A stretch of 38,515 bases of DNA from an uncultured Geobacteraceae bacterium (GTDB lineage Bacteria; Desulfobacterota; Desulfuromonadia; Geobacterales; Pseudopelobacteraceae), in assembly GCA_903930585.1 (NCBI GenBank), contig CAIYZD010000431.1:1-38515 (forward strand), read 5' to 3'. Numbering within the stretch: the first letter of the stretch is position 1; each line of letters begins with the position of its first letter. The notes under the pieces were generated by a model. That model did no database searches, was not told the DNA's origin, and was given only the letters and a program-made list of their open reading frames with translations. The position numbers and the translations under genes are program-made. Below are positions 1 through 38,515 of this stretch, one piece after another.

Positions 1-900
1 CGCATGTGCTATTGCCAGTATCAAACCGCCGACCGCTCGGCAGACTTCGGCGGCAAACGCGGGATTCACCGTTTCAAGCGTATCCGTCGGCTGATGGTAA
101 TGGGGATTGCGGAAGTTGGTGGTGTCGGTCACCATAATAGCTGGGTAGCCGTTATCCCAGAACGGAGCATGGTCCGAACGCCGGGTATCGGGGAGAATTT
201 CGCCGTTTCCGGGCACAACCAGCGGAACCACCGGCAGGTTGACTCGCCATCGCTCCACCGAACCGACGAAGGAGTGTACCAGAGGCCGGGAATGTTCGTT
301 GCCGATCACGGCGATAAAATTTCCGGTTGCCGGTATGGGGAACGGCAGCTCTGCCGGGGCTCCCTGCATGATAGTATCACCGGCATAGGCAACCGATTCG
401 AGGACGATTACCCCTGCGATATCCCAGCCGGATTCCCGGGCAAACCGGGCCAGAGCCTTGCTGCCGCAGAGCCCCGAGTCATGCTCTCCCTCCCGTTGAT
501 TTTCTTCCAGAGAAACTCCGATAAACTGAACGGTCCGATCAAGGTCTGTCTGCCGCAACAATTCGGCCAGTTCAAGCAGCACGGCAACTCCGCTGGCGTT
601 GTCATCGGCGCCGGGAGAGGCGGCAACCGTATCGTAATGCGCGACTACACAGACCCGTTCATGCGGCAGTGTAGTTCCGGTGCGGGTGGCGATAATATTC
701 CTGAAGGGGGAACCTTGTTCCTCAAAGCGGTGCTCGGTTACGTCATAGCCCATGTTGCCAAACGACTCTGAAAGATAGGTTGCAGCCCGTTCAAGCGCTT
801 CGGGCGCAGTTAGACGATGCCGAACCCCCTGCAATGTGCGGATCTGCTCGCGGATATGGTCAACGGTGAGGGACGTAGGAAATTTTTCCGGTGAAAACAT
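1..900 (-). CDS. M28-family zinc aminopeptidase (3' end outside window)
   Basis: A reverse-strand frame is open from an ATG at 900 to the window edge, giving 300 residues with no stop reached. It reads as a co-catalytic di-zinc M28 peptidase, which removes N-terminal residues from peptides. Visible ligands and motifs are HYDTV (His88), the ADDNASG loop (Asp100), the Glu pair at 132-133, Glu168 and a terminal NPHYHQPTDT block (His267/His269). The order and spacing match the M28 catalytic domain, so probably only a few C-terminal residues are missing. There is no obvious signal peptide, which suggests a cytoplasmic enzyme, although many relatives are exported. The start is supported by AGAGGA eight bases upstream. 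Its upstream region carries one copy of the repeated promoter-like element described below. Family assignment is firm; substrate is unknown. Confidence 0.88.
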   Translation of the reverse strand, partial: MFSPEKFPTSLTVDHIREQIRTLQGVRHRLTAPEALERAATYLSESFGNMGYDVTEHRFEEQGSPFRNIIATRTGTTLPHERVCVVAHYDTVAASPGADDNASGVAVLLELAELLRQTDLDRTVQFIGVSLEENQREGEHDSGLCGSKALARFARESGWDIAGVIVLESVAYAGDTIMQGAPAELPFPIPATGNFIAVIGNEHSRPLVHSFVGSVERWRVNLPVVPLVVPGNGEILPDTRRSDHAPFWDNGYPAIMVTDTTNFRNPHYHQPTDTLETVNPAFAAEVCRAVGGLILAIAHA

Positions 901-1066
901 TGGTATGATCCTCTTTAGACTTTTGTTGCTGCCATTGAATTTAGAAGTTTAGGCTAAATTTCCACTTTCAAGGGCTGACCCCGCCTCTTTTGCTCACACC
1001 AACCGCATCCTGATTACGAAAATAATGGCGCTACAATCACCATAATTTACTAAACTATTTACAAAA

Positions 1067-1196
1067 AATAATCAATTGTAATATCAGTATGTTATCAGCA
1101 TTAAAAGTGTAAAGTTTCTTTACGACTTCAGAAAACATCAATAATATCAAAGTTTTACATTGTATCAAAAATGGCTCAACATCGTCAAATGGCGGA
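1067..1196 (-). promoter_or_regulatory. Repeated regulatory element, copy A (candidate peptidase promoter/operator)
   Basis: Positions 1067-1144 match 17686-17764 at roughly 68 of 79 positions with one single-base gap. The block AAATGGCGGA at 1187-1196 recurs at 17807-17816 at exactly the same distance (42 bases between blocks). Inside is the palindrome GTAAAG-TTT-CTTTAC (1109-1123) and ATCA repeats near one helical turn apart (1071, 1083 and 1094). Read on the minus strand the palindrome is followed by TTTACA, a 16-base gap and CATACT, a plausible -35/-10 pair pointing to the M28 peptidase about 170 bases away. The promoter reading is inference; the repeat itself is seen directly. Confidence 0.55.
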
Positions 1197-1290
1197 ATGG
1201 GCCAAAAAAACTTTTTCGCGCATAAAAATGGGCAGGAAAATTCTCTGCCCGCTTGGGGTGCGAGAAAACAGCTGAACATAAAAAGCTGCT

Positions 1291-1318
1291 GTGACAGACT
1301 GCAACTTTATGGTAAAAT
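1291..1318 (+). promoter_or_regulatory. Possible sigma70 promoter for hypE
   Basis: GTGACA (1291-1296) and TAAAAT (1313-1318) are separated by 16 bases and would start transcription about 20 bases before the hypE GTG. The -35 match is imperfect, so this is only a candidate. Confidence 0.35.
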
Positions 1319-1347
1319 GGAAAACTATTTTCAGGAGGCCATTGCAC

Positions 1348-2361
1348 GTGAATAACGATCTGATTCTTCTCGGCCACGGTAGCGGCGGCCGCCTTTCGCA
1401 CCAGCTGCTTGATGAACTGATCATTCCGATTGTCAGCGGCATTTCCCCGGCGGGACAAAACGATGCTGCCCTGCTGGAGAGCGTGCCGGGTCGGATTGCC
1501 TATACGACCGATTCTTTTGTCGTCGATCCGATATTTTTTCCCGGTGGAACCATCGGCAGCCTGGCCGTGCATGGCACGGTCAACGACCTGGCCATGATGG
1601 GGGCGCGGCCGCTCTGGTTGAGTGTCGGGTTGATCATCGAAGAGGGATTCAGTAAGGCCGATTTGAAGACCATCCTTGAGGATATGCGTGCGGCTGCGGA
1701 CGCGGCCGGTGTTGCCATCGTTACCGGTGATACCAAGGTGGTGCCGCGCGGCAAGGCTGACAAGATATTTATAACGACCTCCGGTGTCGGGGCGGTTGAG
1801 CATACCCTTCCAATTCATGGCGCCAATGCCCGGCCGGGTGATGTGATCATCATCAACGGCACCATCGGCGATCACGGCATTGCCGTCATGGCGGGACGTG
1901 AAGGGCTTGAAGTCGATACGGAGATACAGAGCGATTCGGCGGCGCTGAACGGTCTGGTCGCCGTGCTTCTGGCGGAGGTGGGGGGGGGAGTCCATGTGCT
2001 GCGCGACCCGACGCGGGGAGGAGTGGCGACTACCATCAAGGAAATAGCCCAACAATCGGGGGTTGCTATTACCTTGAAAGAAGAGGCGCTACCGGTTAAA
2101 GCGGCTGTGCGGGGGGTTTGCTCTATTCTCGGGCTTGACCCGCTCTTTGTGGCAAACGAGGGAAAACTGCTGGCCTTTGTGGCGGCTGATGCTGCGGACG
2201 GAGCGTTGGCGACCATGAGAAAACATCCGCTCGGCGGCAACGCTGCGATCATCGGCGCGGTGGGAGCCGGACCGGCCGGCCGGGTGCAGATGGAGACGGT
2301 GATCGGCGGGATGCGGTCGGTCGATATGCTCTCCGGAGAACAATTGCCGAGGATATGCTGA
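1348..2361 (+). CDS. hypE: HypE, carbamoyl dehydratase for [NiFe] hydrogenase maturation
   Basis: HypE dehydrates the thiocarboxamide that HypF places on its C-terminal cysteine to a thiocyanate, which becomes the CN ligands of the [NiFe] hydrogenase active-site iron. The protein opens with the family hallmark LILLGHGSGG, contains the ATP-binding AIR-synthase-like fold (for example TGDTKVV and RDPTRGG) and ends exactly in PRIC, with the essential carbamoyl-accepting cysteine last. An ATG at 1291 would add 19 residues unlike the family. The GTG at 1348 lies ten bases after AGGAGG (1333-1338) and gives 337 residues, the usual length. The stop is one base before the next gene, so hypE and ybaK are probably co-transcribed. 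The other hyp genes are not in this window, which is unusual for the family. Confidence 0.95.
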   Translation: MNNDLILLGHGSGGRLSHQLLDELIIPIVSGISPAGQNDAALLESVPGRIAYTTDSFVVDPIFFPGGTIGSLAVHGTVNDLAMMGARPLWLSVGLIIEEGFSKADLKTILEDMRAAADAAGVAIVTGDTKVVPRGKADKIFITTSGVGAVEHTLPIHGANARPGDVIIINGTIGDHGIAVMAGREGLEVDTEIQSDSAALNGLVAVLLAEVGGGVHVLRDPTRGGVATTIKEIAQQSGVAITLKEEALPVKAAVRGVCSILGLDPLFVANEGKLLAFVAADAADGALATMRKHPLGGNAAIIGAVGAGPAGRVQMETVIGGMRSVDMLSGEQLPRIC

Positions 2362-2362
2362 G

Positions 2363-2851
2363 ATGGCGAAGGAAAAATCACCGGTTACCGCTGCGGTACG
2401 TGTATTGCGTGCCGAAAAGGTCGAGTTCAGCGACCATCCCTATTCTTATGAAGAGAAGGGGGGGACGGAGGTGTCTTCGCGCGAGCTGGGTGTTGACGAG
2501 CATGCCGTGATTAAAACCCTGATCATGGAAGATGACCGCCGTAAACCGCTGATCGTGTTGATGCATGGCGATCTGCAGGTCTCCACCAAGGAACTGGCGC
2601 GGCTGATCGGCGTCAAACAGGTTTCTCCGTGCAGCGCGGACATGGCTCAAAAGCAGAGCGGTTTTCTGGTCGGAGGCACCTCGCCATTTGGCACCCGTCA
2701 TCTAATGCCGGTCTATATGGAAGAAAGCATCTCCGGCTTGCCGAAAATCTATATTAACGGCGGCAAACGGGGTTATCTGGTCGGCATGGCGCCGTCGGAA
2801 CTCATCAGGGTACTGAAGCCTCGCCTGGTAACAGTGGGGATAAAGAGATGA
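2363..2851 (+). CDS. ybaK: YbaK/EbsC-family Cys-tRNA(Pro) deacylase
   Basis: This 162-residue protein matches the YbaK family, which hydrolyses cysteine mischarged onto tRNA(Pro) and so acts as a trans-editing factor beside prolyl-tRNA synthetase in the cytoplasm. Recognisable features are the N-terminal segment EFSDHPYSY, the KTLIMEDD strand, STKELARLIG and the C-terminal block YINGGKRGYLVGM, which form the INS-like editing fold. It begins one base after hypE ends, consistent with translational coupling. Its last codons run into a heptanucleotide tandem repeat, and the first TGA in that repeat is its stop. Family placement is confident; precise tRNA specificity (YbaK or ProX type) cannot be settled by eye. 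Confidence 0.9.
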   Translation: MAKEKSPVTAAVRVLRAEKVEFSDHPYSYEEKGGTEVSSRELGVDEHAVIKTLIMEDDRRKPLIVLMHGDLQVSTKELARLIGVKQVSPCSADMAQKQSGFLVGGTSPFGTRHLMPVYMEESISGLPKIYINGGKRGYLVGMAPSELIRVLKPRLVTVGIKR

Positions 2852-2875
2852 GAGATGAGAGATGAGAGATGAGAG
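2844..2875 (+). repeat. Heptanucleotide tandem repeat (AGAGATG)n
   Basis: Four perfect tandem copies of AGAGATG run from 2844 to 2871, followed by a partial AGAG. The first copy spans the end of ybaK and supplies its TGA stop at 2849-2851. Such a tract can change length by replication slippage. Because seven is not a multiple of three, but the stop lies in the first copy, length changes would mainly alter the spacer before the next gene. Confidence 0.9.
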
Positions 2876-2902
2876 GGTCGGTATTTATGAAAGGAATCGA
2901 GT

Positions 2903-3352
2903 ATGATCAGAAAAGCACAGATTGTCGATGTAAAGGATATCCAGAAGTTACTGATGACATTTGCCAGCCGGGGCGACATGTTGTCCCGTTCGCTGTCGGA
3001 GCTGTATGAGTCGTTGCGGGATTTTTACGTCGTTGAAGAAGATGGGGTTCTGTTGGGGGTATCGGCGTTGCACATCGTGTGGGAGGATCTTGCCGAGGTG
3101 CGCTCCGTGGCGGTGAACGAAGATGCTGGTCGCAAGGGGATTGGCAGCCGTCTGGTGCAGGCCTGTATCGACGAAGCCCGCGAAATAGGCCTGAAACGGA
3201 TATTCTGCCTGACCTACAAACCGGACTTTTTTGCCAAGCATGGTTTTCGTCTGGTGGATAAAGCCGAGTTGCCGCATAAGGTATGGGGAGATTGCATTAA
3301 ATGCCCGAAATTTCCCGATTGCGACGAAAATGCGATGATACTGGACCTGTGA
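2903..3352 (+). CDS. GNAT N-acetyltransferase, short ArgA-like
   Basis: The 149-residue protein is a single GNAT domain that would transfer acetyl from acetyl-CoA to an amine. The acetyl-CoA pyrophosphate loop is RKGIGS (77-82), preceded by the strand AEVRSVAVNE. The N-terminus (IRKAQIVDVKDIQKLL) and the overall pattern resemble short stand-alone N-acetylglutamate synthases used for arginine biosynthesis in bacteria lacking classical ArgA or bifunctional ArgJ. A C-terminal cysteine cluster (Cys131, Cys134, Cys140) is typical of that subgroup. AAAGGA lies just upstream of the ATG. It follows ybaK by about 50 bases on the same strand and ends at a strong hairpin. N-acetylglutamate synthase is the favoured but unproven role. 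Confidence 0.8.
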   Translation: MIRKAQIVDVKDIQKLLMTFASRGDMLSRSLSELYESLRDFYVVEEDGVLLGVSALHIVWEDLAEVRSVAVNEDAGRKGIGSRLVQACIDEAREIGLKRIFCLTYKPDFFAKHGFRLVDKAELPHKVWGDCIKCPKFPDCDENAMILDL

Positions 3353-3388
3353 AATGCGAAAGGGGGGCAATAGCCCCCCTTTCGCATT
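3353..3388. terminator. Bidirectional hairpin terminator
   Basis: A perfect 16-bp stem (3353-3368 with 3373-3388) with a four-base loop AATA lies between the converging GNAT gene and the Rrf2 regulator gene. The stem contains a run of six G-C pairs. The flanking U-tracts are short, but position and strength support use in both directions. Confidence 0.85.
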
Positions 3389-3424
3389 ATGTGGAGTGTC
3401 GGTCTGTTCAGTCAGATCCCGTTA

Positions 3425-3901
3425 TCAGATATAGTACATGACACGGTGATTGGTCTCGTTTTCAATACCCATGTCGTGGGCACGCTGACAGAGGGTTTGC
3501 AGGGTCATACCGCCGAACAGGGTATCAAGCAGCTCGTTGGCCTCTGCCCAGACGGTCTGAGTGACGCATTTCCCTTCGAAAGGGCATTCCGTCTTGCGGC
3601 GGAGTTTTTTCGGCGTGGCGCCGACACAATCAACCAGCAGTATATCCTGCTCGGTGGCATTCAGAATTTCGAGAACCGAAATTTCTTCCGGTTTGCGCGC
3701 CAGTGCATACCCCCCTTGTGGTCCGCGCTTGCTATTGAGGAGACCGGCACGTTTCAGGCTCTGAAAGATCTGTTCGAGATAGCGGGGGGAAATCTGCTGA
3801 CGGCGGGAGATGTCCTGGATCTGGGCAGGCTCGGGGCCGCAGTTGTAGGCAATGTCGAACATGGCACGCAAGCCGTATCTGCTTTTCGTTGAGAGGCGCA
3901 T
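3425..3901 (-). CDS. Rrf2-family transcriptional regulator with candidate Fe-S cysteines
   Basis: This 158-residue protein begins MRLSTKSRYGLRAMFDIA, the typical start of Rrf2 regulators, with a winged helix covering about residues 1-85 (recognition region ISPRYLEQIFQSLKRAGLL). The family includes IscR, NsrR and CymR, which sense iron-sulfur status, nitric oxide or cysteine. Three cysteines (Cys92, Cys106, Cys112) fall in the cluster-binding loop, but the first gap is 13 residues rather than the five of IscR and NsrR. An upstream ATG at 3964 would add 21 residues unlike the family, so the ATG at 3901 is preferred. It is not next to isc or cys genes here, so its regulon cannot be guessed. Family is firm; the ligand is open. 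Confidence 0.88.
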   Translation of the reverse strand: MRLSTKSRYGLRAMFDIAYNCGPEPAQIQDISRRQQISPRYLEQIFQSLKRAGLLNSKRGPQGGYALARKPEEISVLEILNATEQDILLVDCVGATPKKLRRKTECPFEGKCVTQTVWAEANELLDTLFGGMTLQTLCQRAHDMGIENETNHRVMYYI

Positions 3902-4004
3902 ACATGGTACTCCGGATCTGATGAAATGCTGAAAATCATTACGGAAGTGGGTGAAGGTTGTCAAGGAAATAAACTGCCGGGCAGCGTCATTCCAAAAATG
4001 TGTG

Positions 4005-4727
4005 TTATCGTGCCGTGCGGGCGATCATTGCCGCAACTACGGTCTCAGCCCCGGCTTTTTTCAGCTCTTTGGCACATTCATCCATGGTACTTCCCGTGGT
4101 CATGACATCATCCAGCAGCAGAATCCGTTTACCGGCCACCCGGTCGGGCCTGGTGACGGCAAAGGCTCCATTTACATTCATCCGGCGTTCCTGCGCCGAG
4201 AGGTTGATCTGTGGTTCGGTCGACCTGGTTCTGACAAGAGTATCCGGCAACAGGGGAAGTGCAAGCCGGCGTGACAGCACCGCTCCGAGGAGCACCGCCT
4301 GGTTAAAGCCGCGCTGACGCAGACGGGAGCGATGGAGCGGTACCGGAACAATCAGGTGCGGATCGCCGCCATTGTCTATTCCTTCCAGAGCGAGGAGCGC
4401 CAGCGGAAAGCGCAGGTGGGTGAGCCGATTGTATTTGAACGCGTGAATCAGGTCGCGAACCGCCCCTTCGTAGAGAAAGGGCGCCCGTGCTCTGTCGAAG
4501 TGCGGCGGGTGGGTCAGACACGCGCCGCAGCGGTGATCGTTACCCACACCGATAAAGGGTATTCCGCAGATGGGGCAGAGCGGTGACGCCACAAGTGGCA
4601 GGCGTTCCCGGCAGTCCGGGCAGATATGCAGCTCGTCTGAATTCGGGATAAAAGAGCGGCAGATGTGACAGATGGGGGGAAGGACAACGTCAAGCAGCGC
4701 CGTGAAGAACTGCTTGACGGAAGCCAT
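4005..4727 (-). CDS. comF: ComF-family phosphoribosyltransferase-like protein
   Basis: The 240-residue protein has the ComF layout: an N-terminal region with four CxxC or CxC-type knuckles (Cys20/23, 36/39, 51/54, 67/70) forming a double zinc ribbon, then a type I phosphoribosyltransferase domain ending in the PRPP-binding signature LLLDDVMTTGST (about 203-214). ComF proteins act in the cytoplasm during natural transformation, helping imported single-stranded DNA through or after the inner membrane, although the biochemical reaction is unsettled. It is the next gene upstream of the Rrf2 regulator on the same strand, separated by about 100 bases. The conserved domain order and length make the assignment firm, while competence in this organism is not shown. 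Confidence 0.92.
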   Translation of the reverse strand: MASVKQFFTALLDVVLPPICHICRSFIPNSDELHICPDCRERLPLVASPLCPICGIPFIGVGNDHRCGACLTHPPHFDRARAPFLYEGAVRDLIHAFKYNRLTHLRFPLALLALEGIDNGGDPHLIVPVPLHRSRLRQRGFNQAVLLGAVLSRRLALPLLPDTLVRTRSTEPQINLSAQERRMNVNGAFAVTRPDRVAGKRILLLDDVMTTGSTMDECAKELKKAGAETVVAAMIARTAR

Positions 4728-4814
4728 TTAAAAGCCGGGGCCGGAGATGACGACCAGCACATGGAGATCAGAAAAGTACGGTTGGCGATCATCTCCCGTC
4801 ATTTTCATGGGCGC

Positions 4815-5387
4815 CTACTTCACAATTTTGACGGACTTGATAACGACCGGCGTTTCGGGAACGTTCTGGAACACCATGTTCACGTTATGTGTTTTTACCG
4901 ACACGATCCGGTCAACCACATCCATCCCTTCCAGAACCTTGCCGAAGACCGCGTACCCGGCACCATCCGGGCTCGGGCGGTTGAGCATGTCGTTGTTCAC
5001 GACATTGATGAAGAACTGTGCGGTAGCGCTGTCCGGGGCAGATGTTCTGGCCATGGCAAGGGTGCCGCGATCATTTTTCAGGCCGTTGGCGGCCTCATTC
5101 TTGATAGGTGCGTTGGTCGGTTTCTGCTTGCGATCAGTGGTAAAACCGCCGCCTTGTGCCATGAAGCCGGGGATGACGCGGTGAAAGATGGTGCCGCTAT
5201 AAAAACCTCCTTTGACATAATCCAGAAAATTTTTGACGCTGATGGGCGCTTCTTTCTCGAATAGTTCGATCTTGACGTTTCCGAGGCTTGTTTCCATCGT
5301 GACAACCGGGTTTTTCTTTCCTTCTGCACAGGCGATTCCTGCCAGGAGACAGATCAGTGCAACAGCGCTCAACATCTTCTTTATCAT
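4815..5387 (-). CDS. ppiA: Exported cyclophilin-type peptidyl-prolyl isomerase
   Basis: This cyclophilin-fold proline isomerase is about 190 residues and starts with a Sec signal peptide (MIKKMLSAVALICLLAG, probable cleavage near residue 21), so it likely works in the periplasm on folding proteins. The core motifs FHRVIPGFMAQGG and a later AMARTSAPDSATAQFFINV block are the catalytic and substrate-binding strands of PpiA/PpiB. The ATG at 5387 sits just after TTTGGAGGG, whereas the ATG four codons earlier has no ribosome-binding site. The cysteine near the cleavage site does not form a proper lipobox because Gly is at -3, so a soluble protein is favoured. It lies between hemH and comF on the same strand. 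Confidence 0.93.
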   Translation of the reverse strand: MIKKMLSAVALICLLAGIACAEGKKNPVVTMETSLGNVKIELFEKEAPISVKNFLDYVKGGFYSGTIFHRVIPGFMAQGGGFTTDRKQKPTNAPIKNEAANGLKNDRGTLAMARTSAPDSATAQFFINVVNNDMLNRPSPDGAGYAVFGKVLEGMDVVDRIVSVKTHNVNMVFQNVPETPVVIKSVKIVK

Positions 5388-5417
5388 GGTACCCTCCAAA
5401 GTTTTTTCTCGTTAAAA

Positions 5418-5448
5418 CGAGCGTACTATATATATGTCAGGACGCTCG
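5418..5448 (-). terminator. Possible hemH terminator
   Basis: A seven-base stem CGAGCGT (5418-5424) with ACGCTCG (5442-5448) encloses a 17-base loop and is followed on the minus strand by TTTT. It lies between hemH and the cyclophilin gene. The long loop makes it only moderately convincing. Confidence 0.4.
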
Positions 5449-5453
5449 AAAAA

Positions 5454-6406
5454 TCAAGACGCGCCATGCCGTACGAGTTCGGCCAGACAGGAGATGAAAG
5501 CGGGGGAGCTGTTGAGCGCTTCGGTGCGCCGGAAATCGGTGATGCCGAGTACGGCGGCTTCTTCCTTGTATTGGATATCGATTTCATAGAGTGTCTCGAT
5601 ATGATCCGACACAAACGAGATCGGCACCATCAGCAGCTGTTTGCAGCCGGCTGCGGCCAGTTCGGCGATCTTTGTCTCGGTTGACGGCTCCAGCCACTTG
5701 ACCGGTCCGGCTCGCGACTGGAAAGCCAGGTGATGCGAAATTCCGCCGAACTGTTCCATGGTCAGGCGTACCGTCGCCTGAATATGGTCAAGATAGGGGT
5801 CGCCGGAATCTATGAATGATTGTGGCAGGCCGTGGGCAGAGAAGAGCAGCTGGACCGTTGAACGGTCGGGAAAACCGGCCAGACCCCGCTCGATTTTTTC
5901 TGCCAGTGCGCCAATATAGGCGGGGTGATCATAGAATTGACGGATATATGAAAGCTTGAGGGGCGCTGCCGATTTTTTCGTTCCCCGCTCCAGTTCATTG
6001 ATGCTGGAGCCGACCGTGGCGCGGGAGTAGTGCGGATAGAGCGAAAGGACGGTAACGGTGGTGATGCCTTCACGCGCAATGGCGGCCAGCGCCTCGGCCG
6101 TATCCGGGTGCGAATAGCGCATGGCCACAAAGCAGCGGTAACCGGTCCCGAGGGCCTTTCAAGCTCTGCTGCCTGCTGTTCGGTCAACTGCCGGATCGGT
6201 GACTTGCCGCCGATCTTCTTATAATACTCCAGGACTTTTTTCGAACGGCGGCGCGCAATGACGCGGGCGATGACCGGTTGCAGTAAAGAAGGGCCGATAC
6301 GGATGATATCCCGGTCGGAGAAAAGGTTATACAGAAACGGCTCGATGGCGGCCAACGAGTCGGGCCCTCCCATCTGGAGCAGCAGTACGGCGGTTTTTGT
6401 TGTCAT
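5454..6406 (-). pseudogene. hemH: Ferrochelatase HemH, interrupted by a one-base frameshift
   Basis: Ferrochelatase inserts ferrous iron into protoporphyrin IX in the last step of classical heme synthesis. Two overlapping reverse-strand frames together make one complete protein of about 317 residues, the normal length. The first (from ATG 6406) reads [18 protein letters not shown] through [12 protein letters not shown], then goes out of frame. The other resumes as [23 protein letters not shown] and carries [15 protein letters not shown] and [14 protein letters not shown], with the catalytic His and Glu. Restoring one G (minus strand) in the G/C run near 6151-6157 rejoins them exactly. Everything else is intact, so this is either a very recent mutation or a sequencing or assembly error. 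The start is three bases beyond the cupin gene stop. Confidence 0.85.
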
Positions 6407-6409
6407 ATC

Positions 6410-6727
6410 TCAGGCCCTTATCATGACGAGCAGCATCTTGAACGGCTTCACCGCTTTCAGCTCATGGGGAATGTTGGCCGGCATAATGATAATCTGACCG
6501 GCAGCTACGATGTGCGGAGCCCCGTTAATAATGACCTCAGCTTCGCCATCCACCACCTGAACAAAGGCATCATACGGTACGGTATGTTCGCTCAAACCCT
6601 GCCCCTCGCCAAACGAAAACATCGTCACGGTCCCGATTTTCTTGTCGATCAGCGTCTTGCTGACAACCGAGCCGTCCTGATAGGAAACGAGATCACTCAG
6701 TGTTAATGCATTACCAATTAATTCCAT
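6410..6727 (-). CDS. Small single-domain cupin protein
   Basis: A 105-residue protein with one conserved beta-barrel (cupin_2 type). The region GQGLSEHTVPYDAFVQVVDGEAEV is the first cupin motif, with a metal-ligand His, and AGQIIIMPANIPHEL is the second, also with a His. Such stand-alone cupins bind a metal or small molecule and serve as sensors or enzymes of varied function, so none is assigned. A longer frame to 6763 exists, but the ATG at 6727 is preceded by a clean AGGAGG and begins at the conserved region. It precedes hemH with a three-base gap and is likely in the same transcript, but a link to heme is not established. Confidence 0.82.
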   Translation of the reverse strand: MELIGNALTLSDLVSYQDGSVVSKTLIDKKIGTVTMFSFGEGQGLSEHTVPYDAFVQVVDGEAEVIINGAPHIVAAGQIIIMPANIPHELKAVKPFKMLLVMIRA

Positions 6728-6795
6728 AAATCCTCCTGATTCTCCTGCACACTCAAACTGCACTTATTCATAGTACCGCAGGAGTCAAAAAAAAC

Positions 6796-6825
6796 AAAGG
6801 CGGAAAACCAAAGTTTTCCGCCTTT
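6796..6825 (-). terminator. groESL intrinsic terminator
   Basis: A 13-bp perfect stem (6796-6808 with 6813-6825), loop CAAA, is followed on the minus strand by a G and a long T-run (complement of 6787-6794). It lies immediately downstream of groEL and is a textbook rho-independent terminator. Confidence 0.92.
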
Positions 6826-6854
6826 ATTAACATTACCAGGTTCAGATGCAGCGA

Positions 6855-8829
<1,975 letters not shown>

Positions 8830-8877
8830 TTGTACTTCTCCTTTCTATCCTTGTGTGGTGTGGTGGTAGAGTTGGAA

Positions 8878-8904
8878 TTAGCACTCAGGGTCACTGAGTG
8901 CTAA
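8878..8904 (-). promoter_or_regulatory. CIRCE operator (HrcA binding site)
   Basis: TTAGCACTC, nine bases, GAGTGCTAA: a perfect match to the CIRCE inverted repeat bound by the heat-shock repressor HrcA. It sits between the promoter and groES. hrcA itself is outside the window. Confidence 0.98.
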
Positions 8905-8914
8905 TTACTCACGG

Positions 8915-8943
8915 AATATAAACAGCGCCTTTGCAAAAATCAA
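8915..8943 (-). promoter_or_regulatory. Sigma70-type promoter of groESL
   Basis: On the minus strand TTGATT (-35, 8938-8943) and TATATT (-10, 8915-8920) are separated by exactly 17 bases, placing the start of transcription at or just before CIRCE. HrcA binding there would block initiation or early elongation. Confidence 0.8.
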
Positions 8944-9003
8944 GGGGGTATCTGAAATAATTTTGGAGGGGAACATCTCCCGTCGACAGAAACACTAATT
9001 GTA

Positions 9004-10326
9004 TTATCTGATCGGCCAGCCGTTCTCGAAGCCGGGGGGGTGGAAATTCTCTTTGGTTCTGTTGTAATAGCCGAACTGCAGGCGTGGGAACTCTTTTTTC
9101 AGGCGCTGGAGCAGCCGGTACATACCGATGCCCCGTCCTTGGATTCCCATTTCGCGGTTATAATACTCCGGATCGATGGAGAGATTGCGCATCTGGATCA
9201 TATCGATATCCGTTTCCGCGACAAATTTCAGCAACGCTTCAACCTCCTCCGGGGCATCGGATACGCCGGGGGATACCAGGTAATTGATCGAAGTGAAACG
9301 TCCGGCCTGTTTGGCGATGGTTACCGAACGAAGCACATCGCTGAAGCAGTATCCCCTGGGGCGGTAATAACGGTTGTAGGTCTCTTCGCGCATCGAGTTC
9401 ATCGAGAACCGGAAAGAGTCCATTCCGGCATCGCAGAGCAGTTGCACCCGTTCAGGGATCGAGCCGTTCGAGTTGAAGTTGACCGTGCCGCGCGTTGTTC
9501 CTCTCTTCATGCGCAGGGTTGCTTCGGCAATCGTGCCGGTCTGTAGAATCGGATCACCTTCGCACCCCTGGCCATACGAAACGATGGCTTGTTCGGCCTG
9601 TTCCAGATGGGGGAGGGCTATTTCGCACAACTCTTCGGGAGTCGGAACGAAACATATCCGTTCATGATTGGATGGGCAACATTCCGATTCCTGCAAGCTG
9701 ATGCACCCCAGGCAGGCCGAGTTGCAGGTCGGCGAGGTCGGTAGTGGCGCTTCCCAGCGGCGATAGAAGAGGTTTTTGGCGGCAAAACAGTGGTAATCTA
9801 CGGCGCAGCGCGACAGCTGTTCCAGCAGGCGGTTGTCCGGCATCAGTTTCAACATCTCCCTGACCAGCGGGTCAAGGATGCGATCATCATAATTGACCGG
9901 ATTCCAGTTGCTGTTGTTGTCTACCTTGCTGGCGGCAACAACGAAACAGTCGCGCTCCTCGTCCCAGCCAACGGCGGTATACGACCAGAGTGGCAACAGT
10001 GTGGATTTAGCGGAATAATCGCACGCCGGCAGCAGGGTGCGCAGATATCCGGGGGCCATGAAGGCGGAAACTGCCTGGATACGCTGCCGGCGTTTTCCCT
10101 CTTTCAGCTCGTCAACCGTAATAAAGGCTTTTTTGCGCGGATCCCAGGCGATTGGCGGCATGGACGGCATGGTGAAGAGTCTGCTATCTTCGGGGAGCGG
10201 TATTAATTCGACCTCTTCCGGCAGGGTCGGCACGGTTCCGTTCATTCCGGCCATGCAGAGATCGGGGTGGTCGAAGATGTTTCCCTTATGGTCCGCATAC
10301 AGCATTTTGGGCAAGCGTCGCGCCAC
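9004..10326 (-). CDS. Radical SAM protein with large N-terminal extension
   Basis: The protein carries the radical SAM cysteine motif CNSACLGC (Cys201, Cys205 and Cys208, counted from the GTG at 10326), which binds a 4Fe-4S cluster that cleaves S-adenosylmethionine. Further family features are YGQGCEGDPIL, FNSNGS and SFRFSMNS, which make the TIM-barrel strands. About 200 residues precede the motif and match nothing I recognise. A frame from 10404 exists, but the GTG at 10326 has AGGAGT six bases upstream, giving 440 residues that begin VARRLPKMLYADHKGNIFDHP. The gene stands alone, so the substrate is unknown. A peptide- or cofactor-modifying role is only a guess. Family is firm; the start is moderately sure. 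Confidence 0.82.
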   Translation of the reverse strand: MARRLPKMLYADHKGNIFDHPDLCMAGMNGTVPTLPEEVELIPLPEDSRLFTMPSMPPIAWDPRKKAFITVDELKEGKRRQRIQAVSAFMAPGYLRTLLPACDYSAKSTLLPLWSYTAVGWDEERDCFVVAASKVDNNSNWNPVNYDDRILDPLVREMLKLMPDNRLLEQLSRCAVDYHCFAAKNLFYRRWEAPLPTSPTCNSACLGCISLQESECCPSNHERICFVPTPEELCEIALPHLEQAEQAIVSYGQGCEGDPILQTGTIAEATLRMKRGTTRGTVNFNSNGSIPERVQLLCDAGMDSFRFSMNSMREETYNRYYRPRGYCFSDVLRSVTIAKQAGRFTSINYLVSPGVSDAPEEVEALLKFVAETDIDMIQMRNLSIDPEYYNREMGIQGRGIGMYRLLQRLKKEFPRLQFGYYNRTKENFHPPGFENGWPIR

Positions 10327-10506
10327 GGTGGTACTCCTGATAACATGGATTAATCCTGAAGGATCAGTCGGGAGGAAGATACCCCATTTCATGCGACGAC
10401 GCAACGCTGTAAACTTTTCTGTAGCGTCGCATTATTTAATGGTTGCTCCGGAGGGCAAGATACGAAAGAATGTACAAACTTGGTATATACACGGAAAGGC
10501 TTGTTT

Positions 10507-11301
10507 ATGAAAAGATGTAGTGTCGCACTTTCAATGGGTATCATCTTGATGGTATCCCACGTTTTTGCCGAGTCAACGCCCTCAACGATTGAGAGTCTTG
10601 AACGGCAGATTTCGGCCCGCTATGCCGGTGTGTCTCCGGCAGAGTGGGGCGAACGGGTGTCGGGGGTGCGGACCAGGCTTGACACCGACGAAAAAGTGCT
10701 CGCGCTGACGCTTGATGCCTGTGGCAGTGCCAGGGGGAAGGGGGTTGATTCCCGGCTGATGGAGTTTTTGATTCGGGAGCAGATGCCGGCAACGTTTTTC
10801 ATCAATGGGCGCTGGATTGATGCCAACCCGGAGCTGTTCAAACAGCTGGCCGCCAATCCGCTGTTTGAGATTGCCAACCACGGTATTCGCCACAAGCCTG
10901 CCTCAATTACCGGGCGGTCGATATACGGAATTACCGGGACGAAAAATGCAGCTGAAGTCGTTGAGGAGATCGAACTGAATGCCCGCAAAATCGAAGCGAT
11001 CAGCGGGGTACGGCCGAAGCTGTATCGTTCGGGAACCGCCTATTACGACGAGGTTGCGGTGAAGATATCGCAGGCGCTCGGGCACGAGGTTGCCGGTTAT
11101 TCTCTGTTGGGAGATGCCGGGGCGACCTGGAAAGCTGCACAGGTGAAGGCGGCACTCTTGAAAGCAACTCCCGGCGATATCGTCCTGCTGCATATGAATC
11201 ACCCCGAAGCAGGGACAGGGGAAGGGATCATCGCGGCGGTGCCGGAACTGAAAAAACGCGGGTTCCGGTTTGTCAGGATGTCGGATTATCCGTTGAAATA
11301 A
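10507..11301 (+). CDS. Exported NodB-domain polysaccharide deacetylase, atypical first motif
   Basis: The 264-residue protein starts with a signal peptide (MKRCSVALSMGIILMVSHVFA) and then a NodB-fold domain, so it probably deacetylates a cell-envelope or extracellular polysaccharide. Motif 1, normally TFDD, is TLDACG (Asp70 kept, the second Asp replaced by Ala71). Motif 2 is NHGIRHKP (His125 and His129, metal ligands), motif 3 is RSGTAYYDE in place of RPPY, and motif 4 is DIVLLHMNHP. The metal-binding Asp normally supplied by position 71 is absent, so activity or metal use may differ. The ATG at 10507 follows GGAAAGG; the ATG nine codons earlier has no such site. Family is clear; substrate is not. 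Confidence 0.85.
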   Translation: MKRCSVALSMGIILMVSHVFAESTPSTIESLERQISARYAGVSPAEWGERVSGVRTRLDTDEKVLALTLDACGSARGKGVDSRLMEFLIREQMPATFFINGRWIDANPELFKQLAANPLFEIANHGIRHKPASITGRSIYGITGTKNAAEVVEEIELNARKIEAISGVRPKLYRSGTAYYDEVAVKISQALGHEVAGYSLLGDAGATWKAAQVKAALLKATPGDIVLLHMNHPEAGTGEGIIAAVPELKKRGFRFVRMSDYPLK

Positions 11302-11328
11302 CGAGCGAATCGCGGAGACGTTCTCCCC

Positions 11329-12768
11329 TTATATGTTGTATTCCAACTTTAACCGCATCTGGATGTTTCTGGCCTGCTTAAAGGCCTCTTTCAGCATCAG
11401 GCGGTTAAGTGCATTCAGGGATGCGGGATCCAGGCGATTGGCTGCGTCCCGGTTTACAGCTGTGATCTGTTGTTGCATGCGGAAACGCTGCACCAGATAG
11501 AATGCCTCCACTTCGCCCGCGGTTGTTTCCGGGCGCTGATTCCGGGCGCGGGCCACTGCACGCAGACGATCCGCGGTGTTGGTTGCCCAAACCCCATGGG
11601 TCAGACTCCAGAGGCGTATTGCATCTACGAATGGACGGGAGCCACGGAGTTTGAGGTTAATGGTATGGGGGTGCTGCTTGCCCCCGTCGTAGACAAAGTT
11701 ATTGGCCCACCCCAGGGGTGGTGAGGCGGTCAGGGCCTCTTCTGCCAGGGCTCTCAAGAAGCGTTCGTGTGTTCGAGGCTGAGGGAGTAACCAGTTGCGC
11801 AGAGTGTCGGCCAGCTCATAGCTGCCGTAGAGGGGGCGAAAGTCAAAGAAGATGGTGCTATGCATGATCGCCTCCGGCTCGGGCACTTTCATCCAGCTGC
11901 TGAATTTGTTTTGCCACTCCGCCAGGCTCAGGCACCAGGACCGATTTCCGGCCATATAATTGCCTTTGCACAGGGTAAAGCCGCAGGCATCGAGCGCACG
12001 GTTGACCGCCTGGGCAAAGGGTAAAAAGGCTTCGCGCAGCTCCTCTGTTGCCTCCTCTACGCCGGGGTGGAAGATGATCGCATTATCCTGATCGGTTGAA
12101 AAGGTTTGTTCCAGCCGTCCTTCGGAGCCAAATACCAACCAGCACCATGGCACCGCCGGCAGATCAAATTCATCCTCGATCACCTCGATGATCCGCATCG
12201 CGGTTATATCATTGAGTGCCGAAACCCATTGACAAACTTTCTCCGCCCCCATTCCGGCCACAAACAGCTCTGTCCCACGCTGGTTGATTGCAGCGGCCAC
12301 TTTGGCCAGCGTCGCCACATCCGTTGCCATGGTGACCGATTCGGCCAGGGCCTCGGAGTCTCTGCCACGCAGTCCGAACAGGTCGGCACGGGAGACCACA
12401 TTGCACAGGTGGCCGTCCGGTTCCACCAGGATCACATGCCTGACATTCCGTTTTGTCATCAACACCGTGGCCCGGTGGGCGGGCGCATCGGCGGGCAGAG
12501 TAAAGGGCGCCGCGGTCATCAACACGGCCACCGGCAGTTCCAGATCCCCCCCCTCAAAGGCGATGGCATGCACCAGATCACTCAGAGTGATAATGCCGAG
12601 CGGGCGGTTACTCGGTTCATCAACCACAACAATATTGTCGGTCCCGGTCTGGTTCATTCGCACCATGGCATCTCGCACACTGGTCGAGGGAGGCGTCGTC
12701 AGTGGTACTCCTCTTCTGGGAAGGGAACGCAGTGGCCCCTCCGATAGGCCAAAGTAGGTATCCGTCAT
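11329..12768 (-). CDS. CBS-pair and DUF294 nucleotidyltransferase-like protein
   Basis: Residues 20-140 form a CBS pair (NIVVVDEPSNRPLGIITLSDL and RHVILVEPDGHLCNVVSRADL), which usually binds adenine nucleotides. Residues 150-340 hold a GlnD-like nucleotidyltransferase domain with the signature GSEGR (214-218) and TDQDNA (225-230), including the metal-binding Asp pair. The C-terminal part is the helical partner seen in the DUF294 family. Relatives often lie beside acetate or sodium/solute symporter genes, as here, and are thought to modulate them, but no target has been shown. The ATG at 12768 follows GGTGG; a TTG at 12774 that overlaps the preceding stop is an alternative. It is the last gene of a run with the response regulator and symporter-kinase. 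Confidence 0.85.
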   Translation of the reverse strand: MTDTYFGLSEGPLRSLPRRGVPLTTPPSTSVRDAMVRMNQTGTDNIVVVDEPSNRPLGIITLSDLVHAIAFEGGDLELPVAVLMTAAPFTLPADAPAHRATVLMTKRNVRHVILVEPDGHLCNVVSRADLFGLRGRDSEALAESVTMATDVATLAKVAAAINQRGTELFVAGMGAEKVCQWVSALNDITAMRIIEVIEDEFDLPAVPWCWLVFGSEGRLEQTFSTDQDNAIIFHPGVEEATEELREAFLPFAQAVNRALDACGFTLCKGNYMAGNRSWCLSLAEWQNKFSSWMKVPEPEAIMHSTIFFDFRPLYGSYELADTLRNWLLPQPRTHERFLRALAEEALTASPPLGWANNFVYDGGKQHPHTINLKLRGSRPFVDAIRLWSLTHGVWATNTADRLRAVARARNQRPETTAGEVEAFYLVQRFRMQQQITAVNRDAANRLDPASLNALNRLMLKEAFKQARNIQMRLKLEYNI

Positions 12769-12770
12769 GA

Positions 12771-13145
12771 TCAACCACCGGTTTCCAGCAGTTCTTTGAC
12801 CTTGGCGACCAATTCACGGGTTGAAAAAGGCTTGGGAATATAGGCATCCGCGCCAAGAGAGAGACCCTTCGCTATTTCTGCCGTCCGACCCTTGGCGGTC
12901 AGCATCAGGATCCGCACCCCTGCCAGAGCAGGGTCAGTCCGTACCGCCCTGCATACCTCAAAGCCATCGAGCTTGGGCATCATGACATCAAGGACCACAA
13001 GATCGGGTCGATCGGCCCGAATTCGCGCCAGCCCCTCCTCTCCATCATGCGCCGTCAGGACTTCCAACCCCTCGCGGCTCATGAGGAAGTTGACGGAAAT
13101 GGCGATATTCGGTTCATCATCCACAATGAGGACTGTTTTGCTCAT
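12771..13145 (-). CDS. Stand-alone CheY-like response regulator
   Basis: The 124-residue protein is a single receiver domain with no output domain. It has the acidic pair (Asp9, Asp10), the phosphoacceptor Asp53 in VVLDVMMP, and the conserved Lys in IPKPFS near residue 104. It would be phosphorylated by the symporter-kinase encoded just upstream, with which it shares an ATGA stop-start overlap (13142-13145). It ends at the start of the CBS/nucleotidyltransferase gene. Signalling therefore must go by protein contact, possibly to that neighbour, which is inference. Family assignment is firm. Confidence 0.95.
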   Translation of the reverse strand: MSKTVLIVDDEPNIAISVNFLMSREGLEVLTAHDGEEGLARIRADRPDLVVLDVMMPKLDGFEVCRAVRTDPALAGVRILMLTAKGRTAEIAKGLSLGADAYIPKPFSTRELVAKVKELLETGG

Positions 13146-15889
13146 GGTCCCTCCTCCAGGTTGTCCGTTGAGATCGTTTGGTTTATACAGGGTAGCTCAA
13201 ATACAAAAATTGCACCATGTCCTGGTGGGCTCTGCACCGAGATCCGTCCGCTAAAGTGCTCAATGATCTCCCGGCTGATCGGAAGACCCAATCCCGTGCC
13301 CATGGGGTTGGCGCTTTTATCGCCGGCCTGACGGAATTTCTCGAAAATAACCGCCTGTGCCGCCGGTGGAATACCTGGTCCATTATCGGCAATCCTGACC
13401 CGATACCGGTTCTGCTTTCTCGTGAGGGACACATCGATCCTGCCGCTGCCCGGTGGAATGAATTTTTCAGCGTTGGATAACAGGTTGAGCATGACCTGCA
13501 TCAGACGGTCACGATCTGCCATGACAGAGGAGGCCCCTTTCCGTAATTTCAGGTAAACTACGCCCCCCTTGTCAAGAAGCAGCTGTTCTGTTGTTGCAAC
13601 CGATTGTCTGATCACTTCAGCAAGATCAACCTCACTGCTTTTCCAGTCAGCATGGCCGGACTCTATCTTTGCCAGATCAAGGACCTGGTTAACAAGGCGA
13701 GTCAGTCGCTCGGTTTCCCTGGCAATGATGCCGAGGAAGTTCATTCGCTCCTGCACTTTGATGTCCGGATTATCAAGGAGAATCTCTGAAAAAGCGCGAA
13801 TGGAGGTCAAGGGGGTTCGCAGTTCATGGGTCACCGAAGACATGAAATCATCCTTCAGGTGATCCAGGGCCTTAAGCCCTTCGTTCGCGGCTTTAAGCTC
13901 AGCCGTTGCGATCTCCAATTCCCGGGATTTCTGCTCCAATTCGTGGCTATAGGCGCGAATCTGTGATGCTTCATCAAGGATATGCATCACTTCATCGAGC
14001 CCAAGGGGCTCTTCCTGGGCCACGGAGGCAACCATAACCCGTGCGGAAGCACTTCCGATGGCTCCGGCAAGCAGGGTCTCGGCAAAAAGGACGGTCTGCG
14101 CATCGGCAGGCAGATCCTCTCCGGCAGCCAACCTGCGACCTTTGGTATACGTGGCGAATTCGTTATGGGCACGTTCGGGGCCGAGAAACCGGCTGGTCAG
14201 GTCGATCAGATCGTCAAATTGGGCACTGCCTCGCCATACCCCGGCAACAATCGGCCGGCTATGTTTCAGCACATCGACAAATACCGTGGCCTGAGTAACC
14301 TCTGCGGTGTTGGGGACCCGCAACAGGGAGACGATAGCATAGGCTCCTATATTGGCCGCCAGGCTCCAAAACAGACAATGGGAAATCTCGTCGAACCCTT
14401 GTAGCCCAAAGAGTTCCTGTGGCTTTAAGAGGGCGATGCCGAATGGTCCGGAATCAAGAAACTCGGCGGACACCCATCCGGATTTCGCAAAGGAAGGGAG
14501 TAACAGTGTGTAGATCCAGATTGCAAAACCGGAGCCAAGGCCCGCCAGCGCACCCCTGCGGGTTCCTCCACGCCAAAACAGACCGCCAATTATTACCGGC
14601 GCGAATTGCGCCACGGCGGCAAAACTGATCAGGCCTATGGCCACCAACGCATAGGCTTCTCCTGCCAACCGGAAATAGAGATACCCCAGTAACAGAATGA
14701 AAAAAATCGAGCTGCGGCGCACAAACAACAACATGGAGGAAAGACTGACTGGCGGTGGGTGGTGCCGCCAACGGTGCAGCAGTACCGGCATCACCAAGTC
14801 GTTACAAACCATGGTGGAGAGGGCGATGGTCTCGACGATGACCATGCCGGTTGCGGCAGAAAGGCCACCGATAAAGGCGAACAGGGCCAGCCACTCCTGC
14901 TTGTAGGCAATGGGGAGGGTCAGGACAAAGGTATCGGCGTCGACGCTGCCACCGGGAAATGCCAACTGTCCGGCCAAGGCAATGGGCAGGACAAATACAT
15001 TGATCAGCAGCATGTAGAGCGGGAACATCCAGATGGCACGGCGTAAATGCTGTTCATTACTGTTTTCCACGACCGACAGCTGGAACTGGCGTGGCAACAT
15101 CAGCACTGCCAGCGCCGAAAGGAAGGAGAGCGAGACCCATGCGTTATAGCTCCCCTCCGGTGCGAGCAGCGGTTTCAGGTGATTCGCCTGCTCTGCCTTC
15201 CGGACGATATCGCCAAAACCGTTATGAAGGCCGAAGGTTACGAACAGTCCCACGGCTGTCAATGCCACCAGTTTGACGATGGACTCGAAGGCAATTGCCG
15301 CCACCAGACCTTCATGCCGCTCGCTGGCATCCAGGTGCCGTGTACCAAAAAAAATAGTGAAGAGTGCTAACAACAGCGCGACATAAAAGGCCGTATCCTG
15401 CCATACGGGCAGGGCGGCGTGGCGAGGCATGACAATTTCCGGATAGTGCAGCAGGATGGTAAAGCTGTTGGATACCGCCTTAAGTTGCAGGGCGATGTAA
15501 GGGAGTACCCCGACTACGGCGATCACCGTGACCAGTCCCCCCAGTAAGTGGCTCTTACCGTAGCGGGATGAAATAAAGTCGGCAATCGAGGTGATGCGTT
15601 GCGATTTGCTGACCCGTATCATTTTGAGCAACAGGTAGCCCCATAAGGCTGCGGCTAACGTTGGCCCCAGATAGATCGGCAGAAATCCAATCCCGGATGC
15701 GGCAGCACGTCCCACGCTGCCGTAATAGGTCCACGCCGTACAGAAAACGGCAAGCGACAGGGCGTAAACGGTGGGGTGGGAAATCACTGAGCGGCCACTG
15801 TCTGCGCGTCGATCTGCCCAGTAGGCAATAGCAAAGAGCAGCCCCATGTAGAGGCACGAGACGAAAATGATGAACGGGCCGCTCAGCAT
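13142..15889 (-). CDS. Sodium/solute symporter-histidine kinase fusion (CbrA-like)
   Basis: This 915-residue inner-membrane protein begins with about 500 residues of an SLC5-type sodium:solute symporter, with many hydrophobic helices and SVISHPTVYALSLAVFCTAWTY (written here as its central helix, SLAVFCTAWTYYGSVG). A linker resembling the STAC domain (about 520-640), a coiled coil and a HisKA-HATPase core follow: the phosphoacceptor His688 in VTHELRTPL, the N box NLLSNAEKF, DNGPGIP and GTGLGL. Transport and kinase domains are joined as in Pseudomonas CbrA, so it probably senses or imports a carboxylate or amino acid and signals to the receiver encoded next. A start at 16057 would overlap the small upstream gene and look non-native, so the ATG at 15889 is used. 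The substrate is unknown. Confidence 0.92.
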   Translation of the reverse strand: MLSGPFIIFVSCLYMGLLFAIAYWADRRADSGRSVISHPTVYALSLAVFCTAWTYYGSVGRAAASGIGFLPIYLGPTLAAALWGYLLLKMIRVSKSQRITSIADFISSRYGKSHLLGGLVTVIAVVGVLPYIALQLKAVSNSFTILLHYPEIVMPRHAALPVWQDTAFYVALLLALFTIFFGTRHLDASERHEGLVAAIAFESIVKLVALTAVGLFVTFGLHNGFGDIVRKAEQANHLKPLLAPEGSYNAWVSLSFLSALAVLMLPRQFQLSVVENSNEQHLRRAIWMFPLYMLLINVFVLPIALAGQLAFPGGSVDADTFVLTLPIAYKQEWLALFAFIGGLSAATGMVIVETIALSTMVCNDLVMPVLLHRWRHHPPPVSLSSMLLFVRRSSIFFILLLGYLYFRLAGEAYALVAIGLISFAAVAQFAPVIIGGLFWRGGTRRGALAGLGSGFAIWIYTLLLPSFAKSGWVSAEFLDSGPFGIALLKPQELFGLQGFDEISHCLFWSLAANIGAYAIVSLLRVPNTAEVTQATVFVDVLKHSRPIVAGVWRGSAQFDDLIDLTSRFLGPERAHNEFATYTKGRRLAAGEDLPADAQTVLFAETLLAGAIGSASARVMVASVAQEEPLGLDEVMHILDEASQIRAYSHELEQKSRELEIATAELKAANEGLKALDHLKDDFMSSVTHELRTPLTSIRAFSEILLDNPDIKVQERMNFLGIIARETERLTRLVNQVLDLAKIESGHADWKSSEVDLAEVIRQSVATTEQLLLDKGGVVYLKLRKGASSVMADRDRLMQVMLNLLSNAEKFIPPGSGRIDVSLTRKQNRYRVRIADNGPGIPPAAQAVIFEKFRQAGDKSANPMGTGLGLPISREIIEHFSGRISVQSPPGHGAIFVFELPCINQTISTDNLEEGP

Positions 15890-15905
15890 GTCCTGCTCCG
15901 GCGGT

Positions 15906-16106
15906 TCAATTGCCCCGTCCTTCGGTGACCCAGGCCATGAGCGTAACCAAAATACTCCAGACGGTGAACAGATAAAAATAGAGTATCGGCACACCGAACC
16001 AGAGGCGATCGTTGTCAAACAGAGAGATAATAGGAGAATAGAGGAGTAGCACGCCAAAGAGAAAGACGGCGACCAACCGCTGTTTTATAAAGGTAATTCG
16101 TCTCAT
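15906..16106 (-). CDS. Small two-helix membrane protein accompanying the symporter
   Basis: The 66-residue product has two hydrophobic segments (about residues 10-30 and 38-58: VAVFLFGVLLLYSPIISLF and WFGVPILYFYLFTVWSILVT). Small membrane proteins of this form are commonly encoded directly before sodium/solute symporters, comparable in position to the DUF4212 or YjcH partners of acetate permeases. It ends 17 bases before the symporter-kinase start. Its ATG has GGGAGG just upstream, which supports translation. A role as symporter subunit is inferred from position; no domain name can be given with certainty. Confidence 0.75.
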   Translation of the reverse strand: MRRITFIKQRLVAVFLFGVLLLYSPIISLFDNDRLWFGVPILYFYLFTVWSILVTLMAWVTEGRGN

Positions 16107-16152
16107 TTACCCTTCCCTCCCTATTATTGATCTGCGCGCCACCCTCAATCAG

Positions 16153-17637
16153 CTAGAGTGAGTCAAGGCCGTACTGGATGTCTTCTATGAGCAGCTTGGT
16201 GCCGGTGCTGGTGTTCCTGTTTCCGTACAATTGCGTGAGAAACGGTAACAGGTCGGATTTTTGCAGAGAACCAAAATAGTAGAGCAAATCCCCGGCCAGC
16301 GCGATATTGTATGCCTGCTGCCCGTAGTTCGATACCTGTTGGTAATTGGTTACATAGTTTTTTATGTTGGCGCCGTTGTACGACCCTACATTGAATGCCG
16401 CGAGATAATATGCGCCGGTAAAATCAAGAACGGCGCCGCTGCCTGACATGGCTTGCAGCAGCGATTGCGCGCCCGCGCTATATCCTGCTCCTGTCGTCGA
16501 CTGCAGGTGGGACATCGCAAAGGAGACGGAGTAATAGTCCAGCGCCCCGTTCATGGCGGTCTGCAGTTGGTTCATCTTCTGGAAACGCCCCGCCCAGGCG
16601 AGGGAGTCGGAGTTCGCGGGGCAGACCACGCCGTAGGGTACTGGGCTGGCATTAACCCGGCAGTCAATCCAGGTCTGGGCATGAAAACAGGGGGTCAATG
16701 CGTTTGTCAGGTCATCCGGTGACAGAAAATCCTGACGCGCCAGGGCAGCATCACAGGCTTGTCCAAGCAGGGTAAGAGGGTTTGCGGTGACACCGTCAAC
16801 CTGAACCGATGTCGCATGTGCATTCAGGTAGACATAATCTCTGGCCAGGAATTGGTCGGTAGTGGTTGCGGCGGAGGTGCTGATCATGACAGCCGGAAGC
16901 GGAACGGTCATGGCCGTCACCAGAGGAGCGGAGGCGGTTCCGACAGAATAGAGGTTGGCGCCGTTACTCGTGAAAAGGTCTTGCGCGGTTGGGCCGCGGT
17001 GTATCAGTCCGACGATCTGGCCGTTGTCATCAATTGCCGGCGAACCACTGTTTCCCGGCAGACTGTAGTTTGTACTCTTGATCCAGCTGCCGGCTGTGTC
17101 GAAGATTACGCCGTCACTCCATTTTTTGAGGCGTCCGTCGGGGTGCCCTATGATGGTCACGTGCGTTCCGATGAGAGCTGCGGGGGGCTGCGCGTTAAAG
17201 GAGAGGTAGTCCGGTGTGGTGAGTTTGTTGCCGCCGGGGTTGTCGTACATTTGAACTACCGCCATGTCGAGTCCCACGTCGACGGATTGCGGTACCGCAA
17301 AGACGATCGTCGGCTGCTGGCGTTGTTGTCCGCGCTGCCGCAGAAACGTTATCTGCACATAGCACCCTTCGCGCGGGCATACCGTATCACCCAAAACGTG
17401 ATTGTTGGTAAGAAAGAGTCCGGTAGCGGAAATGAAGGACCCGGAAGCCGCGGCGCCTGCGGTGCGAACAAGGACCACTGCCTTGGCGGCTTTTTGAACG
17501 ACGGTGGACGCTGTCGCAATGTCATTAAGCGCCGGCAGATCCGTACCGGCGTTTGATGCGGAGCCGTCGCTTCCGCCACCGCCGCAGCCGGCAAGAAACA
17601 TCAGAACCAGTGGCGTCATAACCTGCAGAATTTTCAT
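16153..17637 (-). CDS. Lipoprotein with trypsin-like serine protease domain
   Basis: The 494-residue protein begins with a lipoprotein signal peptide (MKILQVMTPLVLMFLAGC, lipidation at Cys18) and a Gly/Ser-rich tether. A chymotrypsin/DegP-type protease domain follows: the His80 of TNNHV, Asp124 of VGLDMAV and Ser197 of LPGNSGSP form the catalytic triad. No PDZ domain is seen. The second half (about 270-494), with many aromatic and Asn residues, matches nothing I recognise. It is likely an envelope-anchored protease. The ATG at 17637 follows a GGGGG run. Its upstream region carries the second copy of the repeated promoter-like element. The following small membrane gene starts 46 bases after its stop, so read-through into the symporter-kinase genes is possible. 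Confidence 0.88.
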   Translation of the reverse strand: MKILQVMTPLVLMFLAGCGGGGSDGSASNAGTDLPALNDIATASTVVQKAAKAVVLVRTAGAAASGSFISATGLFLTNNHVLGDTVCPREGCYVQITFLRQRGQQRQQPTIVFAVPQSVDVGLDMAVVQMYDNPGGNKLTTPDYLSFNAQPPAALIGTHVTIIGHPDGRLKKWSDGVIFDTAGSWIKSTNYSLPGNSGSPAIDDNGQIVGLIHRGPTAQDLFTSNGANLYSVGTASAPLVTAMTVPLPAVMISTSAATTTDQFLARDYVYLNAHATSVQVDGVTANPLTLLGQACDAALARQDFLSPDDLTNALTPCFHAQTWIDCRVNASPVPYGVVCPANSDSLAWAGRFQKMNQLQTAMNGALDYYSVSFAMSHLQSTTGAGYSAGAQSLLQAMSGSGAVLDFTGAYYLAAFNVGSYNGANIKNYVTNYQQVSNYGQQAYNIALAGDLLYYFGSLQKSDLLPFLTQLYGNRNTSTGTKLLIEDIQYGLDSL

Positions 17638-17997
17638 AATACCCCCGGTGATCTGTCATCACTCTTGACTAAACCTTTTATCATCAATAATCAATAGCAA
17701 TATCAGTATGTTATCAGAAACAAAAAGTGTAAAGTTTCTTTACACCTCCAAAAAATATCAATAAAAACAGCATATTAGCAGAGACGAAACGCACCTTAAG
17801 TACGCTAAATGGCGGAGTTGCGTGGAAAAAAATGTATCGGGATACAAAAAAAGTTTGCGACTCTGTTTGATAGTTGTTAATCGCATCAGAGTGAAGAATA
17901 AAATTACACTGCTGCGAGGTTTGAAGATGCATTTGTTTTACAAATATGGTAATAAACAAATTTATACTTATTTTCTACACAATTAAGGAGCTTCAAA
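17638..17997. other. Divergent intergenic region between protease and CBS gene
   Basis: No convincing gene is present. It holds repeated element copy B (17686-17816), a small perfect stem TGTATC-GG-GATACA (17833-17846), and a hairpin ACTCTG/CAGAGT (about 17860-17891). An AT-rich stretch with possible promoter sequence and the AAGGAG site for the plus-strand CBS gene complete it. A short reverse frame at 17714-17959 overlaps the repeated element and is not believed. Confidence 0.6.
17686..17816 (-). promoter_or_regulatory. Repeated regulatory element, copy B (candidate protease promoter/operator)
   Basis: This copy matches 1067-1196: the 17-base block TATCAGTATGTTATCAG at 17701-17717, the palindrome GTAAAG-TTT-CTTTAC (17729-17743), TATCAATAA and, 42 bases later, AAATGGCGGA (17807-17816). 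Read on the minus strand, TTTACA and CATACT with a 17-base gap would start transcription about 50 bases before the protease ATG. Conservation of noncoding sequence in two places far apart suggests a bound protein or RNA rather than chance. The promoter reading is inference. Confidence 0.6.
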
Positions 17998-18582
17998 ATG
18001 ATTAGGGAATTTGAAATACTGAAGTCACATCGTTTAAATGCCGAGTCGTCTTTTGCACGCCCGGTTCAAGTCCTCCCCGAGCAGGTAAAACTGGATGATC
18101 CTGCGATATCCGTTCTTACCGATTTCAATAAGGTTTCACTTCTTGTCGCGCGGATGATACTACCCCTGGAAGTTGCTAATTCAAAGATGATCCGATATGG
18201 GGTAAGAGCACTGATCGTATTGAATGGTAACGACCAGGTTGCCGGTCTGTTGACTGCCAGCGATATCCTTGGCGAGAAGCCGATGCGTTTTCTGAAAAGC
18301 ATGGGCGGAACTCATGCCGATCTTATGGTACGTGACGTAATGACGCCGCAGCATGAACTGGAAGTACTGAAAATTGAAGATGTACGAAATGCGTCCGTCG
18401 GTCAAATCGTTGCAACGCTGAAAAAGGCCGGCAGACAGCATGGCCTGGTCGTTTCTGAAGGGACGGATGGGAAGCAGTTGGTGTACGGCATGTTCTCACT
18501 TACACAAATCGTGAAGCTGTTGGGATCTTCACCTGATCAAGTGCTGGCCGATATAGATGCTGTAGTTGTGCGTTCGGTCTAG
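17998..18582 (+). CDS. Two-CBS-domain protein
   Basis: The 194-residue protein is mostly a CBS pair. The first repeat spans about 55-95 (GVRALIVLNGNDQVAGLLTASDILG), and the second follows VRDVMTP at about 112 and includes HGLVVSEGTDGKQLVYGMFSLTQIVKLLG. CBS pairs bind ATP, AMP or related nucleotides and act as energy sensors. No catalytic or DNA-binding domain is attached, so it probably regulates a partner. The ATG at 17998 is preceded by AAGGAG. It is divergent from the protease and isolated from the next gene by a terminator. The partner is unknown. Confidence 0.82.
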   Translation: MIREFEILKSHRLNAESSFARPVQVLPEQVKLDDPAISVLTDFNKVSLLVARMILPLEVANSKMIRYGVRALIVLNGNDQVAGLLTASDILGEKPMRFLKSMGGTHADLMVRDVMTPQHELEVLKIEDVRNASVGQIVATLKKAGRQHGLVVSEGTDGKQLVYGMFSLTQIVKLLGSSPDQVLADIDAVVVRSV

Positions 18583-18612
18583 TACCCTGGACTATTAAAA
18601 TCTTTGCAAACC

Positions 18613-18656
18613 AACCCGTCCAAGCCTCCCCATATCAGGGGAGGCTTGGACGGGTT
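18613..18656. terminator. Long perfect hairpin between converging genes
   Basis: A 19-bp perfect stem (18613-18631 with 18638-18656) with a six-base loop ATATCA lies between the CBS gene and the mmd operon end, which converge. No U-tract follows closely, so termination efficiency is unsure, and it could also be a dispersed palindromic repeat. Confidence 0.6.
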
Positions 18657-18736
18657 CTGCCCCAGTTTCAAACGAAGAACCACCCCTCCAATTTACATTT
18701 TCAGAATGAACGGTCTTGCAGTATGCCCATGACCTC

Positions 18737-19867
18737 TTATTTCACACCAAGCAGCGCCAGCAGGATGCCGCCGGAGATGGCGGTACCAAAAACCCCCGCC
18801 AGGTTCGGCCCCATGGCATGCATGATCAAAAAAACCTGAGGATTTTCCCGGTTGCCGACCATGTGTGAAACCCGGGCGGCGATAGGCACCGAAGCGATTC
18901 CGGCTGAGCCGATGAGCGGATTGATCTTGCCGCGGCTGATGATATTCATGATCTTGGCGGCCACGACCCCGGACCCGGTGCCGAAGACGAACGCCACCAA
19001 CCCCAGAGCTATAATCTCAAGGGTTTTAAGAGTCAGGAATTGCTCGGCATTCATGGTTGATCCAATGGCAACCGTTAATACAATCGTTATGATATTCATG
19101 ATTTCATTGGCTGCTGTCTTGGCCAGCCGGTCAACCATCAGGCACTCTTTCAGCAGATTTCCCAGCATCAACATGGTGATGAGAGGAGCGATAGGCGGGA
19201 AAAAAAGATTAACGACGACGGCGATGATGATGGGAAACGCAATCTTCTCCAGGCGAGTGACCTCGCGGGGTTTCTCCATGATAATATTCCGTTCCTTTTT
19301 TGTAGTCAGCAGTTTCATGACGGGCGGCTGGATCAACGGCATCAGTGCCATGTATGAGTAGGCGGCCACCGAAATCTGTGGAAGCAGATGCGGGGCCAGT
19401 TTCATGGTGACGAAGATCGCCATGGGGCCGTCGGCACCGCCGATAATGCCGATGGCGCCGGCTTCAGCCAGGGAAAATCCGAGCAGCTTGGCCCCGATCA
19501 GGGCCACAAAAATGCCCAGATGTGCAGCGGCGCCCAAGATCACCAGCCACGGACTGGCAATCATGGGCCCGAAATCGGTCATGGCCCCAACCCCCAGAAA
19601 GATCAGCGGCGGAACAATGAGCAGAGCAACCCCCTGGTAGGCATAATGAAACAATCCTCCTGGTTGCGTCAGGCCTGAGCCGGGCACATTGGCCACGATA
19701 CAGGCAAATCCGATGCCGACAAGCAGAAAGGGCTCGTATTTTTTGGCCAGGGCCAGATAGATCATGGTGAGCCCCACAAGCATCATGAATACGTTTCCCC
19801 AGCTTAATTGGGCCAGACCGGTCTGTTCTTTCAATAAGGTTAATAAATCGATTAATTGAGCAAGCAT
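18737..19867 (-). CDS. mmdB: Methylmalonyl-CoA decarboxylase beta subunit (sodium pump)
   Basis: The 376-residue protein is the multi-helix membrane subunit that decarboxylates carboxybiotin and exports sodium ions. It shows the conserved beta-subunit segment GIIGGADGPMAIFVT (about 140-154), whose Asp is required in oxaloacetate decarboxylase, and later the helices GSAGIASVPIAARVSH and HAMGPNLAGVFGTAISGGILL. A longer frame to 19972 adds residues with no family match; the ATG at 19867 follows GGAGTG and starts MLAQLIDLL. It is the last gene of the cluster mmdA-D-C-B. The same subunit serves oxaloacetate and glutaconyl-CoA decarboxylases, so naming rests on the alpha subunit. Confidence 0.93.
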   Translation of the reverse strand: MLAQLIDLLTLLKEQTGLAQLSWGNVFMMLVGLTMIYLALAKKYEPFLLVGIGFACIVANVPGSGLTQPGGLFHYAYQGVALLIVPPLIFLGVGAMTDFGPMIASPWLVILGAAAHLGIFVALIGAKLLGFSLAEAGAIGIIGGADGPMAIFVTMKLAPHLLPQISVAAYSYMALMPLIQPPVMKLLTTKKERNIIMEKPREVTRLEKIAFPIIIAVVVNLFFPPIAPLITMLMLGNLLKECLMVDRLAKTAANEIMNIITIVLTVAIGSTMNAEQFLTLKTLEIIALGLVAFVFGTGSGVVAAKIMNIISRGKINPLIGSAGIASVPIAARVSHMVGNRENPQVFLIMHAMGPNLAGVFGTAISGGILLALLGVK

Positions 19868-19880
19868 GTTTTCACTCCGT

Positions 19881-20303
19881 TTATTGCGGTAGTCCCTCAA
19901 TGTACAGCAGGACATGTCCGTCATCCACGGCATCTCCCTCCTTGACCAGAACGGCCCGCACGGTACCGGCAACTGGCGCTACAATCGGGGTTTCCATCTT
20001 CATGGCATCCAGCACGATCAGCTCCTGATGGTAAGCAACCAGATCCCCCGGTTTGATCAGACATTTGAAAATATGCCCTGCCATGGGACTTACGATGGCC
20101 TGACATCCTTCAGGGAGAGTCGAGTGTGCAGTAACCGGAACAGATGCTGAAGAAGATGGCGCAGTGACTACGGGAGACGGAACAGGCGGTAACTGGGCAG
20201 CCGGAGAATGGCTTGCATGGAGCAACTCCGGGACGGAATCATCCAGTACCTCTACGCCGACATCGTATGTTTTTCCTTCAAGGGTTATTCTCAACATTTT
20301 CAT
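19881..20303 (-). CDS. mmdC: Biotin carrier subunit of methylmalonyl-CoA decarboxylase
   Basis: The 140-residue subunit carries the biotin that moves CO2 between the alpha and beta subunits. It has a short N-terminal domain, a flexible Pro/Ala/Ser linker (about 33-62) and a biotinyl domain with the attachment signature DAMKMET, biotin on Lys102. The layout matches the gamma subunit of Propionigenium and Veillonella enzymes. The gene lies 13 bases before mmdB. Confidence 0.94.
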   Translation of the reverse strand: MKMLRITLEGKTYDVGVEVLDDSVPELLHASHSPAAQLPPVPSPVVTAPSSSASVPVTAHSTLPEGCQAIVSPMAGHIFKCLIKPGDLVAYHQELIVLDAMKMETPIVAPVAGTVRAVLVKEGDAVDDGHVLLYIEGLPQ

Positions 20304-20382
20304 AGTGATGATTCCTTTCTAAAAAGAGTCTTATTGGTAACTCGTGTTGATCAACGGGTACCACCGGATGTCGTGGCACGTG

Positions 20383-20796
20383 CTATTTGAGGCGATGTGA
20401 CTGTAGTTCGTGACGCCCCTGAACTGCCCAGAGCCTGTTTTTAACGGTTACAGGACGGACTCTGGCGACACGTACCGGTTTTCCCAGCACTTCGAACGCT
20501 GCGGCGGTGAGCAGTACCACCAGCTGCTGGTCACTGAGGCCAGGATGAATGCCGCCTGTTACAGCTAATTGAGCCGCCGGGGAGGGTGGGGGCGAGACGG
20601 CGGCGGTGCCGGATTTCCTGGGCGTTGACCGGTCAAGCGGCGTGGCCGGAGAGCCTTCGCTGTCCTGTGTGCGGAATCTGTTGAGCAGAGGGAACAGCGC
20701 CAGAATCACCCCGATTCCGCCGATGATGACGAAGCTCAAAATGAAATCGATTGCGCTGATGAGAAGCGCCCCGTTTACGTTGTCTTGAATAGGCAT
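20383..20796 (-). CDS. mmdD: Small membrane-anchor subunit of methylmalonyl-CoA decarboxylase (OadG-like)
   Basis: The 137-residue protein has one N-terminal transmembrane helix (FILSFVIIGGIGVILALFPL, about 18-37), a Pro-rich linker and a C-terminal segment (GLSDQQLVVLLTAAAFEVLGKPVRVARVRPV). This is the layout of OadG/MmdD subunits, which anchor the alpha subunit to the membrane pump and assemble the complex. Sequence in this family is poorly conserved, so the call leans on position between mmdA and mmdC. About 80 bases separate it from mmdC and 76 from mmdA. Confidence 0.82.
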   Translation of the reverse strand: MPIQDNVNGALLISAIDFILSFVIIGGIGVILALFPLLNRFRTQDSEGSPATPLDRSTPRKSGTAAVSPPPSPAAQLAVTGGIHPGLSDQQLVVLLTAAAFEVLGKPVRVARVRPVTVKNRLWAVQGRHELQSHRLK

Positions 20797-20872
20797 GATA
20801 CTCGTATCCTGACGGTTGATTGATATGTGCTTGTTTCGGACATTTTTTCCGAAGTGTGTTGTGGTGAGAGAA

Positions 20873-22426
20873 TCACAATGGGATCAGGCCATGCTTCTTG
20901 GCTGGCCGCGATACCCGTTTGGTCAGTGATATCCGCAAGGCCTGCGCGATACGTGCCCGTGTTTCTGCGGGCTCGATCACATCGGTAATCATATCGCGGG
21001 AAGCCGCCTGATAGGGCGTGGCAAATTTGTCGCGGTACGACTTCATCAGCTCGGCCTCTTTTGATTGATGGTCTTCGGCTTCATCGATCTCTTTCTTGTA
21101 GATTATCTTGGTAGCGCTTTCCGCTCCCATTACCGCAATCTCCGCGCAGGGCCAGGCAAAGACAAAATCGGCCCCCATATCCTTGGAACACATGGCCAGA
21201 TAGGCGCCACCGTAGGCTTTACGCATGATCAGGGTGATTTTCGGCACCGTGGCGGCAGCGTAGGCAAACAGCATCTTGGCGCCGTGACGGATGATGCCGC
21301 CCCGTTCCTGGGCCAGACCCGGCATAAATCCGGGTACATCCACCAGGTTCACCAGCGGCACATTAAAGGCGTTGCAAAAGCGGATGAAACGGGCCGCCTT
21401 GTCTGAGCTGTCGATATCAAGGCATCCGGCCTTGTATGCCGGTTGATTGGCCACCAGTCCTACAACCATGCCGTTGATTCGGCCAAACCCGACGACGATG
21501 TTGCGTGCGAATTCGCGATGAACTTCAAGCCACTGATCCGGATCCAGCAGTCGGTCAATCACCTGATACACATCGAAGCTGAGCTTCGGATCATCCGGTA
21601 CCAGTTCGTTCATTCCCTCGTCCCGCTCCGGAGCGATTTCGTTGGGGATATAGTGGGGAGGGTCCTGTAAATTGTTGAGCGGCAGAAAGCTGAGCAGTTG
21701 CCGAGCAAGGCTTATGGCATGTTGGTCGTCTTCGGCAATGAAATGGATATTGCCGCTGACAGTGGCGTGAGCCTCCGCTGTGCCGAATTGTTCGATCGGC
21801 GCGACCTGCCCGGTGGCAGACTTGATTACCTCGGGACCACAGATGAACATGCTGGAATGTGTGCGGGTTTGAATCAAAAAATCCATCAGAGCCGGGCTGT
21901 AGGCTGCCCCTCCGGCACAGGGCCCGGCGATTATGGCGATTTGCGGTACCACACCGGAGGCTTCCACATTCTTGTAAAAGACCTGTCCATACCCGGAAAG
22001 GCTGTGTATTCCCTCTTGAATACGGGCGCCACCGGAATCGTTGATAGCCACCACCGGGATGCCGGTCTCGCAGGCAAGGGTCATGATGTCGCAGATCTTT
22101 TTGGCCTGCATGTGTCCGAGAGCTCCGCCGCCAACGGTGAAGTCCTGGCTGTAGATCGCCACCGGCCGGCTGTCCACATTACCGGTGCCGGTCACCACGC
22201 CATCACCCGGCATGAATTTTCCAGTAAAACCAGGCATATGGCAGGCATGGTTGACATGCATGCCAAATTCGATAAATGAGGTGTCATCAAATAACAGCTC
22301 GACCCGCTCACGAGCGCCAAGGCGCCCTTCAGCATGCCGGAGCTTCATTTTTTCTTTGCCGCCGCCCGCCAGTGCATTCGTGCGACGCTGACGAAGTTCA
22401 TCGAGCAGTTCCTTTTTTATTGCCAT
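20873..22426 (-). CDS. mmdA: Methylmalonyl-CoA decarboxylase alpha (carboxyltransferase) subunit
   Basis: The 517-residue subunit transfers the carboxyl group of (S)-methylmalonyl-CoA to biotin, giving propionyl-CoA. It has the acyl-CoA carboxyltransferase fold: SGGARIQEG (131-139), the oxyanion motif GPCAGGAAYSPA (168-179), DVPGFMPGLAQERGGIIRHG and the second oxyanion region RKAYGGAYLAMCSK. Propionyl-CoA carboxylase beta chains share this fold, but the linked beta pump, biotin carrier and anchor indicate the sodium-translocating decarboxylase. With the rest of the operon it would let the cell conserve energy from succinate or propionate metabolism as a sodium gradient. The ATG follows AAAGGAG. 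Confidence 0.94.
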   Translation of the reverse strand: MAIKKELLDELRQRRTNALAGGGKEKMKLRHAEGRLGARERVELLFDDTSFIEFGMHVNHACHMPGFTGKFMPGDGVVTGTGNVDSRPVAIYSQDFTVGGGALGHMQAKKICDIMTLACETGIPVVAINDSGGARIQEGIHSLSGYGQVFYKNVEASGVVPQIAIIAGPCAGGAAYSPALMDFLIQTRTHSSMFICGPEVIKSATGQVAPIEQFGTAEAHATVSGNIHFIAEDDQHAISLARQLLSFLPLNNLQDPPHYIPNEIAPERDEGMNELVPDDPKLSFDVYQVIDRLLDPDQWLEVHREFARNIVVGFGRINGMVVGLVANQPAYKAGCLDIDSSDKAARFIRFCNAFNVPLVNLVDVPGFMPGLAQERGGIIRHGAKMLFAYAAATVPKITLIMRKAYGGAYLAMCSKDMGADFVFAWPCAEIAVMGAESATKIIYKKEIDEAEDHQSKEAELMKSYRDKFATPYQAASRDMITDVIEPAETRARIAQALRISLTKRVSRPAKKHGLIPL

Positions 22427-22472
22427 TTCAAACTCCTTTAGTGCTGAACAACCGGTAACAGGTCAATTAAAG

Positions 22473-22500
22473 GATATAGCAGATAAATTCATATTAGCAA
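22473..22500 (-). promoter_or_regulatory. Candidate promoter of the mmd operon
   Basis: On the minus strand TTGCTA (22495-22500) and TATATC (22473-22478) are spaced by 16 bases, 47 bases or so before the mmdA start. The -10 match is fair. Confidence 0.5.
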
Positions 22501-22522
22501 GGAAGATCCTGATTAGTTCCGT

Positions 22523-22915
22523 TCAGGTTTCCCGTTTTGCTGCACCATGGCAGATATAAGAACCAACAAAGGCTTCCAGCAGGCTGAGCGGCACGGCGTA
22601 CACCAGAATTGATATCGGGAACACTCGCAAATTCCAGGCAACAACCCACATCAAAACAAACGCCATGAGCCAACTGATGAGAGCGGTCTGCATAAGACTG
22701 AATTTCCGGGAAATAACAAAGAGCGCCAGAGCAAACAAAAAGCCCCACACTACCCATAGTATGGCGTTTAACGGTTCTGAAGGAAACGTCATTCCGAGCA
22801 ATCGGTAATGTTCAACCCAATATGATTTCAACAACAGTTCATTACGGACAAATTCGGAGGTGTTTATCCAGATGCCGGCAAACAGTACGGTTCTGATACC
22901 TCGGTAGCGCTGCAT
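22523..22915 (-). CDS. Small four-helix membrane protein of unknown function
   Basis: I do not recognise this 130-residue protein. It has four hydrophobic stretches (about 5-20, 45-67, 72-92, 98-118) separated by short polar loops, with Trp-rich segments such as LNAILWVVWGFLFALALFVI. The longer frame to 23017 overlaps the response regulator gene. The ATG at 22915 and a GTG three bases before it both sit behind AAGGAG. It is the last gene of the operon encoding the ABC transporter and the LytS/LytT pair and may be a target or accessory of that system, which is inference. Confidence 0.7.
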   Translation of the reverse strand: MQRYRGIRTVLFAGIWINTSEFVRNELLLKSYWVEHYRLLGMTFPSEPLNAILWVVWGFLFALALFVISRKFSLMQTALISWLMAFVLMWVVAWNLRVFPISILVYAVPLSLLEAFVGSYICHGAAKRET

Positions 22916-22961
22916 CACGTGTGGCTCCTTTATAGCGTAATTTTTCCCATAGACTGCCTGA

Positions 22962-23726
22962 TCACCGTTGCCGGAACAGATGGGTGTAGCTGCGTCCGAC
23001 CGACAATGTTTTTTCATGGTGATGCAACTGAAGAGTCAGGCCTCCGAAGTCACGGGTAACCCTGGCGATTGCCGCCACCCGGACAATGGCGTTGCGGTGT
23101 ATCCGCCAGAAACGCTCTGGGTCCAGTTCGTCCTCCAGCTCTTTGAGCGGGGTGCGAATGACCCGTTCGGACTTTCGATTGATCACGAGGGTGTATTTGT
23201 CCGATGCCTGGAAATAATCAATCTCGTCCACCGGCACCAGTTCGATATCGTTATGCTGAGAGACCTGCAGCCACTGCAGATACTGCTTTTTCGGCCGGAT
23301 CTGTTCCGTCAGTTGCGCAATCAGCGGCGATAAATCAGGGGGATTGTGAGAGAGATGAGCCTGCAGACGGGCCACGGTGGTGCTTAGCCGCTCTCCCGAC
23401 ACCGGCTTGAGCAGATAATCCACCGCAGCGTTTTCAAAGGCCTGGACCGCATACTGGTCATAGGCGGTGACAAAGACGATGTGACATGACGTGCCGATCC
23501 GGGAGGCCAATTCAAGCCCACTCATGCCCGGCATGCGGATATCCAGAAATGCCACGTCCGGCTGCAGATCATCCAGCAACTGCAACGCTTCGGCAGCGTT
23601 GTGCGCTTCCGCTGAAATGAGCAGTTCCGGCCAGCAGGAGGCCAGTTGTCGCTTCAACAGGACGCAGAGGTGTGGCTCGTCATCAACGATTATGGCGGTA
23701 GGCCGTTTGTCAGCTCTTCTGCTCAC
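22962..23726 (-). CDS. LytTR-family response regulator
   Basis: The 254-residue protein has a receiver domain (residues 10-120, acidic Asp15/Asp16, phosphoacceptor Asp62 in VAFLDIRMPGM, Lys in LLKPVSG) and a C-terminal LytTR DNA-binding domain (about 145-250: DIELVPVDEIDYFQASDKY, FWRIHRNAIVRVAAI). LytTR regulators bind spaced imperfect direct repeats. Its start overlaps the stop of the LytS-type kinase gene by ATGA (23723-23726), so the two form a pair. As part of the same run as the transporter genes, it probably controls that operon. Confidence 0.95.
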   Translation of the reverse strand: MSRRADKRPTAIIVDDEPHLCVLLKRQLASCWPELLISAEAHNAAEALQLLDDLQPDVAFLDIRMPGMSGLELASRIGTSCHIVFVTAYDQYAVQAFENAAVDYLLKPVSGERLSTTVARLQAHLSHNPPDLSPLIAQLTEQIRPKKQYLQWLQVSQHNDIELVPVDEIDYFQASDKYTLVINRKSERVIRTPLKELEDELDPERFWRIHRNAIVRVAAIARVTRDFGGLTLQLHHHEKTLSVGRSYTHLFRQR

Positions 23727-24817
23727 AGGTTTCCTCCCGCTGTCATGGGAATGGTCAGCCGTATGGTGGCGCCGTGCGGACTGTTCGGCAGTACCTGGAA
23801 TGACGCTTCACCGTTATAAATCAGGTTAAGGCGCTCGCGGATGTTGTTCATGCCGACCCCCACCGGGCTTGATGATGTGATGCCGATACCGTTGTCGCGG
23901 ACTTCAAGCTGCAGCATGCCTTCAGACAAGACGGCTCTTATGGTTATGCTGCCACCCTCCGGCTTCGGATCGATACCGTGCTCCACGGCATTTTCCACCA
24001 GCGGCTGAATAAGGAGCGGCGGCACCGGCACGGACAATAATTCCGGCTGAACATCGATATGATAGCTTAGCCGGTTTCCCATGCGAACCGCCATGATATC
24101 GAGAAAGGAACGTACCGTTGCCAGTTCATCTTCAAGCCGGATTCTGTCGCAGCGGGTCTGCTGGAGCGAGGCGCGCAGGTAGGTGGTAAAGTCGCTCAGC
24201 ATCTGCCCGGCCTTGTCCGGCTGCGTCGGAATAAGACTGAGCACATTGGAGAGAGTATTAAAGAGAAAGTGGGGTTCTATCTGGGCTTGCAGGATTTTAA
24301 AGTTTGCCTCGGTCAGGCGCTGCTCATAGGAAATCCGTTCGATCTCTTCCTGACGCAGGGCGGCGGCAGCTTCGGAAATGGCGGCCTGGGAATAGAAAAA
24401 ATACGAAATCGCCGGCCCGCAGATGAGAGAAACCACCAGCAGCGCCAGCAGCAGGCCCGGATACTTTTCAATCATGACAATCGGATTGATACCATTGGCA
24501 ACAGTACCGATCACAATCCCGATGGCTGTTCCGAGCAGAATCGCAGCCAGTGATGTCTGCCAGTTGAGATTGTCAGCACTGCCCCACTGCATAAGGAAAT
24601 GGGATGAAATGGTGATAGACAGGCCAATGGCGAGGCAATAACGGAGATTGAAAAAATACCCCCCCTCCAGAACAAGGTTAAGGAGCCCTGCCAGTACAAG
24701 CATCAGGGTAATAACGATGGCGAAATCCCGTGCCATGTTTTTGATCGGAGGCCGGGAAGTGCGGCGTTTCCTGCTCGAACATTCAGAAAATACCGGGTAC
24801 TGTACAGAACGTGTCAT
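23723..24817 (-). CDS. LytS/YehU-type membrane histidine kinase
   Basis: The 364-residue kinase has about four transmembrane helices (FAIVITLMLVLAGLLNLVL, then three more to residue 150), a short coiled coil, and a His_kinase (PF06580-type) domain. The phosphoacceptor is His183 in QAQIEPHFLFNTLSN; the ATP lid residues are VENAVEHG and DNGIG. There is no large periplasmic domain, so it likely senses something in the membrane. The ATG at 24817 follows GAGGAAA; the longer frame to 24949 runs into the barrel gene and is not used. It lies 34 bases after the barrel gene. Confidence 0.93.
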   Translation of the reverse strand: MTRSVQYPVFSECSSRKRRTSRPPIKNMARDFAIVITLMLVLAGLLNLVLEGGYFFNLRYCLAIGLSITISSHFLMQWGSADNLNWQTSLAAILLGTAIGIVIGTVANGINPIVMIEKYPGLLLALLVVSLICGPAISYFFYSQAAISEAAAALRQEEIERISYEQRLTEANFKILQAQIEPHFLFNTLSNVLSLIPTQPDKAGQMLSDFTTYLRASLQQTRCDRIRLEDELATVRSFLDIMAVRMGNRLSYHIDVQPELLSVPVPPLLIQPLVENAVEHGIDPKPEGGSITIRAVLSEGMLQLEVRDNGIGITSSSPVGVGMNNIRERLNLIYNGEASFQVLPNSPHGATIRLTIPMTAGGNL

Positions 24818-24851
24818 GGGATTTCCTCGGTTGAGTAATGCTCTGATACTA

Positions 24852-26087
24852 TTACCAAAATCCTTGCAGGGCAAAATAAATAATGCGCTCTTCCGGCAGC
24901 AGTCGGTAGGCGGACCCTCCTGCTCCGCCATACTGGCGAACGCCGCCATCGACCCGGAAATGATTGCCGGAATAGGCTAGTGACGCAGTGGTCACCAGGC
25001 CGCCATCTGCCGGCGTGCACAGCAGATCAACGGCCGGTTCCCAGTTTTCCCCTTCGTGGCGATGGGAAAGACGGAGCAGCAGATTTTCCTTCAACACGTT
25101 TGGCTGGTCAAAGTAGTGCAGGCTGTAGGCACTATTGCCGCTGACCGCTGCCGGAGGAATCCCCTGACTGAGCAGGCCTGCCTGTCTTGAAACCAGCTCT
25201 TTAACATCCCGCCACTCTGCAGAGCTATAAGCTGTGGCATCGTACCACGCTTCACCCAGCAACGAGAACCCGGCCTCACCGGTCAGGGTGAAGCCGGCAA
25301 GTGCCGTAACAGCATGCTCACGTGTCTGGGACCGCATCGGGTCACCGCTGCTCAAAGGTACTCCGGCAGTTCCAATCAGTGAATTATACTGTTGCTCAAA
25401 ACGGTGCTGATACAGCAGCGAACCGTGAACTTCCAGACTTTCCAACGGGACAGTACTGATGGCGGCACCTGTCTCAAAGTGATGATGCTCGCTCAAACGC
25501 GCTACGGCATGCCAATCTGTGGTGCCGTCACGCAGATAATACTTCAGGGCCACCGATTCATCATTTTTCGCCACCCCGGCCCGGCCCTGTCCCGGATTGG
25601 CATAAATCAGCATCCAGGCGGAGTCTCCGGAAAACGTTTCCCACGCCAGATACGGGATTCCCTCTAACGTTGTCGTTACGATGGAACGACGGTTTTCCTG
25701 CTGCAGCAGGTCAAGTGGCCGGTAACCGAACCCCACATCCCAGCTTACTATTTTTTTTCCCAAAGAAAACCGCTCGCCTGCCAGTGAAAAATCATAGTTC
25801 AGTTCGTTAACAACAGTTGTGTATTCCGGTTTGTACTGCTCCATAGCCGTGGTTGCGGCAGTTGCCACCAGGTTGACATCCCACACCCTGGCACGCAGTT
25901 CGAATTCTTCCCGCGTACGATTTTTTCCGAAGCGGCTTTGAGCCGCGCCAGGGGCAAACGGGCTGGCAGAATTAAGCGTGTGGTATTCCGGTATGGCCCA
26001 GGCTTTGACAGAAACGTCACTGGCGTCCACCTGCGATACAGACAGGCAGGCGGCGCACAGCGCCGCGATTGCGGTCCCGGCTTTCAT
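24852..26087 (-). CDS. Predicted outer-membrane beta-barrel protein
   Basis: The 411-residue protein has a signal peptide (MKAGTAIAALCAACLSVSQVDA) and then alternating hydrophobic-polar strands typical of a barrel, with a terminal aromatic residue (ends LQGFW) as needed for outer-membrane insertion. The segments GKKIVSWDVGFGYRPLDLLQQ and SAWMLIYANPG resemble DUF1302-type barrels, which occur next to exporters and LolA-like proteins, but I am not certain of the family. The start overlaps the stop of the LolA-like gene as ATGA (26084-26087). In context it may be the outer-membrane receiver or pore of the export system. Confidence 0.78.
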   Translation of the reverse strand: MKAGTAIAALCAACLSVSQVDASDVSVKAWAIPEYHTLNSASPFAPGAAQSRFGKNRTREEFELRARVWDVNLVATAATTAMEQYKPEYTTVVNELNYDFSLAGERFSLGKKIVSWDVGFGYRPLDLLQQENRRSIVTTTLEGIPYLAWETFSGDSAWMLIYANPGQGRAGVAKNDESVALKYYLRDGTTDWHAVARLSEHHHFETGAAISTVPLESLEVHGSLLYQHRFEQQYNSLIGTAGVPLSSGDPMRSQTREHAVTALAGFTLTGEAGFSLLGEAWYDATAYSSAEWRDVKELVSRQAGLLSQGIPPAAVSGNSAYSLHYFDQPNVLKENLLLRLSHRHEGENWEPAVDLLCTPADGGLVTTASLAYSGNHFRVDGGVRQYGGAGGSAYRLLPEERIIYFALQGFW

Positions 26088-26818
26088 TCCTTCAAATCGT
26101 TGCGTGTCAGGAACATGGGATTATAATACTCATCCGGCACGCTGCGCGCTTTTCTGGTCAGATAGCTGATGACGGTTTCCCGTCCGGTCTGGATCTGGTC
26201 CTTTATCGCCATGGCGGTTACCTGCCGGCGTCCTTTTACCGATGCCACCGAGAAGCGCGCCTGCTTTGCCAGTTTGTCGGAAGCAACGTACAGATCGGCT
26301 TTTACCGGTCTTGAATCATTTTTGGCGATAAACAGTTCAATCCGTTTATAGCTCACCCCCTTGTTTTTGGCAGTGAGACTCAAATGAAAGCAGAGGACGC
26401 CGTCCACATCGATCTCACCGGCAACGCTGCCGTCATAATCCTCGCTCCAGTTCATGGTTGCGATATCCCCCACCGAAGCATCCCCAAGCAGCTTCTGCAT
26501 CGGTGTAATGCGAATCGGTCGCTGGCTCTGGGGCATGATCTGCCAGAAGTCATCGCCAATCATCAGCACCTTCTGTCCCTTTTCTCCGGCAGACTGCATC
26601 AGCACCAGCGAACGACGGCCATTTTTAAGATACACGGTATAGAGCCGCTCCTTATCCAATACGCCTGATTTGAACAACTTTACATCAGTTTCCACCTGCA
26701 TGGCGTTCGCTTCCAGTCGGTAGCTGTCCGCTTTTTTGAGATACCTCGCGACATCTCCGGCCTGGGCTTGCAGGGCGGTGATACAGACAACGAAACAGGT
26801 CACGATGAAGTTACACAT
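26084..26818 (-). CDS. LolA-like outer-membrane lipoprotein-sorting protein
   Basis: The 244-residue protein has a signal peptide (MCNFIVTCFVVCITALQAQA) and a fold resembling the LolA/LolB half-barrel that binds acyl chains in the periplasm. The conserved region FWQIMPQSQRPIRITPMQKLLGDAS, MNWSEDYDGSVAGE and YKRIELFIAKNDSRPVKADLY matches the 'outer membrane lipoprotein-sorting' family (COG2834), which is distinct from the housekeeping LolA. Its start overlaps the permease gene by eight bases. It is likely a periplasmic shuttle for a lipid or lipoprotein handed over by the adjacent ABC transporter. Confidence 0.85.
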   Translation of the reverse strand: MCNFIVTCFVVCITALQAQAGDVARYLKKADSYRLEANAMQVETDVKLFKSGVLDKERLYTVYLKNGRRSLVLMQSAGEKGQKVLMIGDDFWQIMPQSQRPIRITPMQKLLGDASVGDIATMNWSEDYDGSVAGEIDVDGVLCFHLSLTAKNKGVSYKRIELFIAKNDSRPVKADLYVASDKLAKQARFSVASVKGRRQVTAMAIKDQIQTGRETVISYLTRKARSVPDEYYNPMFLTRNDLKE

Positions 26819-28031
26819 GGGTCAATGCCTCCACAATCGGTTTTGCCGCCATCTTTCTGCTGACAAGCCAGGCGGCGGCAATTGAGAGCAGCACCAGCAC
26901 CAGAGTCGTCAGCAGATAGAGTGCGGGGGAGAAATTTATCTGCAGCGGATATCCGACCGAACGCCCCGGTGGCGGTGGCATCTGGAAATCGGCAAAAAGA
27001 AATATAAAAGTGGTGGCAAGTGCGGCAAGCATACCGCAGAGCGAGCCGGCTCCGCCAAGAATCATCCCCTCCAGGGCAAAGACCCGCACAATCTGCTGCG
27101 GCAGGGTGCCAAGCGCCCGCAACGTGCCGATTTCCCGCGTCCGCTCCACCACCGCCATGGTCAGCGTGTTTGAAATGGCAAAGCCGACCATAACGACGAT
27201 AATAATCCCCAAAAGGCCAAAGATCCGGTTATACAGGTTGCGCACCGCCGTATAGTAATAGGCCTGATCGCGCCAGGTCCGGACCGTCTGCTCCGGGAAG
27301 AGTGCTGACACCTGGGCACGTTTCAGATCGGTCTGACGTGTCTCCTTCAGGTAGACCGACAGCGTGCTGACCTTATCGGTCAACAGCAGGCGCTGCGCCG
27401 TGGCAATATTTACGTAGACCAGCCGCTTGTCCACATCAGGGACACCGACGCTGACTGTGCCGCAGACCGTGACGTCCAGCGCATTAAGGCTGCCGGATGT
27501 TGTCGTTGAGAGAAGCGTCAGCACCGTCCCCGACGTTGCCTTCATCTGCCGCGCCAGCTCCGTACCGAGCATGATTTCCGCCGGAGCGTCCGCTTTGGAA
27601 GTTGCGCTCAGCGTGGCTCCGGAGACAACCGTCAGCGCCGGTCCCTTGGTGTAAAATTCACCGGCCGGGTCGACCCCCATACCGACAAAGACGGATGATT
27701 TGTCCCCATTGCTGAGCAGGCCGGAAAACTGCACCCGTGGCAGAGCCATACGCACATCGTTATCCTGTTCCAGGCGTTTTTTCATCCCGGCAACGTTATC
27801 AAGGCCGTACTGCATCGGTGTGTCTTCATCACTGGTAAAGAAATTTCTGTGCGCTACGATGAGGTGCCCGCTCTCCCGGGCCGCCATTTCCTGCAGTGAT
27901 TCATAGGTGAACAGTGCGAAACCACCACCGATGAGGATGCCGGCCGTGCCGACGGCGGTTATCAGAATAGTAATAAGTGACCTGCGCCGGTTACGCAGGA
28001 TATTTTTACCGGCGAAAATGAACCATTTCAT
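26811..28031 (-). CDS. FtsX/LolC-type ABC transporter permease
   Basis: The 406-residue protein has one N-terminal helix (SLITILITAVGTAGILIGGGFAL), a periplasmic MacB-like domain (about 50-270) and three C-terminal helices (LGIIIVVMVGFAISNTLTM, GAGSLCGMLAALATTFIFLF, LLTTLVLVLLSIAAAWLV). This is the layout of LolC/LolE and MacB permeases, which extract substrates from the inner membrane or periplasm rather than translocating them through a channel. It overlaps the ATPase gene by ATGA (28028-28031). One permease gene suggests a homodimer. Confidence 0.93.
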   Translation of the reverse strand: MKWFIFAGKNILRNRRRSLITILITAVGTAGILIGGGFALFTYESLQEMAARESGHLIVAHRNFFTSDEDTPMQYGLDNVAGMKKRLEQDNDVRMALPRVQFSGLLSNGDKSSVFVGMGVDPAGEFYTKGPALTVVSGATLSATSKADAPAEIMLGTELARQMKATSGTVLTLLSTTTSGSLNALDVTVCGTVSVGVPDVDKRLVYVNIATAQRLLLTDKVSTLSVYLKETRQTDLKRAQVSALFPEQTVRTWRDQAYYYTAVRNLYNRIFGLLGIIIVVMVGFAISNTLTMAVVERTREIGTLRALGTLPQQIVRVFALEGMILGGAGSLCGMLAALATTFIFLFADFQMPPPPGRSVGYPLQINFSPALYLLTTLVLVLLSIAAAWLVSRKMAAKPIVEALTHV

Positions 28032-28723
28032 TGCAGCACCCCGTCATTCATGGTGATGACCCGGTCGCAGAGCAGTGTCAGGCGCGGGTCGTGGGTGGCG
28101 ATCAGGAAGGTTGTGCCGATAATCCGCCCCAGGTTGTGCATGACACTGACAATCTGGCTGGAGGTGGTACTGTCCAGATTGGCGGTCGGTTCATCGGCAA
28201 TGACCAGCTTCGGCATTTTCACCAACGCCCTCGCAATGGCCACCCGTTGTCGCTGGCCGCCTGACAGCTCATCGGGACGGCGCCGTTCCAGTCCCGCCAG
28301 CCCGACTTTTGCCAATATATCGTTGACCCGCTGCCGCCGCTCTTCGATGGCGATTCCTGAGAGAAACAGCGGATACTCCACGTTTTCAAAGGTGGTCATG
28401 ACCGGCACCAGGTTGAACCCCTGAAAGATAAAACCGATCTTTTCCCGGCGTATCATGGTCAGCGCCTGCTCGTCCAGCATTCCCATATCTGCGCCATCAA
28501 GTTCGACCGTGCCGCAATCCGGGTGATCCACAAGCCCGCAGATATTGAGCATGGTGCTTTTACCGCTGCCGGACGGCCCCATCAGTGCGGTAAATTCACC
28601 CGGCAGAATGGTCAGGGAAACTTCGCGCAGCGCCGGCACGGTGGCATCACCCATCCGATAGGTTTTGCCCACACCACTCAGGTGAAGTAAAGGTGCATCC
28701 GCTGCAGTGATCGTGGCACTCAT
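28028..28723 (-). CDS. LolD/MacB-type ABC transporter ATPase
   Basis: The 231-residue protein has Walker A GPSGSGKST (49-57), Q-loop FIFQGFNLV near 98-106, signature LSGGQ (153-157), Walker B LVIADEP (173-179) and the switch His in IATHD. The pattern and the length fit the LolD/MacB/FtsE group, which power mechanotransmission permeases. Its start overlaps the TPR gene stop by ATGA (28720-28723), and its stop overlaps the permease start, so coupled translation is expected. Confidence 0.97.
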   Translation of the reverse strand: MSATITAADAPLLHLSGVGKTYRMGDATVPALREVSLTILPGEFTALMGPSGSGKSTMLNICGLVDHPDCGTVELDGADMGMLDEQALTMIRREKIGFIFQGFNLVPVMTTFENVEYPLFLSGIAIEERRQRVNDILAKVGLAGLERRRPDELSGGQRQRVAIARALVKMPKLVIADEPTANLDSTTSSQIVSVMHNLGRIIGTTFLIATHDPRLTLLCDRVITMNDGVLQ

Positions 28724-29376
28724 TGTCCCAACTCCTTCAGCCGGGCGTGGACCATGGCTGCCGCTTTGCCCTCCGGATCAAGCTCCAGAGCCTGTTTAAG
28801 CTGGCTGATCTCTTCGGCATTCCGTTTATCTGTCTGAGCAACCGCTGCAGCCTGAATATGGAAAGCGGCCTTGATATGCGCCGGAGCGGCGGCAAATGCC
28901 CTGCTGTTCATAGCTTCCTTCAGCAGGCTTTTCCCGGCGGCGAAGCGATGGAAATATTTATCCGGCATTTTAAGGAAGGTGCTGACGGCAACCAGTTTGG
29001 TCCCGATACTGATCGGCACTCCCTTGATCATGATTGTGTCATGTTCCGGTGCAACCATTTTCAGGGCATTGTCGATTACATCCAGACCCTGTTCTCCCAG
29101 TTTCAGCTTGCTCCAGGGGAAAAAGGCATCACGTGACTTGACGGTGATAGCGCTGCCGTAATAGGCCCGGTAGAGTGGATTGCCGCGTTCCTGTTCCGAC
29201 AGCGTTTTGAATTGCTCCGCCGCCCGTTCGTTATCCTTCTTTGATCCATTCAGACCTTGTTCGAACAAAGTTTGCGCGCTCGTAAAGGCTTCCTTGTGGT
29301 CTTGCGCCATTACCGTGCCGGACAGGAGTGCTGTGAAAAAAAATATCAGACATATGGACGATCGTGTGTGTTTCAA
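28720..29376 (-). CDS. Exported TPR-like protein, first gene of the ABC/LolA-like operon
   Basis: This 218-residue protein begins with a signal peptide (LKHTRSSICLIFFFTALLSGTVMA) and is otherwise alpha-helical. Repeats reminiscent of TPR units are seen at RAAEQFKTLSEQERGNPLYRAYYGSA and in AEEISQLKQALELDPEGKAA near the C-terminus (shown here in shortened form: ISQLKQALELDPEGKAA). It probably scaffolds protein contacts in the periplasm. The ATG at 29376 follows GGGAGA; the longer frame to 29418 has no such site. No substrate or precise family is recognised. Confidence 0.72.
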   Translation of the reverse strand: MKHTRSSICLIFFFTALLSGTVMAQDHKEAFTSAQTLFEQGLNGSKKDNERAAEQFKTLSEQERGNPLYRAYYGSAITVKSRDAFFPWSKLKLGEQGLDVIDNALKMVAPEHDTIMIKGVPISIGTKLVAVSTFLKMPDKYFHRFAAGKSLLKEAMNSRAFAAAPAHIKAAFHIQAAAVAQTDKRNAEEISQLKQALELDPEGKAAAMVHARLKELGQ

Positions 29377-29540
29377 CATGAGTGCATCTCCCGGGATATT
29401 GGAATATGCGGTGAGCATAGCGTTATTTTTGGAGGATGCAGCTGATTTGCGATTAAACGCGTTTTGGTGGGATGAATCGAAAAATAGTGTGATGAATGGA
29501 TATCTGCGTATTCTTCTGAGTTACAGGACTGTCCGCCAGC

Positions 29541-31874
29541 TTATTCAGCCCTGGCGACAAGTGGTAATCTGATAGTAAATGTCGTCCCTTTATTTTCTTC
29601 ACTTATCACACGAATCTCACCATCGTGCTTTTTTATGATGTCGTATGAAATACTGAGTCCCAGGCCGGTTCCTTTACCAACTTCCTTGGTGGTAAAAAAC
29701 GGCTCATATATCCGGTTCAGGTGGTCGGCCGAAATGCCGCTCCCGGTATCGGAGATTGCAATAAAGACGTTTTCCTGTTCCTGCCAGGTTCGTACCGTGA
29801 TCTCGCCATGTCCTTCAATGGCTTGGGCGGCATTGACCAGTATATTGAGAAATACCTGGTTTATTTGACCGCTGTTGCAGACAACTCTTGGTATCTCGCC
29901 GTATTCCTTATGCAAGGTTGCCTTGTACTTAAGCTCATTCCAGACGATATGTATTGTGCTCTCAAGCCCTTCGTTCAAATCAGCGCTTTTCAAACCGGCC
30001 TCATCCAGGCGGGCAAAGCTTTTTAAATTTTGCACAATCTGCTTTACTCTCTCGCCCCCTTCGACGGATTCGCTTACAAGTTGGCCGATATCGTCGCTGA
30101 TTCGATCTATTTTCATCGATCTGCGCTGTTCCTCCACCCCATGAAGCAGTGTCCCGGCATCAGACGCATCTTGAGACAGAGCAACTGCAGCTGTTGACTG
30201 GATGCTGATGAATCTGATGAGTCGCTCAACGTACTTTTTCAGACTACCCAGATTACTCAGCATGAAGCCGATCGGATTATTGATCTCGTGGGCGATGCCT
30301 GCGGCCAGCTGACCTATTGAGGCCATCTTTTCCTGCTGTAAAATTTGTGACTGCGCGGATTTGAGATCATTGTAGGCCTTTCCCAGTTTAAGGTTTGACG
30401 ATTCCAGTGCCGTTGTCCTCTCCCTGACCCGTTGCTCAAGCTCGACATTCATGAAAATGATCTGTTCTTCGAAATTTTTACTCGCGGTTATATCCTGAGC
30501 GATTGCAACGAAGCTGATAACCTCCTCCGCTTCGTTTTTCACCGGTGCGACGGAGAAATGCACCCAGTAGAGCTCCCCATTCTTTTTTCGGTTCATCAGT
30601 TCGCCGGCCCAGAGCAGACCTCCAGAGATAGCCTTCTGCAAACAGGAAAACTCTTCAGCTGACCCCTCCTCAGGTTTCAGAACTCCCAGGCCGCTTCCCA
30701 CCGCCTCATCAATCGGTATTCCTGTCAGTTGTGTAAAATAGGGGTTTACATACTCTATTATCCCGCCCGTCCCGGTCAGGATTACGGCATTAGCGCTCTG
30801 CTCAACGGCCGTAGTCAGCTTTTTAAGACTCTGGTTTTTTTCTGAGATGGCCTGTTCCCGAATACGGATCTCTTTCAGGCGGGCGTGCAGTACCTGATTG
30901 CGAAGGGTTGTGCGAATAATGAAGAATGCCCCGATGAGAATTATAAAACCGATACTGCCGGTAACAAAAATCCAGAGTTTCGGTGAATTGGTTAATGTCG
31001 GCACGCTTTCGGGAATACAGGTTGCGAGAGCAAAAGGAGTGTCGGTAATTTTGGTGGCATAGAAATGTATGGTTCGCTGAACTCCGTTTTCGCCGGGAAC
31101 GGTGATCTTGTACGACTTGTTCTCTTGCATCCGCGCCGGAATGGGCAGGGATTTCGGCACGGTCAGCCAACCGCTCTGTATTGACGAGTAGAGAAAATTC
31201 TGATGGTACAGTATCATTTGCAGCAGTTGGATTGCATTGTGGTCGGGCTGGTGCACAAAATGGCTGAAAATGTTGGAAAAGGGAAGCTGGGCAATGATTT
31301 GACCGCTGTAGACACCTTTGAAATGGTAGGGAAAAGAGATCGTGATAAGGCTTTCTTCGTTGACACCTTCAGCGAAAAACTCCGGATGTGGTGCCGATTT
31401 TCTTACATAAGAAGCAGTTTTTAATCCGCTTGCCGCACCACTTGTCAATTCCGGCATACCGGAATCAATCAGTTTTCTACCCGCTGCATCAATAAAAATA
31501 ACACGGGAATAGATAGCATGGTTATCAAGTTTCTTTTTTTCCCGAAACGTATCGAATGCGGCTTCGGCATCAAGCAGGCTTGCCGAGAGTCCATACTCCA
31601 TGGACATCCCGAGTGCCTTGTTTTCAAAGTAAATAGCAAGTTCCCGGCTTTCGGCAAGACGGACAATGTCGTCTCCCCGCTCTGAAAAGAAATATCCGAA
31701 CGCTGTGGCATGTCTCTCTGAATCTCGCAATAGCCCGTTAATATAGAGTTTTTCAAGTTCCTGCTGAGAACGGTACTGAGAGAAGAGCAGAAAAACCAGA
31801 TAGCCTACGACCGCCAGGGTAAGGAAAAGCACCGCTATCCGGCGAATTATGGAAAAATTTGACCAATGTTCCAT
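29541..31874 (-). CDS. Membrane sensor histidine kinase with PAS domain
   Basis: The 777-residue protein has a transmembrane helix (residues 10-32), a periplasmic Cache-like sensor (about 35-300), a second helix (IFVTGSIGFIILIGAFFII, about 306-324), a PAS domain with a following PAC segment (about 345-475), a coiled coil and a kinase core with phosphoacceptor His529 in AAGIAHEINNPIGF, N box NILVNAAQAI and GTGLGL. It is typical of two-component sensors of Geobacter-type bacteria. It lies downstream of the NarL-type regulator and may share its transcript, though about 100 bases separate them. Confidence 0.93.
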   Translation of the reverse strand: MEHWSNFSIIRRIAVLFLTLAVVGYLVFLLFSQYRSQQELEKLYINGLLRDSERHATAFGYFFSERGDDIVRLAESRELAIYFENKALGMSMEYGLSASLLDAEAAFDTFREKKKLDNHAIYSRVIFIDAAGRKLIDSGMPELTSGAASGLKTASYVRKSAPHPEFFAEGVNEESLITISFPYHFKGVYSGQIIAQLPFSNIFSHFVHQPDHNAIQLLQMILYHQNFLYSSIQSGWLTVPKSLPIPARMQENKSYKITVPGENGVQRTIHFYATKITDTPFALATCIPESVPTLTNSPKLWIFVTGSIGFIILIGAFFIIRTTLRNQVLHARLKEIRIREQAISEKNQSLKKLTTAVEQSANAVILTGTGGIIEYVNPYFTQLTGIPIDEAVGSGLGVLKPEEGSAEEFSCLQKAISGGLLWAGELMNRKKNGELYWVHFSVAPVKNEAEEVISFVAIAQDITASKNFEEQIIFMNVELEQRVRERTTALESSNLKLGKAYNDLKSAQSQILQQEKMASIGQLAAGIAHEINNPIGFMLSNLGSLKKYVERLIRFISIQSTAAVALSQDASDAGTLLHGVEEQRRSMKIDRISDDIGQLVSESVEGGERVKQIVQNLKSFARLDEAGLKSADLNEGLESTIHIVWNELKYKATLHKEYGEIPRVVCNSGQINQVFLNILVNAAQAIEGHGEITVRTWQEQENVFIAISDTGSGISADHLNRIYEPFFTTKEVGKGTGLGLSISYDIIKKHDGEIRVISEENKGTTFTIRLPLVARAE

Positions 31875-31971
31875 AGAGCGTCTATCCCGCCATTTTCAGG
31901 GATTGTCCATTCCCCCCGCTGGGGGATAAAACCGCAACTTCATACCGTTTGCACTGTAGCAGGCGGTGAGA

Positions 31972-32610
31972 TTACAAAGAGAGATTATGCTGGATACAAT
32001 AGCTAATGATGTCCGCAGTCGTTCTGAGCTGCAGTTTTTCCAATACACGGGCACGATAGGTACTTACGGTCTTTACGTTCAGGGACAGTTCTTTGGCAAT
32101 TTCCGTTAGAGTCTTCCCCGCAGCCATCATACAGGCCAACTCGTACTCTCTGTCTGACAAGGACTCGTGAAACAGTCTGTTTTCCTGATTATCATAGACA
32201 GCATCAGCAAGCAGTTCGGCCTGGGTCGCGCTTATATATCTCCTCCCCGTAAAAACTTTCTCGATGGCTTCCTTGAGTATGGAGGCTGCACTTCCCTTAT
32301 TTACATATCCGGCTGCACCAGCCTTTAATGTGCGGACAGCGTACTGCTCTTCGGGGTGAGAACTCAACATGATTATCGGAAGTTTCGGCTTCTGCTTGTG
32401 CAATAATTTGAGCACATTCAATCCGCTTTGGTCGGGTAGCGATATGTCCAGTAACACCAGGTCGTATATATGGTCATCGACCATCCTGATTGCCTGCTGA
32501 CCATCCGCTGCTTCATCAAATTTAATCTGCTGTTCCAGTACATCCTGGATGGTTCTTATCAATCCATGCCGTACTATTGCATGGTCTTCCACAATCAATA
32601 TTTTTTTCAT
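31972..32610 (-). CDS. NarL/FixJ-family response regulator
   Basis: The 213-residue regulator has a receiver domain (acidic pair Glu8/Asp9, phosphoacceptor Asp55 in LVLLDISLPD) and a LuxR-type helix-turn-helix (about 147-205: LSDREYELACMMAAGKTL, then LSLNVKTVSTYRARVLEKL). The ATG at 32610 overlaps the TGA of the upstream kinase gene (ATGA at 32607-32610), fixing the start against longer alternatives and pairing it with that kinase. Its targets are unknown. Confidence 0.95.
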   Translation of the reverse strand: MKKILIVEDHAIVRHGLIRTIQDVLEQQIKFDEAADGQQAIRMVDDHIYDLVLLDISLPDQSGLNVLKLLHKQKPKLPIIMLSSHPEEQYAVRTLKAGAAGYVNKGSAASILKEAIEKVFTGRRYISATQAELLADAVYDNQENRLFHESLSDREYELACMMAAGKTLTEIAKELSLNVKTVSTYRARVLEKLQLRTTADIISYCIQHNLSL

Positions 32611-34328
32611 ACCGTACATTCTCCCGAGCTCAGCGGTATCGTCAATTTCAGCGTGGTGCCGCATTGGGGCTCACCTGTTATTTCCAGAATGCCCCTGCAT
32701 GATCTCGCACGTTCCTGCATCCCCATCAAACCATACGCTTGGGGCGAGGCCATTTGTTCAGCTGTTATCCCGCAGCCATTGTCCGATACTTCCAGAATCA
32801 GATTGATTCCTTTTTTGCAGAGCGAAATACTTATCTCCGTAGCTTTCGCGTGACGAGAGGCATTGGTCAGCCCCTCCTGGAGAATGCGCATTACGACGGT
32901 TGACGTATTGTCGTCAAGTGGTTCTATGTCTTCGTTAACCATCACAAAGCATTCCAGGCCACTATGTTTTCTGTACTCGCTCACGTGCCACTCAATCGCC
33001 GCTATGAGTCCCGCTTCATCAAGTAGCGGGGGACGAAGATTGGCGGCTATCCGTTGAATTGTGGCGGAAAACCTGTTGGTGCTCTCGCGCATCTCAATAA
33101 TCCGTTTATGAAGGTCGCCACTGTCGGCAGGCAGCCTCTTTGCAAGCCATTCAAGGTCGAGCTTCAATATCGTAAGTTCCTGGCCAAGGTCATCATGGAT
33201 ATCGCGAGAAATAGCAAGCCGCTCATGTTCAATCGCTGACTGTATATGTTCATTTAGTGCGAGAACCTTGTCATTCATGTAGATCCGCTCTTTTTCGGCC
33301 AGCTTGCGCTCAGTAATATCCCGAATAATAACAAAACATCGTGGTGGGTCGTGTTCTATGACTATTAAACTGACTTCGGCCGGGAACCGTTCATCGCTAT
33401 TTCGTATGCATGTCAGTTCGGCGAAAACCTGACCGGTCTTATCCCGCATTTCCTGTGCAGAGTCAAACCTGAAATCATCATGATCTATTATACCGGAGCG
33501 TCCTATCCTGCAAAGCTCTTGCATGCTCATGTCAAAGATTCTGCATGCCGCCGGGTTTGCAGCGAGGATAGTTCCATCCAGTTTCGCATAAAACACAGCG
33601 TCAAGCGATTCCTCATAAAGGGAAATGAATTGTTTTTCAATTTCTTTCAGGGCTACAGTAGTAAACTTATGCTCTGTGATATCTTCGGTGAAGATAATAA
33701 TTCCACCAATAGTACCTGCATCATCATGCCAGGGACGGAGCTGCCACCGTACCCACTGCACTGAACCATCGATCCGTTCGAACGGGTCACCATCCGATCT
33801 CAGATCTTCACCTGCCAAACCCCGGCGATGGGCAACTCTCCACTGATCCGGGATTTCGGGAAATACCTCATAGTGCGACTTTCCGATTATATCTTGTTCT
33901 TTAATCCCATGGTCGGTCACCCATCGGCGATTTACGCGCAGATAGCACATGTTACGATCGAACATCGCCATAGCTGCCGGCGCATAGTCTATAAATAACT
34001 GCAATTGATTTTGATTCTCTCTAAGTAGTTTTTCCGAAATCTTTAGTTGCGTTTCACGTTCGAGCAGCTCAGTGGTTATTCTGGTAAGTTCTTCATTCTG
34101 CATCTCAAGTTCAACCTGGTGGACTTGCAACTCGTGTAGTAACCGCTTTTCGTCCAGTTTGCTCAGAGGTACAGTTATGTCTATTTCTTGTGACGCTACT
34201 TTAAACTCAGCCTCTCTGCGAAGTTCAGAATCCGAACAGTTTTTTCTATCTGTTTTTATAGCCATACCACATCGTGGAAGGGGATTTTTTTTTGGAGGGG
34301 GGCTGTCTTGTTGTAATTTATTTTTCAT
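32607..34328 (-). CDS. NarX/DegS-type histidine kinase with two PAS domains, soluble
   Basis: The 573-residue kinase has no transmembrane helix. After an acidic coiled-coil region (about 50-105) come two PAS domains (about 105-225 and 230-345; the first contains FIDYAPAAMAMFD, the second SLYEESLDAVFY) and a HisKA_3 core with His378 in SRDIHDDLGQELTIL, plus NASRHA, DNGCGI and GLMGMQERA. It should phosphorylate the NarL-type regulator encoded next. The ATG at 34328 follows GGGTGA; a GTG at 34340 is possible. The ligand is not apparent. Confidence 0.93.
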   Translation of the reverse strand: MKNKLQQDSPPPKKNPLPRCGMAIKTDRKNCSDSELRREAEFKVASQEIDITVPLSKLDEKRLLHELQVHQVELEMQNEELTRITTELLERETQLKISEKLLRENQNQLQLFIDYAPAAMAMFDRNMCYLRVNRRWVTDHGIKEQDIIGKSHYEVFPEIPDQWRVAHRRGLAGEDLRSDGDPFERIDGSVQWVRWQLRPWHDDAGTIGGIIIFTEDITEHKFTTVALKEIEKQFISLYEESLDAVFYAKLDGTILAANPAACRIFDMSMQELCRIGRSGIIDHDDFRFDSAQEMRDKTGQVFAELTCIRNSDERFPAEVSLIVIEHDPPRCFVIIRDITERKLAEKERIYMNDKVLALNEHIQSAIEHERLAISRDIHDDLGQELTILKLDLEWLAKRLPADSGDLHKRIIEMRESTNRFSATIQRIAANLRPPLLDEAGLIAAIEWHVSEYRKHSGLECFVMVNEDIEPLDDNTSTVVMRILQEGLTNASRHAKATEISISLCKKGINLILEVSDNGCGITAEQMASPQAYGLMGMQERARSCRGILEITGEPQCGTTLKLTIPLSSGECTV

Positions 34329-34388
34329 AATGTAAGTCACCCGAATGTATTAATGCCACGCATTGAAATGCATAAAACGATGGAGAGG

Positions 34389-35654
34389 TTACCGTTGTAC
34401 CGTTTCCGCCAGCCACTTTTCCAGCATTTTAGAAACGATATCTTTTTTCACCGGCTTAGACATGTAGTCATCCATTCCGGCTTCAAGGCAGTTATCCCGG
34501 TCTTCGCGCATGGCGTTGGCTGTCATGGCAATGATCGGAACGTGATGATTTAACACTTTGGAATGGGGGTTCCGGACCGCTGCGGTCGCTTCGTATCCAT
34601 CCATCTCCGGCATTTGGCAATCCATCAGCACAAGATCGTAGTCCAGAATTTCCAGCGCACGCACCGCTTCAAGCCCGTTAGTCGCCCATAATTCCTCGAA
34701 TATCTCGGGAGGAGTAGTATCCGTTTGCAAAATACTGGTTTTTTTACCGGCCACATCTGCAAGTGAATAACCTGTCATACTCGAAAACCGCGGGTTAACA
34801 AATTCAATCTCACCTTGAAGATTTGTTATCACAATTGACACAGGACTCTGTTCAACCGCACGGGAGAGCTTTAGTAGGTCCTCTTCATACTTACGAATAT
34901 CGGTTATATCCTTTTCAACGCCACGGTAACCGGCTAAGTGCCCCTCACTATCAAATATCGGCACGCCTGTTGTTGAAAGCAGCACCATACGCCCATCTTT
35001 GTGAATATTCCAGTTTTCAAGATTCGTTATACGCTCTCTTTGCTTCCAAAGCCTTTCGCATACAGCTTTTATTTTTACCGCTTCATCAGGAGGCATAAAA
35101 TCAAAGGGTACTCTCCCGATCAATTCTTCAGCAGTATAACCGAGGACATCTTGTACAACCGTTCCAAATGAATGGAACTCTCTTTTCCCCTTTTCAAAAG
35201 TGAGCAATGCCTTTTTTTCCCATTCATCGGGAGCATTTTCTTTTCTGATGGGTTTCAGGCTGGTTATATGGCTGCGCACACCGTATGTAGTAAAATCCAG
35301 TTCATGTACCTGTCTGGTCATATAGGCTGGGTTGATAAGTGTTAATTTTTTCCCTGACGGAGTGGCTATGTCACGTTCGGGAATGTGGGAAAGAGAAGGG
35401 TTTGGAGGTGACTCTTCAGTAACAGGGGCATATACGCCACCATGCCTGGCTGCCCACAGTCGGTAGACAACGTCCTTATGGTGGCTCGTTTCTGCGATGG
35501 CAATTGCATTAACATACTCTGTATCATAGTTTTGGTACGTATCCTCACAGAAAAAAACAGTTATCAGGAGTGACCAGATGCAAAAGAGTATCATGTATGA
35601 CGGTTTTTTCTCACTCAATGTTCCTGTTTTTGGTACGGTCTGTTCGAATACCAT
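34389..35654 (-). CDS. DUF3365-PAS-PAS-receiver protein with two apparent internal deletions
   Basis: The 421-residue frame has a transmembrane helix (about 20-37), a DUF3365 (Tll0287-like) sensor with the hallmark RHGGVYAPVTE (70-80), then PAS material from VQDVLGYTAEEL (167-178), a second PAS from about 265 to 323, and a receiver tail with Asp345 in LVLMDCQMP and SKPV. Two joins are abrupt. Near residue 163 the DUF3365 tail, usually containing a CxxCH heme site and a second helix, passes directly into the middle of a PAS domain. At about residue 324 the PAS domain passes into the middle of a receiver (WAT/ATNGLEAV), with no HisKA or HATPase. The reading frame is kept. It could be a degraded hybrid kinase or a decoy. 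The gene follows a GEMM riboswitch. Confidence 0.75.
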   Translation of the reverse strand: MVFEQTVPKTGTLSEKKPSYMILFCIWSLLITVFFCEDTYQNYDTEYVNAIAIAETSHHKDVVYRLWAARHGGVYAPVTEESPPNPSLSHIPERDIATPSGKKLTLINPAYMTRQVHELDFTTYGVRSHITSLKPIRKENAPDEWEKKALLTFEKGKREFHSFGTVVQDVLGYTAEELIGRVPFDFMPPDEAVKIKAVCERLWKQRERITNLENWNIHKDGRMVLLSTTGVPIFDSEGHLAGYRGVEKDITDIRKYEEDLLKLSRAVEQSPVSIVITNLQGEIEFVNPRFSSMTGYSLADVAGKKTSILQTDTTPPEIFEELWATNGLEAVRALEILDYDLVLMDCQMPEMDGYEATAAVRNPHSKVLNHHVPIIAMTANAMREDRDNCLEAGMDDYMSKPVKKDIVSKMLEKWLAETVQR

Positions 35655-35716
35655 GGCATTACCTTGTACGAAAATTCAGAATAACTACCTGCATGAGGAA
35701 GTGGCGCCAGCTGAGC

Positions 35717-35753
35717 AAAAAAAACCCTTCTAAAGACGAACTGAAGAAGGGTT
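35717..35753 (-). terminator. Intrinsic terminator in the riboswitch leader
   Basis: On the minus strand a nine-base stem AACCCTTCT/AGAAGGGTT (35745-35753 with 35723-35731) is followed by eight T residues (complement of 35717-35724). It lies between the GEMM aptamer and the receiver gene start and is the likely expression platform. A competing pairing of AAGGG with CCCTT upstream could act as an antiterminator. Confidence 0.85.
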
Positions 35754-35771
35754 CTATACAATCTCCCTTTT

Positions 35772-35846
35772 TCCGGTAACCCGACTATCCCTTTACAGGA
35801 CTCGTGGCTTTGCGTCCCCGGGTTACCCCAAGTTTGCCTTTTACAA
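35772..35846 (-). ncRNA. GEMM-I class cyclic-dinucleotide riboswitch
   Basis: The minus-strand RNA contains the class hallmarks: GGCAAAC, a stem CUUGGG-GUAA-CCCGGG closed by a GNRA tetraloop, directly followed by GACGCAAAGCC, a second stem and a 3' GGGUUACC. These match the c-di-GMP-I (GEMM) riboswitch. Some Geobacter members of the class bind cGAMP instead; the diagnostic position appears to be G here, which would favour c-di-GMP, but I am not certain of the alignment. It precedes a terminator and the PAS-receiver gene, so ligand should control transcription of that gene and the kinase genes after it. Confidence 0.88.
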
Positions 35847-35860
35847 AGAGAGACAATGTT

Positions 35861-35947
35861 TTATTCTGTTACTTTATGCCTGTTGGCAATTAAGTCAATG
35901 TATTTTGTTATTATTTTAATGTAGCCGACTCCTCCCAAAATTATCAT
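35861..35947 (-). CDS. Very small ORF (28 residues) overlapping the preceding one
   Basis: A 28-codon frame starts MIILGGVGYIKIITKYIDL. Its ATG overlaps the TGA of the 41-residue gene by ATGA (35944-35947), a pattern seen for translational coupling. It could also be the remains of a longer gene split by a frameshift, since the joined product would be a plausible two-helix protein. Nothing further supports it. Confidence 0.35.
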   Translation of the reverse strand: MIILGGVGYIKIITKYIDLIANRHKVTE

Positions 35948-36069
35948 ACCTTATTCCACTTTGATTTTAGCAGGAATCCAACGACCACAAAACCAGCCAG
36001 ACCTAATAGAGGAAAAATGTATAATAAAAATAGGGATATAAATCCAATAGTAGTTATACTGACTTTCAT
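35944..36069 (-). CDS. Small single-helix membrane protein (41 residues)
   Basis: The frame MKVSITTIGFISLFLLYIFP continues through a hydrophobic stretch (about residues 8-34) and ends in a basic tail (LLKSKWNKV). The ATG is preceded by GGGGAGG six bases upstream, a strong ribosome-binding site that makes real translation likely. Such proteins often regulate membrane complexes. It lies upstream of the GEMM riboswitch on the same strand. Function is unknown. Confidence 0.6.
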   Translation of the reverse strand: MKVSITTIGFISLFLLYIFPLLGLAGFVVVGFLLKSKWNKV

Positions 36070-36209
36070 ACTGAACCTCCCCAGTCTGTATTGACTGCCG
36101 CGCCTCCACATGTATCTATAATCATACTTATTACTGATCCAGAGTTTTGGATATACATCTTCCCGTCCTCTGAAGAGGGAACGAAATAGGGCAACCTTTG
36201 CATCAACGT

Positions 36210-37556
36210 TTATCCGTGTGGTCCAATGATTCGCGGTCCATTGGCCATCTTCTGCAGAATGTCATGGTTTTCGGCGCACAATTTCCGGAACGGCTCAGAT
36301 ATGCGCACATCTTTTCCCGACGCTGCCCAAAACCGTTTGGCGCTTTCATACGCATCACCCAATTCAAAAGTTACTGGGGGATGATACGTTCCTGAAGATA
36401 ACTCTTCACCGTCTCTTGGCTTGTAGTACATCGGCAGCATGTCATAGACCGGAGAAAGTTTAAATTTGGTTCGTTCCTGGTTTTCCGGAATCAACGAGAT
36501 ATTGCCATGGTGCCGGTCAGTATTTGCAATCAAGCTTCCGAACAAATCCAGCTTGGAGAGATTCGTTGCCTCGTCTGATGACACTGTTTTAGCGGAAAGC
36601 AATTTCTTTGATGCTGCCGTCCAGTTACTTCCCATTCCGATAAACTCAGCGTCTACAACAGTCAAAGAGTTAACAGGAGTTCGTCCAAACATACCAACGC
36701 GGTCAAAGCGCTCCACTTCCAGAAAGGTCCTGTTGCCAACGTGACGGATTGAAGACGCCACTGCTGAGATCCCCATATCTCCAACAATTTTAAGCGCAAT
36801 ATCTTCGCATACCAGTAAATCTGACCACCGTTGTCCGGAAGGTGTAGACAGCAGTGGTGAAAACTTTACCAATACCCTTCTGGGGAAACTTTCCCGCCCT
36901 GTCAAAACGGTAAACTTCGGTTGTTCACCACCAGCAGATGAACCCGCAGGGTCACCTGCTATCGCTTCTTCTGCAAGTCTGGGGTAATTAGCCGCAGTAT
37001 AAAATACGGGCTGAAGCCGTGAAGCAGCCATATACCTTGAAAGTGATTCTTCACCAACGATTACATCTCCGACTGTATCCTCACCTCGTCTGGTCAAAGC
37101 GACGAGAACATCGTCCTCTTTCCAGCTGTTAAGGCGTTCGGAAAGCCCAAGCTCTGGTCCGAACCGCAGGGCAAAGGCGCGGCCAACAAAACCGTCCGGT
37201 TTCAGGTCATAGATGAACCAAGGGATTGAAGAATAATAACGTGAAGGCCAAACTTCTCCTGACCACCAATAGCCACCATACAATGACCATAGCGTACCGG
37301 CGAAATGTACGTTGCCATTTTCATCTATGCGATACACAGGCAATTGATGGCCGATTCCAGGGAGATCGCGGGGACGAGCATAGGTGCTTGCCCTGGCTTG
37401 ACCAAAAGAGACGATTTTAGCTCCGAGAAGTTTTGTCAATCGTGAAAGGGTCGCCGGGCTTATATCGCCGAGAAGCTGCCTCAGGTTTCTTGCCGGTAAT
37501 GGCCTGTCATAAAGGACGGCGAGAAGTTTGTTTGCCATTTGGGAGTTTATAGTCAT
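36210..37556 (-). CDS. yjjJ: HipA-family kinase with N-terminal winged helix (YjjJ type)
   Basis: The 448-residue protein (from the ATG at 37556) has an N-terminal DNA-binding winged helix (about 5-60: ARNLRQLLGDISPATLSRLTKLLG) and a HipA-fold serine kinase domain. The ATP and phosphorylation loop is SSAGGEQPKF (206-215), the catalytic loop NTDRHHGN (345-352) and the metal site YDM (371-373). In HipA toxins such kinases phosphorylate GltX; the joined winged helix makes this the stand-alone YjjJ type, with no separate HipB. An ATG at 37571 is an alternative start; neither has a clear ribosome-binding site. A promoter with overlapping operator-like repeats precedes it, suggesting self-regulation. 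Confidence 0.85.
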   Translation of the reverse strand: MTINSQMANKLLAVLYDRPLPARNLRQLLGDISPATLSRLTKLLGAKIVSFGQARASTYARPRDLPGIGHQLPVYRIDENGNVHFAGTLWSLYGGYWWSGEVWPSRYYSSIPWFIYDLKPDGFVGRAFALRFGPELGLSERLNSWKEDDVLVALTRRGEDTVGDVIVGEESLSRYMAASRLQPVFYTAANYPRLAEEAIAGDPAGSSAGGEQPKFTVLTGRESFPRRVLVKFSPLLSTPSGQRWSDLLVCEDIALKIVGDMGISAVASSIRHVGNRTFLEVERFDRVGMFGRTPVNSLTVVDAEFIGMGSNWTAASKKLLSAKTVSSDEATNLSKLDLFGSLIANTDRHHGNISLIPENQERTKFKLSPVYDMLPMYYKPRDGEELSSGTYHPPVTFELGDAYESAKRFWAASGKDVRISEPFRKLCAENHDILQKMANGPRIIGPHG

Positions 37557-37610
37557 TATTGCCACACACATATGAAACGATACTGAAACAATTTAAAATA
37601 AGTTATGTTC

Positions 37611-37639
37611 ATAATAATAAATAAGTTACCTAATATCAA
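37611..37639 (-). promoter_or_regulatory. Promoter of the HipA-family gene
   Basis: On the minus strand TTGATA (-35, 37634-37639) and TATTAT (-10, 37611-37616) are separated by exactly 17 bases, with the start codon about 48 bases past the predicted transcription start. Both hexamers match the sigma70 consensus well. The -35 box is part of the repeat described next. The rest of 37572-37867 is AT-rich and shows no further gene. Confidence 0.75.
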
Positions 37640-37667
37640 GCGGTGATTTTCTTGATAATACTTGATA
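37634..37667. promoter_or_regulatory. Operator-like repeats: TATCAAG / CTTGATA / CTTGATA
   Basis: TATCAAG (37634-37640), CTTGATA (37651-37657) and CTTGATA (37661-37667) make an inverted pair with a ten-base gap plus a direct copy ten bases on, all on one helix face. They overlap the -35 box of the HipA-family promoter, so a bound protein would repress it. The protein's own winged helix is the natural candidate. Confidence 0.6.
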
Positions 37668-37867
37668 GATGTATCAGAACAAAATATTCAATAAAACGTG
37701 TGGTCCGGTGTCACAAAAAAATACCGCTAATCAATCATCGCAACGAATTGATTATTCCATGCTAATAGCCATACCCTTTGTTAACTTCGATTCTTTTGTC
37801 TTGAAGGATCTCTTTATTTCGGTAGTGGGGAAGGCAGTAATCTAATGTCATAAGGCTGGTCGTGCCG

Positions 37868-38125
37868 TTAGTTAGAAGTTTCAGCCTTACCATTTATCCA
37901 TAACTCAGATTCGCTAAGATCGACGTTGTCATTCCAAACAACTCCGTAACCAGCTTGATCTACGCGAACGTTTTTAAAAAACGCATCATCTTTAAGCGGG
38001 TAGAAAGAGGATTCTATAAGTAGAAGAGTGCAGTCATAAACTCTCGTCTCCCCTGTTATGAATGTAATAAAGAGCTGTTTTCCTAAAAGCGGTGTCACCG
38101 ACTTTACTTTTGGGTAAGTTGCCAT
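37868..38125 (-). CDS. DUF2442 protein
   Basis: The 85-residue protein (from ATG 38125) reads MATYPKVKSVTPLLGKQLFI and ends with GYGVVWNDNVDLSESELWING, the characteristic ending of DUF2442 proteins. These are small, often paired with DUF4160 in toxin-antitoxin-like modules and found in accessory regions; no function has been shown. I see no DUF4160 gene next to it. The ATG follows GGAGTG; the longer frame to 38167 adds non-family residues. Confidence 0.8.
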   Translation of the reverse strand: MATYPKVKSVTPLLGKQLFITFITGETRVYDCTLLLIESSFYPLKDDAFFKNVRVDQAGYGVVWNDNVDLSESELWINGKAETSN

Positions 38126-38235
38126 GGCAATATCACTCCAATCCAGGAAGTTGTTTAAATCGGCCAAACCCGTTTGCTGGCCAATGTTAAAAAGAAATTA
38201 CGGAACACAGGTAAAAATCGTGTATCAATGTGGGC

Positions 38236-38515
38236 ATGGAACGAACCCTCGCTACTTCATCGTCTGTTTCTCTGTCACTTCCCCCATCTGATGGGCCTCC
38301 CGCCTTAGTCCCTGTACTCAATCTGGTATCAATAACGCAAAGAGAATTAACTCAGCTCAAGTTGGCTGCGAATTATTGGAAAGCTCTCCATCAGAGGTCT
38401 TGCGCACGCGAAGAAATTCTTAAAAAGACCATTGAGCAGAATTCAGCACAGGCTTCTGAGCGCGAATACCTTCTTAAAAAAGAAATAGAGCTTAAAGAAG
38501 CACATATCCGTGATC
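38236..38515 (+). CDS. N-terminal part of a transposase-like protein, IS66 type (right end outside window)
   Basis: A frame from the ATG at 38236 is open to the window edge (93 codons). Its N-terminal tail is Ser/Pro-rich and is followed by a coiled coil, QLKLAANYWKALHQRSCAREE, which recalls the leucine-zipper N-terminus of IS66-type transposases of Geobacter and relatives. The conserved catalytic region lies beyond the edge. Neither an ISL end nor an inverted repeat could be identified. The assignment is from memory of family style and is moderate. Confidence 0.55.
   Translation, partial: MERTLATSSSVSLSLPPSDGPPALVPVLNLVSITQRELTQLKLAANYWKALHQRSCAREEILKKTIEQNSAQASEREYLLKKEIELKEAHIRD

Follow-up and report, generated by a model that had tools for sequence, protein, structure and literature searches.

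Two related noncoding modules in the window

The window, the whole 38,515-nucleotide stretch analyzed here from an uncultured Geobacteraceae bacterium, contains two noncoding blocks (1067-1144 and 17686-17764) that the first-pass annotation had described as copies of one element. An alignment with one gap confirmed that the two are really alike. A blastn search of 1040-1220 against the window matched 1046-1144 to 17665-17764 (82% identity over 100 bases, E 2.8e-19) and, self match aside, returned no further window match below E 2.3. Other parts of the description also stood: both copies point the same way, both carry the ATCA repeats, the core is a palindrome (exact at 17728-17744 and with one mismatch at 1108-1124), and AAATGGCGGA follows each block at the same distance, 42 bases past its end (1187-1196 and 17807-17816). 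A peptidase gene was also verified as the next minus-strand gene at both copies (Peptidase_M28 and Trypsin_2). The genes and features of the two loci are as follows.

1..900, minus strand: Peptidase_M28 gene (Pfam, 1.7e-31), truncated by the contig end; next minus-strand gene at copy 1
1027..1042, minus strand: degenerate GG-N10-GC element TGGTGATTGTAGCGCC (score 9 of 17), with the palindrome starting 82 bases away
1046..1144, minus strand: conserved module around palindrome 1 (blastn); profile match 1039-1169, E 2.1e-20, with both window copies among those used to build the profile
1050..1055 and 17669..17674, minus strand: GTTTAG copies with a conserved TTA inside
1070..1075 and 17689..17694, minus strand: TTGATT copies, unchanged across all 15 aligned copies
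1108..1124, minus strand: core palindrome of copy 1, departing from TGTAAAG-N3-CTTTACA at one position; predicted to bind a dimer of an NtrC-type activator
1187..1196 and 17807..17816, minus strand: AAATGGCGGA blocks, part of a degenerate palindrome resembling CCGCCATTTGGCG
1291..2361, plus strand: divergent gene with AIRS and AIRS_C domains (domain search), hypE of the first-pass annotation
16153..17637, minus strand: Trypsin_2 protease gene (4.6e-17) with a lipoprotein-like start by eye; next minus-strand gene at copy 2
17665..17764, minus strand: conserved module around palindrome 2 (blastn); match to the same profile at 17659-17789, E 4.1e-23
17728..17744, minus strand: core palindrome of copy 2, exact TGTAAAG-N3-CTTTACA
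17998..18582, plus strand: divergent gene with a CBS domain (domain search)

A third long copy lies elsewhere in the source genome (C637:20104-20307; 77% identity over 204 bases). Exactly 16 bases separate TTGATT from the TTA of GTTTAG in all 15 aligned copies, and TTGATT is possibly an IHF/HU bend site or a -35-like element. The distance between the AAATGGCGGA block and the core palindrome is exactly 73 bp in 4/4 copies measured, one of them in genome G051, and these 4 copies are without the second palindrome that other copies have at 57 bp. The window copies belong to an AT-rich variant consisting of one palindrome and the AAATGGCGGA block.

Recurrence of the palindrome in Geobacterales

Among 141 genomes from the order Geobacterales, 12 contained exact TGTAAAG-N3-CTTTACA, with 5 sites in the source genome and 17 in G012, the richest motif genome; a reversed-pattern control gave 0 in all. 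The palindromes often form arrays in which they are mostly 57 or 67-69 bp apart; each window copy is a single palindrome. A profile of 15 copies found at least 4 matches in 11 of 76 genomes of the family. The copy from G104, whose likely target is opposite to the AAA strand, was left out of alignment A2. Among the literature matches listed, we did not meet the 17-mer palindrome.

The first-pass annotation had proposed that the element controls a peptidase regulon. However, only 3 of 30 genes beside arrays, which were not in every case the nearest open reading frame, encode peptidases (M28, Trypsin_2, and S8), and therefore the sites do not define a peptidase regulon. One M48 gene is the second gene beside an array, behind a DUF898 gene, and the gene behind the G011 array encodes DUF898. 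Other non-peptidase genes near arrays encode lipoproteins, RHS/FG-GAP proteins, CheX, CheW, TIR, a kinase, and the regulator described below. The sites are scattered in some Geobacter relatives, beyond peptidase genes. The broader proposal of a repeated element belonging to an unnamed regulator held up in part: the element is most likely regulatory and keeps AAATGGCGGA at the fixed 73-bp spacing in four copies, but the peptidase assignment fell away.

Repeats of this kind might also be dispersed MITE-like or REP-like mobile elements without a regulatory role. Long copies have 100-204 bp in common, G012 contains two tandem modules 301 bp apart, and three source-genome copies are near contig ends, as repeats tend to be. 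We nonetheless regard this explanation as quite improbable, since no terminal inverted repeats were detected in 401 bases around each window copy, 55 of 58 sites among the listed Geobacterales loci fall outside open reading frames of at least 150 aa, and the spacing, together with the promoter distance in three relatives, is kept while the flanks differ. For residence in a mobile element, which the first-pass annotation had named as evidence against its own idea, the 400 bases around each copy thus gave no sign in the form of such repeats. The palindrome is also foldable and followed by T, as a structured RNA element would be, but the covariation term was 0.04, any double change occurred in 1 of 10 pairs, and no Rfam match there reached the gathering score. 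An RNA element is extremely improbable and was dropped on next to no covariation.

Promoter-like elements near the arrays

In three relatives, a sigma-54-like -24/-12 element lies 103-127 bp after the last palindrome: in 6/6 arrays of G053, 5/5 of G037, and 7/9 of G109, where the -12 part is TTGG or TTGA. At C596 of the source genome, with the palindrome at 0, degenerate copies lie at -69 and +69, the sigma-54-like element TGGTACGATCCCTGCT at +182, and an ATG at +235. The palindrome extends to Bacteroidota, where 70 of 136 sites have a sigma-54-like element at fixed offsets, compared with 2 of 1286 single-direction placements in the control. Seven viral-contig loci were also taken into a sigma-54 scan.

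The remaining 30 of 50 arrays (from the source genome, G012, G051, G104, G106, G131, G021, G011, and G020), the window's included, stayed at the level of the controls. Five of these 30 scored at least 13 and none at least 14, against 13.4% and 4.7% of controls, and this lack of excess counts against the sigma-54 explanation. In the sigma-54 scan, the window copies were without a canonical -24/-12 element. The element at 1027..1042 is a weak sigma-54 candidate that also fits a terminator-like hairpin, and copy 2 lacks even a degenerate GG-N10-GC element.

The first-pass annotation had seen the palindrome overlap a -35-like TTTACA followed by a -10-like CATACT, which would suit a sigma-70 promoter with the palindrome as operator. 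The motif behind that reading exists, with TTTACA-16/17-CATACT in both copies (9 of 12 positions). An operator overlapping a sigma-70 promoter is unsupported: wherever a promoter is legible, the palindrome would be an enhancer with a sigma-54-like element 103-127 bp downstream of it, but the window copies show no such element. A wider form of the idea is that the window copies are sigma-70-type promoters, through TTTACA/CATACT, TTGATT-N16-TTA, or a pair farther upstream, with the palindrome serving as an operator or upstream activator site. The invariance of TTGATT-N16-TTA in 15/15 copies, the TTTACA-16/17-CATACT pair common to both window copies, and their lack of a canonical sigma-54 element all favor it. 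Copy 1 also has, on its minus strand, TTGACG-18-TACAAT and TTGATA-16-TATTAT, both matching at 10 of 12 positions and carrying TG, in the interval that separates the far block from the palindrome; its total is 4 sites versus 1.4 (sd 1.3) in shuffles. Copy 2, however, has just 2 sites versus 1.7 (sd 1.4), and therefore the two 10-of-12 pairs are not common to both copies. Elsewhere the same palindrome accompanies sigma-54-like elements, and the candidate regulator belongs to the sigma-54 type, leaving sigma-70-type promoters possible but doubtful for the window.

An IHF-like TTGATW/WATCAA between array and promoter was present in 3 of 19 sigma-54-type arrays and therefore marks the AT-rich variant. 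In the genus of the window, that variant might be an NtrC-family enhancer moved onto a TTGATT-N16-TTA promoter without a -24/-12 element, with the AAATGGCGGA palindrome replacing the second site, an arrangement we think unlikely.

A candidate two-component regulator and related systems

The candidate regulator is a predicted NtrC-type response regulator with receiver, AAA+, and Fis-type helix-turn-helix domains, represented by P0001 of G012 (508 aa). In G012 its gene is preceded, at about 150 bp, by two exact palindromes, and a histidine kinase is encoded next to it. Intact aligned homologues carry GAFTGA or GAYTGA (GAYTHA in G106) plus the Fis-type helix-turn-helix. Homologues scoring at least 600 bits, a line set after the ranking was seen (606.8, then 562.8), occurred in 10 of 12 motif genomes versus 4 of the other 129 (Fisher p 1e-10); the motif genomes below it are G109 (532 bits) and G140 (none). 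Likewise, 9 of the 11 family genomes with at least 4 profile matches have the regulator versus 3 of 65 others (p 8e-8), or 3/5 versus 3/65 (p 0.003) after removal of 6 profile-training genomes. All of these p values overstate independence because the genomes are related. G022 has 4 profile matches without the regulator, and G131 has the regulator with zero profile matches. A GAFTGA-type activator pattern scan of the loci found only G012 and WOR-3 genes beside arrays and was not exhaustive, since the AtoC-like protein of L262 escaped it.

What we observed is that the palindrome recurs, that its arrays favor certain spacings, that sigma-54-like elements stand at set distances from it in three relatives and at one source-genome locus (C596), and that it co-occurs with the regulator. 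Judging from sequence, we consider it likely that the palindrome is the binding site of an NtrC-family two-component response regulator and that an array activates a sigma-54 promoter; in general terms, it would be the activator site of a two-component regulon, probably a sigma-54 one. Regulator dimers would occupy from one to three palindromes, with a usual spacing of 57 or 67-69 bp. Phosphorylation, probably by the adjacently encoded histidine kinase, would let the dimers assemble, and assembled dimers may then activate the sigma-54 promoter 103-127 bp further on. The proposal pairs a site with an unnamed two-component activator of Geobacterales and is testable, and the same palindrome with sigma-54 promoters in Bacteroidota may aid the reading of regulons there.

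A similar site is PEP-CTERM motif 1, the predicted site of PrsR in the PrsK/PrsR system, which precedes a sigma-54 element by a mean 62.8 nt in the excerpted account of Haft et al. 2006 (PMC1569441). As described there, both are 17-nt TTTACA-ending sites of a predicted NtrC-type regulator, and the Haft motif repeats at times and precedes a sigma-54 element; the promoter distance is longer here. One gene near a G109 array has a PEP-CTERM domain, the single such gene near arrays. PrsR exceeded the cut-off in 88 of 141 genomes, yet in 5/12 motif genomes versus 83/129 others (Fisher p 0.13, with odds opposite to those expected). It was not found in the source genome (5 sites) or G012 (17 sites), and neither had PrsK at E 1e-80. 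A PEP-CTERM box bound by PrsR is therefore very improbable, and PrsR as the regulator was rejected on its distribution across the genomes.

The TyrR box (TGTAAA-N6-TTTACA) and the GcsR site (TGTAACG-N4-CGTTCCG, in three tandem sites) similarly have TGTAAA/TTTACA or similar arms and enhancer-binding-protein type regulators, according to the sections available of PMC4894688. Unlike the TyrR box, the palindrome here has N5 and spans 17 rather than 18 bp, N5 being built into the exact-site search; unlike in both systems, sites here mostly lie 57-69 bp from each other and the candidate regulator contains a receiver domain. In Geobacter metallireducens, putative global regulator sites are by description also intergenic, multicopy, and mostly paired, and their authors suggest IHF/HU (PMC2700814, in part). 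The Geobacter sulfurreducens sigma-54 regulon has the -24/-12 consensus TTGGCACGGTTTTTGCT, and we met no enhancer palindrome in the parts of that account available (PMC2725144), unlike here.

Against the proposed activator, the source genome contains one regulator gene frameshifted around codons 396-402 and a paralogue without a receiver domain, with contact loop GAYTSA, and no kinase homologue was found in the 20 kb of C564 covered. A damaged regulator beside well-kept sites would, if real, be a case of regulon loss or rewiring. No geopeptide gene was found in this genome, and the word geopeptide did not occur in the literature searched. A search for geopeptide precursors among small open reading frames (by eye at the G011 locus, and with ribosome sites downstream of 19 promoters) gave nothing convincing; its one match, among three loci of G109, was weak. 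The regulator locus is often accompanied by a geopeptide radical-SAM gene: in 8 of 15 genomes examined, an array follows the 3' end of that gene at a distance of at most about 330 bp, and in 7 of those 8 it is the array of the regulator locus. The regulator and geopeptide radical-SAM genes of G012 are on separate contigs.

The duplicated element and its core palindrome

The first-pass annotation had aligned window positions 1067-1144 with 17686-17764 and placed a 10-base block, AAATGGCGGA, 42 bases past each stretch; we confirmed both points, and the observation stands for what we call copies 1 and 2. In the window, no match to copy 1 other than copy 2 was found (next best E value, 2.3). A third long copy, matching at 77% over 204 bases, lies on another contig of this genome (C637:20104-20307), and the exact palindrome occurs at three more places (contigs C804, C734, and C596). 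Since the C637, C804, and C734 copies are close to contig ends, some of their targets are unreadable. We interpret the element as most likely a site for the activator of a two-component regulon, which is probably σ54 dependent.

Exact matches to the core palindrome, TGTAAAG-N3-CTTTACA, are present at five places in this genome, and 12 of the 141 Geobacterales genomes searched have at least one (G012, 17 sites; G109, 10; G053, 8; G037, 6; G000, 5; G106, 4; G104 and G051, 2 each; G021, G011, G131, and G140, 1 each). The pattern read backwards had no occurrence in all 141 genomes. With two mismatches allowed, the palindrome was no commoner in this genome than the control (22 versus 21), which limits its meaning to exact or nearly exact sites. 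Among the loci listed, 55 of 58 sites (exact sites plus window copy 1, with one mismatch) lie outside ORFs of at least 150 amino acids.

Genes beside the arrays

The palindromes often form arrays of one to three, mostly at set spacing, and the neighboring genes include the following.

Window copies: M28 protease; Trypsin_2 protease
G053: S8 subtilase; Lcl/choice-of-anchor protein
G053, G106, and G021: RHS/FG-GAP proteins
G104, G011, and G021 (two genera): DUF898 with zinc ribbon, behind the arrays of loci L242, L068, and L069
G011: M48 gene after the DUF898 gene
G109: CheX; TIR
G021: CheW
G012: Ser/Thr kinase protein; the candidate regulator's own gene
Also beside arrays: lipoprotein-like ORFs

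These mixed neighbors do not support the earlier proposal of a peptidase regulon, as peptidases account for only 3 of 30 genes beside arrays, a set in which the gene taken is not in every case the nearest ORF and the direction of control is inferred from position alone. Proteins whose starts look similar by eye, MLKEMKAYAHLKPGQ and MLTEMKSYCHLKPGQ, are encoded behind arrays in members of two Geobacterales families: in L233 past position 4030, and in L081 (G051 contig C186) downstream of the palindrome.

Array architecture and σ54-like elements

Palindromes are spaced by 57 bp in arrays of G012, G051, G104, G106, G011, and G021 and by 67 to 69 bp in G053, G037, G109, and some arrays of other genomes; doublets at 18 to 20 bp are also present. 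In G012, a whole array module occurs twice in tandem, 301 bp apart (L060, 1841-2215). In 8 of 48 loci, a variant of the site (TGCARG...TTTACA, in either orientation) is found no more than 200 bp from an array; no other place in the 371,671 bp carries it. Seven viral contig stretches (L096-L102) carry GTGTAAAGAAACTTTACAC.

In an alignment of 15 copies out of six genomes (A2), TTGATT-N16-TTA beyond the palindrome is unchanged in all 15, and no conservation extends past it. The IHF consensus is stated in PMC7962754. Four copies, those of the window, C637, and G051 C186, lack a second palindrome and carry a degenerate one, similar to CCGCCATTTGGCG, that includes the 10-base block and in each case is precisely 73 bp away from the core. 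Three of them also contain GG-N10-GC about 81 to 82 bases from the palindrome start, which is absent from copy 2 and which in copy 1 can fold into a terminator-like hairpin. On the minus strand of copy 1, upstream of the palindrome, are two σ70-like pairs (10/12), also absent from copy 2.

A σ54-like element follows the last palindrome by 103 to 127 bp in 6/6 arrays of G053, 5/5 of G037, and 7/9 of G109; the G109 elements have TTGG or TTGA as their -12 part. Keeping the better of both directions for arrays and controls alike, 24 of all 50 arrays scored at least 13 (control draws, 13.4%) and 17 at least 14 (control draws, 4.7%). The arrays in the higher class all belong to these three genomes; the other 30 arrays, including those of the window, were at the control level (at least 13 in 5/30, at least 14 in 0/30). 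In this genome, the exact palindrome on C596 is flanked by degenerate palindromes at -69 and +69, with TGGTACGATCCCTGCT at +182 (113 after the last palindrome) and an ATG at +235 opening a 302-amino-acid ORF that has no Pfam match and whose start, by eye, resembles an export signal.

Among the Bacteroidota sites listed, 136 are distinct and exact, and 70 of these are accompanied by a strict element whose offset, counted in either direction, is 68-74 or 89-94, versus 2 of 1,286 control placements scored in one direction. In many gut Bacteroidales among the Bacteroidota loci listed (L103-L218), the palindrome accompanies σ54-like promoters, with two offsets that differ by about 21 bp. A WOR-3 locus (L203, 1-1701) encodes a GAF-type enhancer-binding protein with three exact palindromes immediately behind the gene.

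A candidate NtrC-type regulator

G012 encodes a 508-amino-acid receiver-AAA+-Fis protein whose gene has two exact palindromes about 150 bp upstream. Homologues of at least 600 bits, a line drawn after the ranking was seen, were found in G012, G011, G024, G051, G104, G021, G015, G053, G037, G125, G131, G124, G000, and G106, that is, in 10 of 12 motif genomes versus 4 of 129 others (Fisher P = 1e-10, with independence overstated for related genomes). A G109 homologue scored 532 bits and has the same gene setting. The 15-copy profile also matches the four regulator genomes without the exact motif (G015, G024, and G125, 7 each; G124, 1); G104 has 3 matches and G131 has 0, and G022 has 4 though without the regulator. 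The regulator is present in 9 of 11 genomes with at least four profile matches, versus 3/65; without the six profile-training genomes, the fractions are 3/5 versus 3/65 (P = 0.003).

We compared this distribution with that of PrsR, the regulator of the PEP-CTERM box system, which was our sole such control. PrsR exceeds its cutoff in 88 of 141 genomes; among the 12 motif genomes, only 5 have such a protein, and none was found in this genome or G012. By this comparison, the association with the candidate is not one that just any enhancer-binding protein would show.

A homologue of the G011 sensor kinase adjoins the regulator gene in 13 of 15 loci examined (partial in G015); none was found beside it at the G000 and G051 loci, where the contig ends close by. 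Several regulator loci contain TonB-receptor and ABC_sub_bind genes, and often the geopeptide radical-SAM gene TIGR04280. The TIGR04280 enzyme is common (over cutoff in 101/141 genomes), so its presence alone is not predictive. In 8 of 15 genomes (G011, G012, G021, G024, G053, G106, G109, and G124), an array lies at most about 330 bp beyond the 3' end of this gene, which in G012 is on a separate contig from the regulator gene. A search of this genome at E 1e-60 did not find TIGR04280.

This genome carries two regulator genes on contig C564. The first covers residues 14-402 and then 396-508 in a different frame, and the second covers residues 169-501, without the receiver domain and with a GAYTSA motif. 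Sequencing or binning error could possibly explain these broken genes (completeness, 93%; contamination, 5%). No kinase homologue was found in the fetched 20 kb of C564. A gene for a papain-family peptidase lies in the 3 kb that separate these damaged or shortened paralogues (L363, 864-1934 and 4974-6468).

Two other features of the window were observed.

35771-35847, minus strand: c-di-GMP-I-GGC riboswitch (RF03167, 65.8 bits)
36210-37571, minus strand: HipA_C-domain protein, possibly a toxin-antitoxin partner
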